Source: Hydrogenophaga sp. (GTDB lineage: Bacteria > Pseudomonadota > Gammaproteobacteria > Burkholderiales > Burkholderiaceae_C). From it: DNA of 64,000 bases. Shown here one piece after another: positions 1 through 64,000 of the stretch. The DNA is taken from assembly GCA_018333605.1 (NCBI GenBank), contig JAGXSV010000083.1, forward strand, positions 91,654-155,653, written 5' to 3'. Numbering within the stretch: the stretch's first letter is position 1; each line of letters opens with the position of its first letter. A program made the translations under genes and the position numbers. The notes under the pieces are model-generated. The model ran no database searches. It was given only the letters and a program-made list of their open reading frames with translations, and was not told the origin of the DNA.

Positions 1-171
1 GCCGATGTACCGCGCGTCCTCGAACTCGACGACCACGTAGCGCTCGGCCGAGACAAGCTTCGCCACCTGGCGCACGCCCGTTCGCGTGATCTTCTTGCCG
101 GGCAGCACAGACCATTTGATCCCCGCAACCACAGCCACGCCCTTGTTCGTGACATGAATGACTTTGCTCAT
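1..171 (-). CDS. pilO: PilO-like type IVB pilus protein (N-terminal part)
   Basis: The first 57 codons of a leftward gene are visible; the rest lies outside the window. The N-terminus reads as a short beta-rich segment (KGVAVVAGIKWSVLPG) followed by KITRTGVRQVAKL and VVVEFEDARYIG. This is how PilO-family pilin accessory proteins of R64-like thin pili begin (VAGI.W..L). It starts 52 bases after the PilN stop in the same orientation, matching the pilN-pilO order of type IVB pilus operons. Family knowledge places it in the inner-membrane assembly platform. The assignment rests on a short segment plus gene order. Confidence 0.6.
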   Translation of the reverse strand, partial: MSKVIHVTNKGVAVVAGIKWSVLPGKKITRTGVRQVAKLVSAERYVVVEFEDARYIG

Positions 172-223
172 GAAGTGGCCTTCTCGCCTTTTTCGTTGAA
201 CAACTGGCCGGACATGATCCCGG

Positions 224-1954
224 TCACAGCGGCGTTGCCCGCATCAGCACGAGAAAGTGCTCTCGGGACACTTCGGCTTTGAGCGAGCCGCCTGCAGCCA
301 CTGGCATTTGCCTGGTCAGGCGGTTTTGGTCGTCCTTCGAAACCAGACGCGAAAGGCCCGTGATCACGGCGGTTTCTCCTGGGGCGAGCAGCACGGTAGA
401 GCTTGCGTTGATCGCATCAATGCGTGGGGTTTGAACCTTCTGCAGCGTCTCGCCGGCGCCGGTTGACACATCGAATAGCCCCAACAGATCAGACAGGCTG
501 ATGCTGTACTTGATCATCACCGTGTTGTCGTTCTGCACGTATGGAAGCACGGAAAACTGATCACCAGTCGTCACCGTATCCGTCTTGAGACCCGGCGCAC
601 CAGAGCCGCCAGTTGCACTCGCTGTTCCAGGTACGGTTTCCTTGAGGTAGCCGTCCGTGCTCAGGCGCGACTTCGTGTCCCATTGCCCGTTCAGGGTCGT
701 GATGGAGACGGGACGGTGTTGCGTTGACTGGCCGAACTGACTCAGCAACGTAACCATCGCCCTGGAGTTCGTAGTGCCGTTGGAGGAAATGATGTTGACA
801 CCCAGTTGACTGGCTGTCGTCTCGGTGAGGCTTGCGGGGGTTCTGAAACTGACCCCGTACCGGTTCGATAGCGACTGAAAGACGCTGCTCCAGTCCACTC
901 CCGCTTGATCTTGGTCCCGTGTTCTGACCGAATAGATGTCGAACGTCACATTGACCATTCGGCGCAGCGCCTTGTTCTCCAGGTCGAGGAAGGCCCGCAC
1001 GCGCGATTGCGTTTCCTTTGAAGCAACAACCACGATCCGGCCAGACCCGTCGGACATGGTCACCGAAGACCCCGGATCCTGGGCAACCATGTCCTGGACG
1101 GTCTTCAACAAGGATTCACGCACGTTCATGCTGCCTTGCTGCTGGATCGCGGTCCGGTTCGTCGTGGAGAGATTGACGCCATCCTCGGAAGCAGAACCTC
1201 CTCCACTGGCACCTGCAGACATCGAGAATGTCTGCGTTCCAGGGAAAGCAGCGACGTCGTAGCTTTGGGTGATGAGCCGCATCAGGACAACCGCCCCATC
1301 AGAGAACTCCCATGCGAGGGACAGCGAGTTGGTGACTTGATCGAGGAAGTCCCTCAGACGTCCCTTGAAGTTCATGGGGATCGAGTGGACGGTGATGGGG
1401 CGAGCTGCCGATAGCGCGTCCGCAGCAACGGAAGCACCTGGCGCACTTCTTTGCGGAGATGGATTGGGTGCGGCCGTGAGTGGTTGACCAGCAATCGGCG
1501 CCGGCATCAATGTAGCCAGCTCAACTGGCGCACCGTCGGTGGGCCCGGCCGCGGCCATGAACACGTCGTCTCGAACTCGAACAGGTACACCAGTCATCTG
1601 CGTCAGGCGGGCAGCCAACTGAGGAAGGCTGGTGTTCCTTGAAAACTCGAACGTGTAGGTCTCGTTGAATACAGCGGGCAGACGGTCTTCCATCCGAGGT
1701 ACGGAGCGCATACCTCCAACCCAGGGCTGGCTCGACGCGCGAACGAGCTGGCGACTCTGAAAGTCAAGCGTTCGACCTTCAACGCGAGCCGGCGACCCGT
1801 AGGTAGCCTGTGTTCCGCCAAGGTCCCGCGGCTGCACTTGCACCGGCACTCGCGCTTCAATTTCCCGCTGATCCTTCTTGAGCTGCGGACTCGCGCAACC
1901 GGCTGCGATGAGCGCGCAGGCCAGAATGGAACCGACATTGTGTAGACGCTGCAT
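224..1954 (-). CDS. pilN: PilN-type outer-membrane secretin lipoprotein of a type IVB pilus
   Basis: This 576-aa protein starts with a lipoprotein signal peptide whose lipobox LIAAGC puts the lipidated Cys at residue 20, as in R64 PilN and BfpB secretins. The middle (about 180-330) has the short N-domain pattern (FKGRLRDFLDQVTNSLSLAWEF), and the C-terminal half carries the secretin region with TVTTGDQFSVLPYVQNDNTVMIKYSISL and LLAPGETAVITGL. It should form the outer-membrane ring through which the thin pilus passes. A clear Shine-Dalgarno (AAGGAG) lies 8 bases before the ATG. The TcpQ-like gene ends 5 bases upstream, so the two are co-transcribed. Confidence 0.88.
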   Translation of the reverse strand: MQRLHNVGSILACALIAAGCASPQLKKDQREIEARVPVQVQPRDLGGTQATYGSPARVEGRTLDFQSRQLVRASSQPWVGGMRSVPRMEDRLPAVFNETYTFEFSRNTSLPQLAARLTQMTGVPVRVRDDVFMAAAGPTDGAPVELATLMPAPIAGQPLTAAPNPSPQRSAPGASVAADALSAARPITVHSIPMNFKGRLRDFLDQVTNSLSLAWEFSDGAVVLMRLITQSYDVAAFPGTQTFSMSAGASGGGSASEDGVNLSTTNRTAIQQQGSMNVRESLLKTVQDMVAQDPGSSVTMSDGSGRIVVVASKETQSRVRAFLDLENKALRRMVNVTFDIYSVRTRDQDQAGVDWSSVFQSLSNRYGVSFRTPASLTETTASQLGVNIISSNGTTNSRAMVTLLSQFGQSTQHRPVSITTLNGQWDTKSRLSTDGYLKETVPGTASATGGSGAPGLKTDTVTTGDQFSVLPYVQNDNTVMIKYSISLSDLLGLFDVSTGAGETLQKVQTPRIDAINASSTVLLAPGETAVITGLSRLVSKDDQNRLTRQMPVAAGGSLKAEVSREHFLVLMRATPL

Positions 1955-1959
1955 CTTGG

Positions 1960-2661
1960 TTACTCCTTGTTCGGTTGATCGCCCAGACGGGTGATTCGCA
2001 GCAGAGGTGGGTCATTGGCGTAGACCACCGCTTCGAGGGGGTAGTCGCTCTCACGAATGGCAGGTGAATTCAAGACTCGGTTCAGCGCATCGTTGAACGA
2101 CCCCGAGAACCGGTCCTCAGCGGTGATGAGAATGTGACGATCGGCATCCCAGAGCAGTCGATACCCTGCTTGTTGCACCCATCGCTCCAGGGTGGTCTCC
2201 AGCCGCAAGTCACTGACCTTGACCTCCCAGGTTTGGGCAGGAACCGCCGGCCTTTCTTCGACGGTCGGCGAGGCTGCGATCCTGGCGCCCTCCGCGGAGC
2301 TTTCAACCGCTGGCTGAACCACGGCTTTTGGACTCCCCTGGTCGATGAATATCCTTCGACCAGTCGCATCGATGGTTGCCTTCAAGGCTTCAGCCTCCAG
2401 CCACCTTTCGAAGGCTGTGGTCCACGCCTCTCCGGCCACCACCGTGATGCTGCTGGTGCGCGTGACATCAACCGAACGGCTGGTGAAGCCAGTCCAGCCC
2501 TTCGGTGCAATTGCCTTTGCAACTGCGACGATGCTCCCTTCGACCCGTTGTTGAACCTCAGAAACAGGTTGCGGCCCCAGCGCACCGATCACTTGCAGTC
2601 GGGGCTCCGCATGTGCGGCCCCGACAAAAAAGGCCGCCAAAACAAACAGTGTTCGGATCAT
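1960..2661 (-). CDS. TcpQ/PilL-type pilus biogenesis protein
   Basis: A 233-aa exported protein. The chosen ATG gives a clean signal peptide (MIRTLFVLAAFFVGAAHA), whereas longer in-frame starts do not. The C-terminal about 80 residues (TWEVKVSDLRLETTLERWVQQAGY onward, with LLWDADRHILI and GSFNDALNRVLNS) look like the TcpQ C-terminal domain found in TcpQ and PilL, which helps the secretin assemble in the outer membrane. The PilN gene follows after 5 bases. Whether it should be called PilL or PilM cannot be settled here. Confidence 0.72.
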   Translation of the reverse strand: MIRTLFVLAAFFVGAAHAEPRLQVIGALGPQPVSEVQQRVEGSIVAVAKAIAPKGWTGFTSRSVDVTRTSSITVVAGEAWTTAFERWLEAEALKATIDATGRRIFIDQGSPKAVVQPAVESSAEGARIAASPTVEERPAVPAQTWEVKVSDLRLETTLERWVQQAGYRLLWDADRHILITAEDRFSGSFNDALNRVLNSPAIRESDYPLEAVVYANDPPLLRITRLGDQPNKE

Positions 2662-2728
2662 TGAATACCTCTTGATTGCGCTGAGTTGAAAATGGCCCCG
2701 GTACGTGGACGGTGGCGTGTTGAATAGG

Positions 2729-3469
2729 TCACCCGCGCGCTTGATCACAGATCTGCGCGAGCGCGTGGATGTATGTCCCCTGTAGCTCGACCATGTTGCT
2801 GGCGACGCCAGCGATGTATCGGCGCTTCAATGAAGGGGTCTTGGAGTGGTAGCGTCCAACACCTTCGACCAGAGAGCCCGTTTCGACGATGTGCTCTTGC
2901 AAGATCGAGTCGGCTACTCGGATGTTCGTCACCGGATCGAACGCGTCATTGAGACTTGCGAATCGAGTACCGTTCCATCGCCAGTTGACTTGCATCAATC
3001 CGACATCGAAGTTGTTTTCGCCCTTTTTCAGCAAGTCACGGACATGCTCAACTGCCAACTCCTTGTTGGCGAAGTAGTACGCACGCCCGGCGTGATTGAC
3101 CGACCATGGCCAGTACCACCCGGCACGCCCAGTTTCCCGAAGAGCCACAGCAGCAAGTACTGCTGCAGGCGAAGCCGTGCCGACCGCTTCGAAGAGTGCC
3201 GTTGGGGAGAGCAGTCGCCAAAACCCCAATCCCTCTGCCATTGCGTAGGCGGTAGCGGCATCAAGGACGGACGGCGACCACGTCGCGCGACCTGTCCTCA
3301 CAAGCGACTCGAGGTTGGGAGCACTTGCTTCTGTGACCCTCAATAGCGCCGCGCGCTCACCTTGACACACAACAACATTTCCCTTGCGACCGCCGAAATC
3401 GGACGCAAAGGCACCAAAGCCCACCGCGAGGAGACTGGTGCCAATGGCGAAGAGGATGTTGCTTTGCAT
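2729..3469 (-). CDS. Lytic transglycosylase (SLT domain), pilus-associated
   Basis: A 246-aa protein with an N-terminal signal segment. The SLT fold pattern is visible from about residue 105: AALRETGR with the likely catalytic Glu, WPWSVNHAGRAYYF, NFDVGLMQVNWRWN, AFDPVTNIRVADSIL, and a closing V.RYHS...R...Y block. It should cleave peptidoglycan locally so that the pilus or secretion machinery can cross the wall, like PilT of R64-type clusters. It begins the leftward pilus operon seen here and is divergent from the DinG-like helicase gene. Confidence 0.82.
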   Translation of the reverse strand: MQSNILFAIGTSLLAVGFGAFASDFGGRKGNVVVCQGERAALLRVTEASAPNLESLVRTGRATWSPSVLDAATAYAMAEGLGFWRLLSPTALFEAVGTASPAAVLAAVALRETGRAGWYWPWSVNHAGRAYYFANKELAVEHVRDLLKKGENNFDVGLMQVNWRWNGTRFASLNDAFDPVTNIRVADSILQEHIVETGSLVEGVGRYHSKTPSLKRRYIAGVASNMVELQGTYIHALAQICDQARG

Positions 3470-3607
3470 GTCAGCAGTTTCATGCTGGGATCGCTTCCCG
3501 AATCTTCGAATGACGAGACTTTGGTTGCCTCTTTCGATCGCGCAAACGTCCAGCGCCTGGACTCATGCGAACTTGCACGACTTGCTTTTCGAAGGACGTG
3601 GCTCATC

Positions 3608-5611
3608 ATGGGGCCAACACAACGGACCACCATGGAACATCAGATTGATCGAGGAGAGCTTGTAGCGAGGGTTCACGCTGCGCTCAAAAAGCGCTTGCCT
3701 GGCTTCGTCGTACGGAGCCAGCAACAAGCCATGATGAACCGCGCATTAGGGCTGTTCGGTCGATCGCAGACTGGCCTCATTGAGGCTCCAACTGGCACGG
3801 GAAAGAGCCTGGGCTACCTTCTGCCGGGGTTGGCCTCCGCGCTGGTGGATGATCGCCTGTTGGTCATCGCGACCGCAACTGCATCGTTGCAGGATCAACT
3901 GGCGAAGGACATCCCACTACTGAGCGACGCGTTCGTTGCTTGCGGAATGCCGCCCATTCGCATGGCTGTAGCGAAGGGGCGCGAGCGCCATGTTTGCCCT
4001 CTTCGGCTGCAAGACGCGACCTCTGTGAAGGACATGTTCGAGGGCGAGGACGATGCAGTCCTCGACATGATCTCAGACAGGTTCGCTGGAAAGCGTTGGA
4101 ACGGATTGCGGGACACCTTGCCTGTGCCTGTCTCTGTTCTTCAGTGGAAGCGCATCAACAACACCGCGAACACATGCGCTGGTAAACGCTGTGCGCTCTA
4201 CGAGGAATGTCCCTACTACCTGACCCAGGAGGCGATCCGCCAGGCCCACGTCGTCATAACCAATCATGACTATCTGCTCAGTTGCCTAGCTCATATCCCG
4301 AGCTCTCCTTTGGCGGCTGAAGGAACGATGTACGTTTTCGACGAAGCCCATCATCTTCCGCCCAAGATGCTCTCCACCTTCGCCAGGAGGTTAGACCTTG
4401 GGTCATTCCCGGACGAGCTGCTTTCATCCGTGCTCCCCCTATGTGCTGAGCATCGCCGGACGATTGAGCTTTCAGCAGCAAGTGCGAAGGCTCGGTGGGA
4501 CGAATCATCAGCAATGCTCACAGCCGCCCTGGGCTCGAAGGGGATGTGCCGTTTCCCCCTGGGAAAGCCACCAGAGGCAATCGCCGAGGTCCTTGCCGAG
4601 CTCCTCAAGGAAGTCTCCGGTTTGAAGAGTGGGCTTGACAATGCCAAGGATTCCTTCAGAACCAACCGCTCCATGTCTTCCAAGCCTAGGGCACAGAACG
4701 CTCTGCTCGACATTGGCGATATGAAGTTCGGCCAGCTCATCGGCGAGATTGAGGCCGCGCGTTCCTGTTTGAGTGATTTCTCCAGTGACGCTGAGATCGC
4801 TCGATGGGTAACCCGCGGTCTTGGCCCAGTACTCTGTTGCTCACCGTTCGACTCCGCAGGAATAGCGAAGCGCCACGTCTGGCCTGTTGTGAAGACCGCT
4901 GTACTGACTTCGGCAACCCTGACCACACTGGGCTCCTTCAATGCGACGCTGCGTAACCTTGGGCTGCCGCAAGAGACATCAGTGCTGAGACTGTCGTCCC
5001 CATTCGACTACACGCAGTCTCGTGTCGTAGTGCCTAGGCTAGCACCGGATGGCACCGCCAAGGCACATGCGAGACTGGTTAAGGCCTATGTGGCTGAAAA
5101 AGGCGTTCGTGCAGCTGGGCATGTAGGCGTCCTCGTCTACTTCACCAGCCGAAAACTCATGAACGAGTGCTACGAGTATCTCCCCGAGCACGAGCGCTCC
5201 ATGGTGCTGCTGCAAGGGCAATGGCAGCCCTCCGCCATGATTGCTGAACACCGACGCCGAATTGACGATGGGGCGAAGTCCATCATCTTCGGGCTGGACA
5301 CCCTGGGGGAAGGGATAGATCTTCCTGGGAGGTACTGCTCCCTGGTGTTGATCTCGCGCTTGCCGTTTCCTTCACCTGACGATCCCGTCATTGCAACGCA
5401 CGCCGAGTTCTTGTCCGCCAAGGGACTTGATCCGTTCCGGATGCTGACCCTGCCAAAAGCCGGACTGAAGTTCGCCCAGGTATGCGGACGGCTGGTGCGC
5501 CGAGAGGGGGACGGCGGTGACATCGTTGTCCTGGATCAGCGCATTGTCACCAAACGCTATGGCATGAGTCTGCTTCGCGGGACAGAGTTCACGACCATCC
5601 ATAGCACCTAG
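3608..5611 (+). CDS. DinG/XPD-type ATP-dependent DNA helicase
   Basis: This 667-aa superfamily 2 helicase has Walker A APTGTGKS near residue 62, DEAHH near 244, the SAT motif TSATLTTLGSF near 434, GLDTLGEGIDLPG and the arginine-finger motif CGRLVRREGDGG near the C-terminus. Four cysteines between motifs I and II (HVCPL, NTCAGKRC, EECPYY) match the 4Fe-4S cluster of DinG/XPD enzymes. These unwind 5'-3', for example at R-loops or forked DNA. The start at 3608 was chosen for an AAGGA 11 bases upstream; the frame is open further 5'. Its stop overlaps the stop of the convergent UvrD-type gene within one CTAG. Confidence 0.88.
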   Translation: MGPTQRTTMEHQIDRGELVARVHAALKKRLPGFVVRSQQQAMMNRALGLFGRSQTGLIEAPTGTGKSLGYLLPGLASALVDDRLLVIATATASLQDQLAKDIPLLSDAFVACGMPPIRMAVAKGRERHVCPLRLQDATSVKDMFEGEDDAVLDMISDRFAGKRWNGLRDTLPVPVSVLQWKRINNTANTCAGKRCALYEECPYYLTQEAIRQAHVVITNHDYLLSCLAHIPSSPLAAEGTMYVFDEAHHLPPKMLSTFARRLDLGSFPDELLSSVLPLCAEHRRTIELSAASAKARWDESSAMLTAALGSKGMCRFPLGKPPEAIAEVLAELLKEVSGLKSGLDNAKDSFRTNRSMSSKPRAQNALLDIGDMKFGQLIGEIEAARSCLSDFSSDAEIARWVTRGLGPVLCCSPFDSAGIAKRHVWPVVKTAVLTSATLTTLGSFNATLRNLGLPQETSVLRLSSPFDYTQSRVVVPRLAPDGTAKAHARLVKAYVAEKGVRAAGHVGVLVYFTSRKLMNECYEYLPEHERSMVLLQGQWQPSAMIAEHRRRIDDGAKSIIFGLDTLGEGIDLPGRYCSLVLISRLPFPSPDDPVIATHAEFLSAKGLDPFRMLTLPKAGLKFAQVCGRLVRREGDGGDIVVLDQRIVTKRYGMSLLRGTEFTTIHST

Positions 5612-7431
5612 TGCATCGGTAAGCGCGGAATCGCGGACTCGGCGATGAAGCTCGAAGATGGCTTGGCCCCGCTTGCCGACACCATCAGATGCTGGCGTGC
5701 ACGGGTCATCGCGACGAAGAACAAGCGCCTCTCCTCTTGAAGCCCTGAGCCATCGTCGGGAAATGACCCCTCTTCTGCGCCAACAATCCATACATGATCC
5801 CACTCCAGGCCTTTTGAGCCATGAGCTGTCATCAAAGCGACTTTGGACCGCTTGTCGTCTCCAGGGTCCGCCTTGGACGGCACTCGTTTCGCCTCAAGAG
5901 CGGACACTCGCTCCTTCAGTGCCGTCATTCCAGATTCCTCTCTGAGCGGCTTGGCAAACGCTTGCTTGACGACGTGCAGCATCTTCACAGCCATCTTGTT
6001 CTCGGAAACGGGTGTGATCAATACTCCGAGTACGCCATCGAGCACATACTGGAGACTGTTGGCCGCCAGCAGCGTTCGCCACTCCTCCCGCCGCCTCGCC
6101 AACATAGCAATCACTTTTTTGGAACCCGCTGACAGTGTGACCTGATCGAGCTGCTTCTTGGTCAGGGTCGCCAAGCCTCTTTGGCCAATAAACTTGTGCA
6201 GCGACGTCAGCTCTTCTTCACTGCACCCACACCATGAAAGCACCTGGTCGGCATCCCTGGCTTCGTCGGCAAGTATCAACCGAAGCATGGCCATGAAGAC
6301 GCCCATCTCCAGGCTGTTGAGAATGCTGCCCCCTTCCGACCGCAGGCAAGGAACATCGTGTTCGATACACACCGCTTCGACTTCGTCAAGTCGCTTGTTG
6401 GTCCGAGCCAGCACACCGACTGACCGCCCTTCCGAAAGCGCCTTGGCAGCCCATTGGACGCACTGCTCAGCCTCTGCAATGCGATCGCCGAACCGGTCCC
6501 AGTAGCTCGTTCCTCCTGGGCCCTTGAACGACACAAGATCCTTGGGCATTCGCTCTCTGTTGAGGTCAATGAGCTGTCGCGCTGGAGCCAGCACCTCTTC
6601 ATGGGATCTGTAGTTCGTTCCCAGGACGATTCGCTCGGCTCGCAACGTCCCCACGAAGTCGGTCATGCCCTTGTACCCAAGCGCTCGACGAAAGCCGTAA
6701 ATGGATTGATCGTCATCGCCAACGGCCGTGAGGATCGACCCGCTTTCCGCATGCAGCAAGGCCCAGTCGTACTGCAGCTTGTCGGTGTCTTGAAACTCAT
6801 CGATCATCAGGTGAGCGGTCTGCAACGGCGATATCCTCCCCGCCCTGATCTCTTTGTTGGTCTCCAGAAGGATGTCCTGGAAGTCGATGACCCCGTGGCG
6901 CCTGAGTAGGCCTGTGTATGTCTCAACAAGCGCACGCTCTTGATCAGTCGATGGAGCGCGGTAGCCAGCTTTGAATGCCTCGATTTCGGCTGTTGCCTGG
7001 TCAATTTCCAGATCGAGTTCAGCCTGTTTGATGCTGCGATCCACGATGCTGCGTCGCATGGACTCCTTGATGATCTCCCACTTTCGATCGAGCCGCGAAT
7101 ATCCGGCAGACAGGATTTCCTTGCCCATTGGGGACCGCCCTTTCCCCGGGAACGCCATCAGCATGTCAATGGAATGGAATGTGCCCACCAACAATCGGGC
7201 GATCTTGTCTTCTCCTGCCAGGGCCAGAATCCGCTCGCGTAATTCCATCGCCGCATCACGGGTGAATGTTACTGCCGTGACCGTCTGTCCCAACATGAGC
7301 AGTCGAGCAGCCTTGACCGCCAAGGTCTTCGTCTTACCCGAGCCAGGAGCTGCCACCGCTAGGCAGTGCCTTTCGCACAAGGCTACTTCTTTCTGCTGTG
7401 GATTCAGCGACGCAATCTGATCTTCAAGCAT
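5608..7431 (-). CDS. UvrD/Rep-family superfamily 1 DNA helicase
   Basis: A 607-aa helicase with the full SF1A motif series: Q-motif SLNPQQKEV, Walker A AAPGSGKT at about 27, VTFTRDAAMELRERI, LMIDEFQDTDKLQYDW, GDDDQSIYGFRRA, NYRSHEEVL, MTAHGSKGLEWDHVWIVG, and EERRLFFVAMTRARQHL near the end. It should translocate 3'-5' on single-stranded DNA. It is shorter than chromosomal UvrD (about 720 aa). The start follows directly after the terminator of the upstream gene. A longer in-frame start would run back through that terminator, which argues against it. Confidence 0.88.
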   Translation of the reverse strand: MLEDQIASLNPQQKEVALCERHCLAVAAPGSGKTKTLAVKAARLLMLGQTVTAVTFTRDAAMELRERILALAGEDKIARLLVGTFHSIDMLMAFPGKGRSPMGKEILSAGYSRLDRKWEIIKESMRRSIVDRSIKQAELDLEIDQATAEIEAFKAGYRAPSTDQERALVETYTGLLRRHGVIDFQDILLETNKEIRAGRISPLQTAHLMIDEFQDTDKLQYDWALLHAESGSILTAVGDDDQSIYGFRRALGYKGMTDFVGTLRAERIVLGTNYRSHEEVLAPARQLIDLNRERMPKDLVSFKGPGGTSYWDRFGDRIAEAEQCVQWAAKALSEGRSVGVLARTNKRLDEVEAVCIEHDVPCLRSEGGSILNSLEMGVFMAMLRLILADEARDADQVLSWCGCSEEELTSLHKFIGQRGLATLTKKQLDQVTLSAGSKKVIAMLARRREEWRTLLAANSLQYVLDGVLGVLITPVSENKMAVKMLHVVKQAFAKPLREESGMTALKERVSALEAKRVPSKADPGDDKRSKVALMTAHGSKGLEWDHVWIVGAEEGSFPDDGSGLQEERRLFFVAMTRARQHLMVSASGAKPSSSFIAESAIPRLPMH

Positions 7432-7437
7432 GGTCAG

Positions 7438-7464
7438 AAAAAAAAAGAGGCAGCCGAAACTGCC
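7438..7464 (-). terminator. Intrinsic terminator of the DUF1845-like gene
   Basis: On the minus strand, arms GGCAG and CTGCC with a 6-base loop are followed by TC and nine T residues. It lies just before the UvrD-type gene start, so that gene probably has its own promoter or relies on read-through. Confidence 0.8.
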
Positions 7465-7486
7465 TTGGAGAAGAAATCCGCCGTCC

Positions 7487-8362
7487 TCAGGCGGCCACAG
7501 GGGTCTCGGCGCCGGTGTTCGACTCGCTTTGCGCGCCCGCATCGTGCTCACTGGAGGCGGCCGCTCCTTCCCGGCTACCTGATCGCTTGTTTGCGGCTTC
7601 TGCGCGGCGCCGGTTGAATGCCCGTACCGCCCGGATGCATTGGCGATTCACCTTCAAGAACAGGTTTCTCTCCCGCAGGCGCATGGTGTCGATCTGACCG
7701 ATGGTTGCTCCATCGTTGAATTCCAGGGAGGCAAAGTGCAGGATGGCCTCGTCCCACATTCGCAGAGCACGAACCAGTGTCATGGTGTCCCTGGCCTTGA
7801 CACCGAAGCCTGCCTCAAGCGTCGAGCTCGTGTAGCAAGGCGACAGCCAGTCGTCATTGCTCTCCTTGGCTTTGGCAACCATCACCTCACCCTGCTCCAC
7901 GGCTTGTCTGGCCTCCAGCGCGTAGGCTTCGATCAGCTCTCGGATGCTGGCCCGCGTGGTTTCGACTTCGACGTCGCTCATGAAGCGCGATCCAAACCGA
8001 TTGATCAGATAGAGAGTGCGGTCGGTCAAGCCGAGAAACCGGGATGCGGAGCTGGCGATGTTGGGGTCGTTGAGCTTGAGGTCAACATTCACCACGATTG
8101 CACTGGGATACTGCCTTTCCAGCTCTGCAGCTCCGTATTTGCGTTGTCGCCGGGCGATCTGCCGCGCTACTTGGGCCCTCTCCTCGGGCGACAGCTCCTG
8201 AGGCTCGATAGGAGCGGCCTCTCCGCCGTGCTCACCGGTCTGCTGAGTGGCTTGAGCGAACTGGTTTGCATCGGCAATAGCCGCCTCCGCGGCGGCCATC
8301 TCTGCGTCAACGACGGCGTTCTGTTCAACATCTTGTGGGGTTGCCTTGGTGGATTTGGGCAT
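7487..8362 (-). CDS. DUF1845/AcaB-like conjugative-element protein
   Basis: A 291-aa soluble protein with Ala/Gln/Glu-rich low-complexity ends. The core (about 75-250) has alternating helices: FGVKARDTMTLVRALRMWDEAILHFASLEFNDGA, then RERNLFLKVNRQCIRAVRAFNRR. That shape resembles proteins annotated DUF1845 (PFL_4669/AcaB type) on integrative elements and IncC plasmids, where AcaB is a regulator. The match is by eye and tentative. Two copies of the 22-bp palindrome lie in its upstream region. A protein of similar layout is encoded at 54142-54747. Confidence 0.45.
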   Translation of the reverse strand: MPKSTKATPQDVEQNAVVDAEMAAAEAAIADANQFAQATQQTGEHGGEAAPIEPQELSPEERAQVARQIARRQRKYGAAELERQYPSAIVVNVDLKLNDPNIASSASRFLGLTDRTLYLINRFGSRFMSDVEVETTRASIRELIEAYALEARQAVEQGEVMVAKAKESNDDWLSPCYTSSTLEAGFGVKARDTMTLVRALRMWDEAILHFASLEFNDGATIGQIDTMRLRERNLFLKVNRQCIRAVRAFNRRRAEAANKRSGSREGAAASSEHDAGAQSESNTGAETPVAA

Positions 8363-8480
8363 GGAAGGCTCCGTGGATTGGGAAGTTCAAAAGTGGCGAA
8401 GTCCATTCTGGAAGCTCGCAGCAGGTGCAAACGCTTGAAAGACGGTGAACGGGGCCGTTCTTTTGCGGGCTGCCTGGCCC

Positions 8481-8502
8481 GAGCGGACAAATTTGTCCGC
8501 TC
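8481..8502. promoter_or_regulatory. 22-bp perfect palindrome, copy 1
   Basis: GAGCGGACAAA followed directly by its reverse complement. It lies in the 269-bp divergent region between the genes starting at 8362 (minus) and 8632 (plus), 24 bases from copy 2. Six copies occur in the window. A two-fold protein site (operator or partition site) is the simplest reading. Confidence 0.75.
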
Positions 8503-8525
8503 CCCTTGGTCTGTGAACACGAAAA

Positions 8526-8549
8526 GGAGCGGACAAATTTGTCCGCTCC
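8526..8549. promoter_or_regulatory. 22-bp perfect palindrome, copy 2 (24 bp here)
   Basis: The same palindrome as copy 1, extended by one G/C pair on each side. The centre-to-centre distance from copy 1 is about 46 bp, or roughly four helical turns. That would let two bound dimers sit on the same face of the DNA. Confidence 0.75.
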
Positions 8550-8631
8550 AGGGTTGCAGAGACCAGAAATCTTGCTTGAAAGCGGCTGCTTTCACCACTT
8601 GACGTCGATTCGATCAGTGTGATGATGAGCC

Positions 8632-8847
8632 ATGCACCTCAAACCAGATGACTATCTCTGCGAGTTGGAGAGCGCCGTCGAAGCGGCTTCCCGGTCTCCC
8701 GAAATGCTTGGAGCAACGGTATTGGTGAGAAGAGCTGCGGCACTACTTTCTGGGCCAAAGCACCAAAAGGCACAAGCTTCTCTCCGAAATTGGCTTGATG
8801 ATGCGAGATGCCAGATGGCAGCTTCCAGCCCTCAAGTGCTCCACTGA
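8632..8847 (+). CDS. Small hypothetical protein
   Basis: A 71-aa helical protein (YLCELESAVEAASRSPEM, LLSGPKHQKAQASLRNWL) with no recognised domain. It opens a three-gene rightward operon downstream of the paired palindromes and ends 12 bases before the next start. Coding is supported by composition and context only. Confidence 0.5.
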   Translation: MHLKPDDYLCELESAVEAASRSPEMLGATVLVRRAAALLSGPKHQKAQASLRNWLDDARCQMAASSPQVLH

Positions 8848-8859
8848 ACGCTGTTGCCC

Positions 8860-9408
8860 ATGAATCCTTGTGTCTTTCTCCTAGGCCTACACGGGGTCGG
8901 AAAAACAACCGTCGGCCGCAAGCTTCAATCTGAACACAACTGGATGCACATCAGCCTGGGCGACCTTGGTCGCTTGGCAAGAGCCAGGCGCTTGCCGCGT
9001 GAGCATTCAGTGCGCTTCATGGGATACCTGGCAAGCCAGCAGCCTGGTGAGCGACTCAATCGCTCTCTGATCGATTCACTACTTCTTGAAGTCGAGAATC
9101 ATCGGTCTCATCGATTGGTCTCGGTGGATGGTTTCCCCGCCGAGCCATACCATGTGGGGCTGCTGCCCCCAAACTCTCTACTGGTGCACCTGACGGCCCC
9201 GGAAAGCACCCGAACCGAGAGGCTGACCAAGCGCGGCGAAGCAACGGTTCGACAGTGGTCAAACAAATCCGCTGGCAGCCAGCGTGACCGTGACCTCCCT
9301 GCCATCCTGGAACATCACAGAGAGAAGATCCTGGAACTGGACGCGACAGAGCCAGTTGATACGGTAGTACGGCGAATTCTGGCGCTCCTCTACCGACAAA
9401 CTACCTGA
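8860..9408 (+). CDS. Adenylate-kinase-like P-loop nucleotide kinase
   Basis: A 182-aa protein with Walker A GLHGVGKTT at the very N-terminus, a likely base-binding segment LGDLGRLARARRLP, VDGFPAEPYHV in the place of the adenylate kinase VDGFPR motif, and a lid-like TAPESTRTERLTKRGE. This layout belongs to the adenylate/shikimate kinase group. The substrate is unknown; it could be a nucleotide or a small molecule. ATG at 8860 is preferred over an in-frame TTG two codons earlier. Confidence 0.6.
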   Translation: MNPCVFLLGLHGVGKTTVGRKLQSEHNWMHISLGDLGRLARARRLPREHSVRFMGYLASQQPGERLNRSLIDSLLLEVENHRSHRLVSVDGFPAEPYHVGLLPPNSLLVHLTAPESTRTERLTKRGEATVRQWSNKSAGSQRDRDLPAILEHHREKILELDATEPVDTVVRRILALLYRQTT

Positions 9409-9438
9409 GACGACGGCATTGCCGCTGCCACCACCAAC

Positions 9439-9720
9439 ATGCACGCACACCAAGCCCGAGCACTGGCCAGAGTAGCCAATTCGTCCAGGACGCTGGCCAG
9501 CCTACGAGATCACTTCACGGCCCAAATTGCAGCCGCAGCCGCATCCGGGAAGCGCAAACTTGCCGACCCGGCCAGCTCATACACCGGGGCGTTTTCAAGA
9601 GAAGATGAAGATGCCCTCATCTTGGAGCTCAAAGAAGACGGGTATGAAATAGAGTACACGCAGCGCGACCCCCGCCTTGCTGGAAATCGAGGCGTTTCTG
9701 TGATCGTCATCTGCTGGTGA
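9439..9720 (+). CDS. Hypothetical protein, last gene of a small operon
   Basis: A 93-aa protein with a helical N-terminal half (LARVANSSRTLASLRDHFTA) and a compact end (EDALILELKEDGYEIEYTQ then VSVIVICW). A strong terminator follows within 40 bases, supporting it as the operon's last gene. The C-terminal alternation resembles small phage or plasmid proteins, but no function can be named. Confidence 0.5.
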   Translation: MHAHQARALARVANSSRTLASLRDHFTAQIAAAAASGKRKLADPASSYTGAFSREDEDALILELKEDGYEIEYTQRDPRLAGNRGVSVIVICW

Positions 9721-9750
9721 GCGCTACGCAATTGCGCTAAGGACACCGCA

Positions 9751-9800
9751 AAAAGATATAGCCCCTGGAACCCGAAATCGGGCGCCAGGGGCTAGTTTTT
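9751..9800. terminator. Bidirectional intrinsic terminator
   Basis: A 9-bp stem (AGCCCCTGG / CCAGGGGCT) encloses a second hairpin (CCCGA / TCGGG). It is followed by a T6 run rightward and by A residues on the left that become a T run on the other strand. It separates the convergent genes ending at 9720 and 9871. Confidence 0.88.
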
Positions 9801-9870
9801 TGCGAGGGAATGAATCCCCTCACCCTGCGTGAAGCAGGAGAAGAGCGAACCTTTTCGGTTCGCGACCAGT

Positions 9871-11319
9871 TCAGTCGTCCAGCTCAGCCTGCATCAACTC
9901 CGTTGCGACCGACGCACCGTCGGCGCAAAGCTCTTTCAGCGTCTGAATGTACTTCGGGATGATCGAGCCGTCTTTCACCGGCCCCACAACCGTCTTCATG
10001 TAAGTCAGCACCAGGTCGTGGCTGAGGTTGAACTTCGCGATTTCTGCCTGGAAACTGAGCCACTTCCCGACATTGCTGCCAAGTCGCTGCACCATTCCTT
10101 GCCACAGAGCCACAACTTCAGCGGGCTCCTTCATCCACTCCGCTCCGAACCGCGCTTGGGCCCACAGGCTGAGATCGTCGAAGTACCCCCCCTCGCGGGC
10201 GTGTTCAATCATGCTTTGAGCAGGCGCACGCGAGCTATCGAGAGCGGCCTCACCGTTCGGCACAGTCCCGCACGGGGTTTGCACACGCTGCGTGGCAGCG
10301 TCATCGGTCAGCTGAGGCTGATTCGAAGACTCGACCCACGTCAAAGGAACGGCAGGGGAAGTACCCGAGGGCCGCTCGTCAACAGTGGTTGGCAGGAGCA
10401 TGGATTCCTGTTGCTTGAGCCACATGACTTTCGGCAGTTCGATCTCCATGTCCAACTGCGGCACCCACTGCTCGCCGATCTTGGCCTTGCCAGTTTCATC
10501 GAAGTACGTGCGGCTGACGCGTGCTTTGCTGAGCCAGAACACCGGCCGGCCGTCGGGGGTGAAGTTGGGCAACCTCCCCTTGCAGGTGTTCATCGCCTGA
10601 CTGAGACGGAGGTAGATCTGCGACGCAGCCTCCGTCGATCCAGTGTGAAGCTCAAAGACACCAGCGCCGGCAATGCCAGGGATGTAGAAGCGAAGGGTTC
10701 CACTGAACTTGCACATGCCGAAGCTGTACTCCTCGCACTCCTCCGGAACGCATGCGCCGCGAACGACGGGCTTTCGTTGTACGTGTTGCACCACCTTGCG
10801 CTTGGTCTGCTCGGTTCGTACCACCTCCGGCAGATAAACACACACACGAGAGCCGTCCGGGTTGTAGCGAGAACGATAGCGACGCGTTTCTGCGCCACCG
10901 CCTTGCACGGCCAAACCCCCGCCAACCAGTGTGTCCAAGTCGTAGTCCTGCACATCGGGAAAGACCACCGGGAACCGATAGAGCTTGGGGCTCCTGTCAT
11001 TCCCCTTGACCTCGCCATAGAGCTCCAGGATGCGTCTGGACGTGGCCATGCCACCAGTCGCCATGTCCCACGGGTGAGCGTGAAACTCCTGGGTGTTCCG
11101 CGGGAAGAACGGATTGGAAATCTCGCAAGCCTTGTAGATCTCCTTCTCTGCTTCGCGAAAGCTCAACAGGCCTTCGACAGCCTTCTGGTAAATCGCAGCA
11201 GCTTTGGGGTTCTCGGCTGCACGCTTGCTGATGGCCTTGGTTCCTACGCGGATCTTGCCCCCCACGCTGAACTGAGTGTCGCGTGAGGCGACGCGCTCAG
11301 CCAAAAATGAGTTTGCCAT
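9871..11319 (-). CDS. Plasmid-conserved 'hydrolase or metal-binding' type protein, possibly Gp3/RDF-like
   Basis: A 482-aa soluble protein. The first about 300 residues hold FSVGGKIRVGTKAISKRAAENPKA, RFPVVFPDVQDYDLDTLVGG and GTLRFYIPGIAGAGVFELHTGS followed by ASQIYLRLSQAMN. The last pattern recalls proteins on conjugative plasmids annotated as hydrolase/metal-binding or Gp3-like recombination directionality factors. The C-terminal about 120 residues are helical and variable. The chosen ATG has AAGGAGAA just upstream. The function is not established. It is divergent from the RecG-like gene. Confidence 0.45.
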   Translation of the reverse strand: MANSFLAERVASRDTQFSVGGKIRVGTKAISKRAAENPKAAAIYQKAVEGLLSFREAEKEIYKACEISNPFFPRNTQEFHAHPWDMATGGMATSRRILELYGEVKGNDRSPKLYRFPVVFPDVQDYDLDTLVGGGLAVQGGGAETRRYRSRYNPDGSRVCVYLPEVVRTEQTKRKVVQHVQRKPVVRGACVPEECEEYSFGMCKFSGTLRFYIPGIAGAGVFELHTGSTEAASQIYLRLSQAMNTCKGRLPNFTPDGRPVFWLSKARVSRTYFDETGKAKIGEQWVPQLDMEIELPKVMWLKQQESMLLPTTVDERPSGTSPAVPLTWVESSNQPQLTDDAATQRVQTPCGTVPNGEAALDSSRAPAQSMIEHAREGGYFDDLSLWAQARFGAEWMKEPAEVVALWQGMVQRLGSNVGKWLSFQAEIAKFNLSHDLVLTYMKTVVGPVKDGSIIPKYIQTLKELCADGASVATELMQAELDD

Positions 11320-11442
11320 TTTCAATTCTCCTTCGAAGCAGGTGCCCGCTTCTTTGGTTGTCGTATGCAGACATTGCACAGACCTTCGTTGCCATATTCA
11401 CGGCGGATGAAGACTGCTGGCCACAGGAGATGAGCGTCGCCA

Positions 11443-11486
11443 TTGAGATCGCTTCGGTAGTGCGTAGCACCAGAACACGATCTCAA
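11443..11486. repeat. 9-bp inverted repeat in a divergent intergenic region
   Basis: TTGAGATCG and its exact reverse complement, 26 bases apart, lie between the genes starting at 11319 (minus) and 11548 (plus). It could be a shared operator. A transcript hairpin is less likely with so long a loop. Confidence 0.4.
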
Positions 11487-11547
11487 TAACCTCTTCTCGC
11501 CCGACTTTCGAACTTGCAAGCTACTTTTGAGCTGATAGCCTGATTGC

Positions 11548-13401
11548 ATGGGAAAAGACGCACATGCCCAGATCCTCAAGAGCCTGGCACTGCCCTGCCT
11601 TTCGCATGTACTGTTGTGCCTGCCCCATCAGTACGTGGACCGCACGCGAGCCCTCGAATGCATTGCTCATGCACCACTGAACAGGCCTGTGATGCTTCGC
11701 GTCCACTTCCGATCGTTTCGGGCACTGGATCGCGAGGGCAACGCCACGCGCAATCGCTTTCCCGCATCCATCGAATGGCAGCTCCTTCTTCCGGATAACA
11801 GCTCTGTGAGTACCAGGATGTTCGGTATGACCGTGGACCAGGCCGAGGCCATTGAGGGGAAGGACAGCACGATTGAGACTCAGGTCATTCAGACCAATGG
11901 GAGTCGCTATCTCCGGGGCGCTCGACTACAGCGCCTGACCGGGCGCGTCGATGCTCTATACACGGGAATCCCTGGAAAGGTCTCGGGCGAAGTGATCTCC
12001 GCTGTCGTCGAGGATCAGTGGTCCAGTGATCTGGCGATCAGTGAGGCAGCCGAAGAAGTGATGCGCTCGCATGTCATCAGTGCGTCCCTTGCGGCCCGCT
12101 CGCGAAGCCCTGTGGCCCTGCTGCGTGCCATTCACCGGCCCGACACCGTTGAGCAAGGAGAGCGTGCGCTGGCGTTTGCCAGACAGTGTGCCATCGACGA
12201 AGTACGACATGGGGCGCAAGCAGGTATGAGGAACACGTTGGGGCCAGCCCGCTTCAGCATTGACGAGCCACTGATCGCAGCGGTGGCAAACCAGCCAGAG
12301 ACCCTCAGTGAATCCCAGCGCAAAGCTTTGAACACCATTCGCAGGGCGATCAACCAGCAGCAAAGCGCCAGGATCCTGCTCAACGGCGATGTCGGCAGCG
12401 GCAAAACGCTAGTTTTCTGTCTGGCCGCCGTCGCAGTGGCGCGTGCCTCCAAAGGACTTGCCGCCATCTTGGTACCCAACGAAATCGTTGCACGCCAGAT
12501 CCACGAACTGACCACAGCGCGTTTCGCCGATCTCAAGCCCCAGCTGTGTACGGCTGAAGCGGGGGAAATAGATCCAGAGGCGCTCCTGTTGGTGGGTACC
12601 CAGGCTCTACTGCACCGTACGCTGACGCAGCCATTGAGCATCCTTGTGATCGACGAGCAACACAAGTTCTCGGTTGACCAGCGCATGCAGCTCGTGGGCG
12701 AGAGCACGCATGTAATCGAGGCCAGTGCGACACCGATTCCACGTTCTCTGGCTTTGGCACTGTTTGACGGCTGGATACAGGCTCGAATCTCCGGCTCGCC
12801 GGTGGCCAAGACCATCGATACACACATCCTGCGCGAGAGCGAGCGCAACGCGGCCATCGAGCTGGTGCGTCACCACCTCCAGGAAGGGCGACGCTGCATC
12901 TTTCTCTACCCCCGGGTCAATGGGAAAGGATCGGTCACTGAGCGAGCCAAGGCATTGAATGAGCGTTTTCCCAACAGGGTGGCGGTCATCCACGGCAAGC
13001 TCAAACCGGCAGAGAAAGAGGCAGCCTTACAGCAGTTCCGTTCGGGTCAGGCGCCGATCGCCGTCGCATCCACAGCGGTTGAAGTGGGCGTCGATGTACC
13101 AGATGTGGGCATGATGGTGATCAGCGAAGCCGAGCGCTTTGGCCTGACACAGCTTCACCAGTTGCGCGGCCGTCTCGTTCGTAACGGCGGTCGTGGTGAC
13201 TTCGTGATGATGACGGCAGAGGCGACAAAGCGGGCAACGCTGGAGCGGCTGCATGCATTGCGAAAGCACTCGAACGGGTTTGATCTCGCAGAAGCGGACC
13301 TGAAGCTGCGCGGCTTTGGCGATGTCTTGGGCGACATGCAAACCGGCAAGACATTGGGAACCTTCAAACTGACACGTCTGGTCGCTGAAGACTTCCTCTG
13401 A
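11548..13401 (+). CDS. RecG-like ATP-dependent DNA helicase
   Basis: A 617-aa helicase with an N-terminal OB/wedge-like region and RecG-type SF2 motifs: LSESQRKALNTIRRAI, Walker A LNGDVGSGKT near 281, VIDEQHKFSVDQR with DEQH near 369, IEASATPIPRSLALALFDG, and HQLRGRLVRNGGRGDFVMM. The tail FDLAEADLKLRGFGDVLG is the RecG C-terminal signature. It is about 75 residues shorter than chromosomal RecG, mainly at the N-terminus. It should remodel stalled forks or recombination intermediates. Confidence 0.88.
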   Translation: MGKDAHAQILKSLALPCLSHVLLCLPHQYVDRTRALECIAHAPLNRPVMLRVHFRSFRALDREGNATRNRFPASIEWQLLLPDNSSVSTRMFGMTVDQAEAIEGKDSTIETQVIQTNGSRYLRGARLQRLTGRVDALYTGIPGKVSGEVISAVVEDQWSSDLAISEAAEEVMRSHVISASLAARSRSPVALLRAIHRPDTVEQGERALAFARQCAIDEVRHGAQAGMRNTLGPARFSIDEPLIAAVANQPETLSESQRKALNTIRRAINQQQSARILLNGDVGSGKTLVFCLAAVAVARASKGLAAILVPNEIVARQIHELTTARFADLKPQLCTAEAGEIDPEALLLVGTQALLHRTLTQPLSILVIDEQHKFSVDQRMQLVGESTHVIEASATPIPRSLALALFDGWIQARISGSPVAKTIDTHILRESERNAAIELVRHHLQEGRRCIFLYPRVNGKGSVTERAKALNERFPNRVAVIHGKLKPAEKEAALQQFRSGQAPIAVASTAVEVGVDVPDVGMMVISEAERFGLTQLHQLRGRLVRNGGRGDFVMMTAEATKRATLERLHALRKHSNGFDLAEADLKLRGFGDVLGDMQTGKTLGTFKLTRLVAEDFL

Positions 13402-13416
13402 CTGTTAAGCCATCAT

Positions 13417-13444
13417 CCCATTCCGCAATGGCGGTTTGTAAGGA
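13417..13444 (-). promoter_or_regulatory. Orphan copy of the SD-hairpin leader
   Basis: On the minus strand, ACAAAC, then CCGC-CATT-GCGG, then AAT and GGGAT, with TCCTT upstream, matches the leader family. No gene follows: the next ATG reads three codons before a stop, and the RecG-like gene occupies the other strand. It is probably the remnant of a leader whose gene was replaced. Confidence 0.4.
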
Positions 13445-13495
13445 CAGGTTCGATTGTATCGCGCTGGTGGCGCTTGTACAGCGCAGGAATGCCGC

Positions 13496-13529
13496 AGACC
13501 CAGCCCATGCGTTCGCATGAGCTGGGTCT
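13496..13529 (-). terminator. Terminator-like hairpin after the 76-aa gene
   Basis: The 9-bp outer arms AGACCCAGC / GCTGGGTCT continue inward with CATGCG / CGCATG. It begins 9 bases after the stop of the gene at 13538-13768. There is no strong T run, so termination strength is uncertain. Confidence 0.5.
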
Positions 13530-13537
13530 CTGGAGGG

Positions 13538-13768
13538 TTACGCGGCCAGCTTGAGCAGTGCATCGATCTTGTCGATGATCTGCGTCGGCTGAGTGGCTGC
13601 CAGGTCAGGGTTCGTTTGCGCACCCGATCCGCCCTTGGAGGCAGACCAGAAGCACATCCCCTCCCCCGTCTTCAACCGAGAAACGGTGAAGCCACGGTAG
13701 AGGAAGCGCACGGGGATGCCGTGCCGAAGATCGTTCCTGGTGGTGATTTCAATGGTCGGCTTGAACAT
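13538..13768 (-). CDS. Small hypothetical protein with SD-hairpin leader
   Basis: A 76-aa protein (MFKPTIEITTRNDLRHGIPVRF, then FTVSRLKTGEGMCFWSASKG) with a beta-rich, possibly nucleic-acid-binding first half. ATG at 13768 is chosen because AGGAG lies 9 bases upstream and is part of the leader hairpin. An earlier ATG would abut the Shine-Dalgarno. No family is recognised. Confidence 0.6.
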   Translation of the reverse strand: MFKPTIEITTRNDLRHGIPVRFLYRGFTVSRLKTGEGMCFWSASKGGSGAQTNPDLAATQPTQIIDKIDALLKLAA

Positions 13769-13779
13769 AGTCTGCATCT

Positions 13780-13810
13780 CCTGGTTTCCGCAACTGCGGT
13801 GTTTACAAGG
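13780..13810 (-). promoter_or_regulatory. SD-hairpin leader (76-aa gene)
   Basis: Outer arms CCTTGT / ACCAGG (one mismatch), inner CCGC-AGTT-GCGG, AAA before the SD arm. Hairpin A at 13820-13857 has two A.C-type mismatches. The terminator-like hairpin of the preceding gene is at 13854-13875. Confidence 0.7.
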
Positions 13811-13885
13811 CGATGTATTGGCTTTCTGCTGCACTGGAGTCAACGCAGTAGGAAGCCCGCTCCGTAAAGCGAGCTGGGGCTGGGC

Positions 13886-14371
13886 TCATCTGGAAGCCCG
13901 TCGAAACTCCCAAGGCGGTACCGCCTCGTGGTCACTCCAAACGCCCCTCTTTTCGTTCTTGGCCTGTTGCTGCAACTGGTACAGCGACTTGTCGGTGACA
14001 TACCGGTCATAGACCCAAGCCATGCCGGCTGAGACCATGTGGCTTTGTGCGTCTACGCCATCGCAGCGAACCCGCGCAAGCTTTCGGCCAAAGCGATCTT
14101 CGCCCTCAACATCGAGCGACGCGAACTTGCCAAAGCAAATCCGCGCCAACTCCTGCCTGGACTTGTTGCCAAAGGCCTGCTTGGACTCAGGTGCGTCAAT
14201 CTGGGACAGTCGCACCCTCACCTGTTGACGCTGCGGCGTAAGTAGCTTGAGCGTGTCTCCATCGCTGATTCCAACGACCTTGCCTGTCAACTCCCCGGCC
14301 ATGAGACCAGAGGCGAAGAGCAGGCAGAGGAGCGTCAATAGCGACTTGTCTTTGAGAATGGGTTTACGCAT
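13886..14371 (-). CDS. Thermonuclease-like (SNase) exported nuclease
   Basis: A 161-aa protein with an N-terminal signal peptide (SLLTLLCLLFASGLMAGEL) and an SNase domain: VVGISDGDTLKL (metal-binding Asp), VRVRLSQIDAPESKQ (Arg and Glu of the active site), EDRFGRKLARVRCDG (second Arg), and YRQL-like LYQLQQQAKNEKRGVW. All key residues are present, so it should cut DNA or RNA in the periplasm or medium. Such genes are common on conjugative elements. It follows the 98-aa gene by 4 bases and has no leader of its own. Confidence 0.85.
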   Translation of the reverse strand: MRKPILKDKSLLTLLCLLFASGLMAGELTGKVVGISDGDTLKLLTPQRQQVRVRLSQIDAPESKQAFGNKSRQELARICFGKFASLDVEGEDRFGRKLARVRCDGVDAQSHMVSAGMAWVYDRYVTDKSLYQLQQQAKNEKRGVWSDHEAVPPWEFRRASR

Positions 14372-14375
14372 GTCG

Positions 14376-14672
14376 TCAGGCAGCAAGAGCCAGTTGTTGC
14401 TTCGGAAGAAAGTCGGGCGCGACCTGCGGTTCAGTGCAGCCTATCAGCCGTTTGGTCCAGTTGCGCAAACGGGTGATGGTGCCCTGGTCCTCAAGATCGC
14501 GAACGTAGAACAAGAGGTCCTCTTCCAGCGACTCCATGCGCCGGTAAGCATGCACCTTCTTGGCGAGGTTGATCATGCTCTGGCGTCTGGCCCCTCCGGC
14601 CCGGACGTTGATCATGATGTTGCTGCAGAGGTTCTCTCGAAACGCTACAGCACTGAGTCGTGCCTTTCTCAT
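14376..14672 (-). CDS. Hypothetical protein, middle of a three-gene unit
   Basis: A 98-aa basic helical protein (MRKARLSAVAFRENL, MINLAKKVHAYRRMESLEEDL, TITRLRNWTKRLIG). Its ATG overlaps the stop of the upstream gene (ATGA at 14669-14672), indicating translational coupling. It is probably cytoplasmic; no domain was recognised. Confidence 0.6.
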   Translation of the reverse strand: MRKARLSAVAFRENLCSNIMINVRAGGARRQSMINLAKKVHAYRRMESLEEDLLFYVRDLEDQGTITRLRNWTKRLIGCTEPQVAPDFLPKQQLALAA

Positions 14673-15037
14673 GACAGCGACTCCGCCGGGGTACGCAACC
14701 CCAACTCGGCGATGGCATCCCTGTCCCAGCGGCGCAATACCCCTTTTGGATCTGCTTCGACCGCATGCGCCCAGCGACACGCAGCAGCCGATGATGCATC
14801 GTAGGCAATCTCCACCTCTCGGTAGACGCCAAACTCGTGCGGATTGCTGCAGATGCGAAGCCCTGCAAGGACATCCTCACACTCGGCGGGAACAGGATAG
14901 TGCCGGAGAATTTGGCGCCTGTATGCCGCGGTTTCACGCCGTGACCGGGTGGAATATTCATCGTCGCCGACCTGAGCGCACTGCTCTTCAGAAGGCGCCG
15001 GCCCGATCGACAGATAGTCAAGATTGAGTTTCAGCAT
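14669..15037 (-). CDS. Hypothetical protein with SD-hairpin leader
   Basis: A 122-aa acidic protein (LDYLSIGPAPSEEQCAQVGDD, YRRQILRHYPVPAECEDVLAGL). ATG at 15037 lies 4 bases after an AAGGAGT Shine-Dalgarno fully paired in the leader. A longer in-frame start would run through the hairpin. It leads a unit with the 98-aa gene and the nuclease. Confidence 0.65.
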   Translation of the reverse strand: MLKLNLDYLSIGPAPSEEQCAQVGDDEYSTRSRRETAAYRRQILRHYPVPAECEDVLAGLRICSNPHEFGVYREVEIAYDASSAAACRWAHAVEADPKGVLRRWDRDAIAELGLRTPAESLS

Positions 15038-15039
15038 GT

Positions 15040-15076
15040 GACTCCTTTTCCGCAGTTGCGGTGTTGATAAGGAGTC
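15040..15076 (-). promoter_or_regulatory. SD-hairpin leader, type example
   Basis: Outer arms GACTCCTT / AAGGAGTC (8 bp) contain the Shine-Dalgarno. They enclose ATCAACA, the inner hairpin CCGC-AACT-GCGG, and AA. The ATG follows 3 bases after the outer stem. Hairpin A at 15092-15126 pairs 12 of 14 positions, including a G.G mismatch. Confidence 0.85.
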
Positions 15077-15201
15077 GGTCACACAAAGTGACTTTTGACT
15101 GGGGGCGAAGGGCCCACACTCAAAAGCTTCCTGTGGTGATTCTGGGTATCCGTCACAACCAGAGCAACATGGAATGCTGCATTCAAACCGCCTTGATTTG
15201 G

Positions 15202-15240
15202 AAAAATGCTGGTCCTCCGCCCGATTCGGGACGGAGGACC
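15202..15240 (-). terminator. Intrinsic terminator of the DarB-like gene
   Basis: Minus-strand arms GGTCCTCCG / CGGAGGACC enclose CCCGA/TCGGG and are followed by AGCATTTTT. It lies 6 bases after the stop codon at 15246. Confidence 0.82.
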
Positions 15241-15245
15241 AAGCT

Positions 15246-18200
15246 TCAATCGGCCATTGCCAGTGCGCTCACGTCATCTGCATTGATCTCCAGCATGCTG
15301 TCGATCTCAGCCTGACGCTCAAGCAACAACTGCAGCTTCTTCTCGTACACAAAGGGGCAATCCGCCCGCTGTCGTTCAAGCAGCCGCCCCTGCAGTTCCA
15401 GCAGCCGCGCTTCCGTCTTTTGAGCCTGATGGGCGATCTCCTCTGCAAACCACGAAGGCTTGAAGTACTCGATCAGATCCTGCCGATTTCTCGGCAGGGC
15501 CCTAAGCCGCATGGTGAAGGCCTCACTCTGTAGCCGGACTTGTTCGACAGGACCAGCGTTCCACACTTCCTCGATTTCGATGACCACATTGCCCAATTGA
15601 AGGAGGACATGTGGCTCATGAGAACTTCGCCGGTCTCTGTAGTCCTTGAGGAACTTGCGAATTTTCTGCCCTCGTTTGAGAACAGCTTCTGCGCAATTTT
15701 CAAAGTCTGCGAATCGATTCCCGTCAACCTCGAACCCACGCCCATCGACCCTGGCACGCTCACCCAAGGATCGGACGTTCTGAAGATGATCTCGCGCTGA
15801 TGCGATGCCCATCTCCAGGTAGCTGACTTCGCGTCGGTTCTTGTACTGCTCATTGTCGTGCACCGACTTGAGCGCCTGCAGTCTTGCGACCTCGGCGTCC
15901 ACGCCTGCCTTTTCGATCACCATGGGATTCCCGCTGGCCAGCGCCTTGACCTCGGCAAACGACAGTGCTTGCATGGAGACATCCTCCACTGTGCGCACAC
16001 TACCGTTGTTCTCCATCACTTGCGCAATGAAATTTGCCTTGCGCTCCAGCCCCTGCCACATGTAGACGTCGAAAGTGGCCTCGGTCGCGTACCGGTAGAT
16101 CCACACCTCTTCGTTCATGTTGCCTTGCCGGATGATGCGTCCGTCGCGTTGTTCTACGTCTCGCGGCCTCCAGGGTGCATCCAGATCATGCTTGGCGACC
16201 AGACGGTCCTGCACATTCGTTCCGAACCCCATCAGCTCCGTTGACCCGATCAGGACCCGCTTCTTTCCCGCCCGCACCATGCGATGCAATTGGGCTTTCT
16301 GCTTGTCCGTCTTGAAGTCCTGTGCGAACGCGATTTCTTCTGCAGGTACACCCTTGGCGATCAGTGCCGCCTTGATGTGCTCATAGACCGAGAAGCTGTT
16401 GCCAGGCACACTCAAGTCACAGAACACCAGCTGCGTCAGACGTTCCTGAATGCTCTTCTCCCAGTGCCAGTAGACACGCTCGATGCATGCCTCGACCTTG
16501 GTACCCGGCTCTGGCACCAGCGTGGGGTTCACACATCGCATATCCAGCGCAGCCTTGCGGCCATCGTTGGTGATGCACAGCATGTTGTCCACTTCCGGTT
16601 TGACTTCACCCGTGCGGACCCGCTCGGCTCTTTCTACCAGCGACTGCACGAAGCGACGCTGTCCTTCTGTCGGTGGCACGGTGACCACCGTGTGGCTTCC
16701 CCCCACCAGCTTGGGCTCGGGAAGGTTCAGTTGCTTCTTGGTCCGGATCTCTGCGACTTCGCGGAAGATCAGCATCAGCTCGGGCACGTTCACAAAGCTT
16801 GCAAAGCGGGTGTGCAGTCGGTAGCCAGAGCCCTCGGGCTTGACTTCCACACACGTCACCTCACGCGCAAAGTTCGCCGCCCAGGCGTCAAAGCTGTCGA
16901 TGTGCAGTTCGCGCAGTCTTTCCTCCTGGAGGTAGGTCTGCATGATGAACATCTCGCCGATCGTGTTGGAGATCGGCGTCGCCGTCGCAAAGCACAGGCC
17001 GTAGCCGTCATTGCTCCTCTTCTCGAAGATCACCCGGGACTTCAGGTAAAGGTCCAGCGCCCGCGATGAGCAGCTGCTGGAAATGCCCGGGATGCGCTTC
17101 TTCTTCGTGAAGAAAAAGAGGTTCTTGAACAGATCGGCTTCGTCGACCAGCACGGTGTCGATGCCCAGCTGCTCGAACCCGAGAACCCCCGAGTCCTTCT
17201 CATTGCTGACCAGGCTCTCCAGCTTGGTTTCGACCATCTTCGCTGCCCGTGACGCTTCCCGCACCACGTTCTGATCAGTGACACCCATGACCGCTTCGCG
17301 TGCCTTGAGCTTCTGCTCGCTGATGAACTCCCTGACCACCGCTTCGCTCAGGCCGATGCGCCCAAAGGTCGCGTGCGTGACGATCACGCAGTCCCAGTCG
17401 TTCGTTGAGATGCGCATCAGCAACTCACGCCTTGCATCGCCCACCAGGTCGTCCTTGCTTGCAGCCAGGACCTTCGCGCGAGGGAACGCACGCAGGTACT
17501 CTCCAGCGAACGCCTCGAGCATGTGATTGGGCACAACCAGGATCGGCTTGTTGGCCACCCCCAGTCGCTTGAGCTCTTGCGCCACACAGATCTGGATCAG
17601 CGTCTTACCTCCTCCGACCGCCAGTGCGTACAGCGTGTTGCCGCTGACGATACCTCGCCAGATCGAGTCCTTCTGTGCATCGCGCAGCGTGATCGCCGCA
17701 CTCAACCCAGGGATGACCAGGTGGCTACCGTCATAGCTTCGGTTGACATGCCCGTTGTAGAGCATGTTGTATTTCTCCTGCAGCGCCGCGGACCTGTCCT
17801 TGTCGGACATCAGCCAGTCAACGAACGACTTCTCGATGGTGCGTGCCTTGTCTTGCGCGGCCAGCGATTCGTCCTTGTTGATCACGCGCCGTTCTTTTCC
17901 GTCTACTTCTATCGTGTCGTACACCTCCGGTGTTTGTTGGTTGAGCAAGTTCCCCAGGATGTCCCAGAAGTTCTTGCGAGATGTCCCCCACGTGGTGGTG
18001 AAGGTTTCGTGCTTTGGGTGACGGAAGCTGATCACCCATGAGGCGGTTTCGACCACTTGCGTGACCTCTACCGAGTAGTAGGAGAAGTTCGAATGCTCGC
18101 CCGAGAACCGACGTCCGATCTTGAACGTCTCTTCGAGCCACTGGCGCACGTGCTCCTCTCCGATCCAGGGAACGCCCAGCTTGATGCCGACCTGCTCCAA

Positions 18201-20219
18201 TGGAATGGCGGGAGGCACCACTGCCTTGAGCGCTGCCACGTTTCTTTGGAACGACGAGTCCCCCTTGACCGCGGCTTCGGCGATTCGGAGCTTTTCCCTC
18301 ACGGGTCCACTTAGGTACTCCATCGAATCGACCCACTTGCCGCTTCGCGGATCCTGGTAGATCCGTTCACTGGCCAGCAGCCGCTCGACCACCTCCTCTT
18401 CAGGCACACCCATCGCGCCGGCCATCCACGCTGTGTCCATCCGCCCGAAGCGGTTGTAGGACAGCGCAATCGCGTCTTCGATGGTGTCCGCGCTCTCCTT
18501 GAGCACAGCGTTGGACACGGTGCTTTCCTGGAAGATGTCAGCCTTCAGAGCAGCTTCCTGCTCGTCGTCCCAGATCTCCAGGGACCACAACAGCGGCGCG
18601 TGGCTGTCGTTGCGGTACAAGCGCCGGTTTCCAGCGTCCAGGAGAAAGCCATGCTGCTTGACGAAGGCATCGTAGAGCCGATTGAGCTCAGCGCGATACT
18701 GCTGGGCTGCGTTGCTCTTGACCGAATCGGCCTCCAGCAGCTGCAGCACGCAGTCCCTGATGCGTGTCATTCCCTCGATCCGTCGCAGCTGATGGGCTGG
18801 ATAGTTCTCGGTGTCGGACACGCCGTTTCTGCCATCGATAAGCATCAGGCGCCCCTCTTCGTCGAAGAAGAACCCGTGGGCTACGTAGCTCTTGAGCCCC
18901 TTGGGGTCTGCTACCCGTTGCACAGGACCATCGCTGACGTTGATGGTGCTATCGAAGGTCCCCTGAATGCATGCTTCCTCGCTGAGCGCCATCAGTCGCT
19001 TTTGCCAGTCATCGTGCGCTTCGACGCCCAGCCGCGTGCCCCAGCGATTGCTCGCGAGGCTGTACTTGCCGAGAACCCAATGGGGGTTCTTCACGAAAAG
19101 GGCGTTGACCTTCGAGGACTCAACCCAATACGTGTAGTTGGCGGTGCAGTATTCCCTTGCGGGGTTGGCCTTGTTGGGCAGTTCAAAGTTGTTGTCCCAG
19201 GGACCAACCTCGACTGACTTGTGTCGCCGCTGCAGGATGAGGACATCTGCAACAACGTCGGTGCCGCCGAGCCTTGCAAAGGCAGCCGAAGGCAGCCGGA
19301 TGGCCATCTTCAGCTCCGCGCGTGAGCACAGGTGGGCCAGGAACTCCCGCGAGCCGTTCTCCAGCGTTGAGCTGGTGGTGATCAGCGCCACAATCCCGCC
19401 CGGTCGCACCAGTTCGATGGACTTGATCAGGAAGTAGTTGTGGATGTTCAGCTTGAGCTTGTCCAGGCGGGCGTCGCTCACCCGGTAGTTGCCGAATGGT
19501 GCGTTGCCGATCACCAGATCAAAGCGGCCGTTTTCACGGCTGCCCAGATCCTGCAGCCCAATGGGCATGACGGTGGTCTGCCGGTCTGCATAGAGCTCGT
19601 CTGCCAGCGCTGCCGTGATGGGATCAGGGTCGATCATCACCACTCGGCTGTCCTGCCGCAAATCCTCGGGCATGGCACCAATAAAGTTGCCCGTTCCGCA
19701 GGAAGGATCCAGCAATCGGCCTCCTTTGAATCCCATGCGTTGGACGATTCTCCAAATGGCCCGCACCACGGATGGTTCCGTGTAGTAGGCCGAAAGCACC
19801 GATTCCAATGCACCGTCGTACTCTGCGGTCGTGAGCAATTCCCGAAGGCGCTGCTGTTCTTGCGGGTGCTTGGTGCTGGCTGCAAAGACATCAGAGAGAC
19901 CGCCCCAGCCGCTGTAGGCGACCATGGCACGCTTCTCTTCATCTGTGGCGACCATACGGCCCTCTGCACGCATGGTGCGAAGGGTTTCGATGGCCCTGAT
20001 GTTTGCTGCGATCTTGGAGCTTTCGGTGCTCAGGTGCGCCAGCATTTCATCCCGGAGGACGAAGAGATCGCGCGCTGGCTTGCGGGGTTTGACCACGCTA
20101 TCGACGGCCACCTGAATCTCACTCTTGCATGCCGGTGCCTCCTGGACGGGCCTTTCGAGAACTTCGAAGTCCAGAAAGTCGAACAAGGACGTTTGGCGTT
20201 CATCAATTTTTCGTTTCAT
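15246..20219 (-). CDS. DarB-like N6-adenine methylase/helicase fusion (antirestriction family)
   Basis: This 1657-aa protein combines two enzymes. The N-terminal half has an N6-methylase: LLDPSCGTGNFIGAMP (SAM-binding) near 168 and VIGNAPFGN in the NPPF catalytic position near 236. The C-terminal half is an SF2 helicase: AVGGGKTLIQICVA near 866, VLVDEADLFKN near 1025, FATATPISNTIGEMF, and DGRIIRQGNMNEEVWIYRYATEATFDVY at the end. Phage P1 DarB and large plasmid proteins of this build protect DNA in cis from type I restriction. The alanine in NAPF may alter or reduce methylation. It is the largest gene in the leader-controlled block. Confidence 0.85.
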   Translation of the reverse strand: MKRKIDERQTSLFDFLDFEVLERPVQEAPACKSEIQVAVDSVVKPRKPARDLFVLRDEMLAHLSTESSKIAANIRAIETLRTMRAEGRMVATDEEKRAMVAYSGWGGLSDVFAASTKHPQEQQRLRELLTTAEYDGALESVLSAYYTEPSVVRAIWRIVQRMGFKGGRLLDPSCGTGNFIGAMPEDLRQDSRVVMIDPDPITAALADELYADRQTTVMPIGLQDLGSRENGRFDLVIGNAPFGNYRVSDARLDKLKLNIHNYFLIKSIELVRPGGIVALITTSSTLENGSREFLAHLCSRAELKMAIRLPSAAFARLGGTDVVADVLILQRRHKSVEVGPWDNNFELPNKANPAREYCTANYTYWVESSKVNALFVKNPHWVLGKYSLASNRWGTRLGVEAHDDWQKRLMALSEEACIQGTFDSTINVSDGPVQRVADPKGLKSYVAHGFFFDEEGRLMLIDGRNGVSDTENYPAHQLRRIEGMTRIRDCVLQLLEADSVKSNAAQQYRAELNRLYDAFVKQHGFLLDAGNRRLYRNDSHAPLLWSLEIWDDEQEAALKADIFQESTVSNAVLKESADTIEDAIALSYNRFGRMDTAWMAGAMGVPEEEVVERLLASERIYQDPRSGKWVDSMEYLSGPVREKLRIAEAAVKGDSSFQRNVAALKAVVPPAIPLEQVGIKLGVPWIGEEHVRQWLEETFKIGRRFSGEHSNFSYYSVEVTQVVETASWVISFRHPKHETFTTTWGTSRKNFWDILGNLLNQQTPEVYDTIEVDGKERRVINKDESLAAQDKARTIEKSFVDWLMSDKDRSAALQEKYNMLYNGHVNRSYDGSHLVIPGLSAAITLRDAQKDSIWRGIVSGNTLYALAVGGGKTLIQICVAQELKRLGVANKPILVVPNHMLEAFAGEYLRAFPRAKVLAASKDDLVGDARRELLMRISTNDWDCVIVTHATFGRIGLSEAVVREFISEQKLKAREAVMGVTDQNVVREASRAAKMVETKLESLVSNEKDSGVLGFEQLGIDTVLVDEADLFKNLFFFTKKKRIPGISSSCSSRALDLYLKSRVIFEKRSNDGYGLCFATATPISNTIGEMFIMQTYLQEERLRELHIDSFDAWAANFAREVTCVEVKPEGSGYRLHTRFASFVNVPELMLIFREVAEIRTKKQLNLPEPKLVGGSHTVVTVPPTEGQRRFVQSLVERAERVRTGEVKPEVDNMLCITNDGRKAALDMRCVNPTLVPEPGTKVEACIERVYWHWEKSIQERLTQLVFCDLSVPGNSFSVYEHIKAALIAKGVPAEEIAFAQDFKTDKQKAQLHRMVRAGKKRVLIGSTELMGFGTNVQDRLVAKHDLDAPWRPRDVEQRDGRIIRQGNMNEEVWIYRYATEATFDVYMWQGLERKANFIAQVMENNGSVRTVEDVSMQALSFAEVKALASGNPMVIEKAGVDAEVARLQALKSVHDNEQYKNRREVSYLEMGIASARDHLQNVRSLGERARVDGRGFEVDGNRFADFENCAEAVLKRGQKIRKFLKDYRDRRSSHEPHVLLQLGNVVIEIEEVWNAGPVEQVRLQSEAFTMRLRALPRNRQDLIEYFKPSWFAEEIAHQAQKTEARLLELQGRLLERQRADCPFVYEKKLQLLLERQAEIDSMLEINADDVSALAMAD

Positions 20220-20220
20220 G

Positions 20221-20260
20221 TCGTTTTCCTTTCCCGATGCCCGGGTGGTTGTGAAAACGA
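20221..20260 (-). promoter_or_regulatory. SD-hairpin leader (DarB-like gene)
   Basis: Outer arms TCGTTTTC / GAAAACGA (8 bp), CAACCA, inner CCCG-GGCAT-CGGG, AAAG. The arm sequence is quite unlike the usual CTCCTT, yet pairing is kept. Hairpin A at 20271-20302 has one central G.G mismatch. Confidence 0.8.
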
Positions 20261-20337
20261 CGGCTCAGAGCCATTCATCAGGGGTCAAGCCCTCATGAAT
20301 GGGTCCGTGGTGGTGGTGGTGACTGATGGTCACTGAG

Positions 20338-20366
20338 CACGCACATCCTCATAAGATGTGCGTGCC
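20338..20366 (-). repeat. 11-bp inverted repeat after the PAPS-reductase-like gene
   Basis: GCACGCACATC and its exact reverse complement with a 7-base loop, 13 bases past the stop at 20379. There is no T run, so it may be a weak terminator or an mRNA 3'-end stabiliser. Confidence 0.5.
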
Positions 20367-20378
20367 AAGCGACTGCTC

Positions 20379-21419
20379 TCAGGTAGGACCTGCCGATTCA
20401 CCGAAAGCACCTTTGGGCAGCTCCCAGTTCTCTCCGACATAGACCTCCATCGTCATCTCTCGCGAGTTGGCGGCATCGATCCACTTCTGCTCGCACTCAT
20501 AGGGAGTCCCCATGTCGGCCAGCTGGTCGACTGAGTGCTTGCGTTGGATCGTCACGCCAAAGCGTTTCTCGTAGGTGCTGATGCTGTCGAAGGCATCGGG
20601 TGCGACGAGCCTGATGGTTGCCCATTGGTTCTTGCTGCCGAAGATGCACTGCCTGCAGCTCAGACGCCCCCAACCCAGGTGATATCCAGGGTGAGCCCGA
20701 ATGCCATGGCGCCGGATGATGTCCCAGACCTGCTCCTCAAGCCAGGCATGAATGGGGCGCCAATGGTCGATATGCCGTTGGTGTTGGCGCCCATGCCGCA
20801 GATCCGCTCGATGCGTCTCGCAGGTCCTGTACTTGGCTCGCGCCGCGCTCTCCTGCGCTCGCTCCCCGGTCACCACCAAGGTCTTGCCTGATCGATACCG
20901 CTGGTCATGCCTCAGGTACGTCGACCCGATGTCGATTTTGAGGTACGCCGAGCACCATCTTGTCGACAGATCGGCGCTGACCTGCGGGAACTTCAAGCGA
21001 GTGCCAGCAGGCCCCTGTCCGCCATGAGCGACATGGCCGCCTTTGCCGTCGGGGATCATCACTGCACCCGTGGGACTGTTCTGACGCTGCATCTCCTTCT
21101 CGAAACCGCCAGCCCGCCAGCTCGTCTCAAAGGACATGCCAAGGTGGTCGGCCACCGCCTTGCAGTACGCCTCTGTCACAGGCCAGTCCATGAGCTTCGA
21201 GCCTTCAGCACCATCCACCAAGTGGTGGTGTAGCACGATGTTCCCGGCAGGCACACCGATCTCCAGGAGGTGGAGCACACAGGCCAGGGAGTCCTTTCCA
21301 CCCGAAAAGAAAACGACGTATCGGTCGTAGCTCAGGGGATCGAAGGGGGCCTCAGGTGACGACTGGCCTTGCTCGTGAGCGCCCTCGGACGCCCACAGAT
21401 CTCGTTGCACGTAGTCCAT
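20379..21419 (-). CDS. PAPS-reductase/PP-loop family protein (plasmid type)
   Basis: A 346-aa protein with the PP-loop FFSGGKDSLACVLHLLE near residue 35, which binds ATP for adenylation of a substrate. Downstream are VVTGERAQESAARAKY and the cysteine-rich SCRQCIFGSKNQWATIR, typical of PAPS-reductase-like proteins of phages and plasmids. Sulfur activation or nucleotide/RNA thiolation is the family theme; the substrate is unknown. The ATG at 21419 sits after GGAGAA in the leader. Earlier in-frame ATGs fall inside the hairpins. A second PP-loop protein is at 49417-51144. Confidence 0.75.
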   Translation of the reverse strand: MDYVQRDLWASEGAHEQGQSSPEAPFDPLSYDRYVVFFSGGKDSLACVLHLLEIGVPAGNIVLHHHLVDGAEGSKLMDWPVTEAYCKAVADHLGMSFETSWRAGGFEKEMQRQNSPTGAVMIPDGKGGHVAHGGQGPAGTRLKFPQVSADLSTRWCSAYLKIDIGSTYLRHDQRYRSGKTLVVTGERAQESAARAKYRTCETHRADLRHGRQHQRHIDHWRPIHAWLEEQVWDIIRRHGIRAHPGYHLGWGRLSCRQCIFGSKNQWATIRLVAPDAFDSISTYEKRFGVTIQRKHSVDQLADMGTPYECEQKWIDAANSREMTMEVYVGENWELPKGAFGESAGPT

Positions 21420-21420
21420 T

Positions 21421-21456
21421 GCTTTCTCCATTCCCCATACGGGGTGTTCTGAAAGC
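21421..21456 (-). promoter_or_regulatory. SD-hairpin leader (PAPS-reductase-like gene)
   Basis: Outer arms GCTTTC / GAAAGC, AGAACA, inner CCCC-GTAT-GGGG, AATG. Hairpin A at 21468-21504 is a perfect 12-bp stem. Its upstream arm also pairs with the preceding AGTGGCCC in a TTCG-loop hairpin (21499-21518), so the two are mutually exclusive. Confidence 0.82.
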
Positions 21457-21548
21457 GATGGCGTAGAGCCACTCTCATGGAGTCGGTAACCACATGAGAG
21501 TGGCCCCGAAGGGCCACTAGATGAAGGCGTTCTCAAGCTCAGAATCGA

Positions 21549-21740
21549 TCACGCCGGCGTCCCGAGGTCATCCTTGTCCGCCAGGCAGATCCTGTCGCTG
21601 ACTTTCAGCACACTCGCCTTGTCGCAGGACTGCATGAACGCATTGGCCAGGGCCGCTCCATTGGGCGTATTCGGGAAGTCAGCCAACAACGAAAAGCGTC
21701 TTCCATAGAGCGTAACGGTTCCTGGAGGTGTCGCACTCAC
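21549..21740 (-). CDS. Small hypothetical protein (GTG start)
   Basis: A 63-aa protein (VTLYGRRFSLLADFPNTPNGAALANAF, then ICLADKDDLG). It starts at a GTG 3 bases after the upstream stop and is the third gene of a unit. The pattern resembles short plasmid proteins of unknown role. Confidence 0.55.
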   Translation of the reverse strand: MSATPPGTVTLYGRRFSLLADFPNTPNGAALANAFMQSCDKASVLKVSDRICLADKDDLGTPA

Positions 21741-21743
21741 GGA

Positions 21744-21998
21744 TCAATCCCTCCCAAAGGCGATCACGCGCTGACGGCGTTCATGCCGACGCTGTGCGGA
21801 CAGAACGGGGGGAGTCTTCCACGGAAGCCACTTATCGACAATGCCGGCGCGGCGATTGATCCGTTCGTGGATCGAGCCATCGGCAATACTGGCCAGCCAA
21901 CGGTAGCGCGCTGCGGTGTTGTAGACCATGCCCCGGCCGTCGAAGTGGCAGCGTTTGGGCGCACGAGCGAGGAAATCCCGAATCTCGTTGACATCCAT
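21744..21998 (-). CDS. Small basic hypothetical protein
   Basis: An 84-aa protein (MDVNEIRDFLARAPKRCHFDGRG, RYRWLASIADGSIHERINRR, ending in a basic tail). It starts 2 bases after the upstream stop, middle gene of a three-gene unit. No domain was recognised. Confidence 0.55.
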   Translation of the reverse strand: MDVNEIRDFLARAPKRCHFDGRGMVYNTAARYRWLASIADGSIHERINRRAGIVDKWLPWKTPPVLSAQRRHERRQRVIAFGRD

Positions 21999-22000
21999 GC

Positions 22001-22282
22001 TCAGGCCTCCTCAATCGGTGTATCCGAGACGCAGACCGAGTTTATGAAGACCACCTGATCGTGCTGCAACAACAGAGCCTTGCGTGCCAGCGCCGCTTGT
22101 TGCTCGCTCATGCGATGCCGCTGGACCTCCGCATCCCACATTTCCTGCTCGAACGCAGAAATTGCAGCTTTGCGATCAGGAACGTGAAAGATCAGGATAC
22201 TGTCCTCCTCATCTCCAGGGATTCGCCCTGTGACAGCCCAGTACCGGTTGCCAGTCCCCTGCTCGCTGTGTGATGTGTTCAT
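22001..22282 (-). CDS. Small hypothetical protein with SD-hairpin leader
   Basis: A 93-aa protein with a beta-strand start (RYWAVTGRIPGDEEDSILIFHV) and a helical middle (FEQEMWDAEVQRHRMSEQQAALARKALLL). It leads the three-gene unit 22001-21744-21549. No domain was recognised. Confidence 0.6.
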   Translation of the reverse strand: MNTSHSEQGTGNRYWAVTGRIPGDEEDSILIFHVPDRKAAISAFEQEMWDAEVQRHRMSEQQAALARKALLLQHDQVVFINSVCVSDTPIEEA

Positions 22283-22286
22283 GTGT

Positions 22287-22322
22287 TTGCCTTTCCCTCA
22301 TCCGAGGTGGTTGAAAAGGCAA
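22287..22322 (-). promoter_or_regulatory. SD-hairpin leader (93-aa gene)
   Basis: Outer arms TTGCCTTT / AAAGGCAA (8 bp), TCAACCA, inner CCTC-GGAT-GAGG, G. Both stems differ in sequence from the other copies but pair perfectly. A clear hairpin A was not found for this copy. Confidence 0.8.
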
Positions 22323-22433
22323 AAGCCACACGGATAAACGCCCAAGCGCTCAATCGTCTGGTCTTGCGCCAGTCTGAAGGCCCGCCAGCATATGGGCTGG
22401 CAGGCGTTCAGGTTGAAGTAAGGGGCGCTGTGA

Positions 22434-22823
22434 TCAGGCGTCGTCACCCGTCTGTGCCCGGTACAGGACCTCTGCAGTGATGCAAAGCAGTTCGTGGTCC
22501 TGCATAGCGGCATCATCAAGTGGTCGATATCCGATCACCGACTCGTAAAGCTCGTTCAGGCCCTGGCGACCGACAACCGTACGCTCAGCGATCACTTGGT
22601 CATTGAGGTCCAGAACCGTGATGCGGATGACATCCGTTGCGAAGTCTGCAACCTGAAGGTCTGGTCGATTTGGTGCGCTCACCTGGACATCACCCAGCGG
22701 CAGTTTGACCGGGCAAACGAGCGGCCCGGTAGGCTGACCACGCTCATCCACTGATGGTTGCAGCGCGATACCACCCTCTGCGATGCGGGCGAGGCGATAG
22801 TGTTGATCCATCTTCCCACTCAC
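22434..22823 (-). CDS. Hypothetical protein, coupled to the upstream gene
   Basis: A 129-aa protein (MDQHYRLARIAEGGIALQPS, VADFATDVIRITVLDLNDQVIAERTVVG). The first ATG overlaps the upstream stop (ATGA); a second start 12 bases later is possible. It has no leader and depends on coupling. A GCCAGC/GCTGGC hairpin follows at about 22380-22401. Confidence 0.6.
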   Translation of the reverse strand: MSGKMDQHYRLARIAEGGIALQPSVDERGQPTGPLVCPVKLPLGDVQVSAPNRPDLQVADFATDVIRITVLDLNDQVIAERTVVGRQGLNELYESVIGYRPLDDAAMQDHELLCITAEVLYRAQTGDDA

Positions 22824-23254
22824 GCCGGCAGGCGACGCTTCACTTCTGCGCCGATGCGTTCCATGATCGCCATGTGCCCGAGATTGGCCACGTCGATGAA
22901 CCTCCAGTAGGTGCGACCCAGTCTTGCGTAGATCGTTGTCATCCGGCCGCTGTAGCGCTCAGCGAACGCAAAGCTCTCACCCGCCGGTGTGCGCACCCAG
23001 TTGTCGGGCGGCAGCATCTCAAGAGCATCATTGAACTGATCTTCGCTGATCATCTCCGGCGACGTTCGCAGATGCGCTTCCTGTTGCTCGATGACCTCGT
23101 CAAAGTCACGCAGCTCGATCTTGGGATAGCGCTGGCGAATCTCCTCGATCGTTTCTCCGCTGTAGAGCCCCTTCCCTTCAGTGGTCATCTGGTCGATGAC
23201 TTCCGGGTAGCCGGCATCGTTGACATTGACGAACACCTGGTGCTTGAGTTCCAT
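22820..23254 (-). CDS. Hypothetical protein with SD-hairpin leader
   Basis: A 144-aa acidic protein (MELKHQVFVNVNDAGYPEVIDQM, YPKIELRDFDEVIEQQEAHL, TPAGESFAFAERYSGRMTTIYARLG). The end resembles short proteins that accompany plasmid establishment genes, but no named domain was seen. Start at 23254: AAGGAGA lies 9 bases upstream inside the leader. Confidence 0.6.
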   Translation of the reverse strand: MELKHQVFVNVNDAGYPEVIDQMTTEGKGLYSGETIEEIRQRYPKIELRDFDEVIEQQEAHLRTSPEMISEDQFNDALEMLPPDNWVRTPAGESFAFAERYSGRMTTIYARLGRTYWRFIDVANLGHMAIMERIGAEVKRRLPA

Positions 23255-23261
23255 GTCCAGT

Positions 23262-23302
23262 TCTCCTTGATGGTGCCGAATCCTCGGCGTTGATGAAGGA
23301 GA
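23262..23302 (-). promoter_or_regulatory. SD-hairpin leader (144-aa gene)
   Basis: Outer arms TCTCCTT / AAGGAGA, CATCAACG, inner CCGA-GGAT-TCGG. Hairpin A at 23311-23342 pairs 13 of 14 positions with one G.G mismatch. It abuts the terminator-like GCCTCC/GGAGGC hairpin (23340-23357). Confidence 0.82.
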
Positions 23303-23376
23303 GGCCAGTCGGCTTTCTTCAGCGTCTTCGCTCAAGAAAGCCTCCTGTGATGGAGGCGTGAAAGGCTGATCAGCAC

Positions 23377-24801
23377 TTATCCGGTGGCCAGCGCGAGCTG
23401 ATAAACCGGTGCGACATGCTGCCTTGTGCCAGATGCCTGGCGGTACCAGTTCAACAGGCTACTGCCAATTCTCTCGAACAGTGCCTTGACGGGCGTGAAC
23501 AGCACGCTTTGACCCAGCAGCTGGTGTGCCCTGCTCTGCGACATGCCCTCAATCAGGTGCTCAGGAATCTCTTTGATCCTGGCATGTTCGTTGGCTGTGA
23601 AGAGCCGGTAGACACCATCGCGCTCAGGATGCGCCAGCAAGGGGTCGGTGCTTCCACCCTTGGCATAGCCCTTGCGGAGCACTGGAACCTGACTGTCCCC
23701 TGGCTTGACGATTTGCATTGCAAATCCGTTCCCCTTCTCCTGGTCACGATGCTGCTTGACCTTGAGGTAGTTGAAGTCGCGCCAGGCCGGGTCGTCGGCC
23801 GGTACCGCCTCCATGACCTCGGCCAGCGTTCGCACTGCCGTGCAGACTGGCGTGAGGTTCTCAAGCTCGATTCCGATCCCCTGAGTAGCTGCCACGAGGA
23901 ACCAGCGCTTTCGATGCTCAAGAACACCGAAACTCTTGCCATCGAGCACCACCTCCTTGACAGCGTAGCCGCAGTCTCGCAAGTGCTGTCGCATGATCTG
24001 AGCCGAGGCGCTCTGCGCGTACTCAGTGACGCATTCGACGACCACCACAGAGGGCTGTGTGCGCTGGACCACCATCAGAAAGCTGGCTGCCAGGTGACCG
24101 ACTTCCGGGTGCTCCTCCATCATGCCCAACTTGCGCTTGGACACTCCGGCACGTGACGCCCCGGAACACGGGATACCCACTGCGAGGATGTCCACTTGAG
24201 GAATCTTGGACATGAGCCATTCATCTTGGACCACCTCCTGCATAGGCGCCCCAAGGCCCATCGTAGTGCCTTGCCAGACCTCGTTGTGCACGGAGGCGTG
24301 CTCCAGCAAGTCGGTGTCGATCTCGTTGGCTATGGCCAGCTGGGATTCGATGCCTGCCTGCTTGAGTCCGGTGTGAGCAGCGTTGTCCAAGATCCCACCT
24401 CCGTGAGACAGGGACGCCGTTGTCAGCCTGCCCTGGCTCAGGTTCTCCCGCAAGCGCGAAAGCCGCCGCAGGGCGTTGAGCTCCGATGCCATGGGCATCA
24501 TGCAGATCATGTTGTCCTGAATCACCAGTCTCACAGCAGCCAGCCCGTCCAGTGGATCGAGGGCGGCTTTGCTGTTGATGTCGATGACGGGAAGAACTTG
24601 GCCGTTGGCTTCCTTGCGGCTCACGCGGTATTGCCCTTGGGAATCCACGCGCAGAACCACCCGGCGGTTCTCGTGATCGGTGTGTCGGGAGTAGGTGACC
24701 CCCGCGCCAAAGCCGGCATCTGCCAGCACCTTCGTGTCAAGGTAGATACGCGGCGAACCTCGGTGTGTGGTGAGGTTGCGAATAATGTATCGCCTGATCA
24801 T
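23377..24801 (-). CDS. DNA (cytosine-5) methyltransferase
   Basis: A 474-aa protein with the C5-methylase motif series in order: a glycine-rich SAM-binding start (LSHGGGILDNAAHTGLKQAGI) near 125, the catalytic GIPCSGAS with Cys near 209, VVVECVTEY in place of the usual ENV, and the EHRKRWF version of the QxRxR motif. The variable target-recognition region follows. No cognate restriction gene is adjacent, so it is an orphan methylase, probably protecting the plasmid on entry. It has its own SD-hairpin leader. Confidence 0.88.
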   Translation of the reverse strand: MIRRYIIRNLTTHRGSPRIYLDTKVLADAGFGAGVTYSRHTDHENRRVVLRVDSQGQYRVSRKEANGQVLPVIDINSKAALDPLDGLAAVRLVIQDNMICMMPMASELNALRRLSRLRENLSQGRLTTASLSHGGGILDNAAHTGLKQAGIESQLAIANEIDTDLLEHASVHNEVWQGTTMGLGAPMQEVVQDEWLMSKIPQVDILAVGIPCSGASRAGVSKRKLGMMEEHPEVGHLAASFLMVVQRTQPSVVVVECVTEYAQSASAQIMRQHLRDCGYAVKEVVLDGKSFGVLEHRKRWFLVAATQGIGIELENLTPVCTAVRTLAEVMEAVPADDPAWRDFNYLKVKQHRDQEKGNGFAMQIVKPGDSQVPVLRKGYAKGGSTDPLLAHPERDGVYRLFTANEHARIKEIPEHLIEGMSQSRAHQLLGQSVLFTPVKALFERIGSSLLNWYRQASGTRQHVAPVYQLALATG

Positions 24802-24805
24802 GTTG

Positions 24806-24841
24806 CTCTCCTTTCTGCATCAGCAGTGATTGAAAGGAGAG
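24806..24841 (-). promoter_or_regulatory. SD-hairpin leader (C5 methylase)
   Basis: Outer arms CTCTCCTTT / AAAGGAGAG (9 bp), AATCA, inner CTGC-TGAT-GCAG. Hairpin A at 24853-24882 pairs 12 of 13 positions with one G.G mismatch. Confidence 0.85.
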
Positions 24842-24946
24842 TGCCCGTACGAGCCTTCCTCAGCCGCCAGGCTCAGGAAGGCCCACTTGACAAGCGCAGG
24901 AGCGCGTCATGCCTTGTCAAATCATCGTACGAACCATTTTGTTCTG

Positions 24947-24969
24947 CCTGTTCCGCAATTGCGAGTAGG
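24947..24969 (-). promoter_or_regulatory. Possible orphan leader copy
   Basis: On the minus strand, CCT, the palindromic core CGCAATTGCG and AGG resemble a shrunken leader. The ATG 10 bases on encodes only MVRTMI before a stop. It may be the relic of a lost gene; the similarity is weak. Confidence 0.25.
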
Positions 24970-25065
24970 GTGGCAGAAAGGCGCCGAAACTGAATTGATC
25001 GACGCAGCTCGATTTTCGCAGAAAACTATGCGCGCTGGCAAGGTTGCGTGCAAGCGCTTCATCTT

Positions 25066-25087
25066 GAGCGGACAAATTTGTCCGCTC
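25066..25087. promoter_or_regulatory. 22-bp perfect palindrome, copy 3
   Basis: Identical to copy 1. It overlaps the stop codon of the DUF882 gene (25086) and lies about 265 bases upstream of the methylase gene, so it could control the leftward block. Confidence 0.75.
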
Positions 25088-25709
25088 AGCGTCCTGTCCA
25101 GGACCGCAACCGACCATCGTCAATGTGGACAAACTCCCTTTGGACGTACAGCCCGACACCTCCCCCTTGGAGATACTTTGCCGCTTCCGCCATGCCTGAG
25201 GATGACATGCCTGGCATGCGGCCGTCCCATGCCCTTCCTTGCACATGGAGGCTGTTCCGAGCAGCCCCTTCGATGCGGCTGTTGGTTCTTCGACTGCGAT
25301 GTCCAGACGTTGTGATCAGAGGCTCATCAACCCCTTGAACCCTGGCGATTCCCTGAAGCCCACAAAGGATGTCCAGTAGCACAGGGGACATCTGCACGGC
25401 AGCGTCTTCCCGTACATCGCGCATGAGTCTGCAAATCTGAACATAGGGCTCCATCAGGAGCTGGCCGTTGGCGAAATAAACGCCCTTGAACTCTTCCACT
25501 CCGTTCGATGTATGGCGCCTCAACCAAAGGTGCCTCGGCAATGACCAGAAATCCCTTTCTCCGGCTCTCGCTAGAGCCGTTGGTGCGAAGAGGGAGCCAG
25601 CAAGAGCAGCAAAGGCCCCCTTCATCAGGCGCCTTCTTGCGTTCTGCCAGTCCAGCGATTGCTGCCCTGTAGGAGACGTTTTTTCATCAAAACAGCATGT
25701 CGTATCCAT
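25086..25709 (-). CDS. DUF882/peptidase M15-like exported protein
   Basis: A 207-aa protein with a twin-arginine-like signal (ARRRLMKGAFAALAGSLFAPTALA). The C-terminal part has ITTSGHRSRRTN, then NSLHVQGRAWDGRM and FVHIDDG. This is the HxxxxxxD...H layout of DUF882/M15-type zinc peptidases that trim peptidoglycan cross-links (YcbK-like); the usual GxAxD here reads GRAWDGRM. It could aid cell-wall passage by the nearby secretion apparatus. The start is uncertain: GGGGGAA precedes the chosen ATG. Confidence 0.7.
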   Translation of the reverse strand: MDTTCCFDEKTSPTGQQSLDWQNARRRLMKGAFAALAGSLFAPTALARAGERDFWSLPRHLWLRRHTSNGVEEFKGVYFANGQLLMEPYVQICRLMRDVREDAAVQMSPVLLDILCGLQGIARVQGVDEPLITTSGHRSRRTNSRIEGAARNSLHVQGRAWDGRMPGMSSSGMAEAAKYLQGGGVGLYVQREFVHIDDGRLRSWTGR

Positions 25710-25982
25710 CAACAATTCCCCCATGACAAGAACACACGGTCGACCTAGCCCAGTGAAGCGCGACGAGGTAAGTGAAGGTGGGGGGCCAGCCATTCGATGG
25801 CATGAGCATCCAAGCGCCAACCGCGTACTGGCCACCACGATTGCCAAAGACTGGGCAAAAACCGGGCAGAGGTATTGGCCCCCTTTTCATCGCAAGCCCA
25901 CTGTGCACCTCGCAAAGGTATCCCCAAGCCAGCCACCCTTGGCTATCGAAAGAACGCTCGATACAGCCGGAATTTGACTCCC

Positions 25983-26525
25983 ATGACCTTGAACATCTTC
26001 AGCATCAACGGCAAAGCTCATGAGTGCCTGGAACTCAGGACCCGGGCAGACATGACCGTCTGGATTGCCGAACACCACGCGCATGTCTTCGACGGTGGGG
26101 TCGGCCCTGAACTTGTCTTCACACCCTTTGACTTGGTGAAGGACAGCCCCATCTTGATCAGCAACGACATGCATGCCTACGCGATGTCGCCAGCTGGGTG
26201 GTTTCATGCGCGGCTGTACAACGTAGCCATCAACGTCGACCGGTACCTGATGTACACAGAGCGAACAAACAAGGAGGGGATCGCCCGGTTGCTACCCTTT
26301 CACATGTGCCTGCAGAACGGTTCTCTCGCAGGTTCCCAGGTGAAACATCCCCTACCTCTTCCCTCCCTGACGAGGACAAAGCCACTCTCGCCAAGTGCCG
26401 TGAAGATGCACCGAAACAACGCTCGGCTGCTAAGGAGCCTGCACTCGTCACACGAGTGGCAGTTGCTTCCAGAATCCGACCACTTCTGTCGGGTGATCGC
26501 CACTACCTCAATTGTTGCCGCTTGA
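25983..26525 (+). CDS. Hypothetical protein on the opposite strand to the cluster
   Basis: A 180-aa protein, one of very few plus-strand genes between 13.5 and 53.6 kb. The first 110 residues look protein-like (MTLNIFSINGKAHECLELRT, FDLVKDSPILISNDMHAYAM, VAINVDRYLMYTERTNKEGI). The rest is Ser/Arg-rich and less convincing, so the gene may be truncated or frameshifted. No family was recognised. Confidence 0.35.
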   Translation: MTLNIFSINGKAHECLELRTRADMTVWIAEHHAHVFDGGVGPELVFTPFDLVKDSPILISNDMHAYAMSPAGWFHARLYNVAINVDRYLMYTERTNKEGIARLLPFHMCLQNGSLAGSQVKHPLPLPSLTRTKPLSPSAVKMHRNNARLLRSLHSSHEWQLLPESDHFCRVIATTSIVAA

Positions 26526-26557
26526 CCAGTTTCAGTGAGGAGCCGAGTGAGTCCCGG

Positions 26558-26914
26558 TCAAAGCGGGTACTTGAACGCGACCAAACACTCTTTGTTGCAC
26601 CAGCGGCCGAGCTGACGAAACGCGGCGACGTAGTAGCGAACGGTCGAATCACTGTAGCCCTCTTCCTGGAGATTCCTCAATAGCGCCAGGACGTGCTCGG
26701 CACCAAGCTGCGCGACATCATCCAGGTGGTGCCCCAGGGCCCAGATCCGCGAGACGCCTCTGATCAGCGTCTTTTCGATGGTGACCAGCCTGTCTTTGGA
26801 AATCGAACGTCCGTGTTTACGCTTGCCACCACGGCTGACAGCCATCGTCACCGATCGAAGTAGCCGGCCCTGTCGTTCTGCTGGGTTGTGAGTATTTGTG
26901 GACACCACACTCAT
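26558..26914 (-). CDS. Short protein resembling a tyrosine-recombinase core-binding domain
   Basis: A 118-aa protein: a basic N-terminus (SRGGKRKHGRSISKDRLVTIEK), then helices like an integrase SAM-like domain (LDDVAQLGAEHVLALLRNLQEEGYSDSTVRYYVAAFRQLGRWC). The catalytic domain (R..HxxR..Y) is absent, so it is a remnant or a stand-alone DNA-binding protein. It lies just downstream of the secretion cluster. Confidence 0.45.
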   Translation of the reverse strand: MSVVSTNTHNPAERQGRLLRSVTMAVSRGGKRKHGRSISKDRLVTIEKTLIRGVSRIWALGHHLDDVAQLGAEHVLALLRNLQEEGYSDSTVRYYVAAFRQLGRWCNKECLVAFKYPL

Positions 26915-26990
26915 ATCTGATCGCAAGGCGATTAGTCAAGATCCCTCGGTTCGTAGCAGGTGCCACTGACTTCAAGGAAGCCAGAGCCTT

Positions 26991-27335
26991 CTATCGCCTT
27001 GTCCGGACCACCGTCAATGGCAACCGCCTCCACCGTCTCTCGATGAGAATGCGAAGCTCAGATGCCGACAGGAGCTCGCCGGGCTTGACAACGAGGTACG
27101 CGCCATCCGGAACTGCCTGCACCTGGCGTCCACTTTGATCGATCACTTGATCAACGACGACCCCCTTCTCCGGGACCAGGTATAGCGTTCCGTCTGCGGC
27201 CATCCAAGAGGTGGAGATGTCCTCCGGGGCAGGCAGAAAGGTCACTCCCTCATACTGCGGTTGTCGGGAGGCACATCCGCCGAGAGCAAGCGAGGCGACC
27301 AGCACAACTACGTAAAGGCCATTCGTCTGCTTCAT
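26991..27335 (-). CDS. Small lipoprotein at the end of the secretion cluster
   Basis: A 114-aa protein with lipoprotein signal LVASLALGGC. The mature part is beta-rich (GTLYLVPEKGVVVDQVIDQSG, VPDGAYLVVKPGELLSASEL). The ATG overlaps the VirB10 stop (ATGA), so it belongs to the operon. It may stabilise the outer-membrane core as VirB7 or TraV-type lipoproteins do; this is inferred from position. Confidence 0.6.
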   Translation of the reverse strand: MKQTNGLYVVVLVASLALGGCASRQPQYEGVTFLPAPEDISTSWMAADGTLYLVPEKGVVVDQVIDQSGRQVQAVPDGAYLVVKPGELLSASELRILIERRWRRLPLTVVRTRR

Positions 27336-28645
27336 GGGTAGCTCCCCCGTTGCCGTGCCATGTAGGGTTCCATTTCCACATCTCTCGTCAATGTGAGAGT
27401 GAATGGCGTTCCGATTTCGACAGTCCCTGTCGGAGGAATGCGAACGTTCTTTGCAATCGTTGCATCAATGACCTGCGAAAGCGCGGAACCCATGATGTTC
27501 CCTGCCGTCTGGCGACCTCCATCGGCTCCGGTCACAACCGTGATGTTGCGATCGTCTCTGGGCAGAAGGTAGGAGCTGGCCCCAACAACCAGTGCGGTTC
27601 CGAACATCTCCCAGAAGTGGTTGTTGATCTTGGCCGGCATTCCCGTCGCACCGGCCTCATCCCCGGCTGGGGCGCCACTCAACGCAAACGATTTGCCGTT
27701 CGGCAGGCGCAAGCGCGTACAAGCAGCAAGAATGACCTTCTGACCTTGATGCAGGTTCGAGTCGTATCGACAGGTCACTTCGCTGCCTCTGGGCACCAAA
27801 AGCACCTTCTGGGAAACGGAGTCATATAGGTCTGCGGTGACTCGCGCGGTGATCATTCCAGGCAACTCTGAGTTCAAAGCTCGGGTCAGAACTGTGCGAA
27901 CGATCGTTCCCTCGTAGAGCGTGGCAGGCATACGTGCCGCCTGAAGTTGCGTCGGACTTCCAATGCTCCCGTCACCCGCGTGGTCAGCGAGAAATCGCGT
28001 GTGAGAGGATCTTCCATCCCCAGAACTCGCTGCGCGGACCATCATCCCGGCAGGTCCAGCCGACCCGGGTCCAAGTGCACCTGAGGAAAGATCCTCGATC
28101 AGTCGCGACTGCTGCTCAAGGGCCGCTGCTCGCGTCCTTTGCTGATCCTCAATGAGCCGCTCTATCTCCGCGCGTGGATCGTTGCGCTGCGGTTGTTGAG
28201 TACGGCGGGCGCTGTTGCGCAACTCCACATCTGATGCAGCCATCGGCGACAGAAGGGCCAGCTGTATGCGTTCATCGACCTCCTCCGAGGGCGCTTGTTG
28301 TACCGGCCGCTCGGGAGGAGCTTCCGGGTACTCAGGGACAGCAAACGGCGTGGGTGGGCGCTGCAGGTTGTCCACCAGGTCGGAAACCAGGTCTGTTGGT
28401 TGCGGCTCGGGCACGGCCTGCTTGCCCTTATCGCCAGACGTTGGCCAAAGCACAAAGACCAACAAGCCAACTGCCATCACCCCTACAGCAAGGGTTCTGA
28501 GGTTGCGTGCCGGCATGCCCGTTTGCAGCTTGGCGTCTTCTACGTCCTCATGCGCCTCAAACACCATCCCGGGCCCGCTATCCCGTGTGCTCTCCGCTTC
28601 GAGAGGATTGGTCTTTGCCTCCGGCATTGCTCGGCGGTTGCTCAT
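27332..28645 (-). CDS. virB10: VirB10/TrbI-type secretion channel protein
   Basis: A 437-aa protein with a cytoplasmic N-terminus, one membrane helix at about 48-66 (LAVGVMAVGLLVFVLWP), a proline-rich periplasmic stretch, and a C-terminal TrbI domain. The domain includes LYEGTIVRTVLTRALNSELPGMITARVT, LVPRGSEVTCRYDS and NHFWEMFGTALVVGASSYLLP, with the antenna region near the last. It spans both membranes and links energy use to channel opening. It starts 6 bases after the VirB9 stop. Confidence 0.9.
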   Translation of the reverse strand: MSNRRAMPEAKTNPLEAESTRDSGPGMVFEAHEDVEDAKLQTGMPARNLRTLAVGVMAVGLLVFVLWPTSGDKGKQAVPEPQPTDLVSDLVDNLQRPPTPFAVPEYPEAPPERPVQQAPSEEVDERIQLALLSPMAASDVELRNSARRTQQPQRNDPRAEIERLIEDQQRTRAAALEQQSRLIEDLSSGALGPGSAGPAGMMVRAASSGDGRSSHTRFLADHAGDGSIGSPTQLQAARMPATLYEGTIVRTVLTRALNSELPGMITARVTADLYDSVSQKVLLVPRGSEVTCRYDSNLHQGQKVILAACTRLRLPNGKSFALSGAPAGDEAGATGMPAKINNHFWEMFGTALVVGASSYLLPRDDRNITVVTGADGGRQTAGNIMGSALSQVIDATIAKNVRIPPTGTVEIGTPFTLTLTRDVEMEPYMARQRGSYP

Positions 28646-28651
28646 GGCTCT

Positions 28652-29470
28652 TCAGTCCTTGGTGACGCGCACTTGCATGCGCTTTCCGATCTGCAGCATC
28701 CATACAGGATGCACCCTGTCGATGATCAAGACGTCGCGATCACGAATGCTCTTGCGGTCCGCCACGGTGTAGTTGATCGGCATGAGCGACTCCTTTCCAC
28801 GCTCATTGGCTTCAACCATGAATACCGCAGGGAGGTCCTGAATGCCAGGCGGCATTCGGATCCATGTCTTCACACCATCGGTATAGGCATGCATCCGCTG
28901 AAGGTCTGGATCGGTTGAGTGAACCTTGTAGAAGCTCAGCTCGGACGGATCCAAGCTATCGTCGCTGAGCTGGTGTGACGCTTTGACGCGCTCTTGGGCC
29001 TCGCTGTGGGCTTGATCGGCCTGCGCCTTGCGCTCGGCGCGGATTCGCACCGCCTCCTCTTGATCCGGGTACGAGAACACGGCCTTCTGTATGCGCTCAT
29101 CAGGCTTGGATGTTGCCCGAAGCTCGAACTGGTAGGTTCGTCGATCTGTGACAAGACTCAGCGATGTCACCGTATCGGGCACGGTAGCCTTGATGTAGAG
29201 GTTCTTCTCGTTCCCCTCCACTCTCCAACGCACTTTGTCGCCGATCCGCGGAATTTCAATGAGCTCCTCGTCATGAGCGAGTGCAATGTGGGTGTGCATA
29301 CCCACCGTGACATTGAGTCGGAAGACCACATCGGGCGTGTATGCAAAGGTGACGATGCGACTGTCCAGATTGCCAGGTGTTGGCACGGCAATCGAGGAGA
29401 CCGTTTGTCCACTGGCACCAATCGAGGCCAGAGATAGAGCTGCTGCGACAAAGAAATGGAGCTTTTTCAC
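28652..29470 (-). CDS. virB9: VirB9/TrbG-type outer-membrane core protein (GTG start)
   Basis: A 272-aa exported protein with signal peptide (LHFFVAAALSLASIGASGQ), N-terminal LDSRIVTFAYTPDVVFRLNVTVG, and C-terminal TWIRMPPGIQDLPAVFMVEANERGKESLMPINYTV, the CagX/VirB9 pattern. The GTG start overlaps the VirB8 stop (GTGA). Together with VirB10 and a small lipoprotein it would form the outer-membrane ring of the mating channel. Confidence 0.9.
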   Translation of the reverse strand: MKKLHFFVAAALSLASIGASGQTVSSIAVPTPGNLDSRIVTFAYTPDVVFRLNVTVGMHTHIALAHDEELIEIPRIGDKVRWRVEGNEKNLYIKATVPDTVTSLSLVTDRRTYQFELRATSKPDERIQKAVFSYPDQEEAVRIRAERKAQADQAHSEAQERVKASHQLSDDSLDPSELSFYKVHSTDPDLQRMHAYTDGVKTWIRMPPGIQDLPAVFMVEANERGKESLMPINYTVADRKSIRDRDVLIIDRVHPVWMLQIGKRMQVRVTKD

Positions 29471-30147
29471 TTGTTATCCTCGGAAATGCTGAAGTTCATG
29501 GCCGCCAGGCCCTCGGGGTTCCTGAAAACATCGTCCCTGGTCTTGTGGCCGATCTGCACCAGGGTGACCGTCATTGCGAACGACTTGACAACTGGTGACA
29601 CGTTGGCAGCCGCTCTCGACGTGAGCTCGTACCGCACCAGATACGTGTTCGCTGCTACTTTGTTGACCGACCGGCGGCGGTACTCGCGGACGTAAAGCGG
29701 ATAGCGCGCGAGCAAGGACGGTGGGTTGTTGTCGGGGGCTTGAAGGTAAGCTTTGATCTGATCAAGAGCTACGCCAACAGAGCGCTGCTGCAAACTTTCG
29801 ACGTTTCGCTGCCAAATGGCGGGCGTGATCTCTGTCATCAACGCGGCATAGTTGGACGCCCACGCCATCTTGGTGTCCTCGTCGGGTTCAAACCGCGCAG
29901 CCTGACCAACGACCTGCAACTGACCGCTCGTATCCTTTGCAACCTGCATGACGTGCACCTCCTGCTTCAGGAGTACCGTTATGAGCCCGGTCATGATCAG
30001 GATACAAAGTGCGAGCGAGCCCATCGCCACAAGCTTCCATGCGCCCTTCTGGACGGCTTCACCAGAGCCACGCTCGAAGTAGGCTCTCACAGCAGCCTCT
30101 TCCATTGGGCCAGGGACATGATCAGTTGTTCGACTCTTCTTCGCCAT
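29467..30147 (-). CDS. virB8: VirB8/TrbF-type inner-membrane protein
   Basis: A 226-aa protein with one N-terminal membrane helix (LVAMGSLALCILIMTGLITVLL near 45) and a periplasmic NTF2-like domain (AYLQAPDNNPPSLLARYPLYVREYRRRSVNKVAANTYLVRYEL). VirB8 nucleates assembly of the secretion channel. The gene is coupled to virB9. Confidence 0.88.
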   Translation of the reverse strand: MAKKSRTTDHVPGPMEEAAVRAYFERGSGEAVQKGAWKLVAMGSLALCILIMTGLITVLLKQEVHVMQVAKDTSGQLQVVGQAARFEPDEDTKMAWASNYAALMTEITPAIWQRNVESLQQRSVGVALDQIKAYLQAPDNNPPSLLARYPLYVREYRRRSVNKVAANTYLVRYELTSRAAANVSPVVKSFAMTVTLVQIGHKTRDDVFRNPEGLAAMNFSISEDNK

Positions 30148-30256
30148 GATTGGATTCTGAGGATGCGGCGTTGCTATTGCAGAGCGAATGAGCCTCCTGG
30201 AGGCAACTCATTCGAACTCGAAGGTTGGTCGTCGCACAGATATGGTCGTGCCCTGT

Positions 30257-30652
30257 TCACCAGATCTTCACGAATCCATCTGGCACAGGAGCTGCGCTGG
30301 GAAGTCCTCCATCGTGGGCTTCAACAGGCTGATCTCCGGGGCTCCGATCGTTCATTCGAGCGTCGACAGACCGAGGCGAACCACGCCCCTCAGCAGCTCT
30401 TTCATAGACACCCCGATCGAACCGGCCCACGCGCTCCCGTCGATGCAAGGCGTCAACCTTTTCGGTGGTCGTCTCATGCGGCCTGATCGATGCACGGCAA
30501 ATCTCGTTTGCCCTATGGGCTCCCAGAGTGTTTTGCCAGATCAACGCGGCCTGGACTTCGCCCTGGGCACCTTGAACACACTGAATCTTCGATTGCGCCA
30601 TGGCGGCAGCCGGAGCCAGCACCAACGACATCACGCACAACAAGGTTTTCAT
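30257..30652 (-). CDS. Small exported protein in the VirB7 position
   Basis: A 131-aa protein with a clean signal peptide (LLCVMSLVLAPAAAMAQS) and a Cys-containing, Arg-rich mature part (ALIWQNTLGAHRANEICRASIRP). There is no lipobox, unlike classical VirB7. Its place between virB6 and virB8 suggests a role in the same machine. AGAGGCG precedes the ATG. Confidence 0.55.
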   Translation of the reverse strand: MKTLLCVMSLVLAPAAAMAQSKIQCVQGAQGEVQAALIWQNTLGAHRANEICRASIRPHETTTEKVDALHRRERVGRFDRGVYERAAEGRGSPRSVDARMNDRSPGDQPVEAHDGGLPSAAPVPDGFVKIW

Positions 30653-30686
30653 ATCGCCTCTTTCAATTGATGGATTCGCAATTGCA

Positions 30687-31757
30687 TCACCGCGGCGTCA
30701 AACTGCTGATCCGCCCATAACCAGCCTGGACGTTGGCTGCCGCGGACCTCACGCCTCCTGCCGCTGCACGCGCGTGGTTCACTGGATTTGCCGCCGAACC
30801 AATTGCCCTGCTATCGATTGCCCTGCCTGCACCAGTCCTCCCGGGGAAGATCGCGTCCGTGATTCCAGGTATCGCCTCAAACAGCTTCGCAAGTCCCGCC
30901 GCCACCATTGCGATCCCAAGAGCAATAGCAGCCGTACTGCCACCTCCCAACTGCTGGAAGGCAGGGCTAAAGATTCCCGCTAGCAAGCGAAGAACCACGA
31001 CAGCGGTGACGGTGAGAAATGCCGATCCAACAAGGAAGTTCAACCATTGTTGGAACCACTGCCTGGTAAACGAACTTGCCACTGTTGCGCACATCACAGG
31101 CCCGACAACAATGCCGACGCCCAAGAAGATGGGGCCCATGATGAAGACCCCCATGATCGAGCTCAGTGACTTCAGGAGAAAGTAAGCGGCGATGGCCAGC
31201 ACCAACAAGGCGAAGATCCCCTCAAGGAGCACCTCTGCAAATCGCCAGTTGAACTCTGCTTGTCGGCCGATATTCGAGAAGACAGACGCGACCGACGAGG
31301 CGATCGATTGAATGAACTCGCGGAAGGTGTTTCCCACATTCAGTCCGACCGCGTTCATGGTGCCCATGGCCATTCCGTAAACGGTATCAACCAGGACGAC
31401 AAAGCTTCGAATGAGCATCAGTGCGATGATCCCGAACAGCAACGCCTCAACTGCCGCCGGCACAACGGGCTTCTTCTCAAGCATTGCCAGCATGACGCCC
31501 CAGATCAGGCTGATAAGCGTTAGCGCCCCTGCCAGGCCAGTAGCCAGGCCCTGCAGCCCTCCTGACAATCCGACGGCGCTGTCCTTCACCCTGTCCGAGA
31601 AGTCTGTTCCGATCACCGCGTTGACGGTGTTCTGAAACGTGAGCGCAATTGTCTCAAGAATGGACGTTTCCGCCGGCTGCGCATAGGCCGCAAAAGGGAT
31701 TGCGACCAATGGCAGCAAACACGCCCACCTCAAGCTGATGCTCATGCGCAACTGCAT
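30687..31757 (-). CDS. virB6: VirB6/TrbL-type polytopic membrane protein
   Basis: A 356-aa protein with a signal-like start and several hydrophobic helices (GLATGLAGALTLISLIWGVMLAML, VEALLFGIIALMLIRSFVVLV, YFLLKSLSSIMGVFIMGPIFLGVGIVVGPV, GSAFLTVTAVVVLRLLAGI). The C-terminal Ala/Ser/Arg-rich tail is soluble. It would form the inner-membrane pore. The ATG lies 11 bases after the virB5 stop. Confidence 0.87.
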   Translation of the reverse strand: MQLRMSISLRWACLLPLVAIPFAAYAQPAETSILETIALTFQNTVNAVIGTDFSDRVKDSAVGLSGGLQGLATGLAGALTLISLIWGVMLAMLEKKPVVPAAVEALLFGIIALMLIRSFVVLVDTVYGMAMGTMNAVGLNVGNTFREFIQSIASSVASVFSNIGRQAEFNWRFAEVLLEGIFALLVLAIAAYFLLKSLSSIMGVFIMGPIFLGVGIVVGPVMCATVASSFTRQWFQQWLNFLVGSAFLTVTAVVVLRLLAGIFSPAFQQLGGGSTAAIALGIAMVAAGLAKLFEAIPGITDAIFPGRTGAGRAIDSRAIGSAANPVNHARAAAGGVRSAAANVQAGYGRISSLTPR

Positions 31758-31768
31758 TTGGCTGTACC

Positions 31769-32512
31769 TCAGCGCTGTCCACCACCAAGGCCGCGGATGA
31801 TGCTCTGATCGCGCCGCAACGCCTCTTGCTGTCGCTCCCGCGCCTCCTTGTACCCCTGCTCTTGCTTGGCGCGATCGTCGTACTGGCGTTGACGCTCCTG
31901 CCCTGCATCTCTGGTGGTGGCCGACATCATGGCCAGCACCGCTTGCTGCTGCTGGATCAGCACACCCACAGAGTTCGCTGTTGCCTGGACAGCTTGCGTC
32001 ACCCCTTCAACCATCGGCATACTGGCGGTGATTTCCTGGTGCGCATCGAAGGCCTTGCCGACTTGGTCTTCGGCGAGCTTCGCGGAGTCGTACAAGGACT
32101 TGGCTGCAGTGTCTCCCACTTGCCGGCGGCGCTCGATGTGCTCCAGAAACTCCCTGAACGATGTGTACCGGCTGGTGGCAAAGGCCCCCCCGAGGTTGTC
32201 GTAGGTGGCCTTCGCACTGCGCAGTGCACCATTCAGGTTGTCTGCCGCTTTCACCAGATCGATCAGCTGCTTCATCTCTTGTGACTTGCTCAGCTGATCG
32301 ATCAACGGAAAGTCGTTCATCGTCTGTTTGATATCCTCAACAAGCTGCTTCCCCTCAATCACTGTCGACGCGGTCGACTCGATGGCGGTGATCAGGTTCT
32401 GAGATAGGTTGGTGACATCGATCACCGGCATCCCGATCGAGTGGGCCTGAAGATGAATCGAGCCAAAGCAAACGGAGACGATGCTGGCAATGAAAGTGCG
32501 ACGGTTCGACAT
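31769..32512 (-). CDS. virB5: VirB5/TrbJ-type minor pilus protein
   Basis: A 247-aa exported helical protein: signal segment TFIASIVSVCFGSIHLQAHS, then IPVIDV-like GMPVIDVTNLSQNLI and long helices with heptad-like spacing, ending in a Gln/Arg-rich tail. VirB5/TrbJ proteins sit at the pilus tip or periplasmic channel. It starts 2 bases after the virB4 stop; the preceding longer frame overlaps virB4 and is rejected. Confidence 0.82.
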   Translation of the reverse strand: MSNRRTFIASIVSVCFGSIHLQAHSIGMPVIDVTNLSQNLITAIESTASTVIEGKQLVEDIKQTMNDFPLIDQLSKSQEMKQLIDLVKAADNLNGALRSAKATYDNLGGAFATSRYTSFREFLEHIERRRQVGDTAAKSLYDSAKLAEDQVGKAFDAHQEITASMPMVEGVTQAVQATANSVGVLIQQQQAVLAMMSATTRDAGQERQRQYDDRAKQEQGYKEARERQQEALRRDQSIIRGLGGGQR

Positions 32513-32514
32513 GA

Positions 32515-35079
32515 TTAAATCCTCTGTGCTTGCTTGATGTAACTGGCTCTCCAGTTCGGATCGCCCTCTTCCTTGAGTCTGTCCAGAAGATCCTGGAACT
32601 TCGGCTCTGACCGAATGAGGGCCAAGGTATCCTGGCCGAAATTCGTTCGCAGAACTCGGCAAATGTTGCCGGCAATTCGTAGGTAATCGCGCTGAGGTCT
32701 GAGGCTTCCGATCATCGACACCTGGTCGTCGGTTAGGCCGAACATCTGCTTGTAGAGGGCGCGATGGCTTTCAAGCTTCGGGTTGGCCCCAAGAAGAATG
32801 TTCGGAATGTTGTCGGTCAGGGTCGCTCGAATGGACTCGCTGTCAACACCAGTGACGGACTCGGGAGACTGAACAGTCAACCAGACGAACGCGTTCTTCT
32901 TTCGGAACGTCTTCAGCCAGTCATCAATGCCGGCCAGGAATGACGGATTGGAGAGTGCAAAGCTCGCTTCCTCAACATAGATAAACGTCGGCTTCCCAGT
33001 CAACATCCTTGAGATGGAGCTGAATGCATGATCGAGGAACGCGCGCCCGAGGCGATCGACCTTCATGATCTCCTTCATCTCGATGCACGTCCACTTTGCC
33101 AACGAAAGCTGATCCACATCGGATCCGAAGTAGCCATAGGGACCTTGCTCGACCCACTCATGGAGCTTCACTTGTATGTCAGAACTCAGCAATGACCACA
33201 CAGTATTGAGGCTCGCCTCTTGGTGCTCCGAATCTGCCACTGCCTTGATCTTGTCGAAGATGTCGGCACGATCCGCCGCTGTCAGCCTCTCTCCGCTTTC
33301 CTCAACCCGTCGAATGATGAACTCTCTGGCTTGCACCTGTTCAAGTTCGCCACGTCGAATGTGAGCCATAGGATTGAGTCGCATCCCCCGCTTCAGATCA
33401 AGATGTGTTCCTCCAACCAGATTGGTTATGATCCGGCAGGAATAATCACGATCAAAGATGACCACCTGGGCATCTGGATAACGCGAAAAATGCGCAAGGC
33501 AGTAGTTGACGAACGTCGTCTTGCCGCCTCCCGTTGGCATCACCAGCAGCGCGTGTCCAACCTGCTTCACAAAGGGGTCGAAGTTGACTTCGGTGCCAAA
33601 CCTTGACGTGAATGTTGCCAAGGGCGGCATAGGCCTGGAGTAGACCTCGCTGAGATGCGTGGAAGCGCGATCTCCGGGAAACACGCTACACATTGGCAGC
33701 ATGTGACTCACAATCTCGTTGTTGGCCAGCATCAGTCGCTGGTTGTGCGCCCACTGGCCTGGGATCGTTGAGAGAAGGGCCGCCTTCAGGCCAATTCGTT
33801 CACGGATGTTCGGAAGGCCCCCAATCTCCTTGAGAACGGCAGAGCATGCTTGTTGAGCCGCTTGTGCCGACTCGCCAAAGAAGGTGATGGAGGTTGAGTG
33901 CAACGAGAATCCAAGCTGCTCCGCGGTTTGCCTGCGCATGGCCTCGACGCACTCCGCATAAAGGTCCGCTTTGCCCGGATCAACTTCGGGCTCCACGCCC
34001 CGCAGAAATGCAGCGACTCGCTGCGACAGCGTGCTCTGCGTCATCCTGTAGTAGCGCGCATGTTCGTCCACGATCGCACGCGCGTGGTCATAGCTCATGC
34101 AGTGCAAAACATGCACCAACCGAAACTCGGCCTGAGCAGCCATCAACTTGGTCATCGATTCGATGTTGCCGGGATAGCCGCTTAGAGACACCATCGTTCC
34201 GTAGAGCGTGCGGTTCGTGCCCTGCACTGCAAACACTTCACGCCCAATCTTGACGTCAGCCGTCGCAAGGGTCGCGTCCAGCATAGATGAGGGCCTTGGC
34301 TCAACGCGGCACTCATTTGTCAGCGTCGGAGCCGCCATGCGAAGCAACGCCGAGTCCAATTCCCAGCCCGTCAGACGTTTGAATCTTGCAACGGTGTGGG
34401 TCGCCACATAGGCGGCCATTGACTCCTGGGCAATTTCAATATTCGAGTCAAGCTGCCGAGCGTCGTGCAGCACGGCCGAGCGAACGTTGCTGGACGGATT
34501 CAGACTTGTGAGAACGGCTTTGCCAAAGCTGGCTCCGTCTTCACTCATCTTCCTGCGGACGTTCTCCATAAAGGCGTACACACCAGTGTCGCCCGTGTAC
34601 GAAATGAAGACATAGGTCTTGAGGGTGTAGACCGCTTTGCTCTCGTAGGTCCTTCTGCGCAGATCTTCGAGAAGCGTGACCACCTCGTTCGTCGCCAGCT
34701 CTTCCCATTTCTCCGGTTCCGTCTTCAGGCGCTTGTCTGTGACGAACCAAAGATAGAAGCGCTCATCCAGCTTGTCCATCGACTGCTGCATCTCCTTGTA
34801 GGCCTGCATCAGTCGATACTGGCTGTCCTCGTCAATGTCGACGCCTTCAAACTCGAAGGCGGCCAGCAGGCTGCCATCTTTGCACAGCACCATGTCAGGC
34901 GTTACATGCACCATCCACGGAAGGTGCTCGGAGAGACGGCCGTCATCACCGGTAAGTGGACTTCGGGCACGAACTCTTGAAAATGCAGCTGCTGTCACGA
35001 TTCGAGGAGCGTGGTTCAGTTGATAGGAATTCCGTTGCCGAAGCCACCTGGACGGGACATCCACGTCTCGCCATGGCAC
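32515..35079 (-). CDS. virB4: VirB4/TrbE-type secretion ATPase
   Basis: An 854-aa ATPase with an N-terminal CagE domain (HLPWMVHVTPDMVLCKDGSLLAAFEFEG) and a C-terminal motor: Walker A VMPTGGGKTTF near 510, VVIFDRDYSCR, and Walker B PTFIYVEEASFAL near 690. The motor energises pilus assembly and DNA transfer. The first ATG gives a 64-base overlap with virB3, so the true start may be a later codon in that stretch. Confidence 0.92.
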   Translation of the reverse strand: MPWRDVDVPSRWLRQRNSYQLNHAPRIVTAAAFSRVRARSPLTGDDGRLSEHLPWMVHVTPDMVLCKDGSLLAAFEFEGVDIDEDSQYRLMQAYKEMQQSMDKLDERFYLWFVTDKRLKTEPEKWEELATNEVVTLLEDLRRRTYESKAVYTLKTYVFISYTGDTGVYAFMENVRRKMSEDGASFGKAVLTSLNPSSNVRSAVLHDARQLDSNIEIAQESMAAYVATHTVARFKRLTGWELDSALLRMAAPTLTNECRVEPRPSSMLDATLATADVKIGREVFAVQGTNRTLYGTMVSLSGYPGNIESMTKLMAAQAEFRLVHVLHCMSYDHARAIVDEHARYYRMTQSTLSQRVAAFLRGVEPEVDPGKADLYAECVEAMRRQTAEQLGFSLHSTSITFFGESAQAAQQACSAVLKEIGGLPNIRERIGLKAALLSTIPGQWAHNQRLMLANNEIVSHMLPMCSVFPGDRASTHLSEVYSRPMPPLATFTSRFGTEVNFDPFVKQVGHALLVMPTGGGKTTFVNYCLAHFSRYPDAQVVIFDRDYSCRIITNLVGGTHLDLKRGMRLNPMAHIRRGELEQVQAREFIIRRVEESGERLTAADRADIFDKIKAVADSEHQEASLNTVWSLLSSDIQVKLHEWVEQGPYGYFGSDVDQLSLAKWTCIEMKEIMKVDRLGRAFLDHAFSSISRMLTGKPTFIYVEEASFALSNPSFLAGIDDWLKTFRKKNAFVWLTVQSPESVTGVDSESIRATLTDNIPNILLGANPKLESHRALYKQMFGLTDDQVSMIGSLRPQRDYLRIAGNICRVLRTNFGQDTLALIRSEPKFQDLLDRLKEEGDPNWRASYIKQAQRI

Positions 35080-35354
35080 GGAGATCCTGCATGCAGATTG
35101 TTTGGCACCACCTCATGAACGAGGTAGAGAGCCATGATCTGGGGGTCCTTGCGAAAGAACCAGGTAAGTCCCCCGTGCACAGTTGCCGCTATGGGTAACG
35201 CCAGGAGTCCCCAGGGCATGCCAATGGCGATGGCAAAGAGGGCTGTGATGGACCAGATCATGGTCGCCGTCTTCGCGCCTACACCTGCCGTGATTCGCGG
35301 CCGGCGCAGGGCCGGGTAGTCAGCAAGCTCCTTGGCGACGTCTGATCTGTTCAT
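35016..35354 (-). CDS. virB3: VirB3/TrbD-type membrane protein
   Basis: A 112-aa protein (ELADYPALRRPRITAGVGAKT) with a hydrophobic pair (TMIWSITALFAIAIGMPWGLLALPIAATVHG) followed by FRKDPQIMALYLVHEV. This matches VirB3, which works with VirB4 in pilin handling. It starts 4 bases after the virB2 stop. Confidence 0.88.
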   Translation of the reverse strand: MNRSDVAKELADYPALRRPRITAGVGAKTATMIWSITALFAIAIGMPWGLLALPIAATVHGGLTWFFRKDPQIMALYLVHEVVPNNLHAGSPCHGETWMSRPGGFGNGIPIN

Positions 35355-35358
35355 GTCT

Positions 35359-35727
35359 TCAGATCGCGCAGTTGCTGGTCAAGCCCGTGAGCCCGATCAG
35401 GTACGGAGCGGCCACCAGAATGACGCAGCCGATGATCACGTACATGATGATGTCGCCAACCACCGAGCTCTTGATGAAGAACGAGTTCAGCACGAACAAG
35501 ACGATGGCGATGATCGCGGCCACGGTCGCAATTTGCTTGAGAAACCCAGCAAACTGGCACAGGCCGCGTGTCGCCGCGGCTGCATCCTGTGCCAACGCCG
35601 GCGCCGCATAGAGCAGTGCAACCGCAAGAAACGGGAAGATTGCCCAGCGCCAGAATGACGCAGACTGCCTCCCCGAGCTTGAAAGTTCAGTCTTCCCGGT
35701 AGTCGTATTCGAGGTCATATTCACCAC
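35359..35727 (-). CDS. virB2: VirB2/TrbC-type pilin
   Basis: A 122-aa prepilin with a long signal region (WAIFPFLAVALLYAAPALAQ) and two hydrophobic helices (FLKQIATVAAIIAIVLFVLNSFF, IIMYVIIGCVILVAAPYLIGLTG). AAGGAG lies about 6-9 bases before a GTG pair; ATG at 35718 is the alternative. The start overlaps the end of virB11 by about 40 bases. Confidence 0.85.
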   Translation of the reverse strand: MVNMTSNTTTGKTELSSSGRQSASFWRWAIFPFLAVALLYAAPALAQDAAAATRGLCQFAGFLKQIATVAAIIAIVLFVLNSFFIKSSVVGDIIMYVIIGCVILVAAPYLIGLTGLTSNCAI

Positions 35728-36757
35728 TGTTTGCTCCTTTGACGGTGACGATTTCAGAAACGCGACGAAAGCTCCTATCGCTCCCGTCGTCCTGACGGAC
35801 GTAGGAGCGGGAGCAGAAAACAACCAGATTGATGCAGGCTGCGATGTACCTTTGTGACGCCTCAGGTGACATCTGGACGCCTGGCGGAAGACTCATCTGG
35901 AAAAGCAGCTCCAGGGTGCTCAGTGCGCCGGCGGCCGATGAGGCGTGCAATGTGGTGACCGAGCCGTTGTGCCCGGATGACAGGGCTCTGAGCAGGTCAT
36001 ACGTGTCATCCCCCCTGGTCTCAGATAGGATCAGGCGGTCGTAGCGCTCACGCATCGCGTGCTGTACGAGGACCTTTGCAGTCAAACCAGATGCCGGAGC
36101 CGCCAGGTAGCAGTTCTTGTGCTCCACCCTTAGGGCCATCTCGCGGGCGTCCTCAATGAGTCCGATTCGCTCATTACTAGGCAGATGCATCAAAACGGCG
36201 TTTGCAAGGGTCGTTTTTCCTCCGGATGTGGGCCCGGCAAAAACACAGTTTTGTCGTTCGACAACGATTTTTCGAACGAGCAGATCTGCTGTATCGCGCG
36301 ACAGCATTCCCCATTCGATCAGCTGCTCCAGGGTCGGTCGCTCTTCCGGGTCGAGGTGCTTTCGAATCGCGAGCGTGGTTCCCCTGGCGTCAACGCCCTT
36401 GATCGCTCCTGCGAACCGCAGGCCACCGACACCTGTTGAAACGACAGCATCTTGCGTCCCGGCCTTGATATCCTTGCCGGTCGAGCTTCCTTCAGCTCCG
36501 CTGTGCTTGGCGACCGCCATGATTGCAAGTCGCCTGTCCGTCTCGCTCAGCACTATGTCGCTTCGCTCAATAGAGCCGCGACGCTCGACCCAGACGCGGC
36601 CGTCTGCTGTCACCATGATTTCGGTGACAGCCTTCTCCTCCATGATCTCTGCGATCGGACGCAGGGAGTTGGAGATGATCGACTGGAGTCTGGCTGCATC
36701 AAGCATGCGGCCAATGTTCGGGCTTCGCGTCTGGCTCAGATCATCGAAACCGTGCAT
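35687..36757 (-). CDS. virB11: VirB11/TrbB-type traffic ATPase
   Basis: A 356-aa hexameric ATPase: N-terminal domain with IMVTADGRVWVERRG, Walker A VFAGPTSGGKTTLANAV near 165, Asp box GLIEDAREM, and the His box VTTLHASSAAGALSTLEL. The ATG at 36757 is chosen because longer forms run into two copies of the 22-bp palindrome. It is the first gene of the secretion operon, as trbB is in trb clusters. Confidence 0.92.
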   Translation of the reverse strand: MHGFDDLSQTRSPNIGRMLDAARLQSIISNSLRPIAEIMEEKAVTEIMVTADGRVWVERRGSIERSDIVLSETDRRLAIMAVAKHSGAEGSSTGKDIKAGTQDAVVSTGVGGLRFAGAIKGVDARGTTLAIRKHLDPEERPTLEQLIEWGMLSRDTADLLVRKIVVERQNCVFAGPTSGGKTTLANAVLMHLPSNERIGLIEDAREMALRVEHKNCYLAAPASGLTAKVLVQHAMRERYDRLILSETRGDDTYDLLRALSSGHNGSVTTLHASSAAGALSTLELLFQMSLPPGVQMSPEASQRYIAACINLVVFCSRSYVRQDDGSDRSFRRVSEIVTVKGANSGEYDLEYDYRED

Positions 36758-36773
36758 GGAAACAGCAGCTTTC

Positions 36774-36795
36774 GAGCGGACAAATTTGTCCGCTC
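36774..36795. promoter_or_regulatory. 22-bp perfect palindrome, copy 4
   Basis: Identical to copy 1. It starts 17 bases upstream of the virB11 ATG, in the divergent region with the NERD gene. A bound protein here could block or activate the whole secretion operon. Confidence 0.78.
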
Positions 36796-36813
36796 CCTTC
36801 TCGGCGCCACCTG

Positions 36814-36835
36814 GAGCGGACAAATTTGTCCGCTC
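36814..36835. promoter_or_regulatory. 22-bp perfect palindrome, copy 5
   Basis: Identical to copy 4 and 40 bp from it centre to centre, between virB11 (minus) and the NERD gene (plus, start 36905). Paired copies at this spacing also occur at 8.5 kb. Confidence 0.78.
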
Positions 36836-36904
36836 TATCGCCCTGCGCACTTGACCAACGCTCAGACGACGGCAAACTACGGGCTAGCCAAGAGAGTCCA
36901 CCCC

Positions 36905-37564
36905 ATGCATACCCCCACCGACCCAACAATCAGTAGCCCATCGGAGCGAAAGGCCTATGCCGCTGTGCTCGCCACCTTCGGCGCCCTGTTCCCGGAAGGC
37001 AGGGCATTGACCAACGTCATTCTGGCGACTGGGGCAGAACGCGGGCCCCAAACCAGCGAGTACGACATCATCTTTGTGTGTCGCGCCGGCATCATCGTGT
37101 TCGAGGTCAAGGGCTGGACAAACGGTGTCCTGCGATCAAAAAAGGACGATAGCGGCACAGGAACACACGATTGGTGGATAGAGCGTCCAAACGGATCTGT
37201 CGATCCGGTTCGGGACCCAGTGGCCCAGGGAGGCTTCAAAGTCCGATACCTTCTGGATGAGCTCCCAGGCGTTCATACAACCCAGTACACCGTCCTCTCT
37301 GAGGAAAGCCTGGAGCTGGACCCTACGGTAAACGCGCATGTGGTTCGAATCGTTGACCTGGCCTATCTTGCGCGGGTCACCAAAGCCACAGCGAAGAAAT
37401 TTCACGGCCAGAGCTTGCTTGACGAACGAACGGTCAATGCGATAGCGGATGCACTGGTTGAGCTATCCCTACAGCACACGCCTCAGACGCACCTGCGATC
37501 GATTTCCGAATGGGTGGGCATTAAAGGGGGTCGTACGCAATCGCCTTCGATATCGCCTACATAG
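36905..37564 (+). CDS. NERD-domain protein (nuclease-related)
   Basis: A 219-aa protein with an N-terminal NERD domain: SPSERKAYAAVLATFGALFPEG, SEYDIIFVCRAGIIVFEVKGW (D..V....G.......K of the PD-(D/E)xK-like fold), and later GGFKVRYLLDEL. The family is predicted to act on nucleic acids. It is read divergently from the secretion operon past two palindromes and ends before a strong terminator. Its role in transfer is unknown. Confidence 0.72.
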   Translation: MHTPTDPTISSPSERKAYAAVLATFGALFPEGRALTNVILATGAERGPQTSEYDIIFVCRAGIIVFEVKGWTNGVLRSKKDDSGTGTHDWWIERPNGSVDPVRDPVAQGGFKVRYLLDELPGVHTTQYTVLSEESLELDPTVNAHVVRIVDLAYLARVTKATAKKFHGQSLLDERTVNAIADALVELSLQHTPQTHLRSISEWVGIKGGRTQSPSISPT

Positions 37565-37626
37565 GACGACTGCGAACTGCAACAGATCGATCAACGCGGA
37601 TCGTTTAACCTCCCAAAGCACAGGCG

Positions 37627-37667
37627 AAAAAAAAGGCCTCCCGGTGAGCCCGGGAGGCCTTTTTTTG
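37627..37667. terminator. Strong bidirectional intrinsic terminator
   Basis: GGCCTCCCGG and its near-complement around TGAG, with A8 on the left and T8 on the right. It terminates the NERD gene rightward and the 118-aa gene leftward, insulating the secretion operon from the maintenance block. Confidence 0.93.
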
Positions 37668-37698
37668 ATAGCGGACCTCTTGGATACTGGGCCTTGCC

Positions 37699-38055
37699 CT
37701 ACCGCACCAAGCGGCACACCAGGTTTGCTTTGCAGTACTTCTCTGCCCAATCCTGGAACAGGAGGCCACCGCCTTGCGCGCACGCTGCCTGTTTCCAGGC
37801 CGCAGAAGACAACAGCAGTTCCAGTGCTCGAGTTCGCGGCCACGCTTTAGGCATCGTACCGTCAACGACGGCCACCAGTGGTTGTTCCAATCGTGCTTCG
37901 ATCGCGGCCAGGAGCGTCCCGTCCAAAAGCACTTCTTCGCCTCGGAAGAAGATCGTGAAGTACGGCATGCCGTAGCTCATCTCCACGATTGTGTGGCCAC
38001 GTTGAAATGCCTCCACAACCGCTTGCACGAGCTCATCGCAGTCGTCATGCACCAC
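37699..38055 (-). CDS. Hypothetical protein coupled to the clamp gene (GTG start)
   Basis: A 118-aa acidic protein (HDDCDELVQAVVEAFQRGHTIVEM, PYFTIFFRGEEVLLDGTLLAAIEARLEQPLVAVVDG). Tandem GTGs overlap the clamp gene stop by about 10 bases, with GGGAGAG upstream. No domain was recognised; it may be a clamp partner by position. Confidence 0.55.
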   Translation of the reverse strand: MVHDDCDELVQAVVEAFQRGHTIVEMSYGMPYFTIFFRGEEVLLDGTLLAAIEARLEQPLVAVVDGTMPKAWPRTRALELLLSSAAWKQAACAQGGGLLFQDWAEKYCKANLVCRLVR

Positions 38056-39214
38056 TGCGCTCTCCCTCACCCTTGGCGGACTGGAGCAGAGCCATCCAGT
38101 CAGCGGCCGGGCCACCTTCCACATGCACCGGCCTCACATACAGCTTCGCGTCTGTGGATCGCCCCTTGCGAAGCAGCATGAACTCCGTCGGCACCGACTG
38201 TGCAATTTCATGCAAATAGTCGGGACTGAACGTGGCTTCCCATTCTGAAGGCTGATACCTCAACAGACCCCTTTCGATGGCATCCGATGATCGAACATCC
38301 ACCTTGTGGTCCCCTTCTTCAGACAGAACTGTCACGGTTTCGGATTTGGCACGCAGCTTCACGAAGGGTTTGCCCGAGATCGCTGCGATTCTCTGGACTG
38401 CGATGGCAAGCTCTTTGGCCGACACAACCCAGTCGGACACTTCCCCCAGGTGCTCCCCCTCATAAAGACGAGCGCAGTCGGGAAACTGTCCAACGATCAG
38501 GCTCGACACCCAGCAGAGGCGCCCGGTCTTCAAGATGACCTTCTGAGCATCACGCTCCCCAGACAGGAAAAGCTGCACTTTCTCGCTCGGCTGCACCACC
38601 ATGTCAATGGCCTTCGAAGCGGCCGATGGCACGATCACCGAAATCGAGGCGATGGAACTCGGGATGCCGGTGTTCACATCATTGAGCATGAAGCCGTTTG
38701 TTGCCGTCAGGCACAGCATCCCGTCTCGGACGGACATGTGAACGCCACACAGAAAGGATCGCACATCGTTCTGTGCTGCGTAGTTCTGGACACTCTGAAA
38801 GGCCTTGATCAGGTCAGAACCGGTTGTGTCGGCCACAAGGTCGTGCCCGCTGCAGCCATTGGCCGCCTCAAACAAGCTGTCGATGGAGCCGTCGCTCTCA
38901 GAGTTCTTCAGCTTGATGCTGGCCCCGCCGAACCGCAAGCGGAGCCCGTCGGCCAGTGCGCTGATGGTCACTTCTGTGGATGGATCGAGCGAGGCGAACA
39001 ATGCGTTGGTTGCGGCTCCATTGAAACAGCCAATCACCTCGCGCTCAGTGAATCCAGTGGCCTCAACAGAGACTCGCACATAGCCAGCGAAGGTCGATGC
39101 CTTGACCTGCAGCTGATCTGCGCTCATGTGAAGTTGACAGGTCTTCGCGTTGACCGCTACCAACGCGTTCTTGATGGCCACCTTCAGTTGGTGGACCGTG
39201 GTTTTCATTGACAT
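38045..39214 (-). CDS. DNA polymerase III beta (sliding clamp) homologue
   Basis: A 389-aa protein with the DnaN pattern in three repeats: VAIKNALVAVNAK at the start, DVRSFLCGVHMSVRDGMLCLTATNGFML in domain 2, and VIVPSAASKAI and VGQFPDCARLYE in domain 3. The usual C-terminal MPMRL is replaced by a long tail (WMALLQSAKGEGE). A plasmid-borne clamp could tether polymerases, nucleases or methylases to newly entered plasmid DNA. It has its own SD-hairpin leader. Confidence 0.78.
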   Translation of the reverse strand: MSMKTTVHQLKVAIKNALVAVNAKTCQLHMSADQLQVKASTFAGYVRVSVEATGFTEREVIGCFNGAATNALFASLDPSTEVTISALADGLRLRFGGASIKLKNSESDGSIDSLFEAANGCSGHDLVADTTGSDLIKAFQSVQNYAAQNDVRSFLCGVHMSVRDGMLCLTATNGFMLNDVNTGIPSSIASISVIVPSAASKAIDMVVQPSEKVQLFLSGERDAQKVILKTGRLCWVSSLIVGQFPDCARLYEGEHLGEVSDWVVSAKELAIAVQRIAAISGKPFVKLRAKSETVTVLSEEGDHKVDVRSSDAIERGLLRYQPSEWEATFSPDYLHEIAQSVPTEFMLLRKGRSTDAKLYVRPVHVEGGPAADWMALLQSAKGEGERSGA

Positions 39215-39220
39215 TGGATC

Positions 39221-39265
39221 TCTCCTTGAAAAGTCTTCCCCAGAACGGGGACTTGACGAAGGAGA
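39221..39265 (-). promoter_or_regulatory. SD-hairpin leader (clamp gene)
   Basis: Outer arms TCTCCTT / AAGGAGA, GTCAAGT, inner CCCC-GTTCT-GGGG extended by AAGT/ACTT. Hairpin A arms at 39275-39320 pair 10 of 11 positions with one G.G mismatch around a 24-base loop. Confidence 0.75.
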
Positions 39266-39401
39266 TGCCTAGAAGGCACATGCAGGCTGCATCCTGAACC
39301 AAATGCAATCTGCATCTACCCACTGCTGGAGAGCGATGGACATGCGCATCACGTCAAAGGGAGCACCCCACCACTGGCAGCGCCGGTGGTGAGGTTTGAG
39401 C

Positions 39402-40475
39402 TCAGTTTGATTGATTTTCCTTTTGTCGTGACCGCTGGAGTCGAAACTGCGACAACTCGCGCGAGTTCCACAGATCGTCCCAATCGATCCCCAGCACCTT
39501 CGGGATCTTGACAACGGCAGCGAGTCCTGACTCCACTGCCCTTTTCTTCAGCAGCATGGCATTGTGGAATCCTGGGCGAATGCCTGTTTTTGTATTCACC
39601 GGATCGTGGTCACCACAGATGATCAGCACCTTCGTTTCCGCCGGCCAACGAAACGCCGCAAGGTTGTAGCAGTTGATGCCTGCGTAAACCGGATACTTGT
39701 TCCGATAGGCTGCCACCCACGCAAGTCCGTTCTCGATGCCTTCCGTGACTATCACCACGGGTCCGTGCGCCTTGTTCAGCTTGATCGAATGGCCGCAGAT
39801 CTTCTCGACCACTGCCGTCATGAGCTTCTTTGCCTGACCTGGGCTGACTTTGGCCTTTCCGCATTTTCCATCCAAGTAGGTGCGGTGAATGCTCACAGCT
39901 TCCTCTGGGTTGGATGCATCGTTGACCAGGCTGACCAACGCCGGCAGGTGGCTCACCTTTCCTGTGTCCTCATCCATGTGATACAGGCTCGGATGAAAGC
40001 GAAACGCCTTTGACAGCCACGCCAGGTCAAGGTCACGCACGCGGCTCTGCAGGTAGCTCATCGCCGGCGTTTCGGCGATGCCGTTTGCGCCCTCCCAGAC
40101 GCTCCGCAATCCGATGCGAGCCTTCTCGATGTCTTCGGGCGTTTTTGTGGGGATCTCAGGAGGTGGCCCCTTGCGGGTGAACTTCTGAGGTGCGCCACCT
40201 GGCCCGAAGATCAGTTCACGCAGCTCAATGATGGCCTTGGCGTCGCTGATGCCATGCACCGCCGCGATCAACCTCACGCCGTCACCAGCACCGCAGTTGC
40301 AAACCCACGTGCCGCGCCCTTTCTCGTTCGTGAAGCGAAAGCGGGACTTACCCCCACAGATCGGACAGGGCCCACGGCGCTTCGGATTGGCGATCAGCCT
40401 TTCTTCGATCCCCATTCGGGGTAGAACATGCATCCACTCGATCGAAGAGAGGTCGAGATGCTCCTTGGTTTCCAT
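39402..40475 (-). CDS. Zinc-finger/Toprim DNA primase
   Basis: A 357-aa protein with an N-terminal zinc ribbon GPCPICGGKSRFRF...WVCNCGAGDG at about 34-62 and a C-terminal Toprim domain (VIVTEGIENGLAWVAAY, then VLIICGDHDPVN). This is the phage P4-alpha/TraC-like plasmid primase build without a helicase. It would prime complementary-strand synthesis on transferred single-stranded DNA. The start at 40475 has AAGGAA in the leader hairpin. Confidence 0.85.
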   Translation of the reverse strand: METKEHLDLSSIEWMHVLPRMGIEERLIANPKRRGPCPICGGKSRFRFTNEKGRGTWVCNCGAGDGVRLIAAVHGISDAKAIIELRELIFGPGGAPQKFTRKGPPPEIPTKTPEDIEKARIGLRSVWEGANGIAETPAMSYLQSRVRDLDLAWLSKAFRFHPSLYHMDEDTGKVSHLPALVSLVNDASNPEEAVSIHRTYLDGKCGKAKVSPGQAKKLMTAVVEKICGHSIKLNKAHGPVVIVTEGIENGLAWVAAYRNKYPVYAGINCYNLAAFRWPAETKVLIICGDHDPVNTKTGIRPGFHNAMLLKKRAVESGLAAVVKIPKVLGIDWDDLWNSRELSQFRLQRSRQKENQSN

Positions 40476-40478
40476 GTT

Positions 40479-40513
40479 GTGATTCCTTCCCAAAAAAGGG
40501 GTTGATGAATCAC
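40479..40513 (-). promoter_or_regulatory. SD-hairpin leader (primase)
   Basis: Outer arms GTGATTC / GAATCAC, ATCAA, inner CCC/GGG round a T-rich loop. Hairpin A at 40524-40560 is a perfect 11-bp stem. Its upstream arm GGGCTTT can instead pair with AAAGCCC (40556-40573). Confidence 0.8.
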
Positions 40514-40609
40514 TGAAGACAACGCTTTCTCATGGAGCCGAGTGGCCATCATGAGAAAGCCCTGTCGGGCTTTGGGTTGAGAGCAGATACTGCTTCAACC
40601 CCTATGGGA

Positions 40610-41164
40610 TCAGAGGATCAGGTGCATGCCGCGGCGACCGAGGACGTCGCAGAAGGGTATGTCGTCATCGTCCATGTCGTGGAAACCTCCAGGATTGGCC
40701 GCTGCCGGCGCTGCAGAGGGTGCTGCGGGACGGGACTGCTGTTCCTGTGCGGGACGCTGCTGCTGGCTCTGACGCGGCTGGTAGGAGCCGGAGCCACCAC
40801 CTTGACGTGTTGCGCCACCACCGCCTTCACCTTGACCACCAAGCAGTTGCAGCTCGGTTGCGATGATGTCCACGGTGGCCTTCTCCACACCAGACTGATC
40901 GGTGTACTTGCCGTATTTCAGACGCCCCTCGATGTATGCAGAGCGGCCCTTCTTCAGGTACTCGCCAGCAATCTCCGCGAGCCGATCGTAGAAAGTCACA
41001 CGATGCCACTGGGTGTCTTCGATGACTTCACCGCTGTTGCGGTCTTTGCGACGACTGGAGGTTGCGATGCTGACGTTGGCCACAGCCTGGCCAGACGGCA
41101 GGTAACGGATTTCGGGGTCGCGGCCGCAGTTGCCGACGAGGATGACTTTGTTGACAGATGCCAT
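40610..41164 (-). CDS. ssb: Single-stranded DNA-binding protein
   Basis: A 184-aa SSB: OB fold 1-110 (MASVNKVILVGNCGRDPEIRY, TQWHRVTFYDRLAEIAGEYL, GSAYIEGRLKYGKYTD), a Gly/Gln-rich linker, then the acidic tip DDDDIPF. Unusually the tip is not terminal: 13 more residues (CDVLGRRGMHLIL) follow, as if the stop after Phe were lost. SSB tips normally end in Phe and bind partner enzymes. Plasmid SSBs protect incoming single strands. Confidence 0.93.
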   Translation of the reverse strand: MASVNKVILVGNCGRDPEIRYLPSGQAVANVSIATSSRRKDRNSGEVIEDTQWHRVTFYDRLAEIAGEYLKKGRSAYIEGRLKYGKYTDQSGVEKATVDIIATELQLLGGQGEGGGGATRQGGGSGSYQPRQSQQQRPAQEQQSRPAAPSAAPAAANPGGFHDMDDDDIPFCDVLGRRGMHLIL

Positions 41165-41168
41165 GTTG

Positions 41169-41214
41169 ATTTCTCCTGAGGTGATGTTGCCCTGCATCCA
41201 GGGCGGTTGGAAAT
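41169..41214 (-). promoter_or_regulatory. SD-hairpin leader (ssb)
   Basis: Outer arms ATTTC / GAAAT (5 bp), CAACC, inner GCCCTG-GATG-CAGGGC (6 bp). It has a longer inner stem and a weaker outer stem than most copies. Hairpin A at 41226-41255 pairs 10 bp with one bulged A. Confidence 0.7.
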
Positions 41215-41265
41215 GGAATGATGTAGCCCCGGACCACTGATTCGGGTCTCGGGGCAACGCCTAAT

Positions 41266-42171
41266 TCACACAGATGTGATCTCAAAGACGTTCTTGTGCT
41301 GCGTTCTCGTTCTTCCTTCGAAATCGGAAGTGAACTCTTGGCGGTACTGCGAGATTTGAATCCGCATCCCGGTTGCCAGGCCCATGGCTTGTGCCTTCTC
41401 TCGAAGGTCGACGCCGGAGAAGGTTGTTCTCTCCCCACTCGCTTCCTGGACAACGACCGAGTAGGTCGTATACGCGGCCTTGCCTTTGGGGCGGACCGTG
41501 TTCTCTCCTACGTAGGTGATCTCACCTGTTGCGCTCTTGATCAGATTGCCCATAGCCTCCTGCGGATCTCCCGGAGCAGACACTGCGCGATCTTTCTCCG
41601 GCGTGCAGAAAAGGTTCTGATTGGTCGCTGAGGTCTCCTCGCGGACGGCACTCTCGCGAGCGCATGCACGTTCGATCTTCCCGCTTTGCAGTTCCTGCCG
41701 TGTATGGGCTATCGCTGCATCAAGGGTGAATTCGAGTCCCAGCCTACGCATCTGGTCAGGAAACATCGACTTCAATCGCACCCGTGTGTAGGCCAGTGTG
41801 GATCGCTGCCAGGGCAAAGGTTTGGTAGGCACCTTCAGCAACCTATCGATGCGATCTGCGTGAAGGTAGACATCGAGCAGGTGTTCACCCAGCGTAGCCT
41901 GTTTGCAGGCCTCTGAGGGGACAAAATCTGCCTTCTGAACCGTAGTCACAACCACATCGGTAACACTACCTTGAGGCACCATCGCTGGCCGTACGGGGGG
42001 CGGCTGTATTGGTCCCTGCCGTCCGCTCATGCTTGCCTCAAAGGCCAAAGCCGACCTACTCCAGGCAGACCATTGGTCTGTCCGCCCCCTCACTCTGCCC
42101 AGCATCGCCATTGGGATGGCAATGAAGGAGAACAGCGCGTAGCCAAGGGCTAGGTAGAAATGGTTCTTCAC
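41266..42171 (-). CDS. Membrane-anchored hypothetical protein
   Basis: A 301-aa protein with one N-terminal membrane helix (LALGYALFSFIAIPMAMLG), a helical middle (LLDVYLHADRIDRLL, DQMRRLGLEFTLDAAIAHTRQEL), and a beta-rich C-terminal domain (AYTTYSVVVQEASGERTTFSGVDLREKA, MRIQISQYRQEFTSD). That domain resembles small OB-like domains on conjugative plasmids. No SD-hairpin leader was seen; it follows the 147-aa gene by 36 bases. Confidence 0.6.
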   Translation of the reverse strand: MKNHFYLALGYALFSFIAIPMAMLGRVRGRTDQWSAWSRSALAFEASMSGRQGPIQPPPVRPAMVPQGSVTDVVVTTVQKADFVPSEACKQATLGEHLLDVYLHADRIDRLLKVPTKPLPWQRSTLAYTRVRLKSMFPDQMRRLGLEFTLDAAIAHTRQELQSGKIERACARESAVREETSATNQNLFCTPEKDRAVSAPGDPQEAMGNLIKSATGEITYVGENTVRPKGKAAYTTYSVVVQEASGERTTFSGVDLREKAQAMGLATGMRIQISQYRQEFTSDFEGRTRTQHKNVFEITSV

Positions 42172-42207
42172 TGAGGACTGCTCCTTTCTTCGCTTGTTGA
42201 TCGATGG

Positions 42208-42651
42208 TCAGTGCAGACCAATCACGATGTACTTGCCAAGCTTTCGCTTGACGGTTTCGTAGTGCTCAGGGAAGCGTGCCTGGATGATGGTCCCCATCGC
42301 CCTGAGTTCGTCCCCGAATTCGCTGCTGATGCCTGACCGGACCACTTCCGCATCCAACCCTACGGCGTCGCAGGCGACATCAAACGGGACAAGGGATGGG
42401 CTCTCGTAGAGGTCATATACCCACACCAGGTCTTCCCATGCATCTCGCCGTGCGCCGTCCACCCGGAAAGGCTTCTTGCTGGCGATGAGCTTTCGCAGTC
42501 GCTTGAGGTTGAAGGTGAGCTGGGAAAGCAACTCGCCACCATGGACCACTTCGTCCAGTATGGCCGCAGCCTCCTCTTCTGTGAACGGATGGGCTCCTTC
42601 AAGCGGATGCCCATTCACCATCACAACCTGTTGTCCAAATAGGTCTTCCAC
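42208..42651 (-). CDS. Hypothetical protein with SD-hairpin leader (GTG start)
   Basis: A 147-aa protein (EDLFGQQVVMVNGHPLEGAHPF, EAAAILDEVVHGGELLSQLTFNLKRLRKLIASKKPFRVDG). GTG at 42651 gives the correct frame; the nearby ATG at 42653 is out of frame. It is helical and cytoplasmic with no recognised domain. Confidence 0.6.
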   Translation of the reverse strand: MEDLFGQQVVMVNGHPLEGAHPFTEEEAAAILDEVVHGGELLSQLTFNLKRLRKLIASKKPFRVDGARRDAWEDLVWVYDLYESPSLVPFDVACDAVGLDAEVVRSGISSEFGDELRAMGTIIQARFPEHYETVKRKLGKYIVIGLH

Positions 42652-42654
42652 ATT

Positions 42655-42701
42655 GATCGCTCCTATAGAAATGCCACAAATGCGGCGTTGAAAAGGCGAT
42701 C
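42655..42701 (-). promoter_or_regulatory. SD-hairpin leader (147-aa gene)
   Basis: Outer arms GATCGCC / GGAGCGATC (one bulge), TTTTCAACG, inner CCGCA-TT-TGTGG with a G.U pair. Hairpin A at 42714-42754 pairs 15 of 17. Its arm CAGCCTTTCC also pairs with AAGGCTG (42750-42767). Confidence 0.72.
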
Positions 42702-42795
42702 AAGGCATTTACGGCCTTTCCAGAGCACTCGCGCGTGGAGTGCACGGGAAAGGCTGCAAGCAGCCTTCGGTACCTGCAGGTCCGTTCTGAGTTTT

Positions 42796-42969
42796 TCAGG
42801 TGCGTGTGTCCTGTCCGGCTTCCGTCAGACTCGTGAGTCCTGCCCACGCACCGCGGACTAGACGGAAGGACAGCACGGCAGTCACAGCGATTGCTTTGAT
42901 GATGAGCACGGTGACAAAGAGAAGGACACCCAACATGTCGTTGGTGATGTCGTTTTCAGGGAGTTTCAT
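42796..42969 (-). CDS. Small single-span membrane protein
   Basis: A 57-aa protein with one hydrophobic helix (MLGVLLFVTVLIIKAIAVTAVLSF) after a short acidic N-terminus and before a polar tail. ATG at 42969 lies 6 bases past AAGGCC in the leader. Small inner-membrane proteins near entry genes can act in exclusion, but there is no direct evidence. Confidence 0.55.
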   Translation of the reverse strand: MKLPENDITNDMLGVLLFVTVLIIKAIAVTAVLSFRLVRGAWAGLTSLTEAGQDTRT

Positions 42970-42971
42970 GT

Positions 42972-43010
42972 TGGCCTTTCGATACCGAAGAGTCGGAGTT
43001 GAGAAGACCA
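42972..43010 (-). promoter_or_regulatory. SD-hairpin leader (57-aa membrane protein)
   Basis: Outer arms TGGTCTT / AAGGCCA with one U.G pair, TCAACT, inner CCGA-CTCT-TCGG. Hairpin A at 43020-43057 is a 17-bp stem with one G.U. It overlaps the GGCTGCC/GGCAGCC hairpin at 43055-43072. Confidence 0.8.
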
Positions 43011-43077
43011 TGGGCGCGAGCCCTTCCTGAATGTTCACAGGAACACTCAGGAAGGGCTGCCTTGCGGCAGCCCCCCA

Positions 43078-45513
43078 TCACAATCCGGTCACATCAATGA
43101 CCGCGTCACACATGTTCAGAAGCTCTGGGGTCTGTGTGATCAGGAACTCTCGTTCGTAGCCACCAACCTCAAGAACCCTACGCTTCATGGCCATGTACTG
43201 ACGTTTCCGTTCGGGATCCAAGGGACCGTCCGATTCATCGCTGAAGAGCGTTTCGTATCTCGCATCCCCCGTCCTCGACATGTACAAGGCTAGGGCTCTC
43301 ACCAGGCACTCGTTGATCCACACTTTCTCTCCGCCACTCATACTCTCAAGCGGCTTGGTCTCTCCACGCAGTGTGTCCTCCACCATGACGTTGAAGGTTT
43401 CACGTTGCAGCCCTGCGCTGGTTTGCTCTTGTGTCTTGATGGTGATGATGAATCGACCACCGTAGCACTCTTCGAGCAGGCCATTCGCAATCGCCGATAC
43501 TGCCGGTCCAGCGTCATCGATGGACATCGCTATCACTCCATCGGTGCTCAGCGCCTTGGACAGGAGGATCCAACTGGACATCTCCGTGGCGATCTGCTTG
43601 GCGCAAAGATCGTGGCTTTCGGCCTCATGAACACGTCGAGCCATCACCTCCTGCTCAACCTTGATGGAGTTGAGTCGTCGAGTGCTCACTTCCAGCTGGT
43701 GCTCTTTGGCCCTCTTCTGGTTGTGCAGGGCTTCAAGACGCTGATGCACCTGATCCTGCGACCGCTCATCCACCAACGCCGGCAATGCGCTCTTCATCTG
43801 CTCCAGGCGACCCACCGCTTTGGCGTTCCTACTCTGCAGATCTTCCATTTCGCGGTCTTGGCGCATCTTCAGCGTCGTACGCTGCTGCTCTATCTCGTCC
43901 ATGCGCGCCCGACAAGCTTGCTTGCGCTCGGCGACACCAGTGAGGTCCTGGCGGAGCTTCTGGTTCTCAAGCTTGGCTGCTTCGACTTGCTCGCTCAGCG
44001 CAAGCACCTCCCGACACCTGGCAATCTCCTCCTCGATTTGTCGAAGATCTTCTTGGGCATTGGCGACTGCCGCCTGGGTTTGCTGCAAGGCCTGAAGGAC
44101 TCTCTCACCACCCGATCTGTTTTCGGATTTGATGCGGTAGACCTTCCTTGCACCCTCAAGCTGATTTCGCTGCGCCGGCAACTCCGCTTGTGCGCGGTTT
44201 GCCTGCTGAAGCAGCATGCATTGCCCAGCCAGCTCACTCCCCTTGCAGGGGACCTCATCGAGCAGTGCAGATGTCTGTTCGTTCAGCAACAGTGCAGCTG
44301 AGAGATGCTTGCCATCGCTGGCGAGCTTTGCAAGCTCTTCGGTGAGCTTCTGCACGTCGCCCGTGACCTGAGCAATTTGCTTGATTTCGGGAGCCTTGTC
44401 TTCGATGAACACGAGCGCCTTTTGCTTGGCAGCCCGCAGCTCGTCAAGCCTTGTCGAAGCTCTTGCAACCTGGTCTGCTCTGGACAACAGCACCTCGACC
44501 GCTGTCATCCGCGTACGCAGCTGGCTTTCCATCGCGACGGCGGTGTCCAGCGATCGTTTCGCATCCATGCGTGCCTGGTCAAGCGACGTGATCTCACCCA
44601 CATGACGCTCCTGAACCTCCCGATGCTGCCGATCTGCCTCATCTCGTGCAGCTCTGATCTGTTCATCTAGGGATTCGTGTTGAGCTTTGATTGCGGTCTG
44701 CTTTTGCAACGAAAGGCGGATGGCCACGTCCTCTGCAAGTGCGCTCTCGATAAGTTTTGCCAATTCTGTGATCGAACGGCTGCCCTCATCTACTTCGCGC
44801 TCGGCCTGTTTGAGTTGCTCAGCCAGCTCGCCCTCACTGGGTAGCGAGGAGCGAATTCGCATGGACTGCTCTTGTTCGGCACTCAGATGCGGCCGAAGCG
44901 ACTTCACAACCTCATTGGCCTTAGCTGACAGCGCCGCCACTTGATCCATCCGGAGCATTTGCGCCAACAGCTTCTTCACCTCTGATGCGGTCATCTTCGA
45001 GATCGGCGTCTTCCCCTGGGCGCTGAACTGGGCCGCGAAGAACACCTCTGGCTTTCCCAGGATGCTCTCAATGCAATGATCGTAGGTATCCGCCTTGCCA
45101 TCGGATTGCAGTCCCGACGCTGGATCGCTCCACGCTGACGTTGTTCCGTCGGCGTTGATCACAAGGAGATAAGCCTCCGTTCGCTTGGTCTTGGCGGTGG
45201 CCCTCATCCTGATCGAAGACTGATACCGAACACCGGCATGCTCCCAGATCAGCTCTTTCAGCGCCTCGCCGCCGACCATGTGGTCGTAGAACGAGAAGCT
45301 TCCGACTGATCCGCCATTGGCTCTGGAGGGCATGATCCGATATGGATGCATGTTGTCAATAAGGGTTGTCTTGCCTGTCCCATTCGGCCCAGCAATGGCA
45401 ACCAACTTGGCATGCTCCGGGACCATTCCGTCGATGTCTACTTCAATGGTCTGCTTGGATCGGCCAGATGCGATCCCAGCGAATCCCGTGAGGGTCAATT
45501 TGATGGGTTTCAT
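43078..45513 (-). CDS. sbcC: SbcC/Rad50-type ATPase
   Basis: An 811-aa SMC-like ATPase: Walker A AGPNGTGKTTLID near 41, long coiled coils (about 180-330 and 400-620), the ABC signature LESMSGGEKVWINE near 695, and Walker B TLFSDESDGPLDPE. The hinge cysteines read CKGSELAGQC rather than CxxC, a divergent zinc hook. With SbcD it would form a nuclease that opens hairpins and trims blocked ends. The DUF932 gene and IS lie between sbcC and sbcD. Confidence 0.87.
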   Translation of the reverse strand: MKPIKLTLTGFAGIASGRSKQTIEVDIDGMVPEHAKLVAIAGPNGTGKTTLIDNMHPYRIMPSRANGGSVGSFSFYDHMVGGEALKELIWEHAGVRYQSSIRMRATAKTKRTEAYLLVINADGTTSAWSDPASGLQSDGKADTYDHCIESILGKPEVFFAAQFSAQGKTPISKMTASEVKKLLAQMLRMDQVAALSAKANEVVKSLRPHLSAEQEQSMRIRSSLPSEGELAEQLKQAEREVDEGSRSITELAKLIESALAEDVAIRLSLQKQTAIKAQHESLDEQIRAARDEADRQHREVQERHVGEITSLDQARMDAKRSLDTAVAMESQLRTRMTAVEVLLSRADQVARASTRLDELRAAKQKALVFIEDKAPEIKQIAQVTGDVQKLTEELAKLASDGKHLSAALLLNEQTSALLDEVPCKGSELAGQCMLLQQANRAQAELPAQRNQLEGARKVYRIKSENRSGGERVLQALQQTQAAVANAQEDLRQIEEEIARCREVLALSEQVEAAKLENQKLRQDLTGVAERKQACRARMDEIEQQRTTLKMRQDREMEDLQSRNAKAVGRLEQMKSALPALVDERSQDQVHQRLEALHNQKRAKEHQLEVSTRRLNSIKVEQEVMARRVHEAESHDLCAKQIATEMSSWILLSKALSTDGVIAMSIDDAGPAVSAIANGLLEECYGGRFIITIKTQEQTSAGLQRETFNVMVEDTLRGETKPLESMSGGEKVWINECLVRALALYMSRTGDARYETLFSDESDGPLDPERKRQYMAMKRRVLEVGGYEREFLITQTPELLNMCDAVIDVTGL

Positions 45514-45519
45514 GGTTTT

Positions 45520-45560
45520 CTCCTGAATGTCGTTTCCCCAGTCGGGGCCGAATAAAGGAG
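45520..45560 (-). promoter_or_regulatory. SD-hairpin leader (sbcC)
   Basis: Outer arms CTCCT / AGGAG, spacer TTATTCGG (lacks the CAAC motif), inner CCCC-GACT-GGGG. Hairpin A at 45576-45607 pairs 11 of 12 positions with one G.G mismatch. Confidence 0.68.
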
Positions 45561-46415
45561 GAGCACCAATGGATGGGCTCTCTGCAGAGTTGTCCCTGCA
45601 GACAACCCACCCCAGCAGGGGCGAGTTGCGAACATGCCGAAGGCGGCATACGGCTTGATGTGCGGCTCGTCAGAAGACGTCGCACAAGTAGGCTTCCGCC
45701 TTGGCCTTCAAGTCTGCGCTGGCACCGAACCATGCGCTGTCGAGTCGGTTTTCCTGGGAGCGCGCCCGCACATGGTGATCTGCGTATTCAGTCACCGCAT
45801 TGAGCAACCCCCATGCAGTACCTTGTACGCCAGGCATTCGCGCTCCCTTGCCGGCACCGCCGAACAGTCCCATGATCTTGACGAACCCTCTGGTTTCCTG
45901 AAGGGGTGTCTCACCGGACGGTTTGGGCAGCACTTCGAGAAGAACGCTCTTTGCGTCACTCTCGCTCATCTTGACTTTCGTCAGGTGCCGCATGCGTTCC
46001 AGGAATTGATCGAATGCCTGAGACCCGACAAGCCCCATGCTTTCCTTGACCGCATTCGGATCAAACACGGTGTTGTGGCGCACCTTCACTTCCTGGCCGC
46101 TTTCGCTGTGCAGAGCGATGGCTTGGGTGTTCCAGCAGACCACACGTGTGGACACGAACTTGGCGGTGGTGGCGAGGGACCCATCGCAGCTCGTGATGAG
46201 CAACAGATAGGCTTTGAGCCGATCATTGCCCAGCACGTCATCCTCGATGTTCGTGCGAGCAAGTGCCCAAATGCGCTTGCCACCTTTGAGGGCGCCCAGC
46301 GTCTCGATCTCGAATCCTTCGCGATCCACAAGGGATCGGAAGAACTCGACCTGACCTTGCCCCTGAAAAGTGGAGTTCTTAGTCCTTGTTGAAAATACCG
46401 ACAAGGAGTCAAGGA

Positions 46416-46751
46416 ATGACGGCAGCAAAGCAGGTGCGTGCGCAATACACGCAGGAATTCAAGATGGAGGCGGTGCGCCAGGTGCGTGAGGGCCAGACCA
46501 TCTCGGTGGTGGCCAAGGTATTGGGGATACCCAAGGCCAGCCTGGGCAACTGGGTTCGCCAGGCCGCCAAGGGTGCGTTGAGCGGTGCTGCAGGCGAGGA
46601 CAAGGCGGTGAGGGTCTCGCCCGAGCAGATGGAGATAGCGCGTTTGCGCGCGGAAGTTGCGCGCCTGAGGATGGAGCGCGACATCGCAAAAAAAGCCGCG
46701 GCGTACTTCGCGCAGGACACGCTGCGAGGTACGCCTGGATTCACCAAATGA
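46416..46751 (+). CDS. IS3-family transposase OrfA
   Basis: A 111-aa protein with the helix-turn-helix (FKMEAVRQVREGQTISVVAKVLGIPKASLGNWV) and a C-terminal leucine-zipper-like helix (MEIARLRAEVARLRMERDI). An A7 run at 46688-46694 followed by G is a likely -1 frameshift site for the OrfAB fusion. The frame of orfB is open from there. A start ATG after AAGGA is used. Confidence 0.9.
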   Translation: MTAAKQVRAQYTQEFKMEAVRQVREGQTISVVAKVLGIPKASLGNWVRQAAKGALSGAAGEDKAVRVSPEQMEIARLRAEVARLRMERDIAKKAAAYFAQDTLRGTPGFTK

Positions 46752-47617
46752 GGCAGCAGTATCCGGTTAGCGTCTCCTGCGGTGTGCTGGAGGTCAGCGC
46801 CAGCGGCTACTTCAACTGGCTGCGTCGTCCACGGGAGATGGCTGGCAAGCCCGGCGCCCGGCACAGTGACGAAGCTGTGCTGGCCCACATCCGCGCCATC
46901 CATGCCCAGGTCAGGGGTGAATACGGCTGGCCCCGGATGCACAAGGAACTGCTGGCCAGGGGCATCCGGGTGGGAAAGGACAGGGTGCGCAAGCTGATGA
47001 AACAGCACGGCATCCGGGCCAGGACCAAGCGCAAATTTGTGGTGACGACTGACAGCAAACACAGTCTGCCGGTGGCTCCAGACCTGGTGCAGCGGCGCTT
47101 CAACCCCGAGGAGCCCAACCGCCTGTGGTGTGGGGACATCACCTACATCGCCACCGACGAGGGGTGGCTGTACCTGGCAGCGGTCATCGACCTGTTCAGC
47201 CGCCAGGTGGTGGGCTGGAGCCTGCAGCCGCACATGCAAGCGGGCCTGGTCAAGGACGCGCTGGCCATGGCGTGGTGGCGGCGGCGCCCACCGCCTGGTC
47301 TGATATTCCACAGCGACAGGGGCAGCCAGTATTGCAGCAGCGAGTTCCAGAATGCTCTGAAAGACTGGGACATGTGCTCATCGATGAGCAGGAAGGGCAA
47401 CTGCTGGGACAACGCGCCGACCGAGAGCTTCTGGGGCCGACTGAAGACGGCCAGTGTGCATGGCCATAAATTCGCCACCCGAGAGCAGGCCAGGCAGGCT
47501 GTGATGGACTGGATGGCTTTCTACAATCACCGCAGGCTGCATTCGTCGCTGGGCTATCTCAGCCCTATGCAGTTCGAGCAACGCTGGTACGAGGCACAGC
47601 GAAAAAAGGCCGCGTAA
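46748..47617 (+). CDS. IS3-family transposase OrfB (DDE catalytic part)
   Basis: A 289-aa protein with HTH_21-like N-terminus (YGWPRMHKELLARGIRVGKDRVRKLM) and the rve DDE core: WCGDITYIAT (first Asp), FHSDRGSQYCS (second Asp), WDNAPTESFWGRLK (Glu), then YNHRRLHSSLGYLSP. All catalytic residues are present. Its ATG overlaps the orfA stop (ATGA), and it lies in the -1 frame. Confidence 0.93.
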   Translation: MRQQYPVSVSCGVLEVSASGYFNWLRRPREMAGKPGARHSDEAVLAHIRAIHAQVRGEYGWPRMHKELLARGIRVGKDRVRKLMKQHGIRARTKRKFVVTTDSKHSLPVAPDLVQRRFNPEEPNRLWCGDITYIATDEGWLYLAAVIDLFSRQVVGWSLQPHMQAGLVKDALAMAWWRRRPPPGLIFHSDRGSQYCSSEFQNALKDWDMCSSMSRKGNCWDNAPTESFWGRLKTASVHGHKFATREQARQAVMDWMAFYNHRRLHSSLGYLSPMQFEQRWYEAQRKKAA

Positions 47618-47955
47618 TCGTCGGGCTAAGAGCTACACGAAACGAGGGCAAGGTCAACCATCTCCGCCGGCTGAACCGTCTTGTAGCGATTGCTGACCAC
47701 TGACATCCGGGCCATGTTGTCGTCGCGGTAGATGACCTTGTACTCATCGAAGTTGTGCAGCAGCTCCTGGTCGGTGAACTGAACCGGGGCCTCCTTGTAG
47801 CTCCAGTTCAAGTGAGCTTGCTTGAGCCACTCTTCCAGGCTTGCACCGGGGTGAACTTCCTGACCGAGACCATGCCACGGCTTTTCGCCGGTGTACGCCA
47901 TCTCAGCGCGATCCAGGCCAAAGAGTGAGAGGTGATGTGCCATTTGGATTTGCTT

Positions 47956-47994
47956 CCTTTCTGATGTGCCACAGTTGTGGCGTGTTGAGAAAGG
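47956..47994 (-). promoter_or_regulatory. SD-hairpin leader (DUF932 gene)
   Basis: Outer arms CCTTTC / GAAAGG, TCAACAC, inner GCCAC-AACT-GTGGC. Hairpin A at 48004-48042 pairs 17 of 18 positions with a single C.C mismatch. The TACG-loop hairpin GCTCACC/GGTGGGC overlaps its base (48040-48057). Confidence 0.82.
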
Positions 47995-48063
47995 GTAGCC
48001 GTAGGCTTGCCGCTGTACACCGTTGGTACACAGGGGCAAGCCCACCCGTAGGTGAGCTTGCGC

Positions 48064-49305
48064 TTAGGCGGAAATCGCCGTTGGTGTTGGCTGAGTCGAG
48101 GTTCGTGACTTCAACACGGTCTCGACGATGTCGTCGACAGAACTGGCCTGCAGAAGCTCCAGACGGTGTTGGAGTTCTTCAACGCCTGGTGTCTCAGTCA
48201 CAGAGGCCCAGGTTGCCAGCTTCTCCCCCAAAGGTTGGGTGGATATCCCTTGGGCGCGCTGACGCTGCACCGTGAGGGTCTTGCCTTCGATTTGAATGTC
48301 AGCTGCGCTTTCCAGAATAGCCCTGATGGCAGCCCGGTCCACATTGTGCCTGGATTCTTCATCAATGCAATACCGCAAGCGGACAAAAGCCCCCTCACAC
48401 TCGGAAACTCGCTTTCGCAGGTCCTCAAGGTCTGGGGCTCCGTCATAGATCAGGTCGACGTTTTTTCGGGATGGAGTGGCGTTGAGGCCTAGCCGCACTG
48501 CGCCGTCGGCAAACGACCAGCACAGCCAGTACTTGTCGCCCTCCTCACCATGATGGAAGCGGCCGATGGAGCCAGCGTAGGCAACCAGCTGGGTAAACCC
48601 ATGGACGTCTTGGCTCCAACTTTGCTGCTTGTGGATGTGCCCAAGTGCGACGGCGTCGGCCATAGCTGCAAAGAGAGACCCAAGCCCCAGCTCATGATCA
48701 GTCCCGGCCATAGGAACACCTGATTCGCTGATGCTGTTGAGCACCGTTCCGTGGCTCAGGACCATCGATGGTGTTCCTTGTTGGCGGTACTTGGAATTGA
48801 CAGGACCCCATCGTTCCAGAACGCCAGCGATGATCTGCCGCGCATGGACCGCCGCCTCATCGACGCGCCCTTCAACAATCGACGCAATGTCAGCCTTGTT
48901 CAGCGTCGGCAGTGCGTGCAGCACCAGTCGGCAATCCATGCCCTCCTTCAGAGGCTCAAATCTGTCCGTCAGAGCGAACGAAGCAATGCGATCCGCAACG
49001 GTCACTGGATACCTGCCACCAACCATTGCCAGCAACCGCAGGAACCCCGGTGGCTCATGGCTGAATGTGCCTTGCAGCATCAAGACTGGGCAGTGATCGC
49101 TCAGCCGCTTGATCTGCGTTGCCAGCGCTCGTGTGGCGGGCGCATGGGCATCCAGGGCATGGTCTGTGCTATCGCCTGTGATGATGACGCAGTCGACGTT
49201 GGAGTCGATGGCTGCTGTCACCGCCGCGGAAAAGCAACGGTCGGACTCCTGGAGGTTTCCTGCACTGTAGTGAAGGTCACTCATTTGTGCGACTTTCAAA
49301 GTCAT
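48064..49305 (-). CDS. sbcD: SbcD/Mre11-type nuclease
   Basis: A 413-aa metallophosphoesterase: motif I MSDLHYSAG, motif II ITGDSTDH, motif III altered to QGTFSHE where GNHD/E is usual, then SHGTVLNS and LGHIHKQQ. The C-terminal half is the capping and SbcC-binding region. The lost Asn of motif III may change specificity, but phage and plasmid relatives share GTxSH-type variants. It has its own SD-hairpin leader. Confidence 0.83.
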   Translation of the reverse strand: MTLKVAQMSDLHYSAGNLQESDRCFSAAVTAAIDSNVDCVIITGDSTDHALDAHAPATRALATQIKRLSDHCPVLMLQGTFSHEPPGFLRLLAMVGGRYPVTVADRIASFALTDRFEPLKEGMDCRLVLHALPTLNKADIASIVEGRVDEAAVHARQIIAGVLERWGPVNSKYRQQGTPSMVLSHGTVLNSISESGVPMAGTDHELGLGSLFAAMADAVALGHIHKQQSWSQDVHGFTQLVAYAGSIGRFHHGEEGDKYWLCWSFADGAVRLGLNATPSRKNVDLIYDGAPDLEDLRKRVSECEGAFVRLRYCIDEESRHNVDRAAIRAILESAADIQIEGKTLTVQRQRAQGISTQPLGEKLATWASVTETPGVEELQHRLELLQASSVDDIVETVLKSRTSTQPTPTAISA

Positions 49306-49312
49306 GTCGATT

Positions 49313-49351
49313 TCTCCTTTTCGGCATCAAGCCGGTGTGTTCAAAAGGAGA
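49313..49351 (-). promoter_or_regulatory. SD-hairpin leader (sbcD)
   Basis: Outer arms TCTCCTTTT / AAAAGGAGA (9 bp), GAACACA, inner CGGC-TTGAT-GCCG. Hairpin A at 49362-49393 pairs 13 of 14 positions with one A.C mismatch. It abuts the terminator-like CCCGC-TTCG-GCGGG of the preceding gene (49392-49405). Confidence 0.85.
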
Positions 49352-49416
49352 TGAGCCGGTAGGCTTTCTGCTGGGTTGACCCAGTAGAAAACCCGCCGAA
49401 GCGGGCCGAAAGCGGT

Positions 49417-51144
49417 TCAAGCGAACAGGGGTTCCTGCGTTGGATTGAGCGTCGCGCACCGTTGCCGGAGGCTGGTGACGTCTTGCTGGCCATGCAGACC
49501 CATCCGTTGAAGCCACTGAGATCGTCGGATCATGTTGTCAATGCCACTGCTCTGGCCACTGCCTAACGTCACCACGCCGTAGCGCAAGTAGATGCTGGCA
49601 GCTGACGTCCAGTCGACATCCTCTCGGTGATAGCGACGTATGGCTTCCTCCGCCTCGAAGTCCAGGAACATGCAGGCACCCTCCTCGTCCACCGTGAACT
49701 CAGGCAACTCGTCCAGTTCAAGGAAAACATTGCCTTGAGTACCCATGCGAAGATTTGGCCCACAGCTTTCGCTGAACATTTCCCAAACCGGATCCCTGAG
49801 TCCGGGCGGCTGCAACGCTGAGGAGCCCTCGTCCCAATCTCTTCCGACATAGATCCGGCCCACTTCAGGAACCGGGCTTGGCCGAACCGGATTGATCAGA
49901 ACGGGGGCTTCCTGCCTGTTGCCACGCTCGTGTTCGAGATAGACCTTGATCGCATGGAACGGCGGATGCCAGGCGCGTACCGACCAGTAGAAGTCGATGG
50001 CAAAAAGCTCCCTCACTCCAATGGCGTTGACCCTCACGGGCGACCCCATCGCGTTGGCCTGGTCCTGTGCCGTCAGCAGGTAGCGCAAGAGCCGCTCACA
50101 CATCTGGGGACTGAACTGGTCGGCCTTGACGGGCATGTAGCCGTCCTCGTCGATTGTTCGCCCCAGGTAGTTGCGCAGGCTCCAGTCCCACTGCGAGTTG
50201 ACGACGAAGTTGCGAAAGCGCAGAAGCGGCTCCAGGTACCCGTACTGAGCCGGGTCGCTCTGGATCATGTTTTCCACACTGGTGTCGTTCTGGACGGCAC
50301 CGCAGACCCAGCACCCAGAGCGGGCACCGCAAGGGCTGCCCTGTCCCTGGCGCATGTCGGCAACCACCACGCATTCCCCGCCTGCAGCTGCCGAGTAGAA
50401 CTCGATCAGGTCGGCAAAGTCTGAGTAGCTTTCATGCAGGCCCGCTGCGCACTCTCCCAGGTATTCCCACACCTGATCCGTGCTCCAGTGGAGCACAGGG
50501 CTGAGGCGAGCGTCGCCGTCCGGGCCAAACCACAGACCATCGGCCCGTTCCTTTCGCTTGGCTGTGTTGATCATTCTCGCCTGGGACTCCGATGCGCGTG
50601 TACCTATCACAGTGACCAGTGGCTTTTCGTAGCCCGTCGACAGCGATCGCACCTGGCGGCTCACGCGCTGACTAACGGCGATCTTCCAGTCAGTTGTGCA
50701 GTCTCTTCTACCAACCGGGAATGGGGGCAGCGCTCTCCCGCCAATGATGCGTGGAGCGTACGAGGCCGACAAGGTTGGTCTACCGACAAACACATGCAGG
50801 ACAATCCCGTGCTTGTTGGCGTAGACCTTCATCTTCTGAAGCTCATGATCAGCCAGTGATCGCACCACAGGATTCTCCACTCCAGTGTCCGCACTGCACA
50901 CGAAGATGGGCGGCGTCTTGCTGCCTGCCTCAATTACTTCACGTGCTGCAGTCAGGACTAGGTTGGCGCAAGCGCTTGAGTCCTTACCTCCGCTGAACTG
51001 AAGTTGGAGCGGGTGTCCTTCGTCCATGATCCGTCTCAATACGTCAACGGCAGCCTTGGCCGAGCCTGCTTGATCGATTGAACGTTCGACACATTCGTCA
51101 TGGATCATCCCGACATCAGAGAACAGGTCGTCACTGTGCATCAT
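49417..51144 (-). CDS. DndC-like PP-loop protein
   Basis: A 575-aa protein with PP-loop QFSGGKDSSACANL near 51, SADTGVENPVV, TVIGTRASESQARM, and a cysteine cluster PCGARSGCWVCGAVQND near 275 that closely resembles the DndC 4Fe-4S region. DndC adenylates DNA for phosphorothioate modification, but no DndB, D or E is present. The role may be related or reused. The N-terminus overlaps the upstream stop by 14 bases, and two ATGs are adjacent. Confidence 0.72.
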   Translation of the reverse strand: MMHSDDLFSDVGMIHDECVERSIDQAGSAKAAVDVLRRIMDEGHPLQLQFSGGKDSSACANLVLTAAREVIEAGSKTPPIFVCSADTGVENPVVRSLADHELQKMKVYANKHGIVLHVFVGRPTLSASYAPRIIGGRALPPFPVGRRDCTTDWKIAVSQRVSRQVRSLSTGYEKPLVTVIGTRASESQARMINTAKRKERADGLWFGPDGDARLSPVLHWSTDQVWEYLGECAAGLHESYSDFADLIEFYSAAAGGECVVVADMRQGQGSPCGARSGCWVCGAVQNDTSVENMIQSDPAQYGYLEPLLRFRNFVVNSQWDWSLRNYLGRTIDEDGYMPVKADQFSPQMCERLLRYLLTAQDQANAMGSPVRVNAIGVRELFAIDFYWSVRAWHPPFHAIKVYLEHERGNRQEAPVLINPVRPSPVPEVGRIYVGRDWDEGSSALQPPGLRDPVWEMFSESCGPNLRMGTQGNVFLELDELPEFTVDEEGACMFLDFEAEEAIRRYHREDVDWTSAASIYLRYGVVTLGSGQSSGIDNMIRRSQWLQRMGLHGQQDVTSLRQRCATLNPTQEPLFA

Positions 51145-51382
51145 TGGCCACCTCGCTCGCTCGGCCAATGAACATGGTCCCTGCCTGGCCAGACCGGAGC
51201 CGAACGCGGTAGATGCCCTTGCCCAGTCGAGACAAGGTGAACCCGCTGTTACTGACCCTGCCTGCAGTTCGCGCGTTGGCTCTCCAGCTGCGAAGCAACG
51301 TGGCTGCGCGCTTCCTTGTCATCGCTCGGTCAGCAGTGGCCGGCTCGTCATTCCATGCCCAGAAGAACTTCGTTTGTTTCAT
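51131..51382 (-). CDS. Small basic hypothetical protein with SD-hairpin leader
   Basis: An 83-aa basic protein (MKQTKFFWAWNDEPATADRAMTR, AATLLRSWRANARTAGRV, GFTLSRLGKGIYRVRLRSG). Its stop overlaps the start of the DndC-like gene, so the pair is coupled and shares one leader. No domain was recognised. Confidence 0.58.
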   Translation of the reverse strand: MKQTKFFWAWNDEPATADRAMTRKRAATLLRSWRANARTAGRVSNSGFTLSRLGKGIYRVRLRSGQAGTMFIGRASEVANDAQ

Positions 51383-51387
51383 GGCTT

Positions 51388-51428
51388 GTCCTTTTCGATG
51401 TGCCACAGATATGGCGTTGTAAAAGGAC
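51388..51428 (-). promoter_or_regulatory. SD-hairpin leader with overlapping alternative helices
   Basis: Outer arms GTCCTTTT / AAAAGGAC (8 bp), ACAAC, inner GCCATA-TC-TGTGGC. Hairpin A (51426-51464; arms GACTTGCC / GGCAAGTC) shares three bases with the anti-SD arm. Its other arm also pairs with GCAAGTC upstream (51458-51481), so three helices compete in a chain. Confidence 0.82.
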
Positions 51429-51493
51429 TTGCCGCTGCATGCGCACTGCACGCAAGGGCAAGTCTTCTTTCGAGGACTTGCTGCTTCTGGCAC

Positions 51494-51775
51494 TTAGGTA
51501 GCCATCAGCTGATCCATGAACAGATCCGTTTGGTCGATGTTGACCCAGGCGGGGACCCCGTGCACATCGAGTCCGAGACTCAGGTCAATCCAGTATCCGA
51601 ACCCGTGATCACCACCTAGGCGCTCTTTGCAGACCTTCTCCAGTGCGTGGGAATTGACCTGGCGGGAAATGAAATACCTCGCTGAGTCGCTTTCCCTGAC
51701 CAGGTAGTAGCCCATGCGCTGACCGGGTTCCACTTGGCTGGAGACGGATGCACCATCTTCGAACTTGAGGTACAT
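51494..51775 (-). CDS. Hypothetical protein with SD-hairpin leader
   Basis: A 93-aa protein (MYLKFEDGASVSSQVEPGQRMGYYLV, SARYFISRQVNSHALEKVC, WIDLSLGLDVHGVPAWVNIDQTD). It is beta-rich and probably globular. ATG at 51775 lies 8 bases after GGAG; longer starts run through the leader. Confidence 0.58.
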   Translation of the reverse strand: MYLKFEDGASVSSQVEPGQRMGYYLVRESDSARYFISRQVNSHALEKVCKERLGGDHGFGYWIDLSLGLDVHGVPAWVNIDQTDLFMDQLMAT

Positions 51776-51784
51776 GTAGAAGAA

Positions 51785-51816
51785 CTCCTTTCCTGCAAAC
51801 GCAGAGTTGAAAGGAG
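51785..51816 (-). promoter_or_regulatory. SD-hairpin leader (93-aa gene)
   Basis: Outer arms CTCCTTTC / GAAAGGAG (8 bp), AACT, inner CTGC-GTTT-GCAG, the most compact copy (32 bases). Hairpin A at 51828-51863 pairs 13 of 15. GCCCACT-TACG-AGTGGGC abuts it at 51862-51879. Confidence 0.85.
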
Positions 51817-51945
51817 GCAAGCAATGAGCTTTCCTGATCACATGCACCTGTGATTAGGGAAGCCCACTCGTAAGTGGGCCGGATGAGAACAAACGCTGTT
51901 GGCCAATCGTTCGCTCCCCTGATTTGAGACCGTGTCAGACGCGAT

Positions 51946-52467
51946 CTACTGCACAATGGGTGCGATTCGACCACGACCAATGAGCATGACGCTCTGGCCT
52001 CGTTTGAAGCGGATGCCATCCACGGTGCTTTGGGCAACTGCGATGGTTTCTCCAGATGGCTGGAGCTTCACCACGATTTCCTGTCCCGGCACAGTGGCGA
52101 CCGCCGCCTTTCCTGCGACGGCTCCCCCCAGTGCGCCTATGCTGGCGACCAATGCCCGGACCTTCGAACTCGCTTCGGCCAGTGTCGCCACTCCGTATCC
52201 CGCGACACCCCCAACCCCCGCACCCAACAAGGAAGCACTGCCTCCTGGCTGGTCGATGAGCTCGATGTCACGAACAGACAGAATGGTGGCAAACCTCACG
52301 GCCTGCGGGCTCTGAGCATGACTGTAGGCACTCGATGAGCCCTGCTTGGTCATCAACGGTGATCCGCCTGTGGCCGAACACCCGCCGAGAAACAGTGCTG
52401 CCAGCAGGCCGATACCCAGAAGAGTCCATCGCACGATGGGTTCGATGTGTTTCTTGAGCTTGTCCAT
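51946..52467 (-). CDS. Glycine-zipper lipoprotein (SlyB/Pcp-like)
   Basis: A 173-aa protein with an N-terminal hydrophobic segment ending in the lipobox-like ALFLGGC, then a glycine-zipper (LLGAGVGGVAGYGVATLAEA and IGALGGAVAGKAAVATV) and a C-terminal beta part (EIVVKLQPSGETIAVAQ, QSVMLIGRGRIAPIVQ). This is the SlyB-type outer-membrane lipoprotein plan. On a plasmid it could strengthen the envelope or act in surface exclusion; the latter is a guess. Confidence 0.72.
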   Translation of the reverse strand: MDKLKKHIEPIVRWTLLGIGLLAALFLGGCSATGGSPLMTKQGSSSAYSHAQSPQAVRFATILSVRDIELIDQPGGSASLLGAGVGGVAGYGVATLAEASSKVRALVASIGALGGAVAGKAAVATVPGQEIVVKLQPSGETIAVAQSTVDGIRFKRGQSVMLIGRGRIAPIVQ

Positions 52468-52472
52468 GAGGA

Positions 52473-52512
52473 CTCCTTTCATTCCCGCAGTCGCGGTGGT
52501 TGACGAAAGGAG
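52473..52512 (-). promoter_or_regulatory. SD-hairpin leader (glycine-zipper lipoprotein)
   Basis: Outer arms CTCCTTTC / GAAAGGAG (8 bp), GTCAACCA, inner CCGC-GACT-GCGG. Hairpin A at 52521-52554 pairs 13 of 14 with one A.C mismatch. Its arm GGTGCATGAAT also pairs with ATTCATTGCACC upstream (one bulge), an exclusive alternative. Confidence 0.85.
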
Positions 52513-52647
52513 CGATGAAGGCATGAATGGGCCCTTCAGAGGGCCTATTCATGCACCCACCGGTGCAATGAATGGTCAAGGCGTCAGCCAAGAAGGCTGA
52601 GCTCACCAATTGAATCGCGTCGCAGCGCTAAGGCTGGTTTTGCCACC

Positions 52648-53073
52648 TTACGTGCTGGCCTTGTCGGGATGTCGCTGGACTTCGACACCGCGCATCAACT
52701 GGGCCATGGATCTGGCTCGATCGATGATTTCTTGGCCACCCGCCTCTTTGGCCGTAGACGGTGCATAGTGATCCGCGAAACCTGCAATTCGCGCCAACAG
52801 GTCTCCTGCGCATTCAACTTGTACCTCTTCGGATTGCACGTGCGTCGCTCCAGCCCCTCGACGATCGAGTGCCTGTGCGGCCGCAATAGCCAGCATCGCT
52901 CGATGCGTCCGCCGGTTTGCCGCAGCCAATTCCTCCAGGGCCCAGCAACGCAGCGAGCTGGCAGCTGAACGGCCTGGGTCCAACCGGATATCGATGCTCA
53001 CGCCTTGAAAGGTAATGCCTGCATATGCGCTTGCGGCGCACACGACAGTCTTTACGTTGATGTCCGAGATCAT
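52648..53073 (-). CDS. Hypothetical protein with SD-hairpin leader
   Basis: A 141-aa protein, Ala-rich and helical (AASAYAGITFQGVSIDIRLD, LEELAAANRRTHRAMLAIAAAQALDRRG, EIIDRARSMAQLMRG). No domain was recognised. ATG at 53073 follows the GAAGGGC arm by 6 bases. Confidence 0.58.
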   Translation of the reverse strand: MISDINVKTVVCAASAYAGITFQGVSIDIRLDPGRSAASSLRCWALEELAAANRRTHRAMLAIAAAQALDRRGAGATHVQSEEVQVECAGDLLARIAGFADHYAPSTAKEAGGQEIIDRARSMAQLMRGVEVQRHPDKAST

Positions 53074-53079
53074 GGATTT

Positions 53080-53122
53080 GCCCTTCGTCAAGTGCCGCAT
53101 GTAGCGGCGGTTGTAGAAAGGC
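53080..53122 (-). promoter_or_regulatory. SD-hairpin leader (141-aa gene)
   Basis: Outer arms GCCTTTC / GAAGGGC with one U.G pair, TACAACC, inner GCCGC-TACAT-GCGGC. Hairpin A at 53133-53164 is a perfect 12-bp stem and overlaps AGCGG/CCGCT (53162-53176). Confidence 0.82.
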
Positions 53123-53191
53123 GGGCCGGTGGGCTTACCAGTGCCCCCATACGCACTGGTAAGCGGACAAGCCGCTCTTTTGGTGCCATTG

Positions 53192-53542
53192 TCATGAGAC
53201 CGACTGCGGCTCCTCCTGGACAGGGGTTTCAGACCAAAACGGATCGGGGTTCCAGCCCTGATCCGTCTCCACTTCGATCACCAGTCCGCGTTGTTGGTCT
53301 TGTCTCGCTGCGTACTGCTTGAACTCGCCACATGCCACGCCTGCTTTGGCAATGGCCACCATCACGATTTTCTCGGCTTCCGCTTCCAGGCGTCTCGCCT
53401 CGTGCTCCTCACGCTCGATATTGCAGTCACCGTTCACAGACAGCTCTCCTGCCCTTTTACGGTGCTGTTTCGCTCTGTCCATCAACACACGGACAGAGGG
53501 ATCCCTTCTGGCGAACGCCTCTGCCTCATCGTACCAACTCAT
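53192..53542 (-). CDS. Hypothetical acidic helical protein, first gene of the leftward block
   Basis: A 116-aa protein (MSWYDEAEAFARRDPSVRVLMD, EREEHEARRLEAEAEKIVMVAIAKAG) with heptad-like charge pattern and a Pro/Glu-rich tail. ATG at 53542 follows AAAGGAG by 8 bases. It is the rightmost gene of the leader-controlled block, next to the 53.6-54.1 kb non-coding region. Confidence 0.58.
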   Translation of the reverse strand: MSWYDEAEAFARRDPSVRVLMDRAKQHRKRAGELSVNGDCNIEREEHEARRLEAEAEKIVMVAIAKAGVACGEFKQYAARQDQQRGLVIEVETDQGWNPDPFWSETPVQEEPQSVS

Positions 53543-53546
53543 CCTG

Positions 53547-53581
53547 CATCTCCTTTCACTTCTCCAGTGGGCGAAAAATGG
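53547..53581 (-). promoter_or_regulatory. Divergent SD-hairpin leader (116-aa gene)
   Basis: The inner hairpin CACT-GGAGA-AGTG is present, but the outer stem is weak (TTT/AAA and CAT/ATG) and the CAAC motif is absent. Hairpin A at 53593-53625 is a 14-bp stem with two G.U pairs. It is an outlying family member. Confidence 0.5.
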
Positions 53582-53696
53582 ACACGCCAACGGGCTTTCC
53601 TCTAGGTAGCTCCCAGAGGAAAACCAGCATCTTGTTCGGGAAGGACCGGAGCTGATCCGTTAAGCAAAGACGGCGATTGCCAGGCAAATCGGCATC

Positions 53697-53729
53697 GCCC
53701 CCTCGAGCCGGCGTGGGCTCGAGGGGGGC
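53697..53729. repeat. GC-rich inverted repeat
   Basis: CCCCCTCGAGCC and GGCTCGAGGGGG form a perfect 12-bp stem around a 6-base loop. With no T run it is not an ordinary terminator. Inverted repeats of this size are common near nic sites and at protein-binding loci. Confidence 0.6.
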
Positions 53730-53989
53730 GACTGTGGCGACGATGTCGACCACACAACATGGGACGGCTACCTACACAGCCCCACCAGGGACTGTGCGAA
53801 CAGGCGCACGACCCTGACGGACCATTGATCCACCATGCAGGCTGATGCACGGTTGGACTGGCAGGTTCACCAGATGGCTGACAACCAGATACCCATGTTG
53901 GGCACACTGCAAGCTGGGGCGTCATTTCCAGCAAGGCGACCTGGGTCGCTTTATGAAATCAACGAGCGGAGCACGCTTGGGTTGATTTA

Positions 53990-54018
53990 TCCATTCCGCA
54001 GAGGCGGTTCAAAGGATG
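53990..54018 (-). promoter_or_regulatory. Orphan copy of the SD-hairpin leader
   Basis: On the minus strand, ATCC, TTTGAA, CCGC-CTCT-GCGG, AAT, GGAT fits the leader pattern. The ATG inside it starts only an 11-codon frame, so the gene it served is missing or the copy has another role. Confidence 0.4.
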
Positions 54019-54141
54019 GCTGCATTATGCGATCAGCGTGCGCCCTTCGCAAGAGCAAAAGAGGCATCCAGAACCTGAGCTTTCCGCGATCTTGCTGATT
54101 GCTGTCATCGAACAATCGGAAGACAACCAAGGTATCTGCCA

Positions 54142-54747
54142 ATGACCACCGACGACAGCACACTGGATCACGCTCTCAACGCGGACATCGAGCTTGATGC
54201 CCAGTTGAACGCAACCGATGACCCTGTCATCGTTCAGATGAAGAACGAGCACAGGATTGACAGGATTCGCGCTCGACTGCGGGCAAGCGCCACGATCCAG
54301 ATGAAAACCTCCCCGATATCCAGAGTGCTTCGCAGAGACTGGAACATCGTCAGCGCGAAGCTTTTTCTCAACAGCCTCGATGGCGACTACCAGCAGCAGA
54401 TCCGGCGTGATCTTGATGAGCTGCACTGGCAAGTGGATGACTTGCTGGATCAGCTAAGGGCTACTCCTTTTGGTCCACTTGATTCGAGCTGGATGACGCC
54501 GCGTCTTCTCAACGTCCAGGTCATTCACCCCCTCACAGCGTCCTGGCTACGGGCCTTTCGCACGTTCGACGCTTGCTTCGAGGTGTTGATCAACGCTGAG
54601 CGAGCACAGAAGATCACCCGCAAGCAACGGTTTGCATTCACGGCGCCGGTCCAACTGGCCTATTTCAGCTTCAAGGCTACTGCCATGAAGCTTCCCCTCA
54701 AAACCACCGATGAGCTGCTTGATGATGCCGGGCTCGCAGAGACCTGA
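54142..54747 (+). CDS. DUF1845/AcaB-like protein
   Basis: A 201-aa protein: acidic N-terminus, IRARLRASATIQMKTSPISRVLRRDWNIVSAKL, then SWLRAFRTFDACFEVLINAERAQKI followed by FAFTAPVQLAYFSFKATAMK. The C-terminal helix pattern parallels the protein at 7487-8362 and DUF1845 proteins of integrative elements. It leads the rightward operon that ends in parB. The family call is by pattern only. Confidence 0.45.
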   Translation: MTTDDSTLDHALNADIELDAQLNATDDPVIVQMKNEHRIDRIRARLRASATIQMKTSPISRVLRRDWNIVSAKLFLNSLDGDYQQQIRRDLDELHWQVDDLLDQLRATPFGPLDSSWMTPRLLNVQVIHPLTASWLRAFRTFDACFEVLINAERAQKITRKQRFAFTAPVQLAYFSFKATAMKLPLKTTDELLDDAGLAET

Positions 54748-55078
54748 AGAGCAGACTCCTCGACCGGTAGAGGATGGAGTCAACGCGTTCTTTTCCAGGT
54801 CCATTGTGGGTGGCCCCATGAGCATAAACCTGGGCACTCCAGCAACACGACGGGGACTCGCGAAGATCGGCGTTGAGCTTGCCCCGCAGAGCTTCATCAC
54901 GCACATGTTGTCAAGAGGCCGTATGCCACCGAACACGGAAAGCCTCAGCTACCTGCCCGGCGTGACCGCTCACAGGTCAGGAAGAGGCATCTGGGTCAAC
55001 CGAACCACTCTCATCTTCACGACGTGTACCACTGTCGCTGCGATTGCTGTAGCCGCTTACGCACTCTTGATCAAATGA
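54710..55078 (+). CDS. Small protein with C-terminal membrane helix
   Basis: A 122-aa protein whose first half is polar (TPATRRGLAKIGVELAPQSF) and whose end is one membrane helix (LIFTTCTTVAAIAVAAYALLI). The start is uncertain: the first ATG overlaps the upstream gene by 38 bases, and 54725 or 54818 are possible. It is coupled to the first bactofilin by ATGA. A tail-anchored partner could tether bactofilin filaments to the membrane. Confidence 0.55.
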   Translation: MSCLMMPGSQRPEEQTPRPVEDGVNAFFSRSIVGGPMSINLGTPATRRGLAKIGVELAPQSFITHMLSRGRMPPNTESLSYLPGVTAHRSGRGIWVNRTTLIFTTCTTVAAIAVAAYALLIK

Positions 55079-55611
55079 CGCCCGACACCCTGACCATCGA
55101 TCCACTTCTGATGAACCTCGTACACAGGTTCGGCCCAGATAGCGAGATTCGGGGCAATCTCCAGTTGTCGGGTGGCGTCCTCGTACAGGGGACCCTGTGC
55201 GGCGAGGTTGTCATTGACGGCCCCTTGCTGATCTGGTCCGGAGCAACGGTTTGCGGCACTTTCCACGTCAGTGGCGACGTCTATGTATTTGGGGAAGCTG
55301 GTCGGTCGGATGAGGCCGTGGATGCCACACACATTCGGTGCGACGGTACAGCCTGCGTCGCGAGTTCTGCCGTCTTGGCTGGCACCTTGTCTGCACGCCA
55401 CTTCAATATCTACCAAGGAGCTGACCTGCGCGGATCAATTCGATCGCTTGCTGACTCAACACTTCAGGTTGATACTCCCGGCAGCGAGGGTATCGACGAT
55501 ACCGACATGGACACGTCAAAGCTCATTGCAGCCAAGGGTTCCCAGGTCCGCCACGAGATCGAAGACGCTTTTGGCTCCCCTGCCCCGCAAATTCCATCAT
55601 TCAGTCGATAG
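55075..55611 (+). CDS. Bactofilin (first of three)
   Basis: A 178-aa protein with a right-handed beta-helix of short repeats (SEIRGNLQLSGGVLVQGTLCGEVVIDGPLLIWSGATVCGTF, then IRCDGTACVASSAVLAGTLSARHFNIYQGADLRGSI), the bactofilin/polymer-forming (DUF583) fold, and an acidic C-terminal tail. Bactofilins self-assemble into filaments and scaffold partition, pilus or wall enzymes. ATGA couples it to the membrane protein gene; the next bactofilin starts 8 bases on. Confidence 0.82.
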   Translation: MTPDTLTIDPLLMNLVHRFGPDSEIRGNLQLSGGVLVQGTLCGEVVIDGPLLIWSGATVCGTFHVSGDVYVFGEAGRSDEAVDATHIRCDGTACVASSAVLAGTLSARHFNIYQGADLRGSIRSLADSTLQVDTPGSEGIDDTDMDTSKLIAAKGSQVRHEIEDAFGSPAPQIPSFSR

Positions 55612-55619
55612 GTGTCCGT

Positions 55620-56012
55620 ATGCAGACATGGACCGTTCCCCTGTCCCGACAATCTGATGACCTTGTGCTTGCGGAAGCTCCTTCGTCACCCTCGCATAGT
55701 CGCATCGGCCGTCGGATGTCGTTCACCGGGGATGTTCACACTGCATCTGGGTGTGAGGTATTCGGTCGTTTTGAGGGCAGCATTACCCCCACTCATGACG
55801 ACCAAATTGGTGTTCATGCTCACGCTGGATCTACTTTCATCGGGCGCTTGCAAGCGTCCAGAGCCGTCATTGCTGGCGACTTCCGCGGAGAGGTCGACGT
55901 AGCAACTGGAGTCGCGGAGATCTTGCCAACGGCACGAGTGGTGGGCTCAATCAAGTATCGATCCATATCGGTCTCGTCTGATTGCGTCGACCTGGACTTG
56001 CTGAAGACATGA
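55620..56012 (+). CDS. Bactofilin (second of three)
   Basis: A 130-aa protein with beta-helix core (MSFTGDVHTASGCEVFGRFEGSI, GVHAHAGSTFIGRLQASRAVIAGDFRGEVDVATGVAEIL, ARVVGSIKYRSISV). It is nearly the bare bactofilin domain with short disordered ends. It could co-polymerise with its neighbours. Its stop overlaps the third bactofilin start (ATGA). Confidence 0.8.
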   Translation: MQTWTVPLSRQSDDLVLAEAPSSPSHSRIGRRMSFTGDVHTASGCEVFGRFEGSITPTHDDQIGVHAHAGSTFIGRLQASRAVIAGDFRGEVDVATGVAEILPTARVVGSIKYRSISVSSDCVDLDLLKT

Positions 56013-56407
56013 CCCATTTCATCGCAGGCGAGACCGGCCGATCACGGCTTCATGAAGAACTGCTCGCACGCATTGATACGGTGATTGATCGCAGCGCTCG
56101 TGTCCGCGGGACATTTGTCAGTACTGCAGACAATGGCATTCGCATCGACGGTCGGTTCAAGGGCCGAATTTGCCTGGGACCTGGCAGTGTGATCTTGGTG
56201 CAGCACGGCGCAGTGGTAGAGGAATCCGAGCTTGAAGCGGACATCATCTTGGTCGCCGGCTATGTCAGGGCAAACGTGACAGCCCGGACCTACTTCGAGG
56301 CCAACGCACGCGCTGAGGTGCATGGTCACTTGGCATGCCTTGGCAAGATGAAGACCCATCCAAGCACGATGCTCGTCGCGAGCGTGGCATTGGCGCCGCG
56401 CGACTAG
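56009..56407 (+). CDS. Bactofilin (third of three)
   Basis: A 132-aa protein with core repeats (IDRSARVRGTFVSTADNGIRIDGRFKGRICLGPGSVILVQHGAVVEESELEADIILVAGYVRANVTARTYFEANARAEVHGHLAC) and a short tail. It differs clearly from the other two, so the set is not a recent duplication. parB starts 78 bases downstream with its own Shine-Dalgarno. Confidence 0.82.
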   Translation: MTHFIAGETGRSRLHEELLARIDTVIDRSARVRGTFVSTADNGIRIDGRFKGRICLGPGSVILVQHGAVVEESELEADIILVAGYVRANVTARTYFEANARAEVHGHLACLGKMKTHPSTMLVASVALAPRD

Positions 56408-56485
56408 GCCCCGGAAAGTGAATTTGACTTCCGCACTTTGTGCGGTAGCTTGGTTTCACCATCAACAACTGGAGGCTGTTCACCC

Positions 56486-57466
56486 ATGAAACCCCTTGAC
56501 CTCGCTCATCTGGACCAGATCCCTGAGCTGACATTGATCAGCGCAAGTTCCCGCCAAGCTGCCAAGAATGGCGGGGGAAGCTCTCGTGACCATTGGTTCG
56601 TCGACCGTTCCCAGATTCGCGTCATGGACGGCTTCAACGTCCGAATCAAGAACCAGTCCTACGCACAGTACGTTCGTTGGCTCGCCGACCAGATGAAGCA
56701 AGTCGGCTTCCGTGTGGACAAGTCGCTTTCTTGCTATGCGGCCAAGGACGCTGAAGGCAGGCCCATTCTGTACGTGACCGATGGCCATACGCGCCTTGAC
56801 GCGTACGACCTGGCTACCAGCGAAGGTTGCGACTTGGGACAGATCCCCGTTGCGCTCGGACAAGAGCTGCAGAACCAGAACATCGAAGATCTCACTGTCG
56901 GACTCGTAACGACAAACAGCGGTCGCGAGCTGACGGCACTCGAAAAGGCTGCCGTCTACAAGCGGCTGATCAACTTCCGGTGGACGGAAGCCAGCATCGC
57001 TGAGCGCCTTGGGGTGACCAGTCAGCACGTTCAGAACATGCTTATCTTGGCAAGCGCCCCTCCACAGATTCGACAGATGGTCGCCAACGAGGAGGTGTCT
57101 GCAAGCATGGCCATCGAGACCATTCGAACGCATGGGGTGGAGGCTGTGGCTCGCTTGACGGCCGCCTTGGAGGGAGCACGACAGGCAGGGCAGAGCAAGG
57201 CGACGAAGAAGCATCTGGTGGATCCTTCTCACAGGGCAGCCAAGCGCCAAGCTCCTGCACTGCTTGCGACGATCAAGCACGTGCAATCCGACCCAGGGTT
57301 CCCAAGCCTCTCCCAGGAGACCCAAGCCACCCTGATCCGCCTGCTCGAAACCATCGAGAATGCGACAAAAAGAGCGCGGCCTGCAACAAGCTCTGGCAGT
57401 GGTGAGGAAGATGTCAGTCCTGGTGCAGCTCAAGGGCAGGGGCAGGGCAACCTTGATTTGCCGTAA
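56486..57466 (+). CDS. parB: ParB-family partition protein
   Basis: A 326-aa protein with the ParB/Srx nucleotide-binding region (WFVDRSQIRVMDGFNVRI, LYVTDGHTRLDAYDLA, with TDGHTR in place of the chromosomal ENxxR-type box), then LTALEKAAVYKRLI and an HTH (TEASIAERLGVTSQHVQNMLILA), and a basic linker with a C-terminal dimerisation helix (LIRLLETIENATKRA). GGAGG lies 11 bases before the ATG. No parA is adjacent on this strand, which is unusual. A palindrome lies just after it. Confidence 0.87.
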   Translation: MKPLDLAHLDQIPELTLISASSRQAAKNGGGSSRDHWFVDRSQIRVMDGFNVRIKNQSYAQYVRWLADQMKQVGFRVDKSLSCYAAKDAEGRPILYVTDGHTRLDAYDLATSEGCDLGQIPVALGQELQNQNIEDLTVGLVTTNSGRELTALEKAAVYKRLINFRWTEASIAERLGVTSQHVQNMLILASAPPQIRQMVANEEVSASMAIETIRTHGVEAVARLTAALEGARQAGQSKATKKHLVDPSHRAAKRQAPALLATIKHVQSDPGFPSLSQETQATLIRLLETIENATKRARPATSSGSGEEDVSPGAAQGQGQGNLDLP

Positions 57467-57482
57467 GGAGTGCTCACCCCAG

Positions 57483-57506
57483 GCAGCGGACAAATTTGTC
57501 CGCTGC
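57483..57506. promoter_or_regulatory. 22-bp palindrome, copy 6 (variant ends, 24 bp)
   Basis: The core AGCGGACAAA and its reverse complement match the other copies; the outer base pair is C/G and a further G/C pair extends it. It lies between the convergent ends of parB and the TraI-TraD operon, where a promoter operator is not expected. That favours a partition or global-regulator site. Confidence 0.72.
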
Positions 57507-57520
57507 AAAAAAACAACACG

Positions 57521-57751
57521 TCATCCGCGACTCGGGCCCAGATCGCTCTCCAGTGGTTTGCTGACCCACGCTGAGGGCCATCCCGTTTCCGGATCTGTTC
57601 CCGCAAGTAGAGGTATGGGCTCCCACCCCTTCAGTGCTGCGCGAGCCAGTAGCGCATCCAGCTCCTGATCATCATGAGCCGCGAGCGCTAACCACCGTCG
57701 CTGAGCGCTGCCTTCACTCATCACACCCAGATCAATCACGCGATGGGCCAT
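57521..57751 (-). CDS. Small hypothetical protein at the end of the TraD operon
   Basis: A 76-aa protein (MAHRVIDLGVMSEGSAQRRWLALAAHDDQELDALLARAALKG). It starts 3 bases after the DUF4400 stop and is the last gene of the operon. No domain was recognised. Confidence 0.5.
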   Translation of the reverse strand: MAHRVIDLGVMSEGSAQRRWLALAAHDDQELDALLARAALKGWEPIPLLAGTDPETGWPSAWVSKPLESDLGPSRG

Positions 57752-57754
57752 CGC

Positions 57755-58384
57755 TCAGTTGCCGGTCTGCAAGTTGGAGCTTGTTACCCACAGTGCCGAG
57801 GCCACTAGGGCTACTACCCCGTAGAGGAGCCACACGCTCAATGCCATTGGCAAGAACGGTAGAAAAAAGAAGAGGCCCGCCGCCGAGATGGCCGCATGCG
57901 TTGCCCCCCAGAAGAAGACCGGGTTGTGAGGCTTGAACTGGTCGAGCTTCGTCTCTCTTCTGACCAGTCCATCGACAATCGCAGGCACGACGATGGCCAG
58001 CAGCAACACGCTCAACACTGGCCACAGACCGACGAATCTCCAAATCGCTCGATACAGCATGTGCCACATGCCGTCCACGTACTTTCCACTTATGCGCTCC
58101 GAATTGCGCACGCTCGTCGGATCTCCATGACGGGCCTTCGCTCGGAACAGCTTGTCGACCGACGCCATCACCCCTGTTTCGACAAAGGCACTCTTGAAGA
58201 CCGCATTTGCCCTCCTCGTGACTTGCTCCGGGTCTTGCCCAAGCTTCCTCAATACCTCCACTTCACTGCTTGGCAGCTTCAAGGTCTGCTCGTTCATGAA
58301 AGCCGGCATGAGTAGCACTGCGATGAATGGGAGCAACAGCACCCAAAAGAGGGTGTGCCTGGCGAATTGATTGTTGACTGCCAT
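57755..58384 (-). CDS. DUF4400 conjugation-associated membrane protein
   Basis: A 209-aa protein with hydrophobic segments at both ends (LFWVLLLPFIAVLLMPAFM; FVGLWPVLSVLLLAIVVPAIVDGL; FLPFLPMALSVWLLYGVVALVASAL) and a soluble periplasmic loop. DUF4400 proteins follow traD in SXT/R391- and IncC-like elements. The ATG overlaps the TraD stop (TGATG). Confidence 0.78.
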   Translation of the reverse strand: MAVNNQFARHTLFWVLLLPFIAVLLMPAFMNEQTLKLPSSEVEVLRKLGQDPEQVTRRANAVFKSAFVETGVMASVDKLFRAKARHGDPTSVRNSERISGKYVDGMWHMLYRAIWRFVGLWPVLSVLLLAIVVPAIVDGLVRRETKLDQFKPHNPVFFWGATHAAISAAGLFFFLPFLPMALSVWLLYGVVALVASALWVTSSNLQTGN

Positions 58385-60297
58385 CAAGGAGACACCCTTT
58401 CAGCCTCGATGAACTCGATGACGCCCTTGAACATTCCGCGTCCTGCTGCGAAGGCGAAGTAGTGCAACGGTGGAAGCCTTCCCAACAACTCTGGCGGAAC
58501 AAGTGACGTAGCGCTTGTATCGAGTGATCGCGAGGTGTTCGCTCGGAACTCAGTGAAGGACGCGCTGGACTCGGAGCCAGAGCTATACGAGACATTGAGC
58601 GTCCTTGCCATGACCTCGCCGAACATGTCGCTGACGTACCGGGCCGTCTCGATACTTCTCACCCTCAACGAAATCAGGTTGTTGAGGTTGGCCAGGACCT
58701 GCTCACATTTGTCCTTACTGCCAAGCCGCACAGTGAGATCGGCAATAGCCTGCATGGCCAGGAAACACTTCATCCCAGCCCCGCCACCCTTGTTCAAGAT
58801 CTGTAGGAGCTGGTCATTGGCCACCTCGGCTGTCTCATCCACGAACAGGTATGCATCAGAAGGGCTGCTGAAGTTGTAGATGGAGCCCAGGGTTGAAGCC
58901 AGGTCCGCCAGCAGGATTGAGCCGATGGCCGAAGCGATGATCTTGTTGGACAGCGCGTCAAGGCCGATGTAAAGGACGGCCTTTTCATCTATGACCTTTC
59001 GCATGTCATAGATCGGTCGAGTGTCTGAGGTGTCCATCGGATCAGGCGACAGCAAATCGCCTATCTCGTCTGAACCCAGCATCTCCAGAATGGGCTCCAA
59101 AACCTGGACCATCTTGCTGTAGTGTTCCTTGGAATGGCGCACCATGGAGATGATGCCGTCAATGGTGTCATCGCTGTCGCCCTCATCCATGTACATCAAG
59201 ATGATTCGGTCCAAGCGGGTCATGGCCTGCTTACCGGTTGACGGTAGATTCCTCAGGTCTCGGTCCCAGTCCGGGCCATGCTTCTTGGCAAAGTGAATTT
59301 CAAGGACCCGCTCTGCCAGGCCCTCAACACCAAGCTGAACATAGCGCTTGGTATTGCGGATCGTTGGGCGCTCACCGGCAGCGATCAGGGCTCTATGCAC
59401 ACGAAACAAGGTCTTCCACGCAAAGGCGGCAAAGCTGCCGTCTGCGTCCACGAGCTGACCGATGCGTGTCGCAGGCTCTGAGATGTTGTTCCAGTTCTGC
59501 AGGGGCTGTAGTCGCACGGACTTGTGAGGCTGGGCTGGATCGAAGTACAGGAACTTGCGTCCAGTCTTGAGGCACATCGTGTTGAGCATCGAAACCCAGT
59601 CGATATCCTTCTTCGGGTCAATCACGATCAAGGCCGACCCCATATCGATGATCTGGGCCGTAATTGCCTCGAACAACCTCGTCTTCCCGGCCCTGGTTGT
59701 GCCTGTGATGAGTGTGTGGCCTGGGAGAGCCGACAAAGGTATTCCAACCTCCTTTTCTTCGGCGACCCCAAGGCCATGGATCCATGGTGACCCAATATCC
59801 GAGTCGAGTATGGGTCTTGTGTTCTCAGGGAGCACCCCCTTGATGGCGGCTGCAATTGCCTGGTCAACAAGGGTTCGCTTACCCTTGGGCAGCCGCTCAA
59901 GACGGGCCGCCTGATTCTTGATGAACTGCGGCACATCAGGGAGTTCTTCGGCGTTTCTGTTGAGCACCTGGCGTGCAGTCTCAATGTGCTTCTGAGACCA
60001 ATCGAACCCGCGTCCAAGTGACAAAATCTCTCTGTCCTTGCGCAGGCGACGGCTGCGTAAAATGAGTTTCTGCAGCGAAATCGTACGTAGCCGGGAAAGA
60101 CTCAGGGATGCACGGAACGCGTAGAGTTCCTTGACCGCCTTCAGCCGGGCCAGCGCAAGACCGGCCACCACGATGGTCATAAGTGGCCAGTACGGCGGCC
60201 TATACACCAATAAGACGCCAACTGAGAAGGCCCACGCGGCCGCCGCCCAAAGCTCGTGCGCCTCCCTGAACCGGTCTTCGAATCGCTGGGCACTCAT
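58384..60297 (-). CDS. traD: TraD-type coupling protein (SXT/IncC-like)
   Basis: A 637-aa ATPase with two N-terminal membrane helices (LWAAAAWAFSVGVLLVY, WPLMTIVVAGLALARL), Walker A LITGTTRAGKTRLFEA near 203, LIVIDPKKDIDWV, Walker B YLFVDETAEVANDQLL near 485, and KCFLAMQAIADLT. It would feed the relaxosome DNA to the secretion channel. Its ATG overlaps the stop of the TraI-like gene (ATGA). The sequence class pairs with MOBH relaxases. Confidence 0.92.
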   Translation of the reverse strand: MSAQRFEDRFREAHELWAAAAWAFSVGVLLVYRPPYWPLMTIVVAGLALARLKAVKELYAFRASLSLSRLRTISLQKLILRSRRLRKDREILSLGRGFDWSQKHIETARQVLNRNAEELPDVPQFIKNQAARLERLPKGKRTLVDQAIAAAIKGVLPENTRPILDSDIGSPWIHGLGVAEEKEVGIPLSALPGHTLITGTTRAGKTRLFEAITAQIIDMGSALIVIDPKKDIDWVSMLNTMCLKTGRKFLYFDPAQPHKSVRLQPLQNWNNISEPATRIGQLVDADGSFAAFAWKTLFRVHRALIAAGERPTIRNTKRYVQLGVEGLAERVLEIHFAKKHGPDWDRDLRNLPSTGKQAMTRLDRIILMYMDEGDSDDTIDGIISMVRHSKEHYSKMVQVLEPILEMLGSDEIGDLLSPDPMDTSDTRPIYDMRKVIDEKAVLYIGLDALSNKIIASAIGSILLADLASTLGSIYNFSSPSDAYLFVDETAEVANDQLLQILNKGGGAGMKCFLAMQAIADLTVRLGSKDKCEQVLANLNNLISLRVRSIETARYVSDMFGEVMARTLNVSYSSGSESSASFTEFRANTSRSLDTSATSLVPPELLGRLPPLHYFAFAAGRGMFKGVIEFIEAERVSP

Positions 60298-61379
60298 TTC
60301 ATGTCTCCTTTCGCCGTCTCAAACGCTTCCCTGACCCTTGCCGTGCACACCACCCCTCCCTCAACCTTCTGAACGACAAGCCCCGCCTCGTAGAGCATCT
60401 GATAGTTGTCGGTCGCGGCCGCGCCAAAGCTCAAGGCCTTGCGACCGATTTTGATGTTCCCGTCTTCCTTGACCTGCACTTCGGCATGCAGCGAGCTCAT
60501 TGCCGCCAGCCCTCGTATCCACTCCGCCGCCTTCAATGCCTGGGGACTTGGTTTTGAGGGCTCCTCGACAGACTTCAGCGGCTTAGCTTCGCCCGCCACC
60601 ACATTTGCCTGCACGTGCTCAGCAGCACGTGCACCGCTGGCCTGACCAGCGTCCTCAAGATGCTCGACCTTGGCTTCGACAGCCTCCACCGAATCAACAG
60701 AGGCATGTATGACCTGACGCGATCTTGCTTTGTCGTCCTCAATGACCCTCTCTATTGCCTGACGCACAACCTTTGCCAGGGGTGGCTCATTGGGAAGAGA
60801 CTGAAGCGTTGGGTTGATGGAGGCGCCAAGCTCACCAAGGACAGGAGGCGATAGATCATCGAACTGTCCGGCAAAGAACAGCTCCGTCAGCAGCAGATAG
60901 CTCACCTGAACAGGCTGCTTTGTCGTTGCACTCCATTTCACCGTGAACGGATGATCGACCTCCGTGAGAGGTGTGGCCGAGGCGAACGAATAGATCTCTC
61001 CGCCCTCCAGCTCGACACGAACCGCGTCCACAGCCATCAGATACACGGTAGCCAAAGAGGCGCAGTACGCAAGCCAACGGTACTGAACATCGCCAGCCAT
61101 CCGTCGCGCTGCTGTCGCTCCTGGCTCAAATATCGTTTTGTCGCACAACTTGACAGCAAGGACGCCAGCGTTGATGGCTGCTGTTGCTGCCCCTCCTGGC
61201 CCTGCGAACGCATCGCGGCTCAGTGGTATTTCTGACAGTCGCGACACCACCTGCTCCGTAAAAGGTAGATACATTTGCAGGAATCGGTCCTGTCCTACCA
61301 AGGTGGCAAGGTCAAGAAAGGTCTGTCGATTCACATGTCTTTTGAATAGCGACTCGATGTCAATTGGCGTGATGAGCAT
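60294..61379 (-). CDS. TraI_2 (MOBH)-like protein lacking catalytic residues
   Basis: A 361-aa protein that keeps the MOBH relaxase frame (PFTEQVVSRLSEIPLS, GPGGAATAAINAGVLAVKLCDK and IFEP, RRMAGDVQYRWLAYCASLATVYLM). The expected HHH triad, the RHS/LxH after GG and the LxHDxGK motif read RDA, AIN and TVY instead. The C-terminus (NIKIGRKALSFGAAATDNYQMLYEAGLVV) resembles TraI_2_C. Gene order TraI-TraD-DUF4400 matches SXT/R391. It is probably an inactive paralogue with a structural role, or the true relaxase lies outside the window. Confidence 0.7.
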   Translation of the reverse strand: MLITPIDIESLFKRHVNRQTFLDLATLVGQDRFLQMYLPFTEQVVSRLSEIPLSRDAFAGPGGAATAAINAGVLAVKLCDKTIFEPGATAARRMAGDVQYRWLAYCASLATVYLMAVDAVRVELEGGEIYSFASATPLTEVDHPFTVKWSATTKQPVQVSYLLLTELFFAGQFDDLSPPVLGELGASINPTLQSLPNEPPLAKVVRQAIERVIEDDKARSRQVIHASVDSVEAVEAKVEHLEDAGQASGARAAEHVQANVVAGEAKPLKSVEEPSKPSPQALKAAEWIRGLAAMSSLHAEVQVKEDGNIKIGRKALSFGAAATDNYQMLYEAGLVVQKVEGGVVCTARVREAFETAKGDMK

Positions 61380-61518
61380 TCTGTTCTCCTGCTCGGATCG
61401 TCCCCTCATATGTGACCCTCAAGGATCCAAAAGCTTTCACTTACAGCACAACATTTGAATATTGATCCCGATGACCCATCATTCATGATCAAGGTTCACC
61501 GTTTTGCAAGGAGCACGC

Positions 61519-62559
61519 ATGACTTCCCTCGTTGACACACCGCTGCTGGACGACAGCGACCGACAGATCAGCCTGATTGGCGCTGAGAACGAAACCATGG
61601 AGAGCCAAAGGGCGATCTATGACCACGCCGTCAAGGTGCTGTTCCATCACTCGAATATGAGGCGCAGCGCCCTGAACGTTTGCGTGCATCTGTATCTGTG
61701 CCGCGAGCAGTTCAAGGCTTCACACGACACGGGTTGGCAAGCCTTCTGTGCAGAGAACTTCGCTCGGATCGGCATGCAGGCTACGCACATCCGATCTGCG
61801 ATTCGTACCGGCAGGGCTCTTGCCAAGTCACTGACCTCGGAGAGACTTCGTGACGACCCCCGAGCGACCACCACTTTCGAGAGCATGTCCCGGTTTGCTT
61901 TGACAGCGTTTTCCGAGTCACCGGAAGAAATTCGCGAGGAGTTGGCCACTCGGCTGATCGCCTTGAGTGAGGACAAGGGCAAACCCGTGAGCAGTACAGA
62001 TGTGCGGGCCGAGGTATCGGCCCTCATGAGTCAGATCGCCGACAAGGATGACCTGCTGCGTCGCAAAGACGAGGCGTTGTCCCAGATGAACTCAGACCTG
62101 CAAGCCAATGACGCCCGCGTCAGTGAGCTGCGCGACACTGTCGAGCGCCTCAATCGGAGAATCACCGAACTCAGCAGAGATCAGACGCCGGTAGTGGTAG
62201 AGACGAGCGATCCTGCTTCTTCGCTTGCCATCAAGCAGCAAAAGGAACTCCAGGAACAGATCGACTCCACACGGAGAGCGCTGGCAGAGGCTGATACGGA
62301 GCTGGTGGCACTTCGCGCCCAACGCGCTGAGCTCGAAAAGGAGATCGAGGGGCTCAGTAGCGATGCGGAAACCAAAAAGAAGGAGTGCTCTGTTTGGGAC
62401 AGCTTCTCCAAGGATCTTGCTGCTCTCAAGGCGAAGTGGACTTCGTCGTACTTCACGGTGTCCGGCCGTGAGCTCACCACTGGCACCCGTGGCAAGGTGC
62501 AGGAAGCTGTCGTTGACCTGCGAGCACTAGCTGATCACCTTGAGCGGGTGATGGGCTGA
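61519..62559 (+). CDS. Coiled-coil protein with DUF3102-like N-terminus
   Basis: A 346-aa protein: an N-terminal helical domain (ALNVCVHLYLCREQFKASHDTGWQAFCAENFARIGMQATHIRSAIRTGRALAK) that looks like DNA-binding domains of plasmid regulators, then long heptads (about 175-300) and a soluble tail. It is read divergently from the TraI-like gene after AAGGAG 6 bases before the ATG, and it precedes the FlhDC-like pair. KfrA-like or replication-accessory roles are possible. Confidence 0.5.
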   Translation: MTSLVDTPLLDDSDRQISLIGAENETMESQRAIYDHAVKVLFHHSNMRRSALNVCVHLYLCREQFKASHDTGWQAFCAENFARIGMQATHIRSAIRTGRALAKSLTSERLRDDPRATTTFESMSRFALTAFSESPEEIREELATRLIALSEDKGKPVSSTDVRAEVSALMSQIADKDDLLRRKDEALSQMNSDLQANDARVSELRDTVERLNRRITELSRDQTPVVVETSDPASSLAIKQQKELQEQIDSTRRALAEADTELVALRAQRAELEKEIEGLSSDAETKKKECSVWDSFSKDLAALKAKWTSSYFTVSGRELTTGTRGKVQEAVVDLRALADHLERVMG

Positions 62560-62574
62560 TTGAAGAGGTAAACG

Positions 62575-63333
62575 ATGCCCCAAGCCATCCAGCTACCGGT
62601 AAGTTCGATTGCACCCATCGTTGGTCCTGCGTTGCAGAGAGCCATCGAAGATGCCAATCGCTCAGTTCTTCGGCTGTACGTCACAGCAGCTCGGCTCGGT
62701 ATGTCTGAGCCACATGCTGCGTCGCTTCTCGGCGTAGACCCCTCCTTCCTGGACTCTGTTGTTGCCGAGGTAAGCGGCCGAGAATCCTCGCTGGCGGCAT
62801 GCTTCGGCTTCACCCTGGTCGTGCCGCGAATCAGGGACCCATACACGCTGCTCGCCATTGTGCGAGAAGGCGCCAACGGGTCGACAAGTGTTGACGCATT
62901 GACGCGATCGTTCAAGCTGCCGGTTGTCGAGCGGGCCATGGCCCTGTCTCGTGACGGTTCTCAAGGGGCATCAAGGCCGGACATTGGGAGGATCTGTGGC
63001 CCGACCTTGAAGCGACAGATCGAGGTCACCAATGAGTCGGTGTTGCGCTTGTATTCGACAGCCGGACGCCTTAGCGCACTGGACCCGTCGACCGCATCAC
63101 TACTGGGGGTTCAGCAATCGCTCCTTGACGTTTTCGCTGGCGAGGCTGCCATCGAAGAAACGCTTCTGGCTGCCAGCTACGGTTTCCCTGTTTTTGAATC
63201 GCGTGTGCACGACCCGAAGAAGCTGATCTCGATGATCCGAGGCGGGTCCGGTAGCGCACTGAGTATTGCAGCATTGACCGGCTCGATGTCACTCCCGACC
63301 GTCGAGCGTGCGGCACATAAAGAAAGAGGTTGA
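62575..63333 (+). CDS. Tandem FlhD-like (AcaD/SetD type) activator subunit
   Basis: A 252-aa protein made of two similar halves: VLRLYVTAARLGMSEPHAASLLGVDPSFLDSVVAE (about 30-65) and VLRLYSTAGRLSALDPSTASLLGVQQSLLDVFAGE (about 152-187), followed in each case by LAACFGF/LAASYGF. The pattern matches FlhD, whose length is about 115 aa. The FlhC-like gene starts 2 bases on. In IncC and SXT elements the FlhDC-like pair AcaCD/SetCD switches on transfer genes. Confidence 0.72.
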   Translation: MPQAIQLPVSSIAPIVGPALQRAIEDANRSVLRLYVTAARLGMSEPHAASLLGVDPSFLDSVVAEVSGRESSLAACFGFTLVVPRIRDPYTLLAIVREGANGSTSVDALTRSFKLPVVERAMALSRDGSQGASRPDIGRICGPTLKRQIEVTNESVLRLYSTAGRLSALDPSTASLLGVQQSLLDVFAGEAAIEETLLAASYGFPVFESRVHDPKKLISMIRGGSGSALSIAALTGSMSLPTVERAAHKERG

Positions 63334-63335
63334 AC

Positions 63336-63935
63336 ATGGACGCGTTGGTTGGCAGTGAGTTGAATGTGTTCAAGCCTGGTATGCGACGCCAGTCGGATGC
63401 CAGGACAACTGAACGCAATGTATACGAGTGGGCCGAAATGATGATCCTGATGGGAGGCAGGAGCTGCGTCGTCTCCAAGCTCACGAAGCTCTCGGACGCG
63501 GAGGTACGCTCGATGTATCAGCGCTTGCTTGGCAGGCCAAGTCCATCCGGGCAGCAGCCTACTGACATCAAGTGGTACCTCAAGTCTCCGCTGCTCAGGC
63601 TGCACAGCGGGTTGTTGGTCACGATCTACAGCCAATGCGCAGCAAGCCTGCCCCCACATGCAGCCTTCGCAAATGCCTTCTACCACTACGCGCGTGCAAC
63701 TGCCGCAACCTGTGATCGCCAGGCCTGGGATGAGGATCCGGCCTTCCGCAACTCCGAGAAGGACTATGTGATCCCGTTTTCCCGAGGCTACTTCCTGACT
63801 TCCTACTACACGGATGCCCTGGATCGGCATGGAGCCCGGCTGTGTGAGCTGCAGATGCGCCGGTGCAAACGCTGCCAGGCCATCTTCATGACCCACGTTT
63901 CCGAAGCCTCTTGCCTGTGTCCGAATTGTGAGTAG
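63336..63935 (+). CDS. FlhC-like (AcaC/SetC type) transcriptional activator subunit
   Basis: A 199-aa protein: N-terminal helical region (RTTERNVYEWAEMMILMGGRSCVVSKLTKLSDAEVRSMY), a middle with SPSGQQPTDIKWYLKSP, and a C-terminal zinc site CKRCQ...CLCPNC. This is the FlhC layout. It should join the preceding FlhD-like protein in one activator. The operon probably ends at the hairpin at the window edge. Confidence 0.8.
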   Translation: MDALVGSELNVFKPGMRRQSDARTTERNVYEWAEMMILMGGRSCVVSKLTKLSDAEVRSMYQRLLGRPSPSGQQPTDIKWYLKSPLLRLHSGLLVTIYSQCAASLPPHAAFANAFYHYARATAATCDRQAWDEDPAFRNSEKDYVIPFSRGYFLTSYYTDALDRHGARLCELQMRRCKRCQAIFMTHVSEASCLCPNCE

Positions 63936-63985
63936 GGCTGCAGATGGGTGATCGATTCGGGAGTGAGTTCCCGCAGCCACCAAAA

Positions 63986-64000
63986 CCCGCCTCTGGCGGG
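63986..64000 (+). terminator. Probable terminator (cut by the window edge)
   Basis: CCCGCC-TCT-GGCGGG is a perfect 6-bp stem preceded by AAAA. A T run is expected just outside the window. Confidence 0.5.

What the first reader, a model, noticed from the sequence alone, without database searches (positions are those of the whole stretch)
13780..53581. A family of about 20 SD-sequestering hairpin leaders controls the maintenance/establishment block
Twenty minus-strand genes (starts at 13768, 15037, 20219, 21419, 22282, 23254, 24801, 39214, 40475, 41164, 42651, 42969, 45513, 47943, 49305, 51382, 51775, 52467, 53073, 53542) share one 5' architecture. An anti-SD arm is followed by a spacer usually ending in CAAC or GAACA, an inner CCNN/NNGG-type hairpin with a 4-5 base loop often ending in T, an A-rich link, the SD arm, and the start codon 2-10 bases later. 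Arms covary: GACTCCTT/AAGGAGTC, TCGTTTTC/GAAAACGA, GCTTTC/GAAAGC, TTGCCTTT/AAAGGCAA, GTGATTC/GAATCAC, GTCCTTTT/AAAAGGAC; inner stems CCGC/GCGG, CCCC/GGGG, CCTC/GAGG, CCGA/TCGG, CTGC/GCAG. Changing sequence with conserved pairing is direct evidence of structure in RNA or single-stranded DNA. The genes include SSB, clamp, primase, SbcCD, methylases and unknowns; pilus and secretion genes have none. Inference: one plasmid- or host-encoded factor, or the folding state of the transcript, sets translation of the whole set.
Basis: partly seen in the sequence, partly recalled or inferred. Interest (0 to 1): 0.95.

Follow-up and report, generated by a model that had tools for sequence, protein, structure and literature searches.

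The report
Plasmid-wide hairpin lids on gene starts
A likely conjugative plasmid carries the same nested hairpin pattern just in front of some 35 of its genes, all on one strand, where it is predicted to cover the ribosome-binding site, and related plasmids keep the pairing while the letters change, so it likely acts as a shared switch on making the plasmid's own maintenance proteins.

Summary
At the 20 named starts a nested hairpin lies over the Shine-Dalgarno (SD) sequence: 16 of 20 stretches fold with z <= -2 and a covariance model finds 15 of 20. Nineteen more model matches lie on the same contig outside the window. In 75 matches from nine plasmids or contigs 95.3% of cells pair, all 11 pairs show double changes, and slid partners pair at 44-61%. 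The inner loop ends in U in 74 of 75. In relatives 51 of 54 matches lie on one strand, mostly on one contig per genome; genome samples give only isolated matches. Rfam has no match. Several orthologous genes keep the layout with other arms, others lack it. SSB (41164) and 53542 are not convincing members. Best reading: a translational lid, likely opened by an unidentified factor that reads the inner hairpin, within an intergenic module that has a further upstream hairpin. No alternative upstream helix for the anti-SD arm was found, nor a known RNA regulator. Effect on translation and factor are inferred; no experiment was possible.

The parts
13777..13813 (-). nested SD hairpin before ORF 13538-13768 (76 aa, unknown)
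   Evidence: R2 match 21.0 bits; z -2.24; one mismatch in the outer stem
15040..15076 (-). nested SD hairpin before ORF 14669-15037 (122 aa, unknown)
   Evidence: R2 40.3 bits; z -2.58
20221..20260 (-). nested SD hairpin before ORF 15246-20219 (1657 aa, N6-methylase/helicase)
   Evidence: R2 39.0 bits; z -2.75; Pfam Eco57I; orthologues in pPNAP01 and P1-6 show no such hairpin by eye
21420..21457 (-). nested SD hairpin before ORF 20379-21419 (PAPS-reductase/DndC-like)
   Evidence: R2 31.1 bits; z -2.03
22287..22322 (-). nested SD hairpin before ORF 22001-22282 (93 aa, unknown)
   Evidence: R2 36.8 bits; z -3.50
23262..23302 (-). nested SD hairpin before ORF 22820-23254 (144 aa, unknown)
   Evidence: R2 34.7 bits; z -2.38
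24806..24841 (-). nested SD hairpin before ORF 23377-24801 (C5 DNA methylase)
   Evidence: R2 35.7 bits; z -2.76
39221..39265 (-). nested SD hairpin before ORF 38045-39214 (DNA polymerase III clamp)
   Evidence: R2 18.0 bits, weak; z -1.72; orthologues in L036 and L037 have the layout, those in L021 and L031 do not by eye
40479..40513 (-). variant SD hairpin (3-bp inner stem) before ORF 39402-40475 (primase, Toprim)
   Evidence: no R2 match; 7 of 7 outer pairs; z -1.70; orthologues in L021 and L031 pair with other arms
41169..41214 (-). claimed leader of SSB (41164): weak, judged not a member
   Evidence: no R2 match; z -1.26; SSB orthologues lack it by eye
42653..42703 (-). long-link variant before ORF 42208-42651 (147 aa, conserved unknown)
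   Evidence: no R2 match; 8 of 8 outer pairs; z -3.23; orthologue in L036 matched at E 1.6
42972..43010 (-). nested SD hairpin before ORF 42796-42969 (57 aa)
   Evidence: R2 28.7 bits; z -2.09
45520..45560 (-). degenerate nested hairpin before ORF 43078-45513 (SbcC-like)
   Evidence: no R2 match here; leaders of the orthologues in L037, L038 and L067 match at E 0.05-0.2; z -2.36
47956..47994 (-). nested SD hairpin before the DUF932 gene (start 47943)
   Evidence: R2 31.0 bits; z -3.16; layout seen by eye in four relatives (L021, L031, L036, L037)
49315..49349 (-). nested SD hairpin before ORF 48064-49305 (SbcD-like)
   Evidence: R2 27.2 bits; z -3.84
49361..49394 (-). example of upstream hairpin A of the same module (15-base arms, one mismatch allowed, 4-base loop)
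   Evidence: best stem in this region exceeds the 95th percentile of shuffles at 32 of 40 sites
51389..51427 (-). nested SD hairpin before ORF 51131-51382 (83 aa)
   Evidence: R2 25.4 bits; z -4.57
51786..51815 (-). nested SD hairpin before ORF 51494-51775 (93 aa)
   Evidence: R2 23.4 bits; z -2.76
52474..52511 (-). nested SD hairpin before ORF 51946-52467 (173 aa)
   Evidence: R2 43.7 bits, best match; z -3.39
53080..53122 (-). nested SD hairpin before ORF 52648-53073 (141 aa)
   Evidence: R2 34.1 bits; z -6.42
53551..53582 (-). claimed leader at 53542: weak, no AAC spacer, judged not a member
   Evidence: no R2 match; z -1.46

Best explanation
It is a family of nested hairpin sequences, some 35 on one contig, whose outer stem is predicted to pair with the Shine-Dalgarno sequence of the gene that follows, and it likely holds translation off until a still unknown factor that would recognise the inner hairpin opens it. 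Shown by sequence: the position directly upstream of start codons, one strand of the contig, the outer stem over the SD, pairing kept while letters change (also between orthologous genes), and nearly fixed unpaired letters (an A in the spacer, a U closing the inner loop) in an element whose stems are free to vary. Inferred: that the fold forms in the mRNA, that it lowers translation, and that one protein or RNA reads the fixed letters and lifts the lid across the set. The fixed unpaired letters are the main reason for a recognition step; the mostly perfect outer stems and the lack of an alternative upstream partner are the reason why opening likely needs a factor and not refolding alone.
For: Pairing: 99.6% of cells in the 21-site hand alignment, 96.7% in 45 and 95.3% in 75 model-aligned matches; 0 of 500 shuffles reach the percentage paired or the covariation score in any of the three; slid partners pair at 44-66%. 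Loci not used in training give matches down to E 2.3e-5, and 51 of 54 lie on the strand of the SbcC gene. Of 42 matches outside C83, 33 are followed within 15 nt by ATG/GTG of an ORF of at least 40 codons, against 496 of 2400 random positions. DUF932, primase and SbcC leaders show the layout with other arms in several relatives. Loop-final U in 74 of 75, spacer A in 70 of 75. No upstream alternative partner for the anti-SD arm within 60 nt (35 sites, mean z 0.06, none below -1.65). Outer stems: 33 of 35 hand-written sites have standard pairs only. The genes that carry it are replication, repair, modification and unknown genes; the T4SS stretch has no match.
Against: No trans factor was found: no ProQ, Com or CsrA match in the genome bin, which is 62% complete. 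No expression data exist here. Maintenance genes off by default would be odd unless the factor is normally present. The model alignments are fitted to the structure and the first alignment was made by hand. About 10% of other ORF starts pass the loose structural rule, and 5 of the 20 named sites are missed by the model. Orthologues do not always carry it: by eye it is missing before the methylase in pPNAP01 and P1-6, the clamp in the same two, SSB in all 15 listed and several SbcD rows. The count of pair types in the 75-row set is reached by 42 of 500 shuffles. The strand bias of wobble pairs is weak once the outermost pair is counted (21 G-T against 15 A-C).
Confidence: 0.5

Rival explanations
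1. An intrinsic lid with no dedicated factor: the hairpin sets low, gene-tuned translation and shields each start on a long transcript; a simple thermometer would be a special case.
For: SD-covering stems alone can do this (general knowledge); no regulator family was found; the outer stems differ in length and strength between genes.
Against: It does not explain the nearly fixed spacer A and loop-final U or the constant inner hairpin. Energies of -12.5 to -22.5 kcal/mol for the 53-nt stretches look too stable for a thermometer (inference).
Confidence: 0.25
2. The structure acts in single-stranded DNA during or after conjugative entry, like ssDNA promoters or the pLS20 establishment sequences.
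For: Matches lie on one strand of a conjugative-type replicon (TraD, MobH-like relaxase, VirB4/10/11-like genes). pLS20 EGeRS1 regions are repeated, hairpin-rich and lack a strong promoter (passages of PMC8708921). Sigma-70-like sites are not enriched here. A-C cells at the outermost pair (12) blur the strand signal.
Against: The hairpin is tied to the SD and start codon, with gaps of 0-12 nt. At internal pairs G-T outnumbers A-C 19 to 3.
Confidence: 0.12
3. The intergenic module is mainly for RNA processing, stability or read-through (upstream hairpin A cut or protecting ends), and the SD hairpin is the new 5' end of each processed mRNA.
For: Stop-to-start gaps are 110-160 nt at 20 of 40 sites and 100-210 nt at 28 of 40 (crude gene calls). 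A strong extra hairpin lies upstream at 32 of 40 sites, and the motif [ACG]AAAGC[CT] at 19 of 40 C83 sites and 28 of 42 elsewhere, against 3% and 7% in shuffles.
Against: Terminator-like sites are little or not above chance (23 vs 18.5; 13 vs 12.8). It does not explain why an anti-SD arm matches each SD. No NusG-family paralogue was found, though the bin lacks even the normal one.
Confidence: 0.08
4. A dispersed repeat copied along with genes, kept by duplication and without regulatory effect.
For: Many unrelated genes share the module; a repeated start-associated element of unknown function is known from mycobacteriophages (passages of PMC3203893).
Against: Arms differ from site to site with compensating changes, and orthologous genes keep the fold with other letters; a neutral repeat would decay.
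Confidence: 0.05

Closest known systems
Start-associated sequences (SAS/ESAS) of cluster K mycobacteriophages (passages of PMC3203893 read)
   Same: Repeated element at the translation start of a subset of non-structural genes of one mobile element (11-19 copies), overlapping the SD; about half carry an extra inverted repeat upstream; function unknown.
   Different: SAS is a conserved 13-bp sequence. Here the letters vary and the fold is kept, with an anti-SD arm and an inner hairpin.
Phage Mu Com / mom translation control (abstract start, passages of PMC6483171)
   Same: A structure over the initiation region; a small zinc-finger protein binds the RNA and melts it, turning translation on.
   Different: One target gene there, some 35 here; no Com-family match found.
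pLS20 establishment gene regulatory sequences EGeRS1 (passages of PMC8708921 read)
   Same: Repeated, hairpin-rich region ending at the RBS of establishment operons of a conjugative plasmid, without a strong promoter.
   Different: 400-600 bp and five copies on pLS20; here a shorter module before single genes, with a stem over the SD.
ssDNA promoters (Frpo) of F-type leading regions (PMC11541004 seen in the search listing only; rest recalled)
   Same: Repeated folded elements upstream of leading-region genes.
   Different: Those are promoters in single-stranded DNA; here the fold is tied to the SD.
SD-sequestering riboswitches and RNA thermometers (recalled)
   Same: An anti-SD arm hides the ribosome-binding site.
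   Different: No Rfam match; no alternative upstream helix; many unrelated genes per replicon.

Membership tests
Any Rfam 15 family | match at the gathering score | tested here: not met
   0 matches in the window; with E up to 5 only two sub-threshold hits, E 2.8 and 3.3, both at 37620-37698 and at none of the leaders
SAS/ESAS | conserved 13-bp sequence at the start | tested here: not met
   every outer-stem pair column varies
SAS/ESAS | restricted to a subset of genes of one mobile element, at the RBS | tested here: met
   no match in the T4SS stretch; 33 of 42 outside matches precede a start
Com/mom | Com-family zinc-finger protein in the element | tested here: inconclusive
   PF10122: 0 matches in the own genome, contig C83 included; a diverged protein could be missed and the bin is 62% complete
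Com/mom | protein binding melts the SD hairpin | not testable with these tools
   needs binding and reporter assays
Riboswitch or attenuator with alternative helices | anti-SD arm has an alternative upstream partner | tested here: not met
   35 sites, 60 nt upstream, mean z 0.06, none below -1.65
RNA thermometer | melts in the host temperature range | not testable with these tools
   only static energies at 37 C
ssDNA promoter (Frpo-type) | sigma-70 promoter elements made by the folded strand | tested here: inconclusive
   only a linear consensus scan was run on two stretches: 1 found vs 3.6 expected, 3 vs 4.0
EGeRS1 (pLS20) | 400-600 bp conserved region before establishment operons | tested here: not met
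   gaps before leader genes are 100-210 nt at 28 of 40 sites
Integron attC | attC boxes with IntI | not tested
   considered only in thought

The most novel reading that the evidence does not exclude
A plasmid-wide translational regulon: one plasmid-borne or host RNA-binding factor reads a shared inner hairpin (AAC spacer, loop-final U) on some 35 mRNAs and opens their SD lids together, so that a conjugative plasmid switches its whole maintenance programme after transcription, a layer of plasmid control for which the searches showed no counterpart.
Probability: 0.4. Interest if true: 0.92.

Novelty: new variant of a known kind. Interest (0 to 1): 0.76.

Why it matters
Plasmid gene control is mostly described at promoters (general knowledge). 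A structured leader repeated before some 35 genes of one replicon, with relatives on plasmids or contigs of Polaromonas, Hydrogenophaga, Giesbergeria, Noviherbaspirillum and Polynucleobacter, would be a translation-level programme for plasmid maintenance. It gives an immediate test system (swap the leader, find the factor), a way to group unknown plasmid genes by shared control, and an RNA family that Rfam 15 does not match.

Tried and rejected
Megablast of 25 kb against 72,556 plasmids gave no match, so relatives were found by protein. Unguided MAFFT plus RNAalifold on 28 sites recovers only the inner stem, since spacer and link lengths vary. Of six whole plasmids searched with R2, pPNAP01 and the P1-6 plasmid have matches at E <= 1 (4 and 10, all on one strand); pSTJ2, Piscinibacter, JS666 and the Cupriavidus plasmid have none (stricter filters). 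The Paraburkholderia/Burkholderia loci with an SbcC relative show nothing convincing: one match at E 1.7 in L042 that precedes no start, one at E 0.42 in genome G427. Single matches at E <= 0.01 in G553 and G779 precede only 24- and 27-codon ORFs; G334 was seen only as an alignment; at E <= 1 G334 and G779 have two matches each. Attenuator logic: no support. ProQ, Com, CsrA and NusG searches of the own genome were empty; the missing NusG shows that this bin cannot exclude host factors. A regex for small zinc-ribbon-like ORFs gave candidates; one (C83 21036-21446) has no relative in the compared plasmids, the others were not followed. Looking through 213 crude ORF calls for a conserved RNA-binding protein gave none evident.
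Full report
What was checked. The window is bases 91654-155653 of contig C83 (155,653 bases) in a 2.74 Mb, 62% complete genome bin. All 20 named coordinates are start codons on the minus strand. Folding 53 nt per site without guidance gives z-scores from -1.26 to -6.42, and 16 of 20 are <= -2.0. A fixed rule (outer stem >= 6 bp near the start, inner stem >= 4 bp) is met at 15 of 20, against 17 of 500 dinucleotide shuffles of the same stretches and 165 of 1681 other ATG-ORF starts on the contig.

Layout. I wrote 36 sites by hand as parts; 35 matched the sequence. In these, outer stems are 5-9 bp (33 of 35 with standard pairs only), the spacer before the inner stem is 5-12 nt and usually holds AAC, the inner stem is 3-5 bp with a loop of 4-6, the link is 0-12 nt, and the gap to the start is 0-12 nt. 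All 35 loops end in T. The 21 of 36 sites with regular geometry were aligned. In that alignment 99.6% of cells pair and all 11 pairs have double changes; sliding the partners by 1-3 columns gives 46-66%. This alignment is hand-fitted, so model-based ones follow.

Models. R1 was built from those 21 sites, R2 from 20 natural, model-aligned matches. R2 on C83 plus a 49-kb piece of pPNAP01 gives 45 matches at E <= 10: 15 of the 20 named sites, 19 further minus-strand sites at C83 1-24.4 kb, one at C83 77.7 kb, three mirror matches on the other strand, and 7 in pPNAP01 on its gene strand. In the whole own genome 22 matches at E <= 0.1 all lie on C83, minus strand, and none of 39 relatives has a match. 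If C83 were circular the two stretches of leaders would form one block; its ends do not overlap, so this is not shown.

Relatives. Protein searches lead to plasmid pPNAP01 of Polaromonas naphthalenivorans CJ2 and a plasmid of Polaromonas sp. P1-6. pPNAP01 is typed conjugative, MOBH, MPF_T. A scan of genome contigs with the SbcC alignment gave 43 loci. R2 over 45 loci (these 43 plus the P1-6 and Cupriavidus pieces) gives 54 matches at E <= 5, 51 on the strand of the SbcC gene, the best at E 2.3e-5 in Hydrogenophaga. They cluster in seven loci: P1-6, Hydrogenophaga (2), Giesbergeria (2), Noviherbaspirillum and Polynucleobacter; four other loci have one match each. In whole genomes, at E <= 0.5, the matches sit on one contig and one strand (12 of 12, 8 of 8, 5 of 5, 3 of 3, 2 of 2; Noviherbaspirillum 3 and 1 on two contigs; one Paraburkholderia genome a single match at E 0.42; one genome none). 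Genome samples give little else: 2 of 399 genomes drawn from the order and 3 of 398 drawn from the phylum have a match at E <= 0.01, the own one included in both, and the other three are single matches.

Covariation beyond this plasmid. Seventy-five matches at E <= 0.35 from 11 loci, nine plasmids or contigs (rows not filtered; one mirror match and some doubtful rows are in), pair in 95.3% of 810 cells, against 70.6% in shuffles and 44-61% when slid; all 11 pairs have double changes, which 13 of 500 shuffles also reach, and the number of pair types is reached by 42 of 500; no shuffle reaches the pairing or the covariation score. The loop-final base is U in 74 of 75 and the spacer A is present in 70 of 75. 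Orthologous genes give the cleanest case, read by eye. DUF932 leaders pair CCTTTCT/AGAAAGG here, TCCTTC/GAAGGA in Hydrogenophaga NFH-34, ACCTTT/AAAGGT in pPNAP01 and CACCTTT/AAAGGTG in P1-6. Primase leaders pair GTGATTC/GAATCAC here, GGTTTTC/GGAAACC (one T-G pair) in pPNAP01 and TGGTTT/AAACCA in P1-6. Not every orthologue has it: the methylase and the clamp lack it in pPNAP01 and P1-6, several SbcD rows lack it, and none of the 15 listed SSB orthologues shows it, so SSB is best dropped from the set.

Which strand, which level. Of 42 matches outside C83, 33 are followed within 15 nt by ATG/GTG of an ORF of at least 40 codons; for random positions it is 496 of 2400. At internal pairs G-T outnumbers A-C 19 to 3, as expected if the sense strand folds; with the outermost pair it is 21 to 15, and the model itself tolerates G-U. 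So the tie to the SD and the start codon is the stronger argument for mRNA and translation.

The wider module. Stop-to-start gaps before leader genes are 110-160 nt at 20 of 40 sites and 100-210 nt at 28 of 40, by crude gene calls. Upstream lies another hairpin (A): the best stem of that region exceeds the 95th percentile of shuffles at 32 of 40 sites. A motif [ACG]AAAGC[CT] occurs at 19 of 40 C83 sites (3% in shuffles) and at 28 of 42 sites elsewhere (7% in shuffles). In the two stretches scanned, sigma-70-like promoters are not enriched (1 vs 3.6, 3 vs 4.0) and terminator-like sites little or not (23 vs 18.5, 13 vs 12.8). What A does is open; processing or read-through are possible.

Mechanism. 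Committed reading: an off-state lid opened by a factor that reads the inner hairpin. Shown: position, pairing, nearly fixed unpaired letters. Inferred: folding in the cell, repression, the factor. Against refolding logic: the anti-SD arm has no alternative partner in the 60 nt upstream (35 sites, mean z 0.06). No ProQ, Com, CsrA or NusG family member was found in the own genome, but the bin lacks even a normal NusG, so absence says little about host factors. Rivals are an intrinsic lid, a single-stranded-DNA role, a processing module and a neutral repeat.

Known or new. Rfam 15 has no match. The closest kinds are the mycobacteriophage start-associated sequences (passages of PMC3203893), Mu Com/mom (passages of PMC6483171) and the pLS20 establishment sequences (passages of PMC8708921). 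My searches for a description of this element (open-access library, listings only) showed none; most subscription papers are not covered. It is a new RNA-type family that would act in a known manner (SD sequestration) on an unusual scale: new variant of a known kind.

Noticed in passing
window 45670-47943 (minus strand): The DUF932 gene is split by an insertion of about 1.2 kb that encodes a transposase with rve and HTH_21 domains (46748-47617, plus strand; IS3-type by recall); unbroken copies exist on related plasmids.
   Followed up: partly
window 27332-36850 and 57755-61409 (minus strand): SXT-type TraD coupling protein and a MobH-like relaxase (below its curated cut-off), with VirB4-, VirB10- and VirB11/TrbB-like genes (below cut-off): a conjugative-type replicon.
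   Followed up: partly
window 54142-54747 (plus strand): A 201-aa protein with relatives in all five compared plasmids and no Pfam or NCBIfam family; its P1-6 relative is annotated as a TIGR03761 integrating-conjugative-element protein. It lies next to the leader block, on the other strand.
   Followed up: partly
window 37620-37698 (minus strand): Two sub-threshold Rfam hits overlap here (ctRNA_p42d and suhB, E 2.8 and 3.3); perhaps only a terminator-like hairpin.
   Followed up: no
L037 5814-5848, 9855-9891, 16351-16385: Similar repeats of at least about 130 bases in the Hydrogenophaga NFH-34 contig hold a hairpin that R2 matches weakly, without a start codon directly after it.
   Followed up: no
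L187 (pPNAP01 151000-200000): A BREX cluster (pglW, pglX, pglZ, brxD) and a Zorya gene are annotated close to the leader block of pPNAP01.
   Followed up: no
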